From: Tragulus kanchil
Taxonomy: Eukaryota; Chordata; Mammalia; Artiodactyla; Tragulidae
Direction of reading: 5' to 3'
Length of the DNA: 64,000 bases
Assembly (NCBI GenBank): GCA_022376925.1
Contig: JAIOJX010000005.1
Span: 95,825,001 to 95,889,000, forward strand
The notes under the pieces are model-generated. The model was not told the origin of the DNA. It worked only from the letters and a program-made list of their open reading frames with translations, and made no database searches. Positions 1-64,000 of the stretch are shown piece after piece; the stretch's first letter is position 1; each line of letters begins with the position of its first letter. The translations under genes were made by a program, and so were the position numbers.

Positions 1-740
1 GCCTCACCTGTAAATTTGGCAGTAAATTATTTCTCTGATAGTTAAGCTATCCTAGAGCTTTCTAGAGGAATAAATTGTTCTTAGTGGCCTCACCCTTTGG
101 CATTTAGTATTCAGTTTCCCAGGCCCCTACCTCCTTCATATGCTTTCTGTCTTCCAAAAGTTATTGACCGCACTTGTACTTGCAGTTTGTTACTTATCTC
201 TTGATAGTATTGTCCTAATTCAGAGAAGATTTAATTACATTACCCTTACTTAGTGGGGCTTTAAGAGAAAACAGAGATAAATGTATTCAAGAAAATAAGT
301 TTAATCTAAAGTGCATTCAAACTTTTTGCTATCTTTATTTTTTCTAAGGTGATCTAATTTAGTCCACTGGTCTTAAATATCATACACATGCCAATAACTA
401 CTAAGTTTTATCTTCACCCATAGTTTACCACAGAATTTATGATTCATATATCACCCTGCTTACTTGGCATGCCCTCTTGAATATTGAAGAGATATAATGA
501 ATATAAATGTACCAAAATAGAATTCTTGATTATGTTCTTTTCTTTTCCTGTTTTACTTACTAATATCAAAGAGATGTACAAACAGGCAATTAGGAAGTTT
601 GGATTCCAGCACTTTTGATAAATCTCATTAATTATTATAATATGAATCTTCTTTTTTTCCTAATGGGAAAATATTACTTGTATTTCAGCTTAAGACATAG
701 ATTTTAGTGTTTTAAACTCCTCAAATCCATTTTTCTTCAA
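1..740. other. AT-rich DNA, nothing recognised
   Basis: Apart from general AT richness and scattered short A or T runs I see no coding frame, RNA gene or repeat family that I can name in this stretch. Confidence 0.5.
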
Positions 741-744
741 AACG

Positions 745-760
745 CACACACACACACACA
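745..760. repeat. (CA)n microsatellite
   Basis: Eight CA units in a row directly after an AACG. It is a short simple repeat, seen directly in the sequence. Confidence 0.9.
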
Positions 761-974
761 GAGATCATAAACACTTTACTTTTGCTTTTGTTTTTGCAAG
801 GTAAAAAGAAGTCTTCCAGACTTATCAAATAAATCACAATTCTGTAGATAATTAAGAATCTTTACAAATTATTATTATGCTTTTCATTTAAAGTCTAATT
901 TTATTTCATTTATTTTAATTTGATTTTTAGAAGTTCATTTCTCATTTATTTAACTGTTGAGAGTGTTTTGGATT

Positions 975-1195
975 TTGTAAAAATATTTTTGTTGAAATAT
1001 ACTTGATTTACAATGTGTGTTAGTTTCACGTATACAGCATATTGAATCAGTTATACATTACATATATCCACTCATTTTTAGATTCTTTTCCTATATAGGT
1101 CATTAGAGTACTGAGTAAAGTTCTCTGTGCTATACAGTAGGTTTTAATTAGTGGTCTATTATATATATAGTGGTATGTATAAATCAATCCCAATA
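975..1195 (-). mobile_element. Old L1 3' end fragment, antisense
   Basis: The text running from the CTTGATTTACAATG block through GTGCTATACAGTAGG is the reverse complement of the 3' UTR common to cetartiodactyl L1 elements. The same family appears in sense orientation at 61058-61318. It is diverged and 5'-truncated, with no coding content left. Confidence 0.75.
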
Positions 1196-2128
1196 AAAAT
1201 AGTGGTTAACAGGTCACAATGCCTTAAATGTATGCATGTTGTCAGACCCTTCCTATCCTTGTCAAGGGAGTGCTAACCTTTTCCTTTCACATAACACTAG
1301 ATCTAATTTGAAAGCCAGTTTATTTTTTATCATCTGTTCAATGGTACAGAATGATCCCTAGATTTATAGCAAGGACATGTGTTTTATTGCTCTAATTTAT
1401 TTTGGTCCTGATTTCCTTGGGAATAAGACTTTGGGTTACAAGCCTCAAATAAATATTGCATAATTATTTTTTATTACATAAAGTCATACTATCGTTAAAA
1501 AGTATCCTTAAAATATGCTTGAAGTCAGAAAAAATCTAAAAACTCTTATTTCTATATTTTAGAGTTAGGCAAACTTATAATTAAGTTATAAATTTAATCA
1601 TGTAAATATAATATAGTATATACATTAAGGAATGTATTGTCATATTTTGAAAAAAATGTTTTAACTAGATGATAAAATTACCTATGTGTTAAGGATGCTG
1701 TTTAAATAAGTTTGGTTAGAATTTCTTCACGATATTAAAAAATCAAAATAAGAAGTACTAAAATATTACAGGAAGAAAATCAAATCAAATGAGTAGTCAA
1801 GATTATAACACATTTAATATTTCACCTGAAAATGATAGGAATTGGATTCAAATGGTATCTTTTTTAACAGGGTCATATCTGTTTTCTAAAATTCTAATTA
1901 AAATTCTTCTGTAGACCTAGGTGGAGGGAGACACAGTTTTCAGACTATAGAAAATAAAGACAGGCAGAATACCTACAGGTAAAATCTTGGACAGTTTGAC
2001 AATAATTAAGAATCTTTACAAATTATTATTATGCTTTTCATTTAAAGTCTAATTTTATTTCATTTATTTTAATTTGATTTTTAGAAGTTCATTTCTCATT
2101 TATTTAACTGTTGAGAGTGTTTTGGATT

Positions 2129-2349
2129 TTGTAAAAATATTTTTGTTGAAATATACTTGATTTACAATGTGTGTTAGTTTCACGTATACAGCATATTGAA
2201 TCAGTTATACATTACATATATCCACTCATTTTTAGATTCTTTTCCTATATAGGTCATTAGAGTACTGAGTAAAGTTCTCTGTGCTATACAGTAGGTTTTA
2301 ATTAGTGGTCTATTATATATATAGTGGTATGTATAAATCAATCCCAATA
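2129..2349 (-). mobile_element. Copy of the 975-1195 L1 fragment
   Basis: Identical to the L1 3' fragment at 975-1195 and displaced by 1154 bases. It exists because it lies inside tandem duplication 1 and should not be counted as an independent insertion. Confidence 0.75.
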
Positions 2350-2667
2350 AAAATAGTGGTTAACAGGTCACAATGCCTTAAATGTATGCATGTTGTCAGA
2401 CCCTTCCTATCCTTGTCAAGGGAGTGCTAACCTTTTCCTTTCACATAACACTAGATCTAATTTGAAAGCCAGTTTATTTTTTATCATCTGTTCAATGGTA
2501 CAGAATGATCCCTAGATTTATAGCAAGGACATGTGTTTTATTGCTCTAATTTATTTTGGTCCTGATTTCCTTGGGAATAAGACTTTGGGTTACAAGCCTC
2601 AAATAAATATTGCATAATTATTTTTTATTACATAAAGTCATACTATCGTTAAAAAGTATCCTTAAAA

Positions 2668-5003
2668 TATGCTTGAAGTCAGAAAAAATCTAAAAACTCT
2701 TATTTCTATATTTTAGAGTTAGGCAAACTTATAATTAAGTTATAAATTTAATCATGTAAATATAATATAGTATATACATTAAGGAATGTATTGTCATATT
2801 TTGAAAAAAATGTTTTAACTAGATGATAAAATTACCTATGTGTTAAGGATGCTGTTTAAATAAGTTTGGTTAGAATTTCTTCACGATATTAAAAAATCAA
2901 AATAAGAAGTACTAAAATATTACAGGAAGAAAATCAAATCAAATGAGTAGTCAAGATTATAACACATTTAATATTTCACCTGAAAATGATAGGAATTGGA
3001 TTCAAATGGTATCTTTTTTAACAGGGTCATATCTGTTTTCTCTAAAATTCTAATTAAAATTCTTCTGTAGACCTAGGTGGAGGGAGACACAGTTTTCAGA
3101 CTATAGAAAATAAAGACAGGCAGAATACCTACAGGTAAAATCTTGGACAGTTTGACAATAATTATAAGACAGACAGATATAGATTGAGAATAATCTTCCA
3201 AGAGTTGAACACAGAGTGCACTTTGAGAGGTCTGCAAGTCTATCTGAAATAGATAGGAGGATGTTGAGTACCTCCTTCACTATTATTATTGTGCTTAAAA
3301 ATACAGGGTGAGGACTCTCCTGTGTTTGTCACCTATGGAAATAATTTTAAATCCAGGCAAAGAATAAGTGGCCCATTAGATAACTAAGGGAAAATTCAGG
3401 TAAACTGGTGGTTTATTCTTGGAGTACAGATCCTTAAAAAAAGGCAGGCATGTGACTTCAGGAAAATCTTTGATAGCCATGTATGCTTAGGAAAGTATAG
3501 TTTTTTATTTACTCTGTCATGCCATGGGAAATGAGACTCAATGGAGATGACTGTTAGACATTCCATTAGCATAGGATCTTTATTTCTTACACTGCTTCAG
3601 TCTACTGCCTGCTACATACTAGTTACTGGATTTTTGATCAACTGCTTGCTTCACCCCACTGTATCTTAAAGTAAATCTAAAGAACATGGGATAAACCATG
3701 TAATCATTATCATCATTATTGTAAGCATCTTAATTAGTATAATTATATCTAATATTCATAGAGCTCAGTTCTTAGTGCTAGATTCTCTGCTGACATTATT
3801 TTTAGCATTTTGTAGTAAAAGTCATTCATTATTTTTTTTTTTTTTCTATGCTTGAAGTCAGAAAAATCTAAAAACTCTTATTTCTATATTTTAGAGTTAG
3901 GCAAACTTATAATTAAGTTATAAATTTAATCATGTAAATATAATATAGTATATACATTAAGGAATGTATTGTCATATTTTGAAAAAAATGTTTTAACTAG
4001 ATGATAAAATTACCTATGTGTTAAGGATGCTGTTTAAATAAGTTTGGTTAGAATTTCTTCACGATATTAAAAAATCAAAATAAGAAGTACTAAAATATTA
4101 CAGGAAGAAAATCAAATCAAATGAGTAGTCAAGATTATAACACATTTAATATTTCACCTGAAAATGATAGGAATTGGATTCAAATGGTATCTTTTTTAAC
4201 AGGGTCATATCTGTTTTCTCTAAAATTCTAATTAAAATTCTTCTGTAGACCTAGGTGGAGGGAGACACAGTTTTCAGACTATAGAAAATAAAGACAGGCA
4301 GAATACCTACAGGTAAAATCTTGGACAGTTTGACAATAATTATAAGACAGACAGATATAGATTGAGAATAATCTTCCAAGAGTTGAACACAGAGTGCACT
4401 TTGAGAGGTCTGCAAGTCTATCTGAAATAGATAGGAGGATGTTGAGTACCTCCTTCACTATTATTATTGTGCTTAAAAATACAGGGTGAGGACTCTCCTG
4501 TGTTTGTCACCTATGGAAATAATTTTAAATCCAGGCAAAGAATAAGTGGCCCATTAGATAACTAAGGGAAAATTCAGGTAAACTGGTGGTTTATTCTTGG
4601 AGTACAGATCCTTAAAAAAAGGCAGGCATGTGACTTCAGGAAAATCTTTGATAGCCATGTATGCTTAGGAAAGTATAGTTTTTTATTTACTCTGTCATGC
4701 CATGGGAAATGAGACTCAATGGAGATGACTGTTAGACATTCCATTAGCATAGGATCTTTATTTCTTACACTGCTTCAGTCTACTGCCTGCTACATACTAG
4801 TTACTGGATTTTTGATCAACTGCTTGCTTCACCCCACTGTATCTTAAAGTAAATCTAAAGAACATGGGATAAACCATGTAATCATTATCATCATTATTGT
4901 AAGCATCTTAATTAGTATAATTATATCTAATATTCATAGAGCTCAGTTCTTAGTGCTAGATTCTCTGCTGACATTATTTTTAGCATTTTTGTAGTAAAAG
5001 TCA
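2668..5003 (+). repeat. Tandem duplication 2 (unit about 1178 bp)
   Basis: Bases 2668-3824 recur at 3847-5003, with one A fewer in an A run at the start of the second copy and one T fewer near the end of the first. The copies are separated by 22 bases (3825-3846) ending in a long T run that match neither flank. The first part of this unit is also in duplication 1, so 2668-3165 material is present three times. Confidence 0.92.
3166..3824. other. Unannotated AT-rich DNA
   Basis: No repeat family, gene or RNA recognised. The stretch is inside the duplicated unit of tandem duplication 2 and reappears at about 4344-5003. Confidence 0.4.
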
Positions 5004-6754
5004 CATAATAAAAAACATTATTTTGGCCGTGTTTAATGGTACAGTTCAGTGGCACTAAGTACATTCACATGGTGTAACTCTCACCATCATTGGTCTCCTG
5101 AATTTTCACCTTTCTAAACTGAAACCATGTCCCCATTAAACAGTAAATCCCCATTTTCCTCCCTACCTTGTCACCCCAGACCCTGGCATCTACCAGTGCA
5201 TTTTCTAAATCTAGGAATTTGACTATGCTAGGTACCTCGTACAGCATTTAACTAACATTATGTTATTCATATGACAACCCTGAAGCATAGATAATGACAT
5301 AATCCTCATTTGAAATAAACTGGCCAGAGGTTACTAGAAGTAGCAGCTGGAACGTTGGAACTCAGGCATTGCCTCCATACCCAGGCTCTTGTTTGGCTAA
5401 ACAAAGAAGTCATCCGGTGGCAGGTAGTGCTCTTTGAATGTTTTTCTCCTCACTCTCAGTGTAAGAGAACCCTCAGGCTTTCTTTAGCCCTATGGTTGCC
5501 AGAAATAAACCCAACTTTAAGTGGCTCTGTTAAAGGTGGGTATAGTCATATGAATATGTTCTATCTGATGTAATCAAGTTGAAGTGATAGGTACAGTACT
5601 AGAAATCTTAAGAGACTGAAGAAAATATTTTTCTTGGTTTCTTTCCTTTTCCCAATGACAGCTTTTGTTTTGCCTTTGTAGTTTCTTAATTCCCACAGAT
5701 CCTTAAAAAGGCAGGCATGTGACTTCAGGAAAATATTTGATAGCCATGTATGCTTAGGAAAGTATAGTTTTTTATTTACTCTGTCATGCCATGGGAAATG
5801 AGACTCAATGGAGATGACTGTTAGACATTCCATTAGCATAGGATCTTTATTTCTTACACTGCTTCAGTCTACTGCCTGCTACATACTAGTTACTGGATTT
5901 TTGATCAACTGCTTGCTTCACCCCACTGTATCTTAAAGTAAATCTAAAGAACATGGGATAAACCATGTAATCATTATCATCATTATTGTAAGCATCTTAA
6001 TTAGTATAATTATATCTAATATTCATAGAGCTCAGTTCTTAGTGCTAGATTCTCTGCTGACATTATTTTTAGCATTTTTGTAGTAAAAGTCACATAATAA
6101 AAAACATTATTTTGGCCGTGTTTAATGGTACAGTTCAGTGGCACTAAGTACATTCACATGGTGTAACTCTCACCATCATTGGTCTCCTGAATTTTCACCT
6201 TTCTAAACTGAAACCATGTCCCCATTAAACAGTAAATCCCCATTTTCCTCCCTACCTTGTCACCCCAGACCCTGGCATCTACCAGTGCATTTTCTAAATC
6301 TAGGAATTTGACTATGCTAGGTACCTCGTACAGCATTTAACTAACATTATGTTATTCATATGACAACCCTGAAGCATAGATAATGACATAATCCTCATTT
6401 GAAATAAACTGGCCAGAGGTTACTAGAAGTAGCAGCTGGAACGTTGGAACTCAGGCATTGCCTCCATACCCAGGCTCTTGTTTGGCTAAACAAAGAAGTC
6501 ATCCGGTGGCAGGTAGTGCTCTTTGAATGTTTTTCTCCTCACTCTCAGTGTAAGAGAACCCTCAGGCTTTCTTTAGCCCTATGGTTGCCAGAAATAAACC
6601 CAACTTTAAGTGGCTCTGTTAAAGGTGGGTATAGTCATATGAATATGTTCTATCTGATGTAATCAAGTTGAAGTGATAGGTACAGTACTAGAAATCTTAA
6701 GAGACTGAAGAAAATATTTTTCTTGGTTTCTTTCCTTTTCCCAATGACAGCTTT
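4604..6754 (+). repeat. Tandem duplication 3 (unit about 1091 bp)
   Basis: Bases 4604-5664 recur at 5695-6754. The 30 bases between the copies (5665-5694) look like an error-filled continuation of the upstream copy. Two A residues are missing in the A run at the start of the second copy (near 5704) compared with 4612. Small open frames in the unit (5065-5247 minus, 5355-5573 plus) recur exactly at 6154-6336 and 6444-6662, as expected for duplicated non-coding DNA. Confidence 0.92.
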
Positions 6755-9005
6755 GTTGTTGCAGCCTTAATAGCAAGATAGGACCCTTTCTGGTTAACGT
6801 TGCCTCTACACTTATGCAAGTCTCCCAAAGGGAAAGACAAAGTTAAAGTTAGTCCATTATCTTTTACCTAAGACTATTGTTTTGAAAATAAGTGATGTGG
6901 CTTCTTTGGAAAACAAAAAAAGAAAAAACAAAAAAACACGGGATAAGAAGGGCCTAGGAGCCAGTATGTATGAGGTCAGTTTTTAGACTTAGAAACTATG
7001 GCTAAGCAAAAACACTTGGCTATGATTTCCTATACATGAAACCAAGCAAACACATCAAAAGTCTTCAAAGAAGGCAATCAAGTTAGCCAAAAAAAAAAAA
7101 TCACAAAAATTTGTGAAAATTCATCCTTTAAAATCAACCTGTAAGGCTCCAAAATCTATACCATCTGTAGTTCTGAACACTCTAATGGCATCTTCAGATG
7201 AGGTCATGTAGATAAATGGACAGGAGATAACCTCCAAAGGACAGAGCCTTGGACTACAGATGACAAAGGAGTTTTCCCCAGAAAGTGAAATCAGAGGCTG
7301 CCAGCTGGAAAAGCTTAAAAACTTAATCTACCATCAGCCTGCTGATTGCTTATTATTTGGAAATTTTTATTATGATTACACTTAGGATTTTCTACCATCT
7401 TATACATAATTAGGCCATCAGAAATCATATCCTAGCTTGATGGAAAGATATGAACTTCCCTAGGCATCCTGGACTTGAAGTTGCACACAGTAATTGAATA
7501 CAACCTTGGAATTGCTTATTTGGGGGAGAAAGTCTACATGTTTCACCAGCAGGGGTGGATATTCATGGATATATTGTGCCAGAGACTGATGATTCTTCCT
7601 CAGTTTCTATTTATTCTTCTTTGCTAATAGGATTTTTGAATTTAAATTGGGAACAAGATTACCCAGTATAAAGCTGATATTTTCTAACATACCTTGAAGC
7701 TAAGTGTTGCAATGTGACAATGTTCTGGTCATGATCAATATCTTATAAGTGCAGGTAGTGTATACAGCCTCTTACAAAGGCAGGGTCTGAACAAAGGCAG
7801 GGTCCCAATGTTATCTTTTTCTGTTGGATTCAATTCCATTGTGATAGGGGAGGTTAAGACAGCCATCTTAGACTGGGAAATAGAAATCTGGTGTGGAGAA
7901 TACTAGGTTCCTGATGATATTGAAGTCAGCGTACCTGTCTTAGAATGCCTTTTACACAACAGAGATAAAATTCTGTCTTTTTTAAGTCTGTGAAAGGTAC
8001 TGTTACTTGGAGTTTTTTTTTTTTTTTTTCTTAATTCTTTCCAAACTTAATCTTACCAATTCATGTTGAATGACAGTTTAATGAAAGAGACTAATCCTGA
8101 CAAACCCTGGGAAAATGTGAATTAATCATTAATTAGGAAATACATTTTTAAAAGTGAGTAATTTTAGATGTCTAAAACTAATTAATTTACAGTTTTTAAA
8201 AATACTGTGTACTAAATGATCAGAGGGACTTTTTTGGGGACTACATCTAGATATACTGCTAGAGGCAGAAACATTCATCTTCCTAAATACATACCTGAGC
8301 TGATGTGAAAGAAAAGAAGTTCTTTAGAAGTGAAGAATTTTAACTCCACTGGGGTAAAGAGAATCTTGGGGTTATTATGACACATTGTTCATTCCTGTTG
8401 GGATGACTGAAAGTCCACGTTCACAGTGGGATGCTTAGATTAAAAAATAAGAAAAAAAATCTCTACAAAGGGCAATAGTGTGATCTATTATTATCTTGGC
8501 CTGAAATAGAGTGGAAAAAATTTCATTTGAAAACTTTAAAGAAAAGCTTAACTCTTACTTGAATTTAGAGCAAGAAAAATCTTGTGGCCAGAAAAAGTAC
8601 GGCCTAAAATATACTTTTTAATTTTTCCCTATGTTAAGTGCTTTTAGGATATTAGTAAAAGAAAACTAATATCTTCTTTAAGGGATGCAGTTTAACTGCA
8701 GACTGCAAATGCTTCTAAATAAGGTGGCAAGAAAGATAAACTAGCAATCAAAGAGCTTTAATTACATAAGAAAGAAAAAAAAGATAGCAAACTAGCAAAA
8801 TATACCATCATGGATAAGAAGATTTTTATGTAGTGAATATAATAGTAACTTTTTGTTGTTAAAATACACTATGAAAAAAATAAAATTATAAAAAAATAGA
8901 TATCTATGAATGTGATCAGGCATATTTGTTTAAAATCAAATAGAACTTTAAGAAGTTAAAAATGTAAGACCAAACTTTAAATCAGTCAGTGGATGCATTA
9001 AGCCA
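6755..9005. other. Single-copy AT-rich DNA, no gene seen
   Basis: This stretch is not covered by any of the tandem duplications. It has an A-rich run near 6906-6937, another near 7090-7100 and a T run at about 8011-8030. No splice-flanked coding frame, RNA gene or familiar interspersed repeat was recognised. Confidence 0.45.
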
Positions 9006-9016
9006 AAGATAAGGTG

Positions 9017-9310
9017 AGGACTTTTCTGGTAGTCCACTGGTTAATAATCCACCTGCCAATGCAGGGGACACAAGTTTGATCCCTGGTTCAAGAAGATTCC
9101 AAATATCTCAAAGCAACTAAGTTTGCCACAACTACTAAAGCCTGCCCACTCAAAGCCCACATATGACAACTACTGACATCATGTGCTACAGCTACTGAAG
9201 TCTGTGAGAAGCCACTGAAATGAGAAGCAAGGAAGAGTAACCCCTATTTGCCACAAGTAGAGAATGCCTTACATAGCATTAAAGACCTAGCACAACCATA
9301 AATAAATAAA
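9017..9310 (+). mobile_element. CHR-type tRNA-Glu SINE, full length
   Basis: A tRNA-Glu-like head (GGACTTTTCTGGTAGTCC...) carries a degraded B-box (AGTTTGATCCCTGG). It is followed by the CHR-type body with repeated CAACTACT motifs and an (AATA)n tail. Possible target-site duplications are AAGATAAGGTGAGG before it and AAGATGAGG after it. The body differs from the CHR variant found elsewhere in the window. It is an old, diverged copy. Confidence 0.75.
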
Positions 9311-9489
9311 TGCATAAGATGAGGAGAGAGTAAATTGGATGACCATCTGAGAAAAAAAAAAAAAAAACTAAGAAAGGAGACAGAGACAAGAAATGAGAAA
9401 TATGAAACAGTAAAATTAAAGCAGAAAGCGGAGAAAGAAATATTTTGATATAAAATACAAAATATACATGTAAAAATATACAAAAGCCA

Positions 9490-9990
9490 AAACAGTAGGA
9501 TAGAAAGAATGGAAGAGGCAGAATTTTGAAAATACAGAACAGCCAATACTGTTCCAGTACTGATGAAAGACACAGGTCCTTAGTTTCAAGAAGCTTAATG
9601 ATTCACAAGCAGGGGATAACACAGATATATACAAAAAGACATAATAATAAAACTCAGAAGATAATTCAAATCAAAGAGAAGATTCTAAAAGTCACCAAAA
9701 CAAAGAGCTGGATACCTACAAAGAAAGGCAATTAGTGTGATAATTTCTTGTTTTTCAGCAATAACAAAGGCAGCCAGAAGACAGTGGGAGATTACTTTGA
9801 ATTAGGAGAGAAAATTGTCCCCTACCTAGAATCCTATGCCCTGGCATAGTATCTTTCAGAAACAAATAAACACTTTTTGAATAAAAGCTTATTATTAAAA
9901 GATTCTCTCTGAAGGACCTTGTAAAGATTTGCTTAAAAAGGAGATTTTTTAAAGAAGGAAAGTATGGTATGAAAAATGGTGAGGTAATGA
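9490..9990 (+). mobile_element. Old L1 or HAL1-like fragment, sense
   Basis: The stretch from the AATGGAAGAGGCAGAATT block through ACAGGTCCTTAGTTTCAAG, GCAGCCAGAAGACAGTGG and CTAGAATCCTATGCCC matches the order of motifs in the ORF1-proximal region of old mammalian L1 or HAL1 elements. The reading frame is broken: the longest piece is 69 codons, 9526-9735. Related A-rich sequence probably continues towards 10600, but I cannot fix its end. Confidence 0.6.
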
Positions 9991-10618
9991 AATGTTATTT
10001 GTGTATGTGTAAATCTAAAAAAAGGGATGCTTTCAGTTTTTGATGAAACAATTTCTTGAAATTAGTAAAGCCACACTAATAAAAGGTAAATAAACTAATA
10101 AAGTTTACAGAAAAATATTGACATTCAAGACTTAAATAAGATTTTTTAAATGTATAAAGTTATAGAATGGTCTTCTAATATATGATAATGTTTTTAACTA
10201 TACCCAGAAAAAATTAGCAAGTATAGGTAACAAGGAGAAAGGCAGAGTATTAGTAAGTGGTCTCTGTATATTTAAATCATTTAAAATAGAGATGACCTAA
10301 AATAACTCTTAAATATTACTGTAAAGAAAAGGCAAATGCAAACTTCTTCTCAGTTCAAGTTTCCTATAAGGCAAAAATATATGAATAATAAACTACGAAT
10401 AAAGCATTAAAAAAGTAACAGATGGGATGAAAACAATAGGGAATGAGGGAAAACTTGGTATTTACCTAATTAGTTGGAATATAAAGCATGTTTTACATTT
10501 GACTCTAAAATCTAAAAAACTTCAAATAATAAATACCTCTGAAAATGTAAAATGTAATTACTAATACATTCCAGAAACTGTAGAAGATGGAAGCTAAATA
10601 ATAAAAAGAACAAAACAG

Positions 10619-10896
10619 GGCTTCCCTGGTGGCCCAGTGGGTAAAGAGTCCATCAAGGGCACCGGTTCAATCCCTGGCACGGGAAGATCCCACATGCTGC
10701 AGAGTGGCTGGACTAGTATGTCCAATTACGAGCCAGGACTCTGGAGCACATGTGCCCAGAGCTGGTGCTCTACCAAGAGAGGCCACTGCGATGGGAGGCC
10801 CACACAGACCAAAGAATAAAGATGAATGAAAATAAATAAATAAAAAACCAATAGAAGAGGCCAAAATTAAAAAGAAAAAAACAAAGTATATAAAAC
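10619..10896 (+). mobile_element. CHR-variant SINE with 13-bp target-site duplication
   Basis: The head (GCTTCCCTGGTGGCCCAGTG) holds a pol III A-box-like TGGCCCAGTGGG and a B-box GGTTCAATCC. The body has the features of the variant: GTCCAATTACGAG, an ACTCTGGAGCACATG-like block, GAGGCCACTGCGATGGGAGG, then AAAGAATAAAGATG and an A-rich tail containing CCAATAGAAGAGGCC. Direct repeats AAGAACAAAACAG at 10606-10618 and 10897-10909 flank it, showing target-primed insertion. Open frames on both strands here (66, 60 and 65 codons) are only SINE sequence. Confidence 0.88.
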
Positions 10897-10909
10897 AAGA
10901 ACAAAACAG

Positions 10910-11165
10910 AATGCAATAAATAAAGTATGCCTAATACAGCACTTACAAGGAATTATAAAGAATTCTTTAGTATTTCTGTTAATGCACTCACACCACAATG
11001 ATTTACTAATTTAAGAATTTTGTTTACAAACTCAAAGCAAATTGCTAAGTACACTAAAAGTGGGAGTTACTAAAATATTTATATTTTATATATCAATGTT
11101 TGAATGATTAATACCTTTTTTGACATTAATGTTTATAAATACATACATATTTATGTGTATAACTG
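10910..11165. other. AT-rich intervening DNA
   Basis: Nothing recognised between the SINE at 10619 and the Bov-A fragment. Confidence 0.4.
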
Positions 11166-11166
11166 A

Positions 11167-11262
11167 TTGTTGTTTAGTTGCTAAGTCATGTCTGACTCTT
11201 TTGTGATCCCATGGACTATCGCCCACCAGGCTTCTCTGTCCAAGGAATTCTCCGGTGTTTCT
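11167..11262 (-). mobile_element. Bov-A fragment, antisense
   Basis: Contains TTGTTTAGTTGCTAAGTCAT, GTGATCCCATGGACT and CACCAGGCTTCTCTGTCC, the reverse complement of the BovB-derived tail of Bov-tA/Bov-A SINEs. It stops near TTCTCCGGTG, so the tRNA-like head is missing. The family is ruminant-specific. Confidence 0.85.
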
Positions 11263-11269
11263 CTAACCT

Positions 11270-12072
11270 GCATTTTATTATATTGGAATACATATTTCTC
11301 ATAGTTTATTGCTGTTAAGTGTTAAGTGAACCAGTCTGCCCTCTTCCAGAGAGAGTGACTTTTCTCTCTTCATTTATTCTCCCTTTTCTGTCTTCTTACC
11401 CTGTTGTTATATTCTGTGAACTCTTGCTTATTCTCTATTCTGATGCTAACAGATTTAGTGGCTGCCTCCTTTTTAGAGTTCATCCATTAACAAATCAAAA
11501 CGTTAAAACAAGTCATTAGATGACTTTTGCCATCTATCAGGTGATAAAGATGTTTAGATAGATAAAAAGCATTTTAAAATACCATGTTTCCTTAGTGAAA
11601 AATAACATATTGTGTGTTCATAGAAGTTGTTATATATTATAATACTGTAGGTTGTAATTCTGTCCACATCATAGGCAAAAGAAGAGGGTTATAAATTTAG
11701 AGTCATTAGAGTAAGCTACAATTGTTACTTGCCATTTATTAAATTTAATTAAGCAATGTTTTAATTGAAGTTATACAACTATAGTGCAACAACACAATAT
11801 AGATCTATGGTTTATATTGTACATATATATCCTAACATTTGATTTTCAACTATGTAAAAACATCTGTTAGTTTCTATCTAATAAAACTCACAGTAGTGAT
11901 ACTTACCAAAAATTTAATCAAGTTCCCTATGGTTAGATGATGATTTATTTCATCAAAGATTTTTATGCAAATGCTCTGATATATGAGACTGTGTTTTAAC
12001 AATGTTTAAGAAGTATTTTAAATACAAAATGTTGTTACTTGGGAATTGGAATGGTAAGATAGAATCTAGGAT
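11270..12072. other. Single-copy AT-rich DNA
   Basis: No gene, RNA or named repeat seen. The open frame 11319-11519 has no similarity that I recognise and no supporting features. Confidence 0.4.
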
Positions 12073-12871
12073 TTTTTTTCAGCTGGAGAGGAGAAATCTA
12101 ATGATAAAATCAGAGTACAGCTACAAAAGAAACTCAATTTTTTAACTATGTAGGGCAAATTCTTTTCAATTTCCCTCTAGTAACATGAAAGAGTTGTAGC
12201 ATGAACGGTTATCAGAATGCTTGCTGATATTTTTCTTTTTTAATGAACTCTTTTGATTCACATCGCCACACGTGGTGGGGAAAAAAAATAAATTGGATTA
12301 AGCACCATTTCCAGCTTTCTGCTTCTATTTCTTTATAGATAATGTCTGCTTGCATTCCTGACTTTGGGTCTCAAGGTTTAATACTACACTTACTTCAAAA
12401 AGAAAATATTGCCAGCAGTTCCACATTTCTGAGGAATACTCCTGTAGCACATACACCCTGACGCTGCTTTGAGAGTTTCATTCAGTGATCTGGGCAATGG
12501 CCTTAAACACCCGTAAGACCCTAATTAACTGTTAACTGTAAGTAGGAAACATTTGACAGAAGGCAGTCATCAAATTTAAACTCTTATATCATTGCTTATT
12601 AGACATTTATGATTTGTTCACTTAATTCTACTAGAAATATTTTTAAAGATGCCAGTAATTTTATGAAACAGTATGTTTTGGAGTAATTTAGTTTGGAAGA
12701 TGAAATTACATCTGTCCATTGAATTTCATGTGGAGTTGATTTCATTCAGAAATGATTAATGAATTATCCAACTATTTTAATTTAAATTGTTTTTCTAATT
12801 AGTTTATTTACTTAATCTAAAGTTTTAGTTATAAACTTAAATTATGTCTCACTCAGGAATATTTACAATGA

Positions 12872-13020
12872 AATTGGATTTCCTGGTGGTTAAGTGGTTA
12901 GGGCCTTTGTATTTCTGCTGCAGGGGCCATGGGTTTGATCCCTGGTCTGGTAACTAAGATACCACAGGTCTCTTGGGCAGAGTCCCCTCTCCCCAACACC
13001 ACCGAACGATGGAATAAAGA
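12872..13020 (+). mobile_element. CHR-type SINE, shortened
   Basis: The head GGATTTCCTGGTGGTTAAG and the tRNA-like segment GGTTTGATCCCTGGTCTGG are followed by a short body ending in GGAATAAAGACC. A possible target-site duplication ATTTACAAT lies on both sides (about 12861-12869 and 13027-13035). It is diverged from the consensus. Confidence 0.7.
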
Positions 13021-13936
13021 CCTAAAATTTACAATAGTTTCTTTACTTTCAACTAGAGCTTGTCTTAAGAATTAAACCACTTAAAAAAATAACAGTAATT
13101 TCTAATTACCCATATTTAATGTCAAGCAAATATTACCTTTTTTTCAGCTGGAGAGGAGAAATCTAATGATAAAATCAGAGTACAGCTACAAAAGAAACTC
13201 AATTTTTTAACTATGTAGGGCAAATTCTTTTCAATTTCCCTCTAGTAACATGAAAGAGTTGTAGCATGAACGGTTATCAGAATGCTTGCTGATATTTTTC
13301 TTTTTTAATGAACTCTTTTGATTCACATCGCCACACGTGGTGGGGAAAAAAAATAAATTGGATTAAGCACCATTTCCAGCTTTCTGCTTCTATTTCTTTA
13401 TAGATAATGTCTGCTTGCATTCCTGACTTTGGGTCTCAAGGTTTAATACTACACTTACTTCAAAAAGAAAATATTGCCAGCAGTTCCACATTTCTGAGGA
13501 ATACTCCTGTAGCACATACACCCTGACGCTGCTTTGAGAGTTTCATTCAGTGATCTGGGCAATGGCCTTAAACACCCGTAAGACCCTAATTAACTGTTAA
13601 CTGTAAGTAGGAAACATTTGACAGAAGGCAGTCATCAAATTTAAACTCTTATATCATTGCTTATTAGACATTTATGATTTGTTCACTTAATTCTACTAGA
13701 AATATTTTTAAAGATGCCAGTAATTTTATGAAACAGTATGTTTTGGAGTAATTTAGTTTGGAAGATGAAATTACATCTGTCCATTGAATTTCATGTGGAG
13801 TTGATTTCATTCAGAAATGATTAATGAATTATCCAACTATTTTAATTTAAATTGTTTTTCTAATTAGTTTATTTACTTAATCTAAAGTTTTAGTTATAAA
13901 CTTAAATTATGTCTCACTCAGGAATATTTACAATGA

Positions 13937-14088
13937 AATTGGATTTCCTGGTGGTTAAGTGGTTAGGGCCTTTGTATTTCTGCTGCAGGGGCCATGGGTT
14001 TGATCCCTGGTCTGGTAACTAAGATACCACAGGTCTCTTGGGCAGAGTCCCCCCTCTCCCCCAACACCACCGAACGAATGGAATAAAG
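13937..14088 (+). mobile_element. Copy of the 12872 CHR-type SINE
   Basis: Same SINE as 12872-13020, displaced by tandem duplication 4 with a few extra C and A residues. A third, 5'-cut copy starts at 15181 because of tandem duplication 5. Confidence 0.7.
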
Positions 14089-14386
14089 ACCTAAAAATTT
14101 ACAATAGTTTCTTTACTTTCAACTAGAGCTTGTCTAAATTAAATGAAAGTTAAAAAGATCTTCAGATTGAGTTCATAGTAAATACTGTAATAGAAATAAC
14201 AGTAATTTCTAATTACCCATATTTAATGTCAAGCAAATATTACCTGTGCTTATTATGAATATTAGATAAAATCTTCACACAATAGAAAAAATCTCTTCCT
14301 ACTTTTAGTATGCATGCATAATCTCTAGTTAGTTCATTCTTAAAACTCTAAAAAGAAAATACATATTTAGGCTCAATATTATTATG

Positions 14387-14592
14387 TTGTTATTGTTTAG
14401 TCATCAAGTCATATCTGACTCTTTTGTGACCCCCATGGACTGTGGCACACCAGGCTCCTGTGTCCATGGGATTTCCCAGGCAAGAATGCTGGAGTGGATT
14501 GCTATTTCCTCTGGGGATCTTCCTAACCCAGGGATCGAACCTTTGTCTGCTGCATTGGCAGGCAGCAGACACATATAGCCACCAGGGAAGCT
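14387..14592 (-). mobile_element. Bov-tA SINE, antisense, near complete
   Basis: Reading on the plus strand it starts with the BovB-derived tail (TTGTTTAGTCATCAAGTC) and passes through CCATGGACTGTGGC and GGATCTTCCTAACCCAGG. It ends in the tRNA-Glu-like head as GCCACCAGGGAAGC. Open frames of 64-84 codons on both strands at 14384-14644 lie entirely in this SINE and are not genes. Confidence 0.9.
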
Positions 14593-15543
14593 TGAAGGTA
14601 TCATCAACTTCTTTGTACCATTTATGTTTTAGAAGATAAAACATATAAATGACTGTAGTTTAAAAAACTTTTTTATGTTTATTATCTGAGCTCATTATAT
14701 GAAAGAAAAAAGGTGATTTTTTTTCTTGTTGCTATTATTGGAATTTTCTCTGATCAGTATACATATACAACACTACACCTGTTTTTACATTTGTGGTTCT
14801 CTTTATCTTTGTATTTTGTTCTCAGAAAATTATGCCTTAAAATTTTTTTCAACTCTTCCTATGAACTGAGATAAATTTTGAGAAGAAAGGAGCATCTAAC
14901 AAAGCACACTCACCCAGACTAGAGGTTTAAGGAACTCATTGTTTTTGAATTTAGATCTAGTGAAGGAATTGAGAGACACTTTCCATATATCAGGAGAAAA
15001 TTTTTTGCATTTTCTGTACCTGCAACCTCCTGTTTAAAGGATATATTTATCTAATCTTCCTGCTCTCACAGGTTGCCAGCTAGTTCTTTAACACTGGTGT
15101 GAATATGTGAACCATACCATCAATTCTATTCATATCTCTCGCTGCAATCTAAAATTTTAGCTACTCAACTGTGTACCCCAAAGATACCACAGGTCTCTTG
15201 GGCAGAGTCCCCCCTCCCCCAACACCACCGAACGAATGGAATAAAGACCTAAAAATTTACAATAGTTTCTTTACTTTCAACTAGAGCTTGTCTAAATTAA
15301 ATGAAAGTTAAAAAGATCTTCAGATTGAGTTCATAGTAAATACTGTAATAGAAATAACAGTAATTTCTAATTACCCATATTTAATGTCAAGCAAATATTA
15401 CCTGTGCTTATTATGAATATTAGATAAAATCTTCACACAATAGAAAAAATCTCTTCCTACTTTTAGTATGCATGCATAATCTCTAGTTAGTTCATTCTTA
15501 AAACTCTAAAAAGAAAATACATATTTAGGCTCAATATTATTAT

Positions 15544-15749
15544 GTTGTTATTGTTTAGTCATCAAGTCATATCTGACTCTTTTGTGACCCCATGGACTGT
15601 GGCACACCAGGCTCCTGTGTCCATGGGATTTCCCAGGCAAGAATGCTGGAGTGGATTGCTATTTCCTCTGGGGATCTTCCTAACCCAGGGATCGAACCTT
15701 TGTCTGCTGCATTGGCAGGCAGCAGACACATATAGCCACCAGGGAAGCT
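15544..15749 (-). mobile_element. Copy of the 14387 Bov-tA
   Basis: The same insertion seen again through tandem duplication 5. One C is missing relative to 14434, which changes the apparent reading frames and shows how unreliable those frames are. Confidence 0.9.
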
Positions 15750-16342
15750 TGAAGGTATCATCAACTTCTTTGTACCATTTATGTTTTAGAAGATAAAACA
15801 TATAAATGACTGTAGTTTAAAAAACTTTTTTATGTTTATTATCTGAGCTCATTATATGAAAGAAAAAAGGTGATTTTTTTTCTTGTTGCTATTATTGGAA
15901 TTTTCTCTGATCAGTATACATATACAACACTACACCTGTTTTTACATTTGTGGTTCTCTTTATCTTTGTATTTTGTTCTCAGAAAATTATGCCTTAAAAT
16001 TTTTTTCAACTCTTCCTATGAACTGAGATAAATTTTGAGAAGAAAGGAGCATCTAACAAAGCACACTCACCCAGACTAGAGGTTTAAGGAACTCATTGTT
16101 TTTGAATTTAGATCTAGTGAAGGAATTGAGAGACACTTTCCATATATCAGGAGAAAATTTTTTGCATTTTCTGTACCTGCAACCTCCTGTTTAAAGGATA
16201 TATTTATCTAATCTTCCTGCTCTCACAGGTTGCCAGCTAGTTCTTTAACACTGGTGTGAATATGTGTGAACCATACCATCAATTCTATTCATACTCCTAC
16301 TCTCAGACTGCAATTCTAAAATTCTAGCTACTCAACTGTGTA

Positions 16343-17147
16343 GGTTAAAGACAAAGGTGTGTGTGCGCACATAGACACACAAATAAAATAATGGAGCTCC
16401 TTCTAAGGAAAAAGAAAAGGATTTACTAAATTATTAGGTTATACTGAAAAATAAGTTATTATTAATTGTGTTCTTAATTTTATTGTTTTATATTAAGCAG
16501 TGTGGCTATATTGGTAAGAAATGTTGAATTATTTAATTGAGAATATAAATCCTCCTCTGCAGGAGAAATATGCATGACACTTTTCTTTATATCTATCCAT
16601 TGTTTAATTATAAGATATATTTTTCATTTATTACTCATGCATCATCTTTGTAGCTAATGTAGGTTTTTCTGTTACATATTCTCTCACATTCTACACTTTT
16701 AAATCTGAGACATCAAAATCAACATCAGTTTTTGCATTTTGGGAAAGTAGATTTATGAATTTATTATCAAAGAGAGGTTATAATTTGCATTGCTTAATCT
16801 GTGTTTCATACTTTGGAAATGCAAAGATGAAATAGGAAATGGGCCTTGTTTTCCACCAACCTGAACCAGCATAACCTCTCAGGGAAACAAAGCTTTGTTA
16901 ATGTCAACAGATGAATGTGTAAGCAGACTGCATTTATAAAAGTGTTTCTAGTAATCAGTAGACAAACCAGTTTTATACTTGGACTGAAACCAACACATAT
17001 ATCTCATTCTTTTGCTCTTTAGATGTTTCACAATTGGAGTACTGCAGTGTCATAAGAGAGATGGTTCTTGTCATATTTCCAAATTGGCTGGGTTGAGAAT
17101 GCACTTCCAGAAAGTTTTAATTCTATCAAGATCCCACTATAAATTCA
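16343..17147. other. Single-copy AT-rich DNA
   Basis: No duplicated, coding or named repeat sequence recognised. There is a short GTGTGTGTGCGCACAT stretch near 16357-16372. Confidence 0.4.
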
Positions 17148-19426
17148 AGACCCGGACTACTCAACTTGTCTCTTTGTTTTTCTGCTTTGTTGTCATTGAT
17201 TGACTTTTGTTTTTATGGAGGTCAAAACATCTCAGTCAGATTTATTAGTTTTGGAAAAAAAATATTTTTAAGGTATACATAAAGAACAGTTGTATGTTAC
17301 TTTTAGGGTCCATAACAACAGCAACATTTCATCTTAAAACCTTCCATGCCCATTAATAGGATTCATATAAGTTTAAGTAAATGAGTTATATTCAGGTATG
17401 TAAAAATAAAGGAAACATATTTACTTAAAACAAAGAAAAGTTGAATTTTGAAAGAAAGAAAAAATTAAATTGTGAAGAGAAGAAGTAGAGAATTTTGCTG
17501 TAAAGAATATGGTCTTGATCATGCAATGAGCTAAGGTCATTTTCATCTTCTAACATCCTATTTTTGTCTGGTCAAAAAATAAATCAATAAAATGAATATT
17601 GCCCTGGACAACAGGCGGCAGATCTGTGTTCAAATGTTTCTTCTGCCACTCATGAGTTGATGACTTAGAAGCAATTTAACATTTTTTATGTTTAAACTGA
17701 GATTAATAATATCAACTTCTAAATATTCTGTGGTAGAGAAGATTAAAGGACCATACCTGCAAAAAATACACACTATTGAATGTGGTGTTTATTTCAATTG
17801 TATTTTTCTCTGGCTATAGTCATTTTCTTTATTCTTCATGAAGTCATCCGAGATTTAAGGTATGGATGTTACCTCCAGATTCTTAATAATGACTAGCCTA
17901 TCATGTCAAACATCTCACTGTCAAATTGCATTTCCAAATTATATGAATATTAATACATTAAAAGAAATGAACCACTAAAGAACAGATAATCACAGAATAA
18001 AGAACAGATAAAAACTACAATAGATTGTATTTTTAAAATTAAAGCATAGTTAATTTACCATCTTGTGTTAGTTTTAGGTTTACAGCAAAGTTGTGTAATG
18101 TGTACATGTTAGTCCCAAACTCCTGACTTATTCCTCCCCTCCCCTTACCCCTTTGATAATCCATACATTATTTTCTATGTCTGTGGATCTGTTCCTATTT
18201 TATAAAGAAGTTCTTTTGTACCATTTCTTTAAGATTCCCTATATAAGTCATATTATATCTGTCTTTCTCTAACTTACTTCAAAGATAATTCCATAGACCC
18301 GGACTACTCAACTTGTCTCTTTGTTTTCTGCTTTGTTGTCATTGATTGACTTTTGTTTTATGGAGGTCAAAACATCTCAGTCAGATTTATTAGTTTTGGA
18401 AAAAAAATATTTTTAAGGTATACATAAAGAACAGTTGTATGTTACTTTTAGGGTCCATAACAACAGCAACATTTCATCTTAAAACCTTCCATGCCCATTA
18501 ATAGGATTCATATAAGTTTAAGTAAATGAGTTATATTCAGGTATGTAAAAATAAAGGAAACATATTTACTTAAAACAAAGAAAAGTTGAATTTTGAAAGA
18601 AAGAAAAAATTAAATTGTGAAGAGAAGAAGTAGAGAATTTTGCTGTAAAGAATATGGTCTTGATCATGCAATGAGCTAAGGTCATTTTCATCTTCTAACA
18701 TCCTATTTTTGTCTGGTCAAAAAATAAATCAATAAAATGAATATTGCCCTGGACAACAGGCGGCAGATCTGTGTTCAAATGTTTCTTCTGCCACTCATGA
18801 GTTGATGACTTAGAAGCAATTTAACATTTTTTATGTTTAAACTGAGATTAATAATATCAACTTCTAAATATTCTGTGGTAGAGAAGATTAAAGGACCATA
18901 CCTGCAAAAAATACACACTATTGAATGTGGTGTTTATTTCAATTGTATTTTTCTCTGGCTATAGTCATTTTCTTTATTCTTCATGAAGTCATCCGAGATT
19001 TAAGGTATGGATGTTACCTCCAGATTCTTAATAATGACTAGCCTATCATGTCAAACATCTCACTGTCAAATTGCATTTCCAAATTATATGAATATTAATA
19101 CATTAAAAGAAATGAACCACTAAAGAACAGATAATCACAGAATAAAGAACAGATAAAAACTACAATAGATTGTATTTTTAAAATTAAAGCATAGTTAATT
19201 TACCATCTTGTGTTAGTTTTAGGTTTACAGCAAAGTTGTGTAATGTGTACATGTTAGTCCCAAACTCCTGACTTATTCCTCCCCTCCCCTTACCCCTTTG
19301 ATAATCCATACATTATTTTCTATGTCTGTGGATCTGTTCCTATTTTATAAAGAAGTTCTTTTGTACCATTTCTTTAAGATTCCCTATATAAGTCATATTA
19401 TATCTGTCTTTCTCTAACTTACTTCA
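17148..19426 (+). repeat. Tandem duplication 6 (unit about 1147 bp)
   Basis: Bases 17148-18281 recur at 18295-19426. The 13 bases between them (18282-18294) resemble a deletion-rich version of the true continuation at 19427-19453 (TTAGTATGATAATC...), as expected from a low-quality contig end. Two T runs are one base shorter near the start of the downstream copy (TTTTTCTGC to TTTTCTGC, and GTTTTTATGG to GTTTTATGG). Confidence 0.92.
18030..18281 (-). mobile_element. L1 3' region, antisense (upstream copy)
   Basis: Contains AAAGCATAGTTAATTTACC, GTTTTAGGTTTACAGCAAAG and GTTAGTCCCAAACTCC, the reverse complement of the cetartiodactyl L1 3' UTR. It is cut off by the duplication junction at 18282. 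Confidence 0.78.
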
Positions 19427-19660
19427 TTTAGTATGATAATCTCTAGGTCCATCCACGTTGTTGCAAATGGCATTATTTCATTCTTTTTGTGGCTAAGAAA
19501 TATTCCATTGTTTACCACATCTTCTTTATTGAAGCTACTTCCATGTTTTGGTTATTGTAAATATTGCTGCAATGAACACTGGGGTGCAGCTATCTTTTCA
19601 AATTAGAGTTTTCTCTAGGTATATGCCATGAATTGGATTTTGGACCATATGGTAAATAAT
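19177..19660 (-). mobile_element. Old L1 3' region, antisense
   Basis: This is the intact version of the fragment at 18030. It runs on through AGGTCCATCCACGTTG, ATATTCCATTGTTTACC and CTGCAATGAACACTGGGG, which is the reverse complement of the L1 ORF2 3' end and 3' UTR. It fades out near TGGACCATATGG. It is 5'-truncated and non-coding. Confidence 0.85.
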
Positions 19661-19864
19661 ATGGTGGGCAGTCATAGCCACTTTGCACTGAGTAGAATCT
19701 GCCCTCATCAGAAGAAAATATACTATATACATCCTATGGTTCTGGGACCAAGAAAGGAAAGACAATTTGTATTATTTCAGCTATCTTTTCCTTAATATAA
19801 ATTTTACCATGTTGATAAAAAAACATTCTAAAACAGCACTGAAGCAGACATTTAAATTCATTTT

Positions 19865-20131
19865 TTAAAATCTTGGCCTCTTTTACTGTTTTTTTATTTA
19901 TTTATTTTCATACATCTTTATTCTTTGGCCTGTATGGGTCTCCCATCGCAGTGGCCTCTCTCGCTGTGGAGCACTGGCTCTGGGCGCATGCGCTCCAGAG
20001 TGCTGGCTCTTAATTGGACACACCAGTCCAGCCATTCCGTAGCACATGGGATCTTCCCAGGCCAGTGATCGAACTGGTACCCCTTGTACTGCAAGGTGGA
20101 CTCTTTACCCACTGGACCACCAGGGAAGCCC
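19865..20131 (-). mobile_element. CHR-variant SINE with 13-bp target-site duplication
   Basis: On the minus strand it begins GGGCTTCCCTGGTGGTCC and carries a tRNA-like A box and B box (GGTTCGATC-like: the plus strand has GATCGAACTGG). The variant body follows, and it ends with the AATAGAAGTGGCC-like tail (plus strand TTGGCCTCTTTTACTG). Perfect direct repeats TTAAATTCATTTT at 19852-19864 and 20132-20144 define the ends exactly. Confidence 0.92.
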
Positions 20132-20149
20132 TTAAATTCATTTTGGAAT

Positions 20150-21030
20150 TATGTTTGACTAATAGGATATTAGGAATTAAAAATCTTGGTTAAATTGGGG
20201 AAAATTAACTGTCTTAATTCCATGCCTGCATCTGTCAGGGTCTGGTAAGTTACCTAAAGTAATTTACCACAGGCTTGATATCTTACCTAATTATGGGAGA
20301 AGTAGGGGAATTCAAGCTCTGAATGGGAGTGATTGGTTGCTGGGATGACGGGGAGCAACTGCAGGAGTCTGTGGTCTCTGTGCTGTGGTCTCTACTTGTG
20401 CCAATGGGCAGCCCTGAATTAAATTCCACAAGGCAGGCCATTTCCAGGTGGAGTAAAGGAGAAAATCTGTAACAAACTGAGACCTGAAAATAAACTGTAA
20501 TCATCAAGGAAAATTGGGAACCCACAAGCACAAGTTGAAACCCCTGTCTGACTTTCACTGCATGTAACCCCCACCACATAGCTGACCTGCAGAAGGAGCT
20601 GCTGCCTTCCATGCTGGGGTTACACATACACCTGGCCCAGAGCTCTGAAAAGTGTAATGAGGAATGAAGGCAGGGCTGTTTTATGTTACCAAGATGAGCC
20701 AAATCACCAACGATGTGTAGGATTTAGCCTACTGTATAAGGCCTACTGTTTCACTCCTGCCTTCCAAATCTCTTGTGGACAACACCAATCCAGAACCATT
20801 TGAAAAAGAGAACTTGAAAAATTGCAGCTTCAGCTTAGTAAAGTATACATAATAAAAAATCTACATCAACACCTTAAAGATAAAGTCGGTAAATTCTGTT
20901 GATTTTACTATGACAAATTGAGCAACTCAATCAAGAAAACAGACATTGATCATAAGAGTTGGACTTAAAGAAATCTGATTCCTATTTCAGGTTCCTGTTG
21001 TCTCTTTCTGGGTCAAGTTTCCCATGTCAG
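20150..21030. other. Single-copy DNA with one unexplained 139-codon frame
   Basis: This has a less AT-biased composition than its neighbours. The longest single-copy open frame outside named repeats lies here on the minus strand (20283-20702, 139 codons). I do not recognise the protein, see no motif, signal peptide or flanking splice signals, and treat it as chance or as part of an unrecognised old repeat. Confidence 0.35.
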
Positions 21031-21041
21031 AAACTTCCATA

Positions 21042-21156
21042 AGGGACTTTCCTGGCAGTTCAGTGGTTAACACTGTGCTTCCGCTGAAGGGGGCTCAGGT
21101 TTGATCCCTGGTCAAGGAGCTAAAATTCTATATGCTGTGTGGCCAAAAAGAAAGAA
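21042..21156 (+). mobile_element. CHR-type SINE, short
   Basis: Starts GGGACTTTCCTGGCAGTTC, has the B-box-like GGTTTGATCCCTGG and ends GTGTGGCCAAAAAG. Flanking near-direct repeats GAAACTTCCATAAG (21028-21041) and GAAAGTTCCTTAAG (21153-21166) look like a 14-bp target-site duplication with two mismatches. Confidence 0.78.
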
Positions 21157-21169
21157 AGTTCCTTAAGAC

Positions 21170-23000
21170 TTTCTGATATTTCATTTCCATTAACAATAAT
21201 CTATTCAAGGCTCAGAGTGGAACTCAGAGATACTCTGAAGTTAAAACAGGGGACTGGAAACTCTGAGCTCTGCTTTTATGTAACATTGAGGAAGTCCATT
21301 GATCCCAATTTCCTAATCTACAAAACAGAAATATAGCATCCTTTAAATCTTTAAAATGTTGTTTAATTATTATTGTAATTCATCACAGCTAAGCAGATAT
21401 TACCACTGCTTTTTGGTCCCAACGGGTCCATTTCCTTCCTCATCTCTGTGCTAGAAATAGGTTTCCATCCTTCCATCTCACAAATTTCTGGTCAGATCTT
21501 ATTTCTAAACTACAAATTCTCGTGGGAAGAAATGTGTTTTTATTATTTTATGTCTGACCTTACGTATCATGGAAACAGGCGGAATGTTCTCTTAATAGAG
21601 GTTTATGGAAGGATGAGTTAAACCAGCAGAAGCCTTTGTGGAAATCTTTGTCCCAGACTTCATTAGTAAACACACACGTAGTTGCTTTGTGCTTTCATTT
21701 GGGCTTGCTTGCAACTTTGCGAGTATTTCAAAATGTTTTTCCAAGATGTCAGCGTTTATAAGGATCATTGGCTTCTTCCAATAGCATCAGTATGTTCTTA
21801 AGCTTTTGAACAGTATCTTCTAACTTTATATTTCCATTTTGATTTCCTTTGATCCCATGTTGAAACAGAATGAATGGTTGACACACTCTAGTCTTTCTCT
21901 CTCGTTTTTTTAACTTCAAATACTAATTGTGTGCAACTTAAGGATTGCTTTTCTAGGCAGATATTAAATTTTTTTTTTCACAATTACCTGAACTTTCTCC
22001 ATTTTACAAATGATCCTTGGTATTTCATGTTATCTTATTCCAATTCTTAGAATTAGATGAAGAAAAATATTTATCAAGTTTTGCTTGATCTGGTCATTGA
22101 TTTACTTAAATTTAGCATCTAGGAAGACTATTAAGGATTTGTTTTCAATTATAGAAAGAATTAAATGTAAAAAGTTCTATTATTTTAAATTACTCTTAAA
22201 TTTTAGCAGTTACAGTATTATTCTCCAAATGCTAATTCCACAACCTGTTTTGTTGGCTTATGTAACCTATTTAACATTATAATGTGTTCTCCAGACTAAT
22301 CTAAACTGGAAGAAGAGTTAGAAGGTAAAGCTATGTGATAAATTTGATGAAGTCAAGGAAGTCTTAATTCATATTGATTTTACACCACTCACTTTTATAC
22401 CACTTATTTCACTAGCTGCAACTCTTTAAAATTAAAATGACAGAAACTACCCCTTGATTTTATTTAGTTTCTTTAGCACAACTCCAAAGGGAAGTACTGT
22501 CTTGTTCTATTGGTAGTAATCTGGTAATATAAAAAAAGGAAATACTTGAAGCTAAAGTGTAGTATAAATTACTTGATGATTCATTTAACATATTTCATAC
22601 ACTTAAAGTTAATTTTTCTGCTGCTGAATATTATAGGACAGGGAAAGAGGATTTGCTTAAAATAGGTTTTCAGAAGATACAAAATTATGTGGTTCATACT
22701 TTTTTAAAGTAACCAAACCTATAGTTGAGAAAATATATCTCAGAAAAAAGACGAAATAATTTCTCTAGAGTACTTGTTATCAGAGCCACTGAATGAGATA
22801 CAGAATTTCAAACAGGAGTGATTTTTTTTCCCAGTTTTATTTAAATCGACCTTAACAGTGCCAATATATTTCTGTCTTTAAATTAAGCAGAATTTAATTT
22901 GCATATCTCTACAGTAAATGCCTTCTTACAAGTAATACTTAAAACTTCTCATCTGCATCCCACGACTTAAATGGGCTAATCTTTAGGGACATATTCTACT
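21170..23000. other. Single-copy AT-rich DNA, no gene seen
   Basis: No duplicated segment, named repeat, RNA gene or supported coding sequence. The frames at 21139-21336 and 22085-22282 are short and featureless. Confidence 0.4.
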
Positions 23001-23164
23001 TCATTTGATTCATTTTTCTCCCCTTTTTCACTCTTTTCACTGAAAGTCACAAGTATGGAACCTCAGTGTTTATAGAAAAAATTATATTAATGTAAATAAA
23101 TGAGGATCTCTTAAAATCTTTTTCTCGCATTCCTCTGCTCACTGTTCATCTAAAAACCACATTT

Positions 23165-23765
23165 GGGACTTCCTTGGTGGTCCAGTGTCTAAGACTCTGT
23201 GCTCCCATTCAGGGGGCCTAGATTCACTCTCATTCAGGGTACTAGATACCACACACAACAACTAAAGATCCCGGTGCCACAACTAACATTGCCAAGTCCA
23301 AGCTACATGACAGGCCAACAAATCTGAGAGAAGAGGTGTTGAAGCCAAGAAGCAACATTAACCCGCAGCCACAGATTGAGAAGAGAGCAGGCTATTACCT
23401 CAAAATAAACATCTTACCAGGGTCTGAATTCCAGGTTCTTTTATAGATTAGAGATGGAGGGAGGTGAGGAAGCAAAGTAAAAAGGCCATTAATCTTGCAA
23501 ACATCCCCTAGAATACCAAGCCTCAGGAAGGAGATGTGTTAATCTCTCCCCTTTTTGTCATCCACAGGTGGACAGGGTTCTGAAAAAAGGCACTTTAGTG
23601 TAACAGTCAGGCAAAGGGTCAGGATTCTCTGAGGCAGGCCATTCTGTATGATTATAATAACAAAAGCAAAGCAAGTGAAAGAAACAGTTCCATTACAGGG
23701 GTCAGAATTGGCTTCCTCCCTGCAACACTAAGACCCAGCACAGCCAAATAAATAAATAAAATTAA
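23165..23765 (+). mobile_element. CHR-type SINE, probably interrupted
   Basis: A head GGGACTTCCTTGGTGGTCC with a tRNA-like segment and CHR-like body (ACAACTAAAGATCCCGG) runs to about 23400. A CHR-type 3' end (GCAACACTAAGACCCAGC followed by (AAAT)n) appears at 23705-23765. The 300 bases between are not CHR-like, so either two elements or one split element is present. Second copy: 24245-24844. Confidence 0.6.
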
Positions 23766-23798
23766 TAAGTGTTTTGTTTTAGAAAAGCACAAATTTAA

Positions 23799-24046
23799 GC
23801 TTCCCTGGTGGTCCAGTGGGTAGAGAGTCTGCCTTGCAGTGCAAAGGGCACCAGTTCCATCCTGGCCTGGGAAGATCCCACATGCCAAGGAGGGCTAGGC
23901 CAGTGTGTCCAATTAGGAGTCAGCGCTCTGGAGTGCATGTGTCCAGAGCCAGTGCTCTGCAGTGATAGAGGCCACTGTGATGGGAGACCCATTCAGGCCA
24001 AAGAATAAAGATGGATGAAAAATAAACAATAATTTAGAAAGAAAAC
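23799..24046 (+). mobile_element. CHR-variant SINE with about 15-bp target-site duplication
   Basis: Head GCTTCCCTGGTGGTCCAG, A-box-like TGGTCCAGTGGG, variant body with GTGTCCAATTAGGAGTC and GAGGCCACTGTGATGGGAG, then CCAAAGAATAAAGATGG. Flanking repeats AAAGCACAAATTTAA (23783-23797) and AAAGTACAAATTCAA (24047-24061) differ at two positions. Frames of 65-78 codons on both strands fall inside it. Confidence 0.87.
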
Positions 24047-24877
24047 AAAAGTACAAATTCAAGTCCATTTCATTTGATTCTTATATTCTTTTGGCCCTTT
24101 TTCACCCCCTTTTCATTTTATGAAAGTGACAAGGATGGAACCTCAGTGTTTATAGAAAAAATTATATTAATGTAAATAAATGAGGATCTCTTAAAATCTT
24201 TTTCTCGCATTCCTCTGCTCACTGTTCATCTAAAAACCACATTTGGGACTTCCTTGGTGGTCCAGTGTCTAAGACTCTGTGCTCCCATTCAGGGGGCCTA
24301 GATTCACTCTCATTCAGGGTACTAGATACCACACACAACAACTAAAGATCCCGGTGCCACAACTAACATTGCCAAGTCCAAGCTACATGACAGGCCAACA
24401 AATCTGAGAGAAGAGGTGTTGAAGCCAAGAAGCAACATTAACCCGCAGCCACAGATTGAGAAGAGAGCAGGCTATTACCTCAAAATAAACATCTTACCAG
24501 GGTCTGAATTCCAGGTTCTTTTATAGATTAGAGATGGAGGGAGGTGAGGAAGCAAAGTAAAAAGGCCATTAATCTTGCAAACATCCCCTAGAATACCAAG
24601 CCTCAGGAAGGAGATGTGTTAATCTCTCCCTTTCTGTCATCCACAGGTGGACAGGGTTCTGAAAAAAGGCACTTTAGTGTAACAGTCAGGCAAAGGGTCA
24701 GGATTCTCTGAGGCAGGCCATTCTGTATGATTATAATAACAAAAGCAAAGCAAGTGAAAGAAACAGTTCCATTACAGGGGTCAGAATTGGCTTCCTCCCT
24801 GCAACACTAAGACCCAGCACAGCCAAATAAATAAATAAAATTAATAAATGTTTTTTTTTAGAAAAGCACAAATTTAA

Positions 24878-25125
24878 GCTTCCCTGGTGGTCCAGTGGGT
24901 AGAGAGTCTGCCTTGCAGTGCAAAGGGCACCAGTTCCATCCTGGCCTGGGAAGATCCCACATGCCAAGGAGGGCTAGGCCAGTGTGTCCAATTAGGAGTC
25001 AGCGCTCTGGAGTGCATGTGTCCAGAGCCAGTGCTCTGCAGTGATAGAGGCCACTGTGATGGGAGACCCATTCAGGCCAAAGAATAAAGATGGATGAAAA
25101 ATAAACAATAATTTAGAAAGAAAAC
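24878..25125 (+). mobile_element. Copy of the 23799 SINE
   Basis: Identical element carried by tandem duplication 7, with the same target-site repeats. It is not an independent insertion. Confidence 0.87.
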
Positions 25126-25146
25126 AAAAGTACAAATTCAAGTCCA

Positions 25147-25685
25147 TAGCTTGAACCAGGATCTCAGTGTGAGTGATTCTGCTCCCACAAAACCAGCCAC
25201 AAACATTTGCCAGTGATTGTTAATTTCTCTACTCCTCTTGGCACGTGAGTGTTCTTCAGCTTTACTACTGAAGCTTCAGTTTCAGCTTTACTACTATTCT
25301 AAGGGAGCAATGAACACTAGTGATCAAATCACACCGTCTTTTTTCCCACTGCAGATCTCTCCCAGTTATCTCTGGAAGTCCACACAGTTTGTCATATGCA
25401 GTTTTGGACAAGCCTTGTCATGGTCAACAATGCACCCTAGGAGCTCCCCGCCTCCATCAGACTACCTCACCACCTCTGTCATCAGAGCCAGCTTCTCTTT
25501 GAGAAGCCCAGCCATCTGAGCTCAGGCACACCTGTTCTGACCTTACAGTGCCCCACTGGCACTGTGGCTCCAGGGGTTTGGGGCAGAGCAGTGGGGAAAA
25601 TGAAACTTTCATCAGTCTGTGTACCTTCAATGATCCAAAAAGCTATGTTGGTTTCTAGATATTTAGACATCCATGGGTTCAGCTT
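25147..25685. other. Single-copy DNA, higher GC
   Basis: A 100-codon plus-strand frame (25217-25519) overlaps 60- and 62-codon frames. None shows a recognisable motif. There is a 15-base local direct repeat, CAGCTTTACTACTGA against CAGCTTTACTACTAT (about 25258 and 25282). No named repeat recognised. Confidence 0.35.
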
Positions 25686-25687
25686 CT

Positions 25688-26600
25688 TTTTTTATAAATT
25701 TAATTTTTATTTTATGTTGGAATACAGTTGATTTACAATGCTGTATCAGTTTCAGGTGTACAGCAAAGTGATTCAGTTTTATATATATATATCCATTCTT
25801 TTCAAAATTCTATCCCCAATAAGTTATTACAGGGTATTAAGTAGAGTTCCCTGGTGTTTATACAATAGGGCCTTGTTGATTATTTGTGTATAGTGATGTG
25901 TATATGTTAATCCCAAACTCCTAATTTATTCCCCCCACCCCACATTTCTCCTTTGTTCTCTAAGTGTTTGAGTCTGTTTTGTAAATAAATTCTTTTGTAT
26001 CTTTTTTTTAAGTGATATCATATGTAAGTGGTATGGTATTTGTCTTTCGCTGACTTACTTCACTCAGGTGGCAATCTCTAAGTCCATCCATGTTGCTGTA
26101 AATGGCCTTATTTCATTATTTTTAATGACTGAGTAATATTCCATTGTACATATAACCACATCTTCTTTATCATTTAGGTTGCTTCTATGTCCTGGATACT
26201 GTAAATAGTGCTAAAATAGTGAACATTGAGGTACATTTATCTTTTTGAATTATGGTTTTCTCCAGATATGTGTCCAGGGATGAAATTGCTATATTACATG
26301 GTAGTTCTATTTTTAATTTTTAAAAGGAACCTCTATACTCTTCTCTACAGTGACTTTACTAGTCGGGATTCCCTTTTCTCCACACCCTCTCCAGTATTTA
26401 TTGTTTGTAGACTTTTTAAGATAGTCATTCTGACTGGTGCTAGGTAATACCTCATTGTAGTACCCCATTTTGATTTGCATTTCTCTAATGATTAGTGATA
26501 TTGAGCATCATTTCATGTGCCCGTTGACCGTTTATATGTCTTCTTTAGAGAAATATTTAGACCTCAGCTCCATTGGTTTTGATGTCTTTTCCTTTGATTC
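25688..26600 (-). mobile_element. Old L1, 3' half fragment, antisense
   Basis: Runs from GAATACAGTTGATTTACAATG (3' UTR) through CAATCTCTAAGTCCATCC, ATATTCCATTGTACAT and GTGCTAAAATAGTGAAC to GAGCATCATTTCATGTG (ORF2 C-terminal region), all as reverse complement. It is heavily mutated; frames such as 26226-26447 are antisense noise. Part of it repeats at 26919-27690. Confidence 0.88.
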
Positions 26601-26804
26601 AAAAATCAGCTTATCAAATGTATCAACCAATCTTATAATTAATCTTTTCATACTTCTCATTCTACATAAACATTAGTTTCTTGCATCTAAACAATAATAA
26701 TAATAAAAAGAAACAAATGACTTAGGAAAATCTCAGCTACAGATTTCATCTAGTTAGTGGCAAAATCTATCTCACAGGTACTCAGGTTTTATATTCTGTT
26801 GTGT

Positions 26805-26918
26805 ACCAAGTTAATTCAGTCATGTCTCATTCTTTGTGACCCTGTGGACTACAGCCTGCTAGACTCCTCTGTCCATGAGATTCTCCAGGCAAGAATACTG
26901 GAGTGGGTGGCTATTTCC
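26805..26918 (-). mobile_element. Bov-tA, antisense, cut by junction
   Basis: The BovB-derived tail of the SINE that is complete at 27895-28098. It stops at the duplication junction after GGTGGCTATTTCC. Confidence 0.85.
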
Positions 26919-27690
26919 AAGTTATTACGGGAAAGAGTTCCTGGTGTTTATACAATAGGGCCTTGTTGATTATTTGTGTATAGTGATGTGTATATGTTAA
27001 TCCCAAACTCCTAATTTATTCCCCCACCCACATTTCTCCTTTGTTCTCTAAGTGTTTGAGTCTGTTTTGTAAATAAATTCTTTTGTATCTTTTTTTTAAG
27101 TGATATCATATGTAAGTGGTATGGTATTTGTCTTTCGCTGACTTACTTCACTCAGGTGGCAATCTCTAAGTCCATCCATGTTGCTGTAAATGGCCTTATT
27201 TCATTATTTTTAATGACTGAGTAATATTCCATTGTACATATAACCACATCTTCTTTATCATTTAGGTTGCTTCTATGTCCTGGATACTGTAAATAGTGCT
27301 AAAATAGTGAACATTGAGGTACATTTATCTTTTTGAATTAGGGTTTTTCTCCAGATATGTGTCCAGGGATGAAATTGCTATATTACATGGTAGTTCTATT
27401 TTTAATTTTTAAAAGGAACCTCTATACTCTTCTCTACAGTGACTTTACTAGTCGGGATTCCCTTTTCTCCACACCCTCTCCAGTATTTATTGTTTGTAGA
27501 CTTTTTAAGATAGTCATTCTGACTGGTGCTAGGTAATACCTCATTGTAGTACCCCATTTTGATTTGCATTTCTCTAATGATTAGTGATATTGAGCATCAT
27601 TTCATGTGCCCGTTGACCGTTTATATGTCTTCTTTAGAGAAATATTTAGACCTCAGCTCCATTGGTTTTGATGTCTTTTCCTTTGATTCA
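26919..27690 (-). mobile_element. Copy of the antisense L1 fragment
   Basis: Repeat of 25821-26600 through tandem duplication 8, with a few single-base differences (for example TTATGGTTTTCTCC against TTAGGGTTTTTCTCC). Confidence 0.85.
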
Positions 27691-27894
27691 AAAATCAGCT
27701 TATCAAATGTATCAACCAATCTTATAATTAATCTTTTCATACTTCTCATTCTACATAAACATTAGTTTCTTGCATCTAAACAATAATAATAATAAAAAGA
27801 AACAAATGACTTAGGAAAATCTCAGCTACAGATTTCATCTAGTTAGTGGCAAAATCTATCTCACAGGTACTCAGGTTTTATATTCTGTTGTGTA

Positions 27895-28098
27895 CCAAGT
27901 TAATTCAGTCATGTCTCATTCTTTGTGACCCTGTGGACTACAGCCTGCTAGACTCCTCTGTCCATGAGATTCTCCAGGCAAGAATACTGGAGTGGGTGGC
28001 TATTTCCTCCTCTAGGGGATTTTCCTACCCCTGGGATCAGACCTGTGTTTCCTGTATTGACAGGTGGGCTTTTATCACTAGGGCTACCTAGGAAGCGC
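27895..28098 (-). mobile_element. Bov-tA SINE, antisense
   Basis: Plus-strand order is BovB-like tail (GTTAATTCAGTCATGTC), then GACCCTGTGGACTACAGCC, GAATACTGGAGTGGGTGG, GGGATCAGACCTGTG and head GGGCTACCTAGGAAGC. It is more diverged in the head than the copy at 14387. Part recurs at 29030-29218 through duplication 9. Confidence 0.88.
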
Positions 28099-28202
28099 AT
28101 TAATAGTTCTAGATAGGAAGTAATCAGTGGTCAGGCATAGGAAGCCTATGAAGAGTAAAAGAATAGAGCTAATCTAACATACAATTTCTTAAAAACCCAG
28201 GT

Positions 28203-28415
28203 ATGTGTGTTCATGCTTAGTTGTGTCCTATTCTTTGTGATCCCATGGACTATAGCCTGCCAGGTTCCTCTGTTCATTGAATTTTCCAGGCAAGCATATT
28301 GAAGGGGTTTGCCATTTCCTCCTCCAGGGCATCTCCCCAACTTGGATTGAACCCTAGTCTCCTGCATCTCTTGCATCAGGAGGCAGATTCCTTTCCACTA
28401 AGCCACCTGTTAGGT
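28203..28415 (-). mobile_element. Second Bov-tA SINE, antisense
   Basis: Plus-strand TGTTCATGCTTAGTTGTG, GATCCCATGGACTATAGCC, CAAGCATATTGAAGGGG, and head CCACTAAGCCACCTGTTAGG. It is about 100 bases from the preceding Bov-tA in the same orientation. A 76-codon minus frame (28146-28376) is SINE sequence. Confidence 0.88.
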
Positions 28416-29029
28416 GAAAACAAAATTATGCCAAAATTACTTATTGTTTATAATATGACTAGTGGTATAACTTAAATTACAGGCAAAATAAAATTGTCAC
28501 ATTTTCAGATAAGGAAAAATGTAGAATAGTCAACCATAAAGACTGAATTATTTTAATGAAATTAGGTGATACTGTTTTCTGCGGACAATTATAAATAAGA
28601 GATATTCTATTGCTATGTTAATATCTGAATAAAATTTGAATATTAAACTTAAGATATAATTATAGAGTAGTGATTTTCAGAGTAGGGATCAGGAAGATTG
28701 ATGTGAATAAGCATGAGAACCCCTATTGATATTAATGTTAATCTAAATAATAAATTAAGATATATTAATATTTAAATGGATTTTTAATTATCAGATTGAC
28801 ACTGGCCCACTTTCTATGTCTGAATGCCAGAAGGTCTCATACCGTGTATGTTAAAAGGTTGATCATATCTCAACACTGAAACAAGGACCTCACTTCTTCA
28901 TGTTTAACAAACAGGAAGATACTGCACAACACATGTCCAGTTTAGAGCACCCATGGATTATATTTTCCAGTCTCAACTAACTTAATATTCATACATAAAA
29001 ACTCAAATATTTTTCTCTCACAAAGATTC

Positions 29030-29536
29030 TCATGTCTCATTCTTTGTGACCCTGTGGACTACAGCCTGCTAGACTCCTCTGTCCATGAGATTCTCCAGGC
29101 AAGAATACTGGAGTGGGTGGCTATTTCCTCCTCTAGGGGATTTTCCTACCCCTGGGATCAGACCTGTGTTTCCTGTATTGACAGGTGGGCTTTTATCACT
29201 AGGGCTACCTAGGAAGCGCATTAATAGTTCTAGATAGGAAGTAATCAGTGGTCAGGCATAGGAAGCCTATGAAGAGTAAAAGAATAGAGCTAATCTAACA
29301 TACAATTTCTTAAAAACCCAGGTATGTGTGTTCATGCTTAGTTGTGTCCTATTCTTTGTGATCCCATGGACTATAGCCTGCCAGGTTCCTCTGTTCATTG
29401 AATTTTCCAGGCAAGCATATTGAAGGGGTTTGCCATTTCCTCCTCCAGGGCATCTCCCCAACTTGGATTGAACCCTAGTCTCCTGCATCTCTTGCATCAG
29501 GAGGCAGATTCCTTTCCACTAAGCCACCTGTTAGGT
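29030..29536 (-). mobile_element. Duplicate block of two Bov-tA SINEs
   Basis: 29030-29218 repeats 27909-28098 and 29324-29536 repeats 28203-28415. Both are by-products of tandem duplication 9. Confidence 0.87.
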
Positions 29537-30154
29537 GAAAACAAAATTATGCCAAAATTACTTATTGTTTATAATATGACTAGTGGTATAACTTAAATTA
29601 CAGGCAAAATAAAATTGTCACATTTTCAGATAAGGAAAAATGTAGAATAGTCAACCATAAAGACTGAATTATTTTAATGAAATTAGGTGATACTGTTTTC
29701 TGCGGACAATTATAAATAAGAGATATTCTATTGCTATGTTAATATCTGAATAAAATTTGAATATTAAACTTAAGATATAATTATAGAGTAGTGATTTTCA
29801 GAGTAGGGATCAGGAAGATTGATGTGAATAAGCATGAGAACCCCTATTGATATTAATGTTAATCTAAATAATAAATTAAGATATATTAATATTTAAATGG
29901 ATTTTTAATTATCAGATTGACACTGGCCCACTTTCTATGTCTGAATGCCAGAAGGTCTCATACCGTGTATGTTAAAAGGTTGATCATATCTCAACACTGA
30001 AACAAGGACCTCACTTCTTCATGTTTAACAAACAGGAAGATACTGCACAACACATGTCCAGTTTAGAGCACCCATGGATTATATTTTCCAGTCTCAACTA
30101 ACTTAATATTCATACATAAAAACTCAAATATTTTTCTCTCACAAAGATTCTCAT

Positions 30155-30948
30155 ACAGAACTCTAGTTTTCAAATATACTTTACAATACCTTCTAGATGG
30201 GAAACTACTAAAGGTTTAGCATTTGTAGTAAATGACTGACATGCACTACTATGCCAAATATGTTTTGAAAATATATATAAGAATGTTTTTAAAATAAATT
30301 TAAAATAAAATATATAAAATATATTTTATATATTTATAAATATGTATAGTATATATATATAATTTAAAATAAAATTTAAGATAAAATATATAAAATAAAT
30401 AAAATATATAAGAAAGAATATTTAATGAATTTTAAAATAGTTTAAAATAGCTTGATATTTGCAGTGCCTTCATATTTTTATTAGCTTCTGGCTTAAAGGC
30501 AGACTCTTCAACCTTAAGAGTAATGGTTGCTAATCCAGTTTTCAAATAGTTTGGATAATGTCCAAATGTTTTATACTAAGTTATTGTCATATCTTATTAG
30601 ATCTCCACTGTGTTTTCCTCCTGCAAGCACTGGAGGAGTGCCAAGTCGGCCTTTATTTCCTGATCAAATCTTTGTTGTCATTAAAATGTTCAGTCCAAGG
30701 TGCATTTAGAAAAGGTATGTTTAAGGTCCTACTGTGAGGCATAACCTTGCTAATGTGTGTAATCCATGAAGCTCCTGAATACCACTCTTGAAATATTTAA
30801 AGACACTTTGTAACAGCTTCTCAATAAAAAGCTTTTCAAATTAATACTCTTTTTCTATCAAATTGATAAAGAAGTCCTCAATCTCAATCTGGTATCCAAA
30901 GCTTCTATAACTTTGGCATTGATGTCACATTTTAATTCAGCCTCTCAT
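30155..30948. other. Single-copy AT-rich DNA
   Basis: Contains a low-complexity AT tract (about 30265-30440) made of TATATA, AAAATA and ATTTAAAAT blocks. Nothing coding recognised; the frame 30527-30709 is featureless. Confidence 0.5.
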
Positions 30949-31083
30949 TAATAAGCAATCCTTCATGTCCTCTTCGGTATACTCAAACAGATGTCTGTAT
31001 TCCTTGGATTCATTTTTGCTTTATGACTTTTGATCAAATTATTTATTATTCTTCTGATGCCTTACCCACCTGTCAGAACTCTT

Positions 31084-31312
31084 TTTTTTTTTTTTTTTTT
31101 GGCCACTTCTATTGGTCTTTCATTTATTTCCATCTTTGTTCTTTACAGAGCACAGGCTCTGGGCGCATGCACTCCAGAGCTCTGGGTTGGTTGTTGGACA
31201 CATCGGTCCAGCCGCTCCGTGGTGCGTGGAATCTTCCCAGGCTGGGGATCGAACCGGCACCCCTTGCACTGCAAGGTGGTGTCCTTACCCACTGGACCAC
31301 CAGAGAAGCCCA
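31084..31312 (-). mobile_element. CHR-variant SINE with perfect 13-bp target-site duplication
   Basis: TGTCAGAACTCTT at 31071-31083 and again at 31313-31325 flanks the element. Plus-strand order is T-rich tail, GGCCACTTCTATTGG, CATCTTTGTTC, CTCTGGGCGCATGCACTCC, GGGATCGAACCGG (B box, minus strand) and ACCACCAGAGAAGCCC. Frames of up to 130 codons crossing it (31023-31415 plus, 31124-31471 minus) come from the SINE. Confidence 0.93.
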
Positions 31313-31983
31313 TGTCAGAACTCTTGAATGTCGAAATCCTGTTATCTTTCTAGACTCCCTTGAATGTGACCTTTTCTGTGACACCAGTAAGGAGTCACCT
31401 CTTTCTGCTTTATAGGAATAACACTTAATACATCTTGTATTGTTTTTATAGCAGTTCACTTTGAAGCACAATTATTTATGAAGATTTTTCAACTAAAATA
31501 TCCTTCCACTCTCTGGACTATTCTTTCAGTAAATGAGTATTATCAAAATGAATAAATAAAATAAATATCTAGATTGCCATTTAAAAATGATTTAAAAGCC
31601 AAATATTTTTATTCGCTCCTTCAATTCTATAACAAAAATACTGATGGCATTTTTCCAATCCCATGCTGCATATAATATTTTGAACAATGTTAGTATTGTT
31701 GTCTGTGTTCTTGATGATCTCTTGGCATGATTTTTACGTTTTTTAATTTAGAATTTTAAAAAAATTTCTACAACTTTCTTTTCACTTACACCTAATTTCC
31801 TGCAGTATTTTTTTTCTTTTGAGCTAAACTTTCCATTTCACTTACTTTTTATAAGAAAATTTAACCCATGTTTACAACTTTGTTGTTTAGTCTGCCATAG
31901 TTATGAGTTAGTTTTGATAGTGTATATATTTCTATAAATTTGACCATTTTATCTAGTCTAATTTTGAGCATGTAATTATTCAC

Positions 31984-32078
31984 TGTTACTCAGCTGCTAA
32001 AGTGTGTTTGACTCTTTGTAGCTTCATGGATTGCAGCATACCAGGCTTAACTGTCCTTTACTATCTCCTGGAGTTTAG
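31984..32078 (-). mobile_element. Bov-A fragment, antisense
   Basis: Plus-strand TGTTACTCAGCTGCTAAAG, GACTCTTTGTAGCTTCATGG and TACCAGGCTTAACTGTCC match the diverged BovB-derived part of Bov-A. It is inserted within old antisense L1 sequence. Copy at 33155-33249. Confidence 0.72.
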
Positions 32079-32254
32079 TATTCTCATATAATCCTTTATA
32101 TTTCTGCCAGATCTCTTTTTAATAAGCAATCCTTCATGTCCTCTTCGGTATACTCAAACAGATGTCTGTATTCCTTGGATTCATTTTTGCTTTATGACTT
32201 TTGATCAAATTATTTATTATTCTTCTGATGCCTTACCCACCTGTCAGAACTCTT

Positions 32255-32483
32255 TTTTTTTTTTTTTTTTTGGCCACTTCTATTGGTCTTTCATTTATTT
32301 CCATCTTTGTTCTTTACAGAGCACAGGCTCTGGGCGCATGCACTCCAGAGCTCTGGGTTGGTTGTTGGACACATCGGTCCAGCCGCTCCGTGGTGCGTGG
32401 AATCTTCCCAGGCTGGGGATCGAACCGGCACCCCTTGCACTGCAAGGTGGTGTCCTTACCCACTGGACCACCAGAGAAGCCCA
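32255..32483 (-). mobile_element. Copy of the 31084 SINE
   Basis: Same element and target-site repeats displaced 1171 bases by tandem duplication 10. Confidence 0.92.
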
Positions 32484-33084
32484 TGTCAGAACTCTTGAAT
32501 GTCGAAATCCTGTTATCTTTCTAGACTCCCTTGAATGTGACCTTTTCTGTGACACCAGTAAGGAGTCACCTCTTTCTGCTTTATAGGAATAACACTTAAT
32601 ACATCTTGTATTGTTTTTATAGCAGTTCACTTTGAAGCACAATTATTTATGAAGATTTTTCAACTAAAATATCCTTCCACTCTCTGGACTATTCTTTCAG
32701 TAAATGAGTATTATCAAAATGAATAAATAAAATAAATATCTAGATTGCCATTTAAAAATGATTTAAAAGCCAAATATTTTTATTCGCTCCTTCAATTCTA
32801 TAACAAAAATACTGATGGCATTTTTCCAATCCCATGCTGCATATAATATTTTGAACAATGTTAGTATTGTTGTCTGTGTTCTTGATGATCTCTTGGCATG
32901 ATTTTTACGTTTTTTAATTTAGAATTTTAAAAAAATTTCTACAACTTTCTTTTCACTTACACCTAATTTCCTGCAGTATTTTTTTTCTTTTGAGCTAAAC
33001 TTTCCATTTCACTTACTTTTTATAAGAAAATTTAACCCATGTTTACAACTTTGTTGTTTAGTCTGCCATAGTTATGAGTTAGTT

Positions 33085-33650
33085 TTGATAGTGTATATAT
33101 TTCTATAAATTTGACCATTTTATCTAGTCTAATTTTGAGCATGTAATTATTCACTGTTACTCAGCTGCTAAAGTGTGTTTGACTCTTTGTAGCTTCATGG
33201 ATTGCAGCATACCAGGCTTAACTGTCCTTTACTATCTCCTGGAGTTTAGTATTCTCATATAATCCTTTATATTTCTGCCAGATCTCTTTTTGAAATTGGT
33301 TGTTACTGCTAAAGCCTTGTCAATAATGTTTATCTTTCAAAGAATCAACTTTTGATTTTATTAGTTTTATTTATTGCTTTATATTCTGTATTTCATTATT
33401 TTCTCTAATCTTTATTTCCTTTTTTGCTATAGTTTGTTTTTTAACTTTTAATTTTTACTATGTCTTAAGATAGAAGATTATACTACTGATTTGAGGTCTT
33501 GTTTCTTATGTAGATACTTATTCATTTAATTAACTCTAAGCATTGCTTTAGCTGAAGCCCATGAGTCATGATATGATGTGCTTTCATTTTTATTCATCTC
33601 ATTACATCTTCTTTTTCCTGTTTTGATTTCCTCTTTGACTTATTAGTTGA
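33085..33650 (-). mobile_element. Old L1 ORF2 fragment, antisense, left half of interrupted element
   Basis: GACCATTTTATCTAGTC, ATTCTCATATAATCC, GCCTTGTCAATAATG, AAAGAATCAACTTTTG and CTCTTTGACTTATTAGTTG follow the order of the endonuclease-RT linker of L1 ORF2 in reverse complement. A Bov-A fragment (33155-33249) interrupts it. The same element resumes at 45891, so the younger L1 at 33668-45873 landed in it. The left limit is uncertain. Confidence 0.78.
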
Positions 33651-33667
33651 TCAGAAGTGTGTGTTTC
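33651..33667. repeat. Left target-site duplication of the full-length L1
   Basis: TCAGAAGTGTGTGTTTC matches TCAGAAGTGTGTTTTTT at 45874-45890 except for small changes near the T run. The right copy is followed by AA, giving a TTTT/AA context, the preferred cut site of L1 endonuclease for an element inserted on the minus strand. Confidence 0.85.
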
Positions 33668-33730
33668 TTTTTTTTTTTTTTGGAGGGGGCTCCATTTTAT
33701 TTATTTATTTATTTATTTATTTTTTTTTTA
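33668..33730 (-). other. Compound L1 tail: two A tracts around a 13-base spacer
   Basis: On the plus strand there are 14 T (33668-33681), GGAGGGGGCTCCA (33682-33694), then (TTTA)n and a T run to 33729. Read as L1 sense this is a first A-rich tail, a short unrelated spacer and a second poly(A) next to the target site. A short 3' transduction would look like this; tail slippage is an alternative. Confidence 0.6.
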
Positions 33731-33890
33731 ACTTTTATTTTACTTTTAACTTTTACAGATATGTATGTTCCCAGATTAGTCATACGTATATCCTCCCCTT
33801 CCCACACCTCCTGACCATCACACAGCACCCCTGAAGGATCCCCTTTTCTCACAGAGCAATGACTAGAGCTATTTTCTTCACTTATGATAG
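33730..33890 (-). mobile_element. L1 3' UTR, distal part
   Basis: CAGATATGTATGTTCCCAG, ATTAGTCATACGTATATCC and CACAGCACCCCTGAAGGATC are the reverse complement of the L1 3' end that also appears at 57875-58210. The 3' UTR is split at 33890 by the solo LTR and resumes at 34597. Confidence 0.88.
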
Positions 33891-34246
33891 TGTTATGAAC
33901 ACCTGGAGACATGTTCATTTCTCACAAAAATTAAGAAAGATATTCGGGCTAAACAGACAATTGTCTCCTCACACTAAGGATAAGCATTGCCTGCAAGCCT
34001 CGCCTCTCTGAGACCAATACAGAGAACAAAGGTTCTTCCTCTTACCACTTTTCAATGCTAATGAAACACTTTACAAACTCCAAGCGCCCTTTGTAACTTA
34101 AGAATTGTAAGAATGTTTCTCCTCAAGAGCAAAGGTGTTGGTGGGGGAGAAAGGGCTCTGGTGATGACCTCTTTCACATCTCTATAGAAGAGACAAAAAG
34201 TTTCTTCATGATTATTAATTAGCTTGAGATTTCTAGTTAGAAAAAA

Positions 34247-34254
34247 TATAAAAA
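34247..34254 (+). promoter_or_regulatory. LTR TATA box
   Basis: TATAAAAA sits about 155 bases before the AATAAA signal, the usual U3/R spacing. The second copy at 35279-35679 lacks this stretch because about 12 bases are missing at the start of that duplicate. Confidence 0.7.
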
Positions 34255-34408
34255 GGGGTGAGGGAGGATTGTGCGTTAGCCTCGCCCATGGAGATCGGCT
34301 GAGCCGGATGGGGTGGAGACTCTCCAGCTCTGGGGTAAGAACGTCTGTTTACATTTGATTGAGTTCTGATTATTTCTAATTACTTGTGCTTGCCTTTATT
34401 TGATGATT

Positions 34409-34414
34409 AATAAA
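34409..34414 (+). terminator. LTR polyadenylation signal AATAAA
   Basis: AATAAA in GATTAATAAACCC, placed at the expected R region position of the solo LTR. The same signal appears in the duplicated part at about 35492-35497. Confidence 0.7.
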
Positions 34415-34596
34415 CCCACGCTTGGTTTGACAGTACTTGAGACGACGATACTTTATTGTCGAGGTCCGAGGCTCACACCCTGAGGGTACCACACTGTGTT
34501 CCCGGAAAAGTCTCTGAGCTATTTAACATAGTTTCTCTTAGCGTGAACTAGTGAGAATAGTAATCAGAGTAAGCTCGGAACGCAGTGCCGACGACA

Positions 34597-34880
34597 ATAG
34601 TATAGGCCTTCATGCTACTTCCTTTACACCTCCCACCCTCCGTTCCTTCCCCACAATGTCCATATGTCCACTGTCCATGTCTGGCTTTCCATCACTTCAC
34701 TGTGTGTGCCATCATCATCATCCTACTGGATTCCATATATACGTGTTAATATATTGTATTTGTCCTTCTCTTTCTGACTGACTTCACGTTTTATGATACG
34801 TTCTAGATCCAGTCACCTCATTAGGGTTGATTCTTCTGCATTTCTCTTTACAGCTGTGTAGTATTCCATTGTATATATCT
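34597..34880 (-). mobile_element. L1 3' UTR, proximal part
   Basis: Continues the L1 interrupted by the LTR: GGCCTTCATGCTACTTCC, ATGTCCATATGTCCACTG and GGATTCCATATATACG are the reverse complement of the 57870-58030 L1 copy. It leads into the ORF2 C-terminal region. Confidence 0.85.
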
Positions 34881-35278
34881 ATCAGAGCTTTTGTATCCAT
34901 TCGTTTGTTGACAGGCATCTAGGTTGCTTCCATGTTCTAGCTATTGTATAGAGAGCTGCAATGAACATTGGGGTACAGGTGCTTCTTTCAGATTTGATTT
35001 CACCAGGGTATAAGCCTAAGAGTGAGATTGCTGGGTCGAATGGTGCTTCTCTTTTTAGTTTTTTAAGAAATCTCCAGACTGTCTTCCATAGAGGCTGTAT
35101 CAATTTACATTCCCACCAGCAATGCAAGAGGGTTCCCTTTTCTCCGCACCCTCTCCAACATTTATTGTCTGTTGATTTGTGGATGATGGCCATTCTGACG
35201 GGTGTAAGGTGATATCTCATTGTAGTTTTGATTGGCATTTCTCTAAGTGTAAGGGATATCTCATTGTAGTTTTGATTG

Positions 35279-35679
35279 AAAGAAGACAAAAGTTTCTTCA
35301 TGATTATTAATTAGCTTGAGATTTCTAGTTAGAAAAATTGGGTGAGGGAGGATTGTCGTTAGCCTCGCCCATGGAGATCGGCTGAGCCGGATGGGGTGGA
35401 GACTCTCCAGCTCTGGGGTAAGAACGTCTGTTTACATTTGATTGAGTTCTGATTATTTCTAATTACTTGTGCTTGCCTTTATTTGATGATTAATAAACCC
35501 ACGCTTGGTTTGACAGTACTTGAGACGACGATACTTTATTGTCGAGGTCCGAGGCTCACACCCTGAGGGTACCACACCGTGTTCCCGGAAAAGTCTCTGA
35601 GCTATTTAACATAGTTTCTCTTAGCGTGAACTAGTGAGAATAGTAATCAGAGTAAGCTCGGAACGCAGTGCCGACGACA
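35279..35679 (+). mobile_element. Duplicated 3' part of the solo LTR
   Basis: Repeats 34190-34596 (part of U3, R and U5) because tandem duplication 11 begins inside the LTR. It could be mistaken for a second LTR of a provirus, but it has no TG start or target-site duplication of its own. Confidence 0.85.
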
Positions 35680-35964
35680 ATAGTATAGGCCTTCATGCTA
35701 CTTCCTTTACACCTCCCACCCTCCGTTCCTTCCCCACAATGTCCATATGTCCACTGTCCATGTCTGGCTTTCCATCACTTCACTGTGTGTGCCATCATCA
35801 TCATCCTACTGGATTCCATATATACGTGTTAATATATTGTATTTGTCCTTCTCTTTCTGACTGACTTCACGTTTTATGATACGTTCTAGATCCAGTCACC
35901 TCATTAGGGTTGATTCTTCTGCATTTCTCTTTACAGCTGTGTAGTATTCCATTGTATATATCTA

Positions 35965-37293
35965 TCAGAGCTTTTGTATCCATTCGTTTGTTGACAGGCA
36001 TCTAGGTTGCTTCCATGTTCTAGCTATTGTATAGAGAGCTGCAATGAACATTGGGGTACAGGTGCTTCTTTCAGATTTGATTTCACCAGGGTATAAGCCT
36101 AAGAGTGAGATTGCTGGGTCGAATGGTGCTTCTCTTTTTAGTTTTTTAAGAAATCTCCAGACTGTCTTCCATAGAGGCTGTATCAATTTACATTCCCACC
36201 AGCAATGCAAGAGGGTTCCCTTTTCTCCGCACCCTCTCCAACATTTATTGTCTGTTGATTTGTGGATGATGGCCATTCTGACGGGTGTAAGGTGATATCT
36301 CATTGTAGTTTTGATTGGCATTTCTCTAATTATAAGTGAAGGTGAGCATTGTTTCATGTGTTTTTGGGCCATCTGTATGTCGTCTTTGGAGAGGTGTCTG
36401 TTTAGGTCCTTTTCCCGTTTTTTGATTGGGTTGTTCATTTTTCTGGTGGTGAGTTGTCTGAGTTGCTTGTAGATTTTGGAGATTAATTCTTTGTCTGTTG
36501 TTTCATTTGCTGTGATTTTCTCCCATTCTGTGGGTTGTCTGTTCAGATTTTTTGTAATTTCTTTTGCTATACTAAAGCTTTGAAGTTTCATGAGGTCCCA
36601 CATGTTTATTTGTCTTTTTAGTTCCGCTATTCTAGTAGGTGGGTCAGAGAAGATCCTGCTTTGATTTATGTCCTTGAGTGTTCTGCCTATATTCTCCTCT
36701 AAGAGTTTGATTGTTTCTGGCCTTACATTTAAGTCTTTAATCCATTTTGAGTTGATCTTTGTGTATGGGGTCAGGGAATGTTCCAACTTCATTTTTTCAC
36801 ATGTAGCTGTCCAATTTTCCCAGCACCACTTGTTGAAGAGGCTGTCTTTGTCCCATTTTATAGTTTCGCCTCCTTTGTCAAAAATGAGGTACCCACAGGT
36901 GCGTGGGTTGATCTCTGGGTTCTCTATCTTGTTCCATTGGTCTATATTTCTGTGTTTGTGACAGTACCATACTGTCTTGATGACTGTTGCTTTGTAGTAG
37001 AGTCTGAAGTTGGGGAGGCTGATCCCTCCAGCTCCATTCTTCTTCCTTAGAATTGCTTTGGCTATTCGAGGTCTTTTGTGTTTCCAAATGAACTGTGTTA
37101 TTCTTTGGTCTAGTTCTGTGAAGAATGTCATTGGAAGTTTGATAGGGATCACATTGAATCTATAGATGACATTTGGTAGTATAGTCATTTTCACAATATT
37201 GATTCTTCCAACCCAGGAACACGGAATATCTCTCCATCTGTTTAAGTCTTCTTTAATGTCTCTCATGAGTGTTTTGTAATTTTCAGTGTACAA
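35965..37293 (-). pseudogene. L1 ORF2 C-terminal region (442 codons)
   Basis: This frame is the C-terminal part of L1 ORF2p, downstream of the reverse transcriptase core, including the thumb-like region and the cysteine-rich domain. The zinc-knuckle-like motif CWRGC...LLHCWWEC lies at residues 351-368 (C351, C355, H363, C368). ORF2p nicks target DNA and reverse transcribes L1 RNA in cis. The frame ends early after NEWIQKL, where a TGA replaces the usual Trp codon; ORF2-like sequence continues past it. It is out of frame with the RT segment upstream, through an indel near 37400-37430. A partial second copy is the frame at 34882-35301. The first Met is not a real start. Confidence 0.93.
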
Positions 37294-37322
37294 TTCTTTT
37301 GTTTCTTTGGGTAGGTTTAGTC

Positions 37323-38282
37323 CTAGATATTTGATTCTTTTGGTTGCAATGTTGAAGGGGATTGCCTCTTTGATTTTGTTTTCTGATTTTTCATTGTGTA
37401 TAGGAATGCCAGTGATTTCTGTATATTGATTTTATATCCTGTCACTTTGCTAAATTCGCTGATTACCTCTAGTAGTTTTGTAATAGCATCTTTGGGATTT
37501 TCTATGTATAATATCATGTCATCTGCAAAAAGAGAGAGCTTGACTTCTTCCTTTCCAATCTGAATTCCTTTTATTTCTTTCTCTTCTCTTATTGCTGTTG
37601 CTAGAACTTCCAGGACTATGTTGAATAAGAGTGATGAAAGTGAACACTCCTGTCTTGTTCCTGATCTTAGAAGAAATGCTTTGAGTTTTTCACCATTGAG
37701 GATAATGTTCGCTGTGGGTTTCTCATATATGGCTTTCACTATGTTGAGATAGGTTCCTTCTATGCCCATTTTTTGAAGAGTTTTTATCATAAATGGATGC
37801 CATTCTTTGGCAAAGGCTTTTTCTGCATCTGTTGAGATTATCATGTGGTTTTTGTCTCTCAATTGGTTGATATAGTGTATCACATTGATTGATTTGCAGA
37901 TATTGAAGAATCCTTGTATGCCTGGGATGCACCCAACTTGATCATGATGTATGAGCTTTTTGATGTGTTGTTGAATTCTGTTTGTTAGGATTTTGTTGAG
38001 GATTTTGGCATCTCGATTTTTCAGTGAAATTGGCCTATAATTTTCTTTTTTTGCGTTGTCTTTGCCTGGCTTTGGTATCAGTGTGATTGTGGCATGGTAG
38101 AATGTGTTTGGAAGTATTCCTTCCTGTACAATTTTTTGGAAGAGTTTTAGAAGGACAGGCATTAGCTCTTCTTTAAATGTTTGGTAGAATTCACCTGTGA
38201 ATCCATCCGACCCTGGGCTTTTATTTTGGGGTAGATTTTTAATCACAAAGTTGTTTCCTGAGCTTGTGATTGGGTTGTTCAT
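37323..38282 (-). pseudogene. L1 ORF2 reverse transcriptase domain (319 codons)
   Basis: This holds the RT core of L1 ORF2p. [15 protein letters not shown] (20-34) is RT motif 0/1, NYRPISL (81-87) follows, and the catalytic FADD box is at residues 252-255 (codons near 37518-37529). Likely damage is visible: [14 protein letters not shown] departs from the family pattern in RT motif A at 151-164, and [15 protein letters not shown] has Glu and Ser where the family has Gly and Pro. The frame runs off after SLAFLYT into unrelated residues, marking the frameshift. This segment lies outside the duplicated units, so it is single-copy. It cannot encode an active enzyme as it stands. Confidence 0.93.
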
Positions 38283-38287
38283 AGTTT

Positions 38288-38572
38288 CTATTTCTTCCTG
38301 GTTGAGTCTTGGGGATTAATCTTCTCTAAGAAACTGTCCATTTTTTCCAGGTTGTCCAGTTTGTTGCCATAGAGTTGTTCGTAATAGTCTCTTATAATCC
38401 TTTGGATTTCTGCATTATCTGTTGTAATCTCTCCTTTTTCATTTTTGATTTTGTGGGTCTGGTTCTTCTCTCTTTTTTTCTTGATGAGTCTGGCCAGTGG
38501 TTTGTCGATTTTATTGACTTTTTCGAAGAACCAGCTATTTGTTTTATTTATCTTTACTATTGTTTCTTTCAT
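38288..38572 (-). pseudogene. L1 ORF2 endonuclease-RT linker (94 codons)
   Basis: The region between the endonuclease and RT domains: [19 protein letters not shown] (residues 12-30), then a Lys-rich [20 protein letters not shown] segment and [18 protein letters not shown]. It ends in a stop after DSTRKK, just upstream of the RT frame, so a frameshift separates them. A shorter repeat of this segment at 39403-39588 comes from tandem duplication 12. Confidence 0.88.
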
Positions 38573-38821
38573 TTCTTTTTCATTTATTTCTGCTCCGATC
38601 TTTATGATTTCTCTTCTTCTGCTGGCTTTGGGAAGTTTTTGTTCTTCTTTCTCCAGTTGTTTTAAGCGTAAGGTTCGGTCATCTGTTTGAGATTTTCCTA
38701 GTTTCTTGAGATATGACTGAATTGCTATAAACTTCCCTCTTAGAACTGCTTTTGCAGTATCCCATAGGTTTTGTACTGTCGTGTGTTCATTGCCGTTTTC
38801 TTCTAGGAATTTTTTTATTTC

Positions 38822-39103
38822 TCATTTGATTTGTTCGGTAATCAGTTGGTTTTTTAGGTATGTGTTGTTTAATCTCCATGTGTTTGTGTGTTTAGTGGTT
38901 TTTTCCCTGTAGTTGATCTCTAGTCTCATTGCATTGTGGTCCAAGAAGATGGTTGATATAATGTCAGTTTTCTTGAATTGACTGAGGTTTGATTTCTGGC
39001 CCAAGATATGGTCTATCCTGGAGAATGTTCCGTGAGCACTTGAGAAGAAAGTGTATTCTTCTGCTTTTAGATGGAAAGCCCTAAAGATATCCATGAGATC
39101 CAT
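38822..39103 (-). pseudogene. L1 ORF2 endonuclease C-terminal part (93 codons)
   Basis: C-terminal half of the apurinic-like endonuclease: HGTFSRIDHIL (residues 24-34) carries the conserved Asp and His, and FLDHNAMRLE (53-62) is the final DH motif. The residue before DH is Leu where the family usually has Ser. It ends at a stop after ITEQIK, shared by both copies, so the stop is real rather than a sequencing error. Exact copy at 39838-40119. Confidence 0.88.
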
Positions 39104-39837
39104 TTCTTCTAGTGTGACATTTAAGGCTTATGTTTCTTTATTAATATTCTGTTTTGATGATCTGTCCATTGTTGTGAGAGGAGTGTTAAAGTCTCCTACT
39201 ATGATTGTGTTGCTGTCAATGTCTTCTTTTATGTCTGAAAGTGTTTGTCTTATGTATTGGGGTGCCCCTGTGTTGGGTGCATAGATATTTATGATTGTTA
39301 TGTCTTCTTCTTAGATCGATCTCTTGATCATTATGTAGTGTCTTTCCTTGTCTCTTCTAATCTTCTTAATTTTGAGGTCTATTTTGTCTGATATGAGGAT
39401 TGCTACTCCAGCTTTCTTTTGATTTCTGCATTATCTGTTGTAATCTCTCCTTTTTCATTTTTGATTTTGTGGGTCTGGTTCTTCTCTCTTTTTTTCTTGA
39501 TGAGTCTGGCCAGTGGTTTGTCGATTTTATTGACTTTTTCGAAGAACCAGCTATTTGTTTTATTTATCTTTACTATTGTTTCTTTCATTTCTTTTTCATT
39601 TATTTCTGCTCCGATCTTTATGATTTCTCTTCTTCTGCTGGCTTTGGGAAGTTTTTGTTCTTCTTTCTCCAGTTGTTTTAAGCGTAAGGTTCGGTCATCT
39701 GTTTGAGATTTTCCTAGTTTCTTGAGATATGACTGAATTGCTATAAACTTCCCTCTTAGAACTGCTTTTGCAGTATCCCATAGGTTTTGTACTGTCGTGT
39801 GTTCATTGCCGTTTTCTTCTAGGAATTTTTTTATTTC

Positions 39838-40119
39838 TCATTTGATTTGTTCGGTAATCAGTTGGTTTTTTAGGTATGTGTTGTTTAATCTCCATGTGTT
39901 TGTGTGTTTAGTGGTTTTTTCCCTGTAGTTGATCTCTAGTCTCATTGCATTGTGGTCCAAGAAGATGGTTGATATAATGTCAGTTTTCTTGAATTGACTG
40001 AGGTTTGATTTCTGGCCCAAGATATGGTCTATCCTGGAGAATGTTCCGTGAGCACTTGAGAAGAAAGTGTATTCTTCTGCTTTTAGATGGAAAGCCCTAA
40101 AGATATCCATGAGATCCAT
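39838..40119 (-). pseudogene. Copy of the L1 endonuclease C-terminal part
   Basis: Same 93 codons as 38822-39103, displaced by 1016 bases. In a collapsed sequence only one of the two exists, directly following the endonuclease N-terminal part at 40327-40638. Confidence 0.88.
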
Positions 40120-40326
40120 TTCTTCTAGTGTGACATTTAAGGCTTATGTTTCTTTATTAATATTCTGTTTTGATGATCTGTCCATTGTTGTGAGAGGAGT
40201 GTTAAAGTCTCCTACTATGATTGTGTTGCTGTCAATGTCTTCTTTTATGTCTGAAAGTGTTTGTCTTATGTATTGGGGTGCCCCTGTGTTGGGTGCATAG
40301 ATATTTATGATTGTTATGTCTTCTTC

Positions 40327-40638
40327 TTAGATCGATCTCTTGATCATTATGTAGTGTCTTTCCTTGTCTCTTCTAATCTTCTTAATTTTGAGGTCTATTT
40401 TGTCTGATATGAGGATTGCTACTCCAGCTTTCTTTTGATTTCCATTTGCATGGAATATCTTTTTCCATCCTCTCACTTTCAGTCTGTGAGTGTCTCTAGG
40501 TCTGAAGTGAATTTCCTGGAGGCAGCGTATGTATGGGTCGAGTTTTTGAATCCATTCAGCCAATGTGTGTCTTTTGGTTGGGGCATTTAGTCCATTTACA
40601 TTCAAAGTAACTATTGATACAAATGATCCTATTGTCAT
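40327..40638 (-). pseudogene. L1 ORF2 start and endonuclease N-terminal part (103 codons)
   Basis: The ATG at 40636-40638 is the natural ORF2 start: it is 60 bases beyond the ORF1 stop at 40699 and is followed after ten codons by TLNVNGLNAPTKRH, the first endonuclease motif. The catalytic Glu is in CLQEIHF (Glu42). [15 protein letters not shown] (67-81) follows. The frame stops after MIKRSI. A truncated copy at 41516-41713 arises from tandem duplication 13. Confidence 0.92.
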
Positions 40639-42562
40639 CTTCTTAGATGTTATGATGGGTTTGTTTTGTGGATCTTCTCCCTCTCTTATACTTGTTGTCT
40701 ATAGAAGTCCCTTTAACACTTGTTGTAAGGCTGGTTTGGTATTACTAAATTCTTTTAATTTTTGCTTATCTGTAAAGCTTTTGATTTCTCCATCAATTTT
40801 GAAGGAGATTATTTCAGGGTAGAGGATTCTTGGTTGCAGATTATTTTCTTTTAGCCGTTTAAATGTGTTCTGCCATTCCCTTCTGGCCTGCAGAGTTTCT
40901 GTTTAAAGATCAGCTGTTAAACGTATTGGCTTTCCCTTGTATGTCACTAGTTGCTTTTCCCTTGCTGCTTTTAGAATTCTGTCTTTGTGTTTAATTTGTG
41001 TTAGCTTCATTACTGTGTCTCTTGGTGTGTTTCTTCTCGGACTGATTCTGTATAGTACTCTTTGCACTTCTTGGACTTGATTCATCATTTCTTTCCCCAT
41101 GTTGGGGAAATTTTCAACTATGATATCTTCAAAGATTTTCTCATATCCTTTCTTTTTTTCTTCTTGTTCTGGAACCCCTGTAATTCAAATATTGGTACAT
41201 TTGATATTATCCCAGAGGTTTCTGAGGCTATCCTCTGCTCTTTTCATTCTTTGAGCTTGATTCTGTTTTTCAGCAGTTACTTCCACCATTCTGTCTTCCA
41301 GCTCACTTATCTGGTCTTCTGTCTCAGATACTCTGCTCTTGATTCCTTCTACACTGTTTTTAAGTCCAGCAATTGAGTTGTTTGTCTCTGTTACTTTTTT
41401 GTAACTTCTTGTATTTCTTTATTCAGTGTGTTAGTTGTGTCTTGCAGTTTCTCTGAAATTCTGTTTTCAGTGTCTTTGATCATCTTTCATGGTTTTTGTG
41501 AGGTTGTCCCCTTTTTTATTTTGCATGGAATATCTTTTTCCATCCTCTCACTTTCAGTCTGTGAGTGTCTCTAGGTCTGAAGTGAATTTCCTGGAGGCAG
41601 CGTATGTATGGGTCGAGTTTTTGAATCCATTCAGCCAATGTGTGTCTTTTGGTTGGGGCATTTAGTCCATTTACATTCAAAGTAACTATTGATACAAATG
41701 ATCCTATTGTCATCTTCTTAGATGTTATGATGGGTTTGTTTTGTGGATCTTCTCCCTCTCTTATACTTGTTGTCTATAGAAGTCCCTTTAACACTTGTTG
41801 TAAGGCTGGTTTGGTATTACTAAATTCTTTTAATTTTTGCTTATCTGTAAAGCTTTTGATTTCTCCATCAATTTTGAAGGAGATTATTTCAGGGTAGAGG
41901 ATTCTTGGTTGCAGATTATTTTCTTTTAGCCGTTTAAATGTGTTCTGCCATTCCCTTCTGGCCTGCAGAGTTTCTGTTTAAAGATCAGCTGTTAAACGTA
42001 TTGGCTTTCCCTTGTATGTCACTAGTTGCTTTTCCCTTGCTGCTTTTAGAATTCTGTCTTTGTGTTTAATTTGTGTTAGCTTCATTACTGTGTCTCTTGG
42101 TGTGTTTCTTCTCGGACTGATTCTGTATAGTACTCTTTGCACTTCTTGGACTTGATTCATCATTTCTTTCCCCATGTTGGGGAAATTTTCAACTATGATA
42201 TCTTCAAAGATTTTCTCATATCCTTTCTTTTTTTCTTCTTGTTCTGGAACCCCTGTAATTCAAATATTGGTACATTTGATATTATCCCAGAGGTTTCTGA
42301 GGCTATCCTCTGCTCTTTTCATTCTTTGAGCTTGATTCTGTTTTTCAGCAGTTACTTCCACCATTCTGTCTTCCAGCTCACTTATCTGGTCTTCTGTCTC
42401 AGATACTCTGCTCTTGATTCCTTCTACACTGTTTTTAAGTCCAGCAATTGAGTTGTTTGTCTCTGTTACTTTTTTGTAACTTCTTGTATTTCTTTATTCA
42501 GTGTGTTAGTTGTGTCTTGCAGTTTCTCTGAAATTCTGTTTTCAGTGTCTTTGATCATCTTT
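40445..42562 (+). repeat. Tandem duplication 13 (unit 1075 bp)
   Basis: Bases 40445-41487 recur at 41520-42562. The upstream copy ends in 32 bases (41488-41519, CATGGTTTTTGTGAGG...) that do not match the true continuation at 42563. They look like sequence from another source, perhaps another L1 copy. The unit spans the ORF1/ORF2 boundary. Confidence 0.93.
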
Positions 42563-42678
42563 ACTGTCATTCTTCTGAAATCACTTACAGAAAGTTTGTC
42601 CAAATTCTCTTCGTTGATTTGATCTTGTGTGGTTGTAGATTATTCCTTCATTCGTGTGATATTTCTCTGCCGTTTCAT
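40699..42678 (-). pseudogene. L1 ORF1 (RNA-binding protein), broken and duplicated
   Basis: ORF1p coats L1 RNA as a trimer. The start is the ATG at 42676-42678 (MKRQRNITRMKE, then a stop after 12 codons). The stop of the full frame is the TAG at 40699-40701. The C-terminal RNA-binding domain is readable at 40903-41100 as ISPRRNTPRDTVMKLTQIK and AAREKQLVTYKGKPIRLTA, ending in a premature TAA that both copies share. Without tandem duplication 13 the gene would be about 905 bases, close to a normal length. The coiled-coil half lies near 41140-41480 and is frameshifted. Confidence 0.87.
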
Positions 42679-43521
42679 TGTAATTATTAATTTTTTAACT
42701 GACTCTGTTTGGGATTTCCTTTTCCCAGACTTTGAGTTACGTCTCTTGGTGTTTGTTGTTTGGATGGGGCTTCTTATTCTGGGTGATGCTGGTGGTTGGG
42801 TGATGCCAGGACTTGCATACAAGTGATTATCTTTGTTGGCGTTCTCACTTGTATACTGCTCTCTAGTGTTAGGCATTCTCTAGTATTGTAGAGTTTTGGA
42901 GTCAGTGCTCCCTCCCTAAAGCCCCGGGGCTTGTTGCCTGACCAGGGAATGAAGATTTGACAGCTGGTTTGTTATGGCATTAAATGATATTAAAACATAT
43001 ATACACAAATGAGAAACAGAAGGTATACCTTTGACAAATGGCAATTAAAATATTATGCAGATTCTATCTAGTGTATTGAATTATACACACAAACATATAC
43101 AGCTGTAACATAACCCAAGCATTCCAACCAAAAATACAGAACAATACGTTAGCACAGCAAATAGAGAAAACCAAGAATGATATCCACCAGTTAATAAGTA
43201 AACTAAGTAGAGCACACATTGGAGAATATTGCTAGAGCAGGGTCCCTGTTGGGGATAAGGCAATGAGGAAAGAACAGACTAAGAAATATGATGGGAAAAG
43301 GGAAAAAGAGAAAGAGAGGATAGAAGAGAAATATAGGGTAATACTGCAAAGTTAAATATAGGGAGATAAAGATTCGTATGTATTAGAATTCAGTGCTATA
43401 GGAAAGGAGCATCAGAGAAAGCAAAGAATTATAGAGGAAGTAGTAGTACAAATAAAGAATTAAAAAAGTTAAAACAAAGATAAGTATATAGAAAAATATA
43501 GAAAAACAAAGCAAAAACAAT

Positions 43522-45742
43522 AAAAAGAAACAAACCCCCCACAGAAACTTAAAAGACCAATGTAGAACCAGAAGTTTATACCGAAATAAGATGTGTGGTT
43601 TAAAAGGAAAAAGAAGAAAAAAAAAAATTATGTAAACTTGAATATATTCAGTCTTACTGATAACATTAGTAGCTTCAATAGAATTCAATGGAGGAAATAA
43701 ACACATCCACACTCACACACCCCCAAAAAACTCAAAAAACAAAAAACCAGGGGGGCACTGAGGGAGTTTGAAAAAAAGGGAAAAAAACAATTGAAACAAA
43801 ATAAAACAAAAGCAATAAAAATGAATAAGGAATAAAATGAAATTTTAAAAATCCAGCAGTAACTCCAGCTTCAGACAAAACGTGAAAATAGTGTTTCTGT
43901 TCTTCTGTCTCTTGCTGACTATTCAGGAATTATCAGTCTTTTTCTTGCCTCTGGCAGTGGTTGGATCTGAAGACCTCTTTGACTGCTTCTTTATTTTGGC
44001 CTATTCCAGAAATAAAAGGCCTCCCCAGGCTGGCCCTGGGAGTTTCTTAATCCAAATCCCTTTCTTGCTGGATGGAGCTAAATTCCCTCCCTGTAGCTTG
44101 ACCAGCAGCCCTGTAGTTTGACCAGCAGCCAAACTACAGTAGGGAAAATGGCGCTCTCTCACAAAGGATCTATTCCCACACTCTCTATGGGAAGCACTTC
44201 TGCAGTGACCCTGACCCTGCTGCAGGCCACTGTCGACCCCCGCCACCGCGGGAGATGTCAGGTTACTCAGAGGTGAGTCTGGCTTAGTCTCATGCAGGAT
44301 CACTATTTCCCTCTGCCAGATCACAGTGCACAGTTTCCAGTCCTCCTCGGCGGCTCTATGATTGGGTTAATTGTGACCTCCTCCAAAGGGAACTGAGTGC
44401 TGTCCTTCCGGGGACTGCTCAAGGGCACTTCTGAATGGGGCACTTGGACCCTCCAAAGCAGATCTGGCTCAGTCCCTTGTGGGCGTCACCGCTCCTTTCC
44501 CAGTTCTTGATCTGCAACAGGCTTTGCACCTTTGGCCCACTCGACCTCTCTGGCAGGTCGAGGTTTGACTTTTAAAAGCGTGACTGTGCCCTTCCTACCA
44601 TCTTGATGTGGCTTCTCCTTTGTTCTTCTACTAAAAGAAACAAACCCCCCACAGAAACTTAAAAGACCAATGTAGAACCAGAAGTTTATACCGAAATAAG
44701 ATGTGTGGTTTAAAAGGAAAAAGAAGAAAAAAAAAAATTATGTAAACTTGAATATATTCAGTCTTACTGATAACATTAGTAGCTTCAATAGAATTCAATG
44801 GAGGAAATAAACACATCCACACTCACACACCCCCAAAAAACTCAAAAAACAAAAAACCAGGGGGGCACTGAGGGAGTTTGAAAAAAAGGGAAAAAAACAA
44901 TTGAAACAAAATAAAACAAAAGCAATAAAAATGAATAAGGAATAAAATGAAATTTTAAAAATCCAGCAGTAACTCCAGCTTCAGACAAAACGTGAAAATA
45001 GTGTTTCTGTTCTTCTGTCTCTTGCTGACTATTCAGGAATTATCAGTCTTTTTCTTGCCTCTGGCAGTGGTTGGATCTGAAGACCTCTTTGACTGCTTCT
45101 TTATTTTGGCCTATTCCAGAAATAAAAGGCCTCCCCAGGCTGGCCCTGGGAGTTTCTTAATCCAAATCCCTTTCTTGCTGGATGGAGCTAAATTCCCTCC
45201 CTGTAGCTTGACCAGCAGCCCTGTAGTTTGACCAGCAGCCAAACTACAGTAGGGAAAATGGCGTCTCTCTCACAAAGGATTTATTCCCACACTCTCTATG
45301 GGAAGCACTTCTGCAGTGACCCTGACCCTGCTGCAGGCCACTGTCGACCCCCGCCACCGCGGGAGATGTCAGGTTACTCAGAGGTGAGTCTGGCTTAGTC
45401 TCATGCAGGATCACTATTTCCCTCTGCCAGATCACAGTGCACAGTTTCCAGTCCTCCTCGGCGGCTCTATGATTGGGTTAATTGTGACCTCCTCCAAAGG
45501 GAACTGAGTGCTGTCCTTCCGGGGACTGCTCAAGGGCACTTCTGAATGGGGCACTTGGACCCTCCAAAGCAGATCTGGCTCAGTCCCTTGTGGGCGTCAC
45601 CGCTCCTTTCCCAGTTCTTGATCTGCAACAGGCTTTGCACCTTTGGCCCACTCGACCTCTCTGGCAGGTACGAGGTTTGACTTTTAAAAGCGTGACTGTG
45701 CCCTTCCTACCATCTTGATGTGGCTTCTCCTTTGTTCTTCTA
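43522..45742 (+). repeat. Tandem duplication 14 (unit 1110 bp)
   Basis: Bases 43522-44631 recur at 44632-45742. There are small differences: GCGCTCTCTC against GCGTCTCTCTC, GATCTATT against GATTTATT, and GGCAGGTCGAGG against GGCAGGTACGAGG, the last near the end of the upstream copy. The unit is inside the L1 5' UTR. Confidence 0.93.
44091..44139. repeat. 20-bp direct repeat with a hairpin arm in the L1 5' UTR
   Basis: CTGTAGCTTGACCAGCAGCC (44091-44110) is followed at once by CTGTAGTTTGACCAGCAGCC (44111-44130), one base different. CTGTAGTTT at 44111-44119 can pair with AAACTACAG at 44131-44139. The whole block recurs at 45201-45249 through duplication 14. Confidence 0.8.
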
Positions 45743-45873
45743 TGTGGGGTATCTTTTTTGTGATCAGATCCAACCTCCTCCTGTTGATGGTTTTTCAGGA
45801 ACTCGTTGCAATTCAGGCAGTTTTGCAGGAGAGATGAGTGCATGTCCTTCTACGCTGCCATCTTAGCTTCACC

Positions 45874-45890
45874 TCAGAAGTGTGTTTTTT
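45874..45890. repeat. Right target-site duplication of the full-length L1
   Basis: TCAGAAGTGTGTTTTTT, followed by AATATC. Pairs with 33651-33667. The old L1 sequence continues straight after it. Confidence 0.85.
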
Positions 45891-46075
45891 AATATCAATG
45901 AATTTGTGTATTTCCCAACTTTCTTTCCGTTTTTTCTGATTTCATTTTGTTGTGGTATGAGCACATGCTTTATATGATTTTAGACCTTTTAAATGTGTTG
46001 AAAGATTGTTTCATGTTCTAAAAATCAATCAACAAACAATATGGTCTACCCTGAAAAAATTTATGTGCAATTTAG
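45891..46075 (-). mobile_element. Old L1 ORF2 fragment, antisense, right half
   Basis: AATTTGTGTATTTCCC, TTTGTTGTGGTATGAGCAC, TTTATATGATTTTAGACC and AATATGGTCTACCCTG continue, in order, the ORF2 region left off at 33650. The similarity fades after about 46075. Confidence 0.78.
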
Positions 46076-46489
46076 AATAGGTAGTTCTGAGTATTTCATT
46101 GAAATCTCTTCTACATTCATTGTAAAGCCTCTGATATTGATGCTCCAAGAGTGCAGCATTGGGCATGCACACAATCATGCTGGAATGATTGGTTTTTGCA
46201 TGACTATCTTTGACTATCTCTTTCCCTGATCTCTCCATTAAGCTCTATCTGCCTCACTTGGCATTCCACTCAGTTTTACCCATGGTAGGCTGGTCTGTTG
46301 CTTTCAATGATACATTTGCATCATAGTCTAATCCTACTAAATTTAGGCTTCTTTTAAGATTTGGTCTTTGAGATTTATACTGACTCTAGAAGGGTTCATC
46401 TTACCTGTCTCTTTCTCTGATTCTTTCTGGTAAGTCATATGGACTAAGGTTTGGCCTATTGCCTGTATTGTTTATGATCAAAATCTCCA

Positions 46490-46525
<36 letters not shown>

Positions 46526-47286
46526 AGGAGGGAGTGCTCCTATGTTTGAATATCACCAGATTCTTTTTCAAATAAAGCTGTTTTCCAAGAGGAAATCTTC
46601 AGAATTCTCTTCTATTATGGACTGCCTATTCCTCTGGGAAAAAAGTTTTTGAGTCTTTTTCTAGAGCTGGGTGAGGAAACAATAGCTTCCTTCTCTTGGA
46701 ATGGTACCTCTACTTTAGAGTACAGTGCTGAATGGGGATTGTAGCTATTAGGCTGTTTGCTTGTCTCTCCCAGAATGGAAGCTCACCCCATGAGTAAATA
46801 AGAATGAGAGTGATCAGATCCCAAATATTCTCAGCCTAACATTCCTGAAAATATGCTTATATTTATGAATGGGAGCTAAATGGAGGAAGGAAGACACCAT
46901 TTTCTTGGCAACACCTATTGAGAATGTAGTCTCTGCAATTGGGAGCTTAGGGGGATGAGAAATCTCTGATCATCTTTGTGGGGAGAGGGGCAGGAAGATA
47001 CCACATCTTTTATCCAGGAGATGAGAGAGCCTCATATCCTTGGCCATACCTGCTGCATTGGTGAAAACGGAGTCATTATTCAAGTGCCACAGATTCTTGC
47101 TGTTTCGGTAGGATTAACAGATTTTCTTGAACAAATATTTTTTCTTTTGCTACATTCCCCTAAGACAATTTTCAGAGACCTTATCCACTTGCAGTTGTTT
47201 TATGAAGACTGTACACGGAGCTCTCCATGTTGACATATGGCTCATTTACTTACAGGATGGATCTAAAATATGGTAAGATTGAATAG
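46076..47286. other. Single-copy DNA with a (TG)n tract, no gene seen
   Basis: Contains (TG)n at about 46492-46522. The 85-codon frame at 46976-47233 shows no motif that I recognise. The text may include a further old repeat, but I cannot name it. Confidence 0.4.
46492..46522. repeat. (TG)n microsatellite
   Basis: About fifteen TG units in a row, the longest dinucleotide repeat in the window. Confidence 0.9.
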
Positions 47287-47301
47287 AACCAACATGCTTT
47301 T

Positions 47302-47565
47302 TTGTAAATTTTGGCCTCTTTTTATTGATTTTTTATATATTCATTTGTCATCCATCTTTATTCTTGGACCTGTGTGTGCCTCCCATTGCAGTGGCCTCTC
47401 ATTGCAGAGCACTGGCTCCGGGCACATGCACTCCAGAGCGCTGGCTCAGAATTGGATGCACCAGTCCAGCTATTCCACGTCATGTGGGATCTGCTCAGGC
47501 CAGGGACTGAACCGGTGCCCCTTGCACTGCAAGAAGGACTCTTTACCCACTGAACCACCAGGCCC
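47302..47565 (-). mobile_element. CHR-variant SINE with 15-bp target-site duplication
   Basis: AACCAACATGCTTTT (47287-47301) and AACCAACATGGTTTT (47566-47580) flank it. Plus-strand order: TTTGGCCTCTTTTTATTG tail region, CATCCATCTTTATTC, GCACATGCACTCCAGAGCG, GGGACTGAACCGG (degraded B box) and CTGAACCACCAGGCCC. The 104-codon plus frame (47270-47584) is SINE sequence. Confidence 0.9.
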
Positions 47566-47999
47566 AACCAACATGGTTTTATAGAAGAATAATTTGAGGG
47601 TGAGGTACTTGCTTTTTCATATAAATCATTATTATAAAGTTATCAAAATTAAAATAGTATAAAAAGGAGAGTGCATAAACATGTAGATGGAATAGAGAGA
47701 TGTAAAATACATCCATTTGTGTATAACATAATATATAAACAAATGGCATCTCTTTTTACTAGAGAAAGGTTAGATCGCTCAATCAATGCTATAAGACAAC
47801 TGTTATACATATAAAAATAATATGCAAGTTAATATGATTTTACATAAAAATAACTGAATATTTTTGAAAAAATCACGCTGATTAAATAGATCATGGTTTT
47901 GTTAAATGTACATTAATTGTACACAGTGTCTGTATTCTAAGAGTAGTTTCAGGGATATCTTGAGGATGAAGGAGATGATAGGAAAGAAAGAACAAGAGT

Positions 48000-48137
48000 G
48001 GTTTCCTTGGCAGTTCCGTGGTAAAGAATCTACCTGCCAAGCAGGAGACTAGAGTTTAATCCCCCAGAGGAGCCTGGTGGGCTATAGTCCCTTGGGTCAC
48101 AAAGAGTCAGACATGACTTAGAGACTAAACAACAACC
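48000..48137 (+). mobile_element. Bov-tA SINE with internal deletion
   Basis: Head GTTTCCTTGGCAGTTCCGTG, tRNA-like region to GAGTTTAATCCCCCAGAGG, then directly GAGCCTGGTGGGCTATAG and CACAAAGAGTCAGACATGAC. The middle of Bov-tA is missing. Copy at 49171-49309. Confidence 0.85.
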
Positions 48138-48221
48138 ACCAAGGAGAAGGAGAACATATAAAGACTGCTTTCACAGAGTGATCTGATAGTGGGAATTCAT
48201 AAAATTATTTACTAATTCTTG

Positions 48222-48335
48222 GGCCTTTCTGGTTGTTCAGTGGTTAGGAACTCGGGCTTTCAAAGCAGGTGGCAGAGGTATGTTCCCTGGTCAGAGAATT
48301 GAGGTCCCACATGTCACATTGTATGGTCGGATTTT
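48222..48335 (+). mobile_element. CHR-type SINE, short and old
   Basis: GGGCCTTTCTGGTTGTTCAG head with GTTCCCTGGTCAGAG and GAGGTCCCACATG. Copy at 49393-49506. Confidence 0.62.
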
Positions 48336-48447
48336 TAAAAATTATTTATTAATTTGTTAAGTGAGAATTATAAAATTCCCAGGTTTCACAGTTATTTGGG
48401 GCATTTTAATAAATAGTTTGTTTAAATATATTGTTAAAATAACTTGG

Positions 48448-48578
48448 GTTTCCCAGGTGGCTCAGTGGTAAACAATCTGCCTACCAATGCAGGAGACACA
48501 GGTTCAATCCCTATTTTGGGAAGATTCTCTGGAGTAGGAAATGACAACCACTCCAGTATTCTTGCCTGGAGAAGCCCA
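48448..48578 (+). mobile_element. Bov-tA SINE, cut by junction
   Basis: First two thirds of the SINE that is complete at 49616-49812, ending at GAGAAGCCCA where duplication 15 restarts in a CHR-variant SINE. The chimeric 92-codon frame 48444-48722 spans the junction. Confidence 0.88.
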
Positions 48579-48737
48579 TTGCAACTGGCTCGGGCACATG
48601 CACTCCAGGCGCTGGCTCAGAATTGGATGCACCAGTCCAGCTATTCCACGTCATGTGGGATCTGCTCAGGCCAGGGACTGAACCGGTGCCTTGCACTGCA
48701 AGAAGGACTCTTTACCCACTGAACCACCAGGCCCAAC
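48579..48737 (-). mobile_element. Partial copy of the 47302 SINE
   Basis: Only the part from GGCTCGGGCACATGC to the head is present, starting at the junction of duplication 15. It has extra small deletions compared with the original. Confidence 0.85.
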
Positions 48738-49615
48738 CAACATGGTTTTATAGAAGAATAATTTGAGGGTGAGGTACTTGCTTTTTCATATAAATCATTA
48801 TTATAAAGTTATCAAAATTAAAATAGTATAAAAAGGAGAGTGCATAAACATGTAGATGGAATAGAGAGATGTAAAATACATCCATTTGTGTATAACATAA
48901 TATATAAACAAATGGCATCTCTTTTTACTAGAGAAAGGTTAGATCGCTCAATCAATGCTATAAGACAACTGTTATACATATAAAAATAATATGCAAGTTA
49001 ATATGATTTTACATAAAAATAACTGAATATTTTTGAAAAAATCACGCTGATTAAATAGATCATGGTTTTGTTAAATGTACATTAATTGTACACAGTGTCT
49101 GTATTCTAAGAGTAGTTTCAGGGATATCTTGAGGATGAAGGAGATGATAGGAAAGAAAGAACAAGAGTGGTTTCCTTGGCAGTTCCGTGGTAAAGAATCT
49201 ACCTGCCAAGCAGGAGACTAGAGTTTAATCCCCCAGAGGAGCCTGGTGGGCTATAGTCCCTTGGGTCACAAAGAGTCAGACATGACTTAGAGACTAAACA
49301 ACAACCACCAAGGAGAAGGAGAACATATAAAGACTGCTTTCACAGAGTGATCTGATAGTGGGAATTCATAAAATTATTTACTAATTCTTGGGCCTTTCTG
49401 GTTGTTCAGTGGTTAGGAACTCGGGCTTTCAAAGCAGGTGGCAGAGGTATGTTCCCTGGTCAGAGAATTGAGGTCCCACATGTCACATTGTATGGTCGGA
49501 TTTTTAAAAATTATTTATTAATTTGTTAAGTGAGAATTATAAAATTCCCAGGTTTCACAGTTATTTGGGGCATTTTAATAAATAGTTTGTTTAAATATAT
49601 TGTTAAAATAACTTG

Positions 49616-49812
49616 GGTTTCCCAGGTGGCTCAGTGGTAAACAATCTGCCTACCAATGCAGGAGACACAGGTTCAATCCCTATTTTGGGAAGATTCTCTG
49701 GAGTAGGAAATGACAACCACTCCAGTATTCTTGCCTGGAGAAGCCCAAGTATCCCTGTGAGCTCTGATCCATGGTGTTGCAAAGAGCTGGACACCACTTA
49801 GTGACTGAACAA
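49616..49812 (+). mobile_element. Bov-tA SINE, sense, near complete
   Basis: GGTTTCCCAGGTGGCTCAG head, CAGGTTCAATCCC B box, GGGAAGATTCTCTGGAG, CTCCAGTATTCTTGCC, then GCAAAGAGCTGGACACC and GTGACTGAACAATAA. The link between tRNA head and BovB-derived tail is intact. Confidence 0.9.
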
Positions 49813-50960
49813 TAAAAATAACAAATATCTTGCTTAATCTAGTAGTAAATACAGGTAGAATCTGTGCTCTTCAAGACTCATTTTCTTCTGTTCTTGGTTT
49901 TTAGGATTCCTTGCAGGCAGCTGTGGCCATTTGACTGTTTTAACCAGTAGGTTTTGAGGTGTTCCTCTATCATGCCTGATGTGTAAAGTCTTCTGTGCCC
50001 CTTTTCTGTCTCTTCTCTTCTGTATGATAGATGTATACCATGATGATCTCTGGAGGATGCAGACACAAGATGAGAGGAGCACAAGTCTCTAAATGATCAT
50101 GTGGTGGAGTTCCTCTGACAATGTTAACACTCCTCCAGGACCCAAGATTTCCATTTTTATTAAGTCACTGAAATGTTGATGTCTGTTAGATCAATAATTC
50201 AAGTCCATAGAGTCTGTGTTAATAAGATTTAAGCATATTAAAATGTTATCAGAAGATTTGGATGATTAGAGGCAAAGGAGATAAACAGTAGCTTTCTATG
50301 CCTCAGAAAGCAATAGGAATAAGGACAAAATGCAAGGTTGCAAAATGGTCCATTGATAGGAAAATATTGTTCATGTTATCCACTGTTGTAAAATTAACTA
50401 TTCTGAAGCTTAGAAACTTAAAGCAATAATCATTTCACTCTATTTTCTTATAGCATTTCTTATAGCTTAATTTTCTTAAGATTTTCAGGGTCTGAAATTC
50501 AGGCTCAATTTAGCTGCACAGTTTTTTTGCACCATGTGCCACTGAGAGACTGCCGGTAGATGTTGGATCTGGCGTCTCCAGGATTACTTGCTTTGCACCA
50601 TGTGCATTGATGAAAATGGCCAGCAGACTGGGTTTCACTGAGATTATGGATCAGAGACAGTATGTGATTTATTTCTAGTCTCAGGGAAAACTATTTTCTA
50701 ACACTGCCCCAGACCTCCCTAAAAAGAGTGTTGTAAGAGACTTGGTTGAAATTTGCAAGGCTTCATGTGATCTGACCTCTGAAACTCCAGTTCAATTTTA
50801 AGGGCCTAAAAATTAGATTTCACCCCTCATTGAAAAGTGTGGCAAATAATGTCCAGTCACCTTTTATCTAAAGCAGATCAACTTTTTAGATTAATCTAGA
50901 AAAAAGAACTAATTATTAAAAATGCAAGTTTGCTTTTAGAATTTCTGGGGAAAAATTTGA
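49813..50960. other. Single-copy DNA, no gene seen
   Basis: Frames 49834-50082 and 49878-50084 (minus) overlap each other in different frames and show no motif. No named repeat recognised. The sequence CTTTGCACCATGTGC near 50591 resembles TTTGCACCATGTGCC near 50527, a small local repeat. Confidence 0.35.
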
Positions 50961-50976
50961 TCTCTATTGATTCCTT

Positions 50977-51299
50977 TTTCTTTTAAAGATTTATTTATTT
51001 ATTTATTTTGGGTGAGGGTCGAGGAGGGAGGGGGCAGGCGGGCCACTTCTATTGCTCTTTCATTTTCTCTATTTTCATCCGTCTTTGTTCTTTGGCTCCT
51101 GTGGGCCTCCCATCGTGGTGGCGTCTGTCGTCGCAGAGTGCCGGCTCTGGGTGCATGCACTCCAGAGCTCCAGCTCAGTAATTGGACACATTGGTCCAGC
51201 CGCTCCACGGCATGTGGGATCTTCCCAGGCCAGGGATCGAACCGGCACCCCTTGCACTGCAAGGCGGTGTCCTTACCCACTGGACCACCAGGGGAAGCC
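50977..51299 (-). mobile_element. CHR-variant SINE, long form with C-rich 3' tail
   Basis: Plus strand: (ATTT)n, then a G-rich block (51009-51042), GGCCACTTCTATTGC, CATCCGTCTTTGTTC, GGGTGCATGCACTCCAGAG, GGGATCGAACCGG (perfect B box on minus strand) and ACCACCAGGGGAAGCCC. Flanks TCTATTGATTCCTT and TTTATTGATTCTTT suggest a target-site duplication. Frames up to 113 codons on both strands fall within it. Confidence 0.9.
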
Positions 51300-51314
51300 C
51301 TTTATTGATTCTTT

Positions 51315-52264
51315 AAGGTAAGACCATGAGGCACTATTTTTCAGAATGTGAGGGGAAGGCATGGACTCACATATTGGTTCAGGTCCTCTTGCAAACAAAC
51401 ACTAAGATATAATTGGATCTGCAAAAGATTTATTTGAGGAAAAACCAATGAAGGAGACAAAGGAAAGTAGTAGTAGTAAGCAGTGAGAGTTTTTAGACCA
51501 AATCGAGGTCTGACAACTAAATGCTGAAAGAGATAAAAAAAAGAAGGATGATTGCATAGGAGTAGTTGCAGACTGCAGTACAGTTCTCTCTCAACGAATC
51601 TGATGGGGAGTCTCAGAGCAAAGAGTGTACATTTGAAGTCTTTGTGGGACAGAAAGAGTGCCCTATTCTCTTTGCCATGAATAATTATTGGCTAGGAGCA
51701 GTTTGGGGAGATATATATCCTGTATATGAATGCTCTAATGGATTCAAAGTTTCAGCAACCAGAGTCAGTAAACCAACTATGGTACACCCAGTGAGCCTCT
51801 CTTGAAGGGAGATCTGAGCAATACTCATCCATGACTGCTACAGTAGACTTGAGAGTAGTTAAGAGTATCTGAAAAACTGTGGAGAATGAAAATTGGTTCA
51901 ATAAACATAATCATGGATTCTATAATTGATAAAGCGAGGTTTCATGTTCTTGGATTTTGAGCACAATAGAGTTTCTAGGAATTTCTACCAAAGTTCAACA
52001 TTAAGCACTTATTCCTTATTTTTCTCCATCCTATAGAGTTCTGTCTTTTCTAAATTATTACACCACCCATACACCTGAACTTACAGAAATTTGACTAATT
52101 TAAAAATACATTCAGATAATTTTTAAAGCATTTTCCAGTTTTATGGGCTTATCATATGATTTTATTAAAAATATTCATGCTTGTGTCCCTTGAACTAAAT
52201 GGCCATGAGGTGAAGATGTACTTACGGATGAGATTTTCAGGTTAGAAAATGCATTTGGTCAAGA
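51315..52264. other. Single-copy AT-rich DNA
   Basis: The 79-codon frame at 51566-51805 is featureless. No named repeat or duplication recognised. Confidence 0.4.
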
Positions 52265-54472
52265 AAAAATATTTTATAAAATATAGTTTTAATTCTCAGT
52301 CTCAGTGGTACAATTTAAAATCTCCCGTTGCCTTACTTGTTTGCTACTTACTTGGCATAGTCAGATTTCTTTTACTTTTGAACAGTTTTTGGGAATGTAG
52401 TGAATAATGGAATTTAATAATTCCATTTAATATGCATTTGTAATATGCATTCTTCTGATTGCTATGACGAAATATAACCTTGATAGAATTTTACTGGAGA
52501 CTCAGATATCTTCCATTGTACAGCACTTGTGAATTTTTCATTTTATTATTTGTTTATCTGTCTTTATCTTACTGAGTTCAAGGAATTCTTTATGTATTCT
52601 GAACGTGAGGTCTCAGTCAATTTTATATATTTCAATTACCATTTTTGATTTGTGGTTTGAATTTTCACATTTTTAATGATAACTTTTAATAAATTAATAA
52701 TAATTAAGGACTATACATTTAACATTATAAATAATACTAAAATTGATGATAAATGGTGATGTATGCCTAAAGGAGAATTCCATATAGCAAAAAATGAGTA
52801 ATTATTGGCTGCTTACTTAAATGTATGATTTTAGAAATGTATTGCATATAAAATAAAACATCAAATAAAATAATGTGTCCTTTATTATTGCATTTATGAT
52901 GAGTCCCAAATCAAACAAAGCTAATTTATGCTGTCAAAGGTCAAGATTATTATTGTACAGACATATGAAGGAGGCGTCCAAGGTTTTGGAAATTTTCTCA
53001 TATTTGACTTCTATTGCATTTACATTATCACATATTTTGTTGGTCATTGAGTTGTGCAGGTGTTCTTGCTGTACTATGGCTTACCTATGTATCCTATACC
53101 TCACCTTTAAAAAAAAAGGTTAAAAATAGGAAACGTTAATTTCACCAAGAAAATGTGGCAATTACCAAGGAGAGGAAAAGCATTCTTAATGCATGATGGA
53201 TTTCAAAGAAGTCCTAATTAAAGAGGTATTTAAAAAAAGCACGATACATTCAGAGAATTACGGCATCAATCTCCAAAGTGTGATATTGCTTTAGAACTGT
53301 TTTATATCCAATAAAAATTTTCAGTTGCATGTTAGAAAGTGAGATTCAAATTTGACCGAACAACAAAAATATTTTATAAAATATAGTTTTAATTCTCAGT
53401 CTCAGTGGTACAATTTAAAATCTCCCGTTGCCTTACTTGTTTGCTACTTACTTGGCATAGTCAGATTTCTTTTACTTTTGAACAGTTTTTGGGAATGTAG
53501 TGAATAATGGAATTTAATAATTCCATTTAATATGCATTTGTAATATGCATTCTTCTGATTGCTATGACGAAATATAACCTTGATAGAATTTTACTGGAGA
53601 CTCAGATATCTTCCATTGTACAGCACTTGTGAATTTTTCATTTTATTATTTGTTTATCTGTCTTTATCTTACTGAGTTCAAGGAATTCTTTATGTATTCT
53701 GAACGTGAGGTCTCAGTCAATTTTATATATTTCAATTACCATTTTTGATTTGTGGTTTGAATTTTCACATTTTTAATGATAACTTTTAATAAATTAATAA
53801 TAATTAAGGACTATACATTTAACATTATAAATAATACTAAAATTGATGATAAATGGTGATGTATGCCTAAAGGAGAATTCCATATAGCAAAAAATGAGTA
53901 ATTATTGGCTGCTTACTTAAATGTATGATTTTAGAAATGTATTGCATATAAAATAAAACATCAAATAAAATAATGTGTCCTTTATTATTGCATTTATGAT
54001 GAGTCCCAAATCAAACAAAGCTAATTTATGCTGTCAAAGGTCAAGATTATTATTGTACAGACATATGAAGGAGGCGTCCAAGGTTTTGGAAATTTTCTCA
54101 TATTTGACTTCTATTGCATTTACATTATCACATATTTTGTTGGTCATTGAGTTGTGCAGGTGTTCTTGCTGTACTATGGCTTACCTATGTATCCTATACC
54201 TCACCTTTAAAAAAAAAGGTTAAAAATAGGAAACGTTAATTTCACCAAGAAAATGTGGCAATTACCAAGGAGAGGAAAAGCATTCTTAATGCATGATGGA
54301 TTTCAAAGAAGTCCTAATTAAGAGAGGTATTTAAAAAAAAAAGCACGATACATTCAGAGAATTACGGCATCAATCTCCAAAGTGTGATATTGCTTTAGAA
54401 CTGTTTTATATCCAATAAAAAATTTTCAGTTGCATGTTAGAAAGTGAGATTCAAATTTGACCGAACAACAAA
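52265..54472 (+). repeat. Tandem duplication 16 (unit 1100 bp)
   Basis: Bases 52265-53364 recur at 53365-54472. The copies match until the last 150 bases of the upstream copy, where A runs are shorter and TTAAAGAGG stands for TTAAGAGAGG (the latter confirmed by a third copy near 55379). The junction shares CAACAAA. Confidence 0.93.
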
Positions 54473-54537
54473 GAAACTTATTGTCTTGTAAAGTAGTCCA
54501 AGTTAGGGGAGCTCCAGAACATGTTGAACCCATGTAC

Positions 54538-54880
54538 TATGGACTGCATGTTTGTGCTTCCCTAAAGTTTGTATGTTGAAACTCTAATCCCCAATGTAAT
54601 GACAATTGGAGTTGTAGACATTTATTTGGAGGTAATTAAGACAGAAGATTGGAGCCCTCCTGATTCTGTTAGTGCCCTTATAGGAAAAGGCATGAGCGAG
54701 CTCATTTCCGTTCTCTCCCTTTCTTTACTATGGGAGGATACAACAGAAACATAGCTCTTTGAAAACCAAGAAAAGGGTGCTCACAGGACTTGTAGCCTCC
54801 AGAACTCTAGGAATAAATGGTGGTTGTTTTCCAGTCTGTGGTATTCTGTTAGAGCGGCCCCAATAGACTGAGACGTCCTG
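54538..54880 (+). mobile_element. MaLR solo LTR, MLT1-like
   Basis: TATGGACTGCATGTTTGTGC, GTATGTTGAAACTCTAATCC, TATTTGGAGGTAATTAAG, AGTGCCCTTATAGG, CCTCCAGAACTCTAGGAATA and GTCTGTGGTATTCTGTTAG occur in the order of the mammalian MLT1 LTRs (ERVL-MaLR). It ends near CAATAGACTGAGAC. It is diverged, and the middle is shorter than in full-length MLT1. The 61-codon frame at 54569-54754 is LTR sequence. Copy at 55600-55942. Confidence 0.8.
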
Positions 54881-55599
54881 GTTCAGTAATGGCTTTGGGG
54901 ACCCAGAGTTTCCAAATCTTTTGGTTTTGCTAGCTTATGTTCTATTATCCTAGGCTGATTCATCTGTGTCAAAATATCTCATTTAGTCCCTATAATCCAG
55001 GGTTATGAAAGGGACTCTCCTATAACCGGTCAGAACAAGCACTCATTGCCTAGAAGCACTTCAGAAGTTTCCCTTTGTTCTCATTAGCCAAAACTGTAAC
55101 CTATAGCAGTATTTAAATTAATCATTGGTAAAGGGAATAGAACCATTAAGATTGACTTCTCATATTTGACTTCTATTGCATTTACATTATCACATATTTT
55201 GTTGGTCATTGAGTTGTGCAGGTGTTCTTGCTGTACTATGGCTTACCTATGTATCCTATACCTCACCTTTAAAAAAAAAGGTTAAAAATAGGAAACGTTA
55301 ATTTCACCAAGAAAATGTGGCAATTACCAAGGAGAGGAAAAGCATTCTTAATGCATGATGGATTTCAAAGAAGTCCTAATTAAGAGAGGTATTTAAAAAA
55401 AAAAGCACGATACATTCAGAGAATTACGGCATCAATCTCCAAAGTGTGATATTGCTTTAGAACTGTTTTATATCCAATAAAAAATTTTCAGTTGCATGTT
55501 AGAAAGTGAGATTCAAATTTGACCGAACAACAAAGAAACTTATTGTCTTGTAAAGTAGTCCAAGTTAGGGGAGCTCCAGAACATGTTGAACCCATGTAC

Positions 55600-55942
55600 T
55601 ATGGACTGCATGTTTGTGCTTCCCTAAAGTTTGTATGTTGAAACTCTAATCCCCAATGTAATGACAATTGGAGTTGTAGACATTTATTTGGAGGTAATTA
55701 AGACAGAAGATTGGAGCCCTCCTGATTCTGTTAGTGCCCTTATAGGAAAAGGCATGAGCGAGCTCATTTCCGTTCTCTCCCTTTCTTTACTATGGGAGGA
55801 TACAACAGAAACATAGCTCTTTGAAAACCAAGAAAAGGGTGCTCACAGGACTTGTAGCCTCCAGAACTCTAGGAATAAATGGTGGTTGTTTTCCAGTCTG
55901 TGGTATTCTGTTAGAGCGGCCCCAATAGACTGAGACGTCCTG
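55600..55942 (+). mobile_element. Copy of the MLT1-like LTR
   Basis: Exact repeat of 54538-54880 carried by tandem duplication 17. Confidence 0.8.
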
Positions 55943-56221
55943 GTTCAGTAATGGCTTTGGGGACCCAGAGTTTCCAAATCTTTTGGTTTTGCTAGCTTAT
56001 GTTCTATTATCCTAGGCTGATTCATCTGTGTCAAAATATCTCATTTAGTCCCTATAATCCAGGGTTATGAAAGGGACTCTCCTATAACCGGTCAGAACAA
56101 GCACTCATTGCCTAGAAGCACTTCAGAAGTTTCCCTTTGTTCTCATTAGCCAAAACTGTAACCTATAGCAGTATTTAAATTAATCATTGGTAAAGGGAAT
56201 AGAACCATTAAGATTGACTTC

Positions 56222-57245
56222 AATCAATCAAAACCTATCTTTAGCCTTGACTTGGATGTAACTACTGTGCATTTTGAAGACCAAAGGAGGCAAGCATTAG
56301 TGTTTCATTTAGAAAAATACAGAGGTTAAGACAAGAAAAGAAAGAAAAAAAAAAAAATAGGTGAATGAAAAGTAGAAAGATGGAAGGAAAGAGGAAGGGG
56401 AAGTTAAGGTCACAGATACAGTGTATTATATAAGTGTTGTAAATTTCACATTCCAAGAAGAGGATATAGAGGTTTTTAAAAATAGGAAAATAGGGTAAAT
56501 GCACCATTTGTATTTCTTTGTTTATATTAAATTAGGTCAATAAATGTCATTATCAGACAGATTATGTGTAGATTATACCAGGGTATACTATGAAATTGTA
56601 GAATATCCTCCAGAGATCTTCATTGTGGTTTTTTATTTGCTTCTGCTTTATATGTACTGTGTTTTATTTTACTTTTGAAATATGACTCTCTTTCCTAGTT
56701 ATATTTTATTTATAAAATTTAAGATTCAGTTGGAATATATTAAGTCACTATCTTGTTTTCTTTAAAATATTGGCTCTGTTATCAACCATTACACAGATTT
56801 ATGGCTGTTTTACTTTTTCAAAGTAAATATATTCTCATTTTTCACAGGATGACAGGCAAATATTTTAAAATTTCCATTATTTAGTGTCAGGAAATAAAAT
56901 TACATTGTATTTTATTATAACACATATAATATCAATGTCACTCAAATGCATTATAATTTTCAATATACATCTTATAATAGTTTTTTTTGTTTATATAGAT
57001 TTAACTCTTTGAAGATAGAAGCAGAGGAATCAGTCTTGAGGATTTTTAAGCATCAATAATGTATAACCATTTAATGAAACAATGCTAAATAATGCAGTAA
57101 ATAACAAAGGGAAATTAATAAATTTAGAAAAATATCATAGCCATTCATAATAGTAAAAAAAGTCATGACTAAGAATTCTAAGTTATATATTAGTAGTTGT
57201 CAACAGAATCCTTATGCATTTCTTTCCTAATAGGTATGTAGAATA
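56222..57245. other. Single-copy AT-rich DNA
   Basis: A purine-rich block (about 56325-56410) on the plus strand explains the hydrophobic minus frame at 56262-56507. No gene or named repeat seen. Confidence 0.4.
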
Positions 57246-57874
57246 TAGGAAGCACAAGGAATTCAAAAATTAAGAGGAAATTAGTTCTGTTCTTAAGAAG
57301 CCTAATACAACAGAAGAGGTAGCTGATCCCACTGCAATACCCCCAAATATAGCCATCATTTAAGAGAAATAAAGGGAGCACCCAAAGAGGAGGCAATTGA
57401 TTCTATTTTGAGGCTTAGTAAAAAGATTTGACAGAGTTCATGGCCACTAGGCTCCATGCTGAGATAAGATTTTGTAGGCATATATAATAAAGAGTATTAA
57501 TGTTCTAAAGATATAAAAGTTTATGGTTTTCTACTACAGTCACTTTTTTTATTATTTAAGACAAATCTGCACTACATTGCAAAAGTGCTTGAAATTCCTT
57601 CAAGTTAATATGCATTCACACGTATATCAAAAGTTTACAGTTTTTAAAAGTTACTTCTAAATTTTCCTAACATTTACCAAAACAGTGATCCATGATTTGA
57701 TTACTTATGCATAATACTTTCTACATAACCTGTTTTATGACTCAATAGAGTCAGCAGTAAAAGGCATATACTTTTATGAAATAGTATAACTAGTAAGTTA
57801 ACCTAGCATTACTGATAGGCAAGATTACAAAGCAACTTAGTTTTGACTTCTCTGTATCTTTAAAATGCATTCAC

Positions 57875-58210
57875 ACATATATATGGAATCTAGTAGGATG
57901 GTAATGATAACACATACAGTGAAGCGATGGAAAAACAGACATAGACAGTAAACATATGGATATTATGGGGAATAAACAGTAGATGGGAGGCGTAAAGGAA
58001 GTAGCATGAAAACCTATACTATCATATGTGGAAAAAATAGCTATTGTCATTGTGCTGTGAGAAAAGGGGATCCTGCAGGGGTGCTGTGCGATGGCCTGGA
58101 GGGGTGGGATGGGGGCGATATACATATGACTAATCTGGGATCATACATATCTGTAAACAACAAAACTCTGTAAAAGTAAAAAGTAAAATAAAATTACAAA
58201 AAAGAAAACA
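57875..58210 (+). mobile_element. 5'-truncated L1 3' end, sense
   Basis: CACATATATATGGAATCTAG, CACAGTGAAGCG-like text, GCATGAAAACCTATACTATC, GGATCCTGCAGGGGTGC and TACATATGACTAATCTGGG match the 3' UTR of the full-length L1 at 33668. It ends in GTAAAATAAAATTAC plus poly(A). ATGCATTCA before and GCGCATTCA after the tail may be the target-site duplication. It supplies the empty site for the solo LTR. Confidence 0.85.
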
Positions 58211-58974
58211 AAAAGCGCATTCAGTAGAATTATTTTTCCATCGCCTTGCATGAAAACTCAGGTGGTGTCATGGTTATTGTACTCCCCTGTCATGTTTTTA
58301 CCTTCTAAATTAAAACCTCATCTCCTTTCAAAACTGGTTTTGAAAGTAAAAGCACAAGGAATTCAAAAATTAAGAGGAAATTAGTTCTGTTCTTAAGAAG
58401 CCTAATACAACAGAAGAGGTAGCTGATCCCACTGCAATACCCCCAAATATAGCCATCATTTAAGAGAAATAAAGGGAGCACCCAAAGAGGAGGCAATTGA
58501 TTCTATTTTGAGGCTTAGTAAAAAGATTTGACAGAGTTCATGGCCACTAGGCTCCATGCTGAGATAAGATTTTGTAGGCATATATAATAAAGAGTATTAA
58601 TGTTCTAAAGATATAAAAGTTTATGGTTTTCTACTACAGTCACTTTTTTTATTATTTAAGACAAATCTGCACTACATTGCAAAAGTGCTTGAAATTCCTT
58701 CAAGTTAATATGCATTCACACGTATATCAAAAGTTTACAGTTTTTAAAAGTTACTTCTAAATTTTCCTAACATTTACCAAAACAGTGATCCATGATTTGA
58801 TTACTTATGCATAATACTTTCTACATAACCTGTTTTATGACTCAATAGAGTCAGCAGTAAAAGGCATATACTTTTATGAAATAGTATAACTAGTAAGTTA
58901 ACCTAGCATTACTGATAGGCAAGATTACAAAGCAACTTAGTTTTGACTTCTCTGTATCTTTAAAATGCATTCAC

Positions 58975-59321
58975 ACATATATATGGAATCTAGTAGGATG
59001 GTAATGATAACACATACAGTGAAGCGATGGAAAAACAGACATAGACAGTAAACATATGGATATTATGGGGAATAAACAGTAGGTGGGAGGCGTAAAGGAA
59101 GTAGCATGAAAACCTATACTATCATATGTGGAAAAAATAGCTATTGTCATTGTGCTGTGAGAAAAGGGGATCCTGCAGGGGTGCTGTGCGATGGCCTGGA
59201 GGGGTGGGATGGGGGCGATATACATATGACTAATCTGGGATCATACATATCTGTAAACAACAAAACTCTGTAAAAGTAAAAAGTAAAATAAAATTACAAA
59301 AAAAAAAAAAAACAAAAAAAG
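58975..59321 (+). mobile_element. Copy of the truncated L1
   Basis: Repeat of 57875-58210 through duplication 18, with a longer poly(A) (about 15 A near 59300). Confidence 0.85.
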
Positions 59322-59449
59322 CGCATTCAGTAGAATTATTTTTCCATCGCCTTGCATGAAAACTCAGGTGGTGTCAGGGTTATTGTAATCACATGTCATG
59401 TTTTTACATTATAAATTAAAACATCATCTCATTTCACAAATTAAATTGT

Positions 59450-59867
59450 CTGGCACCATTATATAATGAAAGCTCTGAAATTAAGTGTATCTGCCATCCA
59501 CAGATAGGTACTACAGGAAAAAAATTATTTGATCAACAGAAGTCTCCTTTTTTACCTCTGGCTTCTTCTTTACTTTTATTTCTCTCTCTTTAACTGTAGT
59601 TTCTTAGAAATGAGAAGGAAGGAAGAAATAAAAGCAAAAGGAAAGTAATCACTTGCACTGATATTTAATTGTCACTGTGGATTTTATTTTAATTTACTAA
59701 CTTTTAAAAGGCATTCTGAAACTTCTGACAGTCTCATATTCATGTTATGAGACCACTTTACAAAAATACTCTTACCCATCCACCGACTGACCAATAATTC
59801 TTTTGGTTATTCCAAATCAGCCATAACATTAATGTAAATGTATCTGTTAAGTCTCTTCCATTCTATT
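59450..59867. other. Single-copy AT-rich DNA
   Basis: Nothing recognised between duplication 18 and the SINE at 59881. Confidence 0.4.
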
Positions 59868-59880
59868 TAAACCTCTTTTT

Positions 59881-60202
59881 TTATTTTATTTATTTATTTA
59901 TTTTTTTTCTGGGAGGAGGTGGGTTGGGGAGGGAGAGGAGCGGGCGGGCCACTTCTATTGGTCTTTCATTTATTCAGTTTCATCCATCTTTGTTCTTTGG
60001 CCCATGTGCGCCTCCCATTGCAGTGGCCTCTTGTCACAGAGCACTGGTTCTGGGCGCATGCGCTCCAGAGCTCCGGCTCGGTAATTGGACACATGGGTCC
60101 AGTCGCTCCGTGGCTCGTGGGATCTTCCCAGGCCAGGGATCGAACCGGTGCCCCTTGCACTGCAAGGCGGTGTCCTTACCCACCGGACCACCAGGGAAGC
60201 CC
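59881..60202 (-). mobile_element. CHR-variant SINE, long form with C-rich 3' tail
   Basis: Flanked by TAAACCTCTTTTT (59868-59880) and TAAACCTCGTTTTT (60203-60216). Plus strand: (TTTA)n, G-rich block (59911-59948), GGCCACTTCTATTGG, CATCCATCTTTGTTC, CGCATGCGCTCCAGAGC, GGGATCGAACCGG B box and ACCACCAGGGAAGCCC. It is the best-preserved copy. Frames of 93-107 codons on both strands are SINE sequence. Confidence 0.93.
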
Positions 60203-60370
60203 TAAACCTCGTTTTTAGTGTGTTATCTAAGACCTGCAGGCAAACTTTGAATATTACAAATGAAATAGAACATCCATGTTTTGTTCCTGACATTCCTATA
60301 AATGTTGCTATTATTTTGTTATTTGGTATGATGGTTGGTATTATTTGATGTAAAGTGTGCCATAGCTTTT

Positions 60371-60689
60371 TTTGTTTGTTTGTTTGTTTTTGTTTTTTTT
60401 TTGGGGGGGGGGGGTGGGGGACAGGTGGGCCACTTCTATTGTTCTTTCATTTATTCAGTTTCATCCATCTTTGTTCTTTTTTTTGGCCTGTGTGGTCTCC
60501 CATCGCAGTGACCTCTGTTATCGCAGAGCACCGGCTCTGGGCATATGTACTCCAGAGCTCCGGCTTGGTAATTGGACACTTCGGTCTAGCTGCTCCGTGG
60601 CACGTGGGATCTTCCCAGGCCAGGGATGGAACCGGCGCCCCTTGCACTGCAAGGCGGTGTCCTTACCCACTGTACCACCAGGGAAGCCC
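60371..60689 (-). mobile_element. CHR-variant SINE, long form, second in a pair
   Basis: Flanks GTGCCATAGCTTTT (60357-60370) and GTGCCATTGCTTTT (60690-60703) differ at one base. Same layout as the copy 170 bases upstream: G-rich block (60402-60429), GGCCACTTCTATTG and head ACCACCAGGGAAGCCC. The B box is altered (GGGATGGAACCGG on the plus strand). Distinct target-site duplications show two separate insertions, not a duplication. Confidence 0.93.
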
Positions 60690-61057
60690 GTGCCATTGCT
60701 TTTGAAGATGCACCCTCATCTCTTCTCAGATTATATAAAAATGTAAACAAAATAGATAATTTTGGAATATTGTAAGTTCTGATGTGTCTTCTTTTGCCAG
60801 TATGACAGCTTATCAGAGAAATTGGAATCAAGAAGGAAGAAGAGAGAGTCAGGATGGTCCCAGTAAAACTGGAGGGGAGTAAAGCTTGTCCCTCTGTACC
60901 CAAGAGATGGAGAGTGAATGTAGAAGGAAGAGAAGGAAAATAACAGGAGGACAGTGATTGATGCACCAGGTTTTGGTTTCTTCTATCCACTTCTTCAAAC
61001 TGATCATTGATGAGGAAATTGCTTTCAGAACACCTGAATACTAGGGGGTAAGGCAAG

Positions 61058-61318
61058 CAATAAATTGGGAGACTGGGATTGGCATATATGCTAATATATA
61101 TAAAATTAATAACTAATGAGGACCAGCTGTATAACACAGGGAACTCTACTCAAATCTACTCTCAGAGTATATAGGTCAATATTCTGTAATGACCTATATG
61201 GGAAAGAATCTAAAGAAAAGTGAATATATGTATATACATATAACTGGTTCACTTTGCTGTGCACCTGAAATTAACACAAGACTGTAAAATCAACTATACT
61301 TCAATTAAAATTTTAAAA
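61058..61318 (+). mobile_element. Old L1 3' end, sense
   Basis: GGGAGACTGGGATTGGC, TATAACACAGGGAACTC, CAATATTCTGTAATGACC, TTCACTTTGCTGTGCACC and CAACTATACTTCAATTAAA follow the cetartiodactyl L1 3' UTR. Copies at 62153-62414 and, 5'-cut, at 63404-63487. Confidence 0.87.
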
Positions 61319-61601
61319 GTGAAATTTGTTGAAGGACATAGCAGAGGGCAACAGCAACCTCCTGTGTCCATGCACCCTGCCCCTAGTGTGAGGGGTACTC
61401 ATTGCTGACTCTAATGAAAAAATGTGTGTGTTCTAAAAGAGTCTGTGGACTCCCAGAGAACTAATCAAAGAGAAGAGAATGCAGACAGCAAGTGAAACTG
61501 GGCAAAGCATTCACTCAGATACTGTATCCCAATATAACGAAAAATTCCCAGTGGAAGCTATGAATATCACAATTGAGAGGTGCCAGCACAGATACACAGT
61601 C

Positions 61602-61785
61602 CAGTGACCTCTGTTATCGCAGAGCACCGGCTCTGGGCATATGTACTCAGAGCTCCGGCTTGGTAATTGGACACTTGGTCTAGCTGCTCCGTGGCACGTG
61701 GGATCTTCCCAGGCCAGGGATGGAACCGGCGCCCCTTGCACTGCAAGGCGGTGTCCTTACCCACTGTACCACCAGGGAAGCCCGT
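61602..61785 (-). mobile_element. Partial copy of the 60371 SINE
   Basis: Begins at the duplication 19 junction inside the SINE body and runs to the head; TSD-like GTGCCATTGC follows. Not an independent insertion. Confidence 0.88.
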
Positions 61786-62152
61786 GCCATTGCTTTTGAA
61801 GATGCACCCTCATCTCTTCTCAGATTATATAAAAATGTAAACAAAATAGATAATTTTGGAATATTGTAAGTTCTGATGTGTCTTCTTTTGCCAGTATGAC
61901 AGCTTATCAGAGAAATTGGAATCAAGAAGGAAGAAGAGAGAGTCAGGAGGGTCCCAGTAAAACTGGAGGGAGTAAAGCTTGTCCCTCTGTACCCAAGAGA
62001 TGGAGAGTGAATGTAGAAGGAAGAGAAGGAAAATAACAGGAGGACAGTGATTGATGCACCAGGTTTTGGTTTCTTCTATCCACTTCTTCAAACTGATCAT
62101 TGATGAGGAAATTGCTTTCAGAACACCTGAATACTAGGGGGTAAGGCAAGCA

Positions 62153-62414
62153 ATAAATTGGGAGACTGGGATTGGCATATATGCTAATATATATAAAATT
62201 AATAACTAATGAGGACCAGCTGTATAACACAGGGAACTCTACTCAAATCTACTCTCAGAGTATATAGGTCAATATTCTGTAATGACCTATATGGGAAAGA
62301 ATCTAAAGAAAAGTGAATATATGTATATACATATAACTGGTTCACTTTGCTGTGCACCTGAAATTAACACAAGACTGTAAAATCAACTATACTTCAATTA
62401 AAATTTTAAAAAGT
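62153..62414 (+). mobile_element. Copy of the 61058 L1 3' end
   Basis: Displaced by duplication 19; one extra A in the terminal A run. Confidence 0.86.
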
Positions 62415-62644
62415 GAAATTTGTTGAAGGACATAGCAGAGGGCAACAGCAACCTCCTGTGTCCATGCACCCTGCCCCTAGTGTGAGGGGTACTCATTGCT
62501 GACTCTAATGAAAAAATGTGTGTGTTCTAAAAGAGTCTGTGGACTCCCAGAGAACTAATCAAAGAGAAGAGAATGCAGACAGCAAGTGAAACTGGGCAAA
62601 GCATTCACTCAGATACTGTATCCCAATATAACTAAAAATTCCCA

Positions 62645-62836
62645 GTGGAAGCTATGAATATCACAATTGAGAGTTGCCAACTCAGATACACAGTCCAGAT
62701 GGGAAGTGCAGCAGATAGTGAATTTGTAAGACACCATCTGGATTCAAGCACAGATCTTCTCTGCTTTCATAAAGATGGGGTGGACATCCTTAAACCCCAT
62801 ATGTTCTTTGAAGAGAAGAAAGAAATGGCATTCTGA
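62645..62836 (+). other. Unexplained 63-codon frame, repeated at 63719
   Basis: A 63-codon frame starting MEAMNITIESCQLRY, exactly repeated at 63719-63910 by duplication 20. I recognise no domain. The partial first copy (from about 61556) is altered and cut by the junction. No upstream promoter or splice evidence. Chance frame or remnant of an unrecognised repeat. Confidence 0.25.
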
Positions 62837-63074
62837 AAGCATTTAACATAAACTTGATAAGATCAAATTATTATTGATTTAAATGTGTAAATTTTCAGAT
62901 TATTTCAGCTAGGTAAAAAACTGTTCTGTATACATCTGAATGTAGTTTGAATAAAACTGTGATGAAGATTATTAAGAATAATTCCTTCTTATTTCTTATC
63001 AGAAAATGTTTAACTTTATAACATGCATTTCAGTATCTTCTAAGGTTAACTTTTTTATCTGTTGATATAAAATA

Positions 63075-63290
63075 ATGGTTTCCCAATTTTTTTGACTTAT
63101 GGCTCCTTTAAAGTCTTAAAAGCTATTGAGCATTTCATGGACTTCTTTGTATGAGTTATTTCTACTAATATTTACCACATTACAAATTGAAACTAAGAAA
63201 AATTTTAGGTATTTATTAATTCACTTATAGTAGCAGTAAAACATCCATTATATGTAAACATATTTTTAAATAACTATTTTGAGATGGTAA
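63075..63290. repeat. Probable old interspersed repeat, family uncertain
   Basis: TTGACTTATGGCTCCTTTAA, TTATTTCTACTAATATTTACC and ACAAATTGAAACTAAGA resemble a widespread old mammalian repeat that I have seen in many genomes but cannot name with confidence. Confidence 0.4.
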
Positions 63291-63291
63291 C

Positions 63292-63398
63292 AAGCATATG
63301 AAAAGATACTCAACATCACTAATCATCAGAAAAATGCAAATCAAAGCCACAAATAAATACCCAAATACAATGTGCCTATCAATAGACAAATGGGTAAA
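63292..63398 (+). mobile_element. Old L1 ORF2 3' end remnants, sense
   Basis: CATATGAAAAGATACTCAAC, CATCACTAATCATCAG and AAATGCAAATCAAAGCC are the KHMKR...LIIRE part of ORF2. CTATCAATAGACAAATGGG is a later L1 segment. An internal deletion joins them. Cut by the duplication 20 junction at 63404. Confidence 0.8.
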
Positions 63399-64000
63399 TA
63401 AAAACATATAACTGGTTCACTTTGCTGTGCACCTGAAATTAACACAAGACTGTAAAATCAACTATACTTCAATTAAAATTTTAAAAGTGAAATTTGTTGA
63501 AGGACATAGCAGAGGGCAACAGCAACCTCCTGTGTCCATGCACCCTGCCCCTAGTGTGAGGGGTACTCATTGCTGACTCTAATGAAAAAATGTGTGTGTT
63601 CTAAAAGAGTCTGTGGACTCCCAGAGAACTAATCAAAGAGAAGAGAATGCAGACAGCAAGTGAAACTGGGCAAAGCATTCACTCAGATACTGTATCCCAA
63701 TATAACTAAAAATTCCCAGTGGAAGCTATGAATATCACAATTGAGAGTTGCCAACTCAGATACACAGTCCAGATGGGAAGTGCAGCAGATAGTGAATTTG
63801 TAAGACACCATCTGGATTCAAGCACAGATCTTCTCTGCTTTCATAAAGATGGGGTGGACATCCTTAAACCCCATATGTTCTTTGAAGAGAAGAAAGAAAT
63901 GGCATTCTGAAAGCATTTAACATAAACTTGATAAGATCAAATTATTATTGATTTAAATGTGTAAATTTTCAGATTATTTCAGCTAGGTAAAAAACTGTTC

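Follow-up and report, generated by a model that had tools for sequence, protein, structure and literature searches.

Homotype false duplications are described by the Vertebrate Genomes Project, in the passages drawn on here, as under-collapsed copies at contig boundaries that are made by the assembly and are about as long as a read (Rhie et al. 2021, PMC8081667; Ko et al. 2022, PMC9516828). Duplicated overlapping contigs (DOC; Kelley and Salzberg 2010, PMC2864568) are, in the part of that paper used here, attributed to haplotype differences and amount to 9.7 kb to 16.7 Mb per genome; the same part describes haplotype-type tandem false duplications for chicken, chimpanzee and cow. The false high-fidelity duplications of the Btau 4.2 assembly were sought above 5 kb and, in the section considered, are tentatively ascribed to BACs that overlap but stem from different haplotypes (Zimin et al. 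2012, PMC3411808).

The window that we analysed, by which we mean the whole 64-kb stretch of DNA, holds repeats that are almost certainly false ('homotype') duplications from genome assembly and not real duplications. Like the homotype cases (PMC8081667, PMC9516828), they are adjacent, near-identical, under-collapsed copies at what the edge errors suggest are piece boundaries, but they occur about three times per 10 kb in our sample and with no marked gap in the window. As in DOC (PMC2864568), the overlapping ends of neighbouring pieces, which we take to be contigs, appear to have both been retained, here at 74 junctions. Unlike DOC, with a median identity of 98.1%, our copies are near-identical, fall into one size class and make up 27-35% of the sampled sequence. 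With Btau 4.2 (PMC3411808) this ruminant assembly shares a richness in false near-identical duplications, although the present repeats are only about 1.1 kb long. These likenesses and differences refer to the portions of the papers named above. Among the literature matches listed, no title or abstract reported such an assembler failure.

All twenty direct repeats reported in the earlier note are real, with near-identical copies at the coordinates listed in Table 1. The offsets between copies range from 1016 to 1179 bp (mean 1108.05, SD 44.3, n=20), as against a claimed mean of about 1107, and neighbouring junctions lie 1792-7443 bp apart, in keeping with the claimed 1.8-7.4 kb. The copies are indeed adjacent, but the gap limit of 30 bases does not hold, as up to 37 unalignable bases separate them; pair 20, which is cut by the window end and whose second copy is completed in the flanking sequence, was excluded from this count. 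Likewise, pairs are found throughout the window but do not cover it in full as had been claimed, and undoubled stretches persist, for example at about 6.8-12.0 kb. The extra bases from the twenty pairs sum to 22,161, which bears out the proposed inflation by about 21-22 kb, and the locus without them would measure about 41.8 kb. The pairs at 29030, 32120, 39421 and 55157 show no difference at all over 1016-1171 bp, and their copies abut head to tail. When direct repeats of at least 100 bp were listed, excluding words that occur more than 8 times, every offset was either a pair offset or the sum of two neighbouring offsets, the latter arising at overlaps of three units. Inverted matches with more than 30 shared 24-mers are absent from the window, and no N lies between pieces there. 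Tandem Repeats Finder gave short-period arrays only in the window; the 1.1-kb pairs are absent from its output because its limit is 500 bases.

Table 1. Repeat pairs in the 64-kb window (positions within the window; offsets in bp).
Pair	Copy 1	Copy 2	Span	Strand	Offset	Remarks
1	848-2008	2002-3164	848..3164	.	1154	
2	2668-3824	3847-5003	2668..5003	.	1179	
3	4604-5673	5695-6762	4604..6762	.	1091	
4	12073-13138	13138-14245	12073..14245	.	1065	copy 1 end 42 bases shorter, in small pieces
5	14021-15175	15181-16342	14021..16342	.	1160	
6	17148-18281	18295-19426	17148..19426	.	1147	
7	23000-24068	24069-25147	23000..25147	.	1069	
8	25821-26918	26919-28007	25821..28007	.	1098	
9	27909-29033	29030-30154	27909..30154	.	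1121	zero differences
10	30948-32120	32119-33291	30948..33291	.	1171	zero differences
11	34191-35246	35284-36329	34191..36329	.	1093	doubles L1 ORF2 residues 1097-1223
12	38405-39426	39421-40442	38405..40442	.	1016	zero differences; doubles L1 ORF2 residues 269-409
13	40445-41487	41520-42562	40445..42562	.	1075	
14	43523-44630	44633-45742	43523..45742	.	1110	
15	47400-48578	48577-49747	47400..49747	.	1177	deletions in copy 2 head; paralogue sides with copy 1
16	52265-53367	53365-54472	52265..54472	.	1100	
17	54095-55159	55157-56221	54095..56221	.	1062	zero differences
18	57250-58330	58350-59436	57250..59436	.	1100	
19	60506-61604	61602-62698	60506..62698	.	1096	paralogue sides with copy 1 at two deletions
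20	from 62329	from 63404	62329..64000	.	1075	cut by window end, completed in flank

The differences between copies are concentrated at the junctions. In the 19 complete window pairs, 73 of the 89 differences fall no farther than 150 bp from a junction, where 27% would be expected, and for 52 of 59 indels it is the copy nearer its own edge that lacks the bases. Across the window 101 bases are absent from edge copies and 14 from interior copies, and the inner parts of the pairs hold 16 events in about 15.2 kb. Among all 71 fully aligned junctions, inside and outside the window, event density is 15-21 per kb within 75 bp and 0.6-1.4 per kb beyond 150 bp, and 164 of 211 indels are short in the edge copy. 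Outside the window alone this is the case for 108 of 147 indels, for which p = 1e-8 holds under an assumption of independence that the indels of one edge do not satisfy. Base loss near the edges of the 71 junctions (340 vs 142 bases) is less one-sided than in the window, where four of the five edge indels at junction 24068 also run in the opposite direction. At two junctions (pairs 15 and 19), a SINE paralogue retains the bases absent from the edge copy. We conclude that the copy differences are sequencing or consensus errors and not haplotype variants; some inner differences look SNP-like, and a few of these could be SNPs. Since the errors cluster at the edges, the junctions are probably the boundaries of assembly pieces.

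One L1 ORF2 in the window reads residues 5-104, 269-409, 269-435, 439-752, 745-1223 and 1097-1223, in the numbering of human ORF2p (8uw3). Its order is broken by two doubled segments, residues 269-409 and 1097-1223. A search with one piece of an L1 ORF2 gave no match in viral contigs, and 12 pattern hits with zero relatives in genome contigs; positions 1-25000 of the window (25 of 64 kb) had no match among plasmids and phages.

The defect is not local and goes beyond the locus of the earlier note, with 74 junctions in 254 kb, or about 3 per 10 kb. Both 50-kb flanks of the window are filled with the same repeats, which were found in 10 of 11 sampled stretches on 11 contigs of the assembly; the remaining stretch (C12, 6 kb) has zero junctions. 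The 74 offsets have a mean of 1111, an SD of 38 and a range of 1016-1189, within a searched range of 950-1260. Together, the edge errors, the interrupted L1 ORF2 and the recurrence of the repeats in the flanks and in other contigs argue for false joins, and the earlier proposal that ends of about 1.1 kb were joined without merging is the best explanation. We consider it fairly probable that, throughout this public, chromosome-scale mammal assembly of 3.167 Gb, a false tandem duplication of 1.1 kb occurs every 3-4 kb, due to one assembler step that did not merge grid-based consensus units. Our sample comes from 11 of 32 contigs and may not represent the whole assembly. With 27-35% of the whole 3.167 Gb taken as false, the true sequence would come to about 2.05-2.3 Gb; ruminant genomes are generally larger than this, which counts against extrapolating to the whole assembly.

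The chromosome sequence was most probably built up of successive consensus units, 1.8-7.8 kb long, in which a unit and its successor have about 1.1 kb in common. Wherever joining failed, the two neighbours would have been written in full and the shared stretch would be present twice. That errors survive at the edges only might reflect few reads at these positions, or polishing reads that could not be mapped across a false join. The 63 units between junctions measure 1.8-7.8 kb; none is shorter than 1792 bases (7 x 256) and 15 fall within the next 128 bases. Their lengths cluster in phase at 256 bases (p = 0.007; p = 0.003 for a scan of 235-280). This period was derived from the 19 window units and retested on the 44 others alone, which have a minimum of 1800 and give p = 0.03 at 256 and p = 0.058 for the 235-280 scan. 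Start spacings carry no 256-base signal (p 0.42 at 256). A 1-kb grid in junction spacing was tried and abandoned: the spacings gave p 0.02-0.03, with the optimum at a limit of the periods scanned, and the positions gave p 0.14-0.20.

The assemblers wtdbg and wtdbg2, ascribed to Ruan and Li in 2020, reportedly work with 256-base bins and 1024-base nodes and let consecutive units overlap by one node, and such a layout is said to have a unit minimum of 7 bins. The unit floor of 1792 and the weak 256-base rhythm suggest a binned long-read assembler of this type, in which case neighbouring units would overlap by one node of about 1024 bases. Overlaps from 1016 and units from 1792 resemble this layout, although the overlaps (1016-1189, mean 1111) average 8% above the 1024-base node. 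An exponential excess over a threshold of 1000 bases fits the overlap sizes poorly (p = 0.003), and an even distribution between 1000 and 1200 is compatible with them (p = 0.11). On balance, weak as the 256-base signal is, we favour the view that the pieces are units of a wtdbg/wtdbg2-type assembler. The 'short contigs' of the earlier note are retained as unmerged neighbours, but the floor and the rhythm make fixed-grid long-read consensus units likelier than ordinary short contigs.

The same artefact could have another cause, which would replace only the assembler part of our explanation: ordinary draft contigs may have been bridged by a single common read about 1.1 kb long, for instance an untrimmed Sanger trace, or gaps may have been filled with untrimmed flanks. 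We regard this as possible but rather doubtful. The offsets vary about as little as read lengths might, the deletion-rich ends often lie on one side of a junction only, and homotype duplications are reported, in the passages drawn on, to be about as long as reads (PMC8081667). However, there is no N between the pieces in the window, the unit floor and the weak rhythm speak against it, and contigs of up to 297 Mb would better suit a long-read project.

If instead both parental alleles of each overlap stood side by side, this would be a known source of tandem false duplications (PMC2864568), and the SNP-like inner differences would fit. But the size is fixed, the errors lie at edges and are not spread, and the published cases, as far as the part used here goes, have a median identity of 98.1% with few above 99.5% (PMC2864568). 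We reject haplotype duplication as the main cause because some pairs are identical throughout their 1016-1171 bp, and consider it very improbable. Microhomology-mediated tandem duplications come in varied sizes and ages. Real genome-wide duplications by replication errors of this kind (template switching) would account for the head-to-tail arrangement, the 1-8 base matches at joins and the small changes close to breakpoints, but they can practically be dismissed, given a single size class in 10 of 11 sampled stretches, scant inner divergence and dense, one-sided loss of bases from edge copies, and would make 27-35% of the sampled sequence fresh duplications.

False duplication at this scale is a serious data warning and not biology. 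Wherever a junction lies inside a gene or close to one, it would distort gene models, counts of repeats and of duplications, estimates of genome size, tests of selection and the mapping of reads. If it holds genome-wide, about a quarter to a third of the bases in the assembly would be spurious, and other affected assemblies could be recognised by the 256-base rhythm. Self-matching at offsets of 1.0-1.2 kb offers a simple screen for these.

Many joins show 1-8 matching bases, above chance, which suggests that trivial overlaps may have been enough for the joiner. This excess is limited to joins with touching or overlapping ends (31 of 71), and such a rule fails for some joins because the end contacts of the seven difference-free junctions span -61 to +4. 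Errors at the ends are not the sole cause of non-merging either, since four window pairs match perfectly along more than 1 kb. For five of six unaligned tails tested, nothing within 4 kb matched better than shuffled controls did; the sixth (35247-35278) is a near-copy of 35202-35234.

The tandem repeats of about 1.1 kb in the window are almost certainly an assembly artefact. An earlier note had proposed that short contigs with common ends were joined without being merged, and this is borne out by the errors at the edges, the broken order of an L1 element and the same pattern elsewhere in the assembly. All 20 direct repeats that it listed were recovered by k-mer self-comparison of the window, and by local alignment the offset between copies is 1016-1179 bp (mean 1108, SD 44). 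Matches at about twice the offset mark spots where three units, the pieces between junctions, overlap. With words occurring more than 8 times excluded, the self-comparison found no further direct repeat of at least 100 bp in the window. N bases are likewise absent, and no inverted match has over 30 common 24-mers. The surplus sequence totals 22,161 bases, leaving 41,839. A U6atac snRNA-like match (Rfam RF00619) at 1195-1297 and 2349-2451, minus strand, is doubled solely because it is located within the first pair.

The 19 complete pairs (20,932 aligned bases) contain 89 differences between copies, and 73 of these lie within 150 bp of the junction, where 27% would be expected. The shorter version of an indel is in the edge copy, the one nearer its own junction edge, in 52 of 59 cases (p = 1e-9 if independent, which indels of one edge are not); junction 24068 is the exception, as 4 of its 5 indels run the opposite way. 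Within 150 bp, edge copies lack 101 bases and interior copies 14. A related SINE copy at 59985 retains bases that are absent from the edge copy at junctions 48579 and 61602. From the edge errors and this comparison, the junction edges look like the ends of consensus pieces with thin support, the other copy being more accurate. Among the inner differences, 14 of 16 fall at 0.29-0.74 of the overlap, perhaps reflecting a coverage dip in the middle. Two oddities were seen at single joins. Copy 1 of pair 11 finishes, directly at the false join, with a stutter in which 35247-35278 nearly repeats 35202-35234 with one base fewer. Pair 18 has seven sites (58282-58325), all in the final 70 bases of its copy 1, with C where copy 2 has A, an odd error type next to the usual deletions.

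A long minus-strand L1 at about 34.9-40.7 kb serves as an internal ruler. Its split ORF2 pieces, in differing frames, are close to human ORF2p, and the two doubled stretches sit at junctions 39421 and 35279.

Pieces of L1 ORF2 from high to low window coordinates (human ORF2p residues, 8uw3 numbering; the search covered the protein outside residues 105-268)
Piece	Residues	Strand
1	5-104	-
2	269-409	-
3	269-435	-
4	439-752	-
5	745-1223	-
6	1097-1223 (second occurrence)	-

The assembly comprises 3,167,203,957 bases in 32 contigs, and the window occupies 95825001-95889000 of contig C6. We scanned the 100 kb flanking the window and six 10-kb stretches (contigs C1, C2, C3, C5, C6 and C8) also at every offset up to 4 kb, and five 6-kb stretches (C4, C7, C10, C11 and C12) solely at 950-1260 bp. 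The contiguous 164 kb including the window has 52 junctions. The 90 kb of the 11 other stretches add 22; ten of these stretches have one or more, and the C12 stretch has none at 950-1260 bp. Across the 74 junctions the offset averages 1111 (SD 38, range 1016-1189). The error counts omit three whose alignment runs into a stretch end. At the remaining 71, differences number 15-21 per kb up to 75 bp from the junction and 0.6-1.4 per kb at distances above 150 bp. The edge copy has the shorter version of 164 of 211 indels (outside the window 108 of 147, p = 1e-8 if independent), and near-edge base loss, at 340 in edge against 142 in interior copies, is less one-sided than in the window. The doubled fraction amounts to 0.35 for the contiguous 164 kb, compared with 0.27 for the remaining stretches. 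The defect is in all likelihood assembly-wide. The largest contigs reach 297 Mb, which suggests few, large chromosomes enlarged by the artefact. The C1 stretch (20000001-20010000) has 394 N, so the assembly does flag certain gaps or masked regions, unlike the false joins of the window. The SINEs in the sequence are of Bov-tA type, presumably indicative of a ruminant.

False duplications in assemblies have been described (Kelley and Salzberg 2010, PMC2864568; Zimin et al. 2012, PMC3411808; Ko et al. 2022, PMC9516828), homotype ones being frequent at contig boundaries and of about read length (Rhie et al. 2021, PMC8081667). Compared with the examples that we drew from these papers, the present case is unlike them in density and regularity.

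The common ends of adjacent pieces were almost certainly written out twice. Sequence error is not the sole cause of non-merging, because four window pairs show zero differences. Ends touch or overlap at 31 of 71 junctions, the other 40 having unaligned, uninformative ends, and 28 of the 31 have at least one common base (outside the window 19 of 20, against about 47% by chance), proportions that gapped alignment may slightly inflate. The 11 such joins in the window have 31 matching bases where 8.6 are expected (p below 0.001); four of them were scored from the gapped alignment, and the seven scored via exact runs give 26 bases (p below 0.001). An overlap aligner content with a trivial end match could have produced these short matches.

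The 63 units between junctions have a minimum length of 1792 bases, and 15 lie in the following 128 bases. Phase clustering of the unit lengths is seen at about 256-266: a test at 256 gives p 0.007, and one scanning 235-280 gives p 0.003. Start spacings carry no 256-base signal. The 256-base idea arose from the 19 window units. Taken alone, the 44 units outside the window have a minimum of 1800; for them the test at 256 gives p = 0.03 and the same scan p = 0.058. Assemblers of the wtdbg type use 256-base bins and 1024-base nodes, adjacent units having one node in common; nodes may overlap by one bin, which would make the smallest unit 7 x 256 = 1792. We consider it moderately probable that the units come from such a binned assembler.
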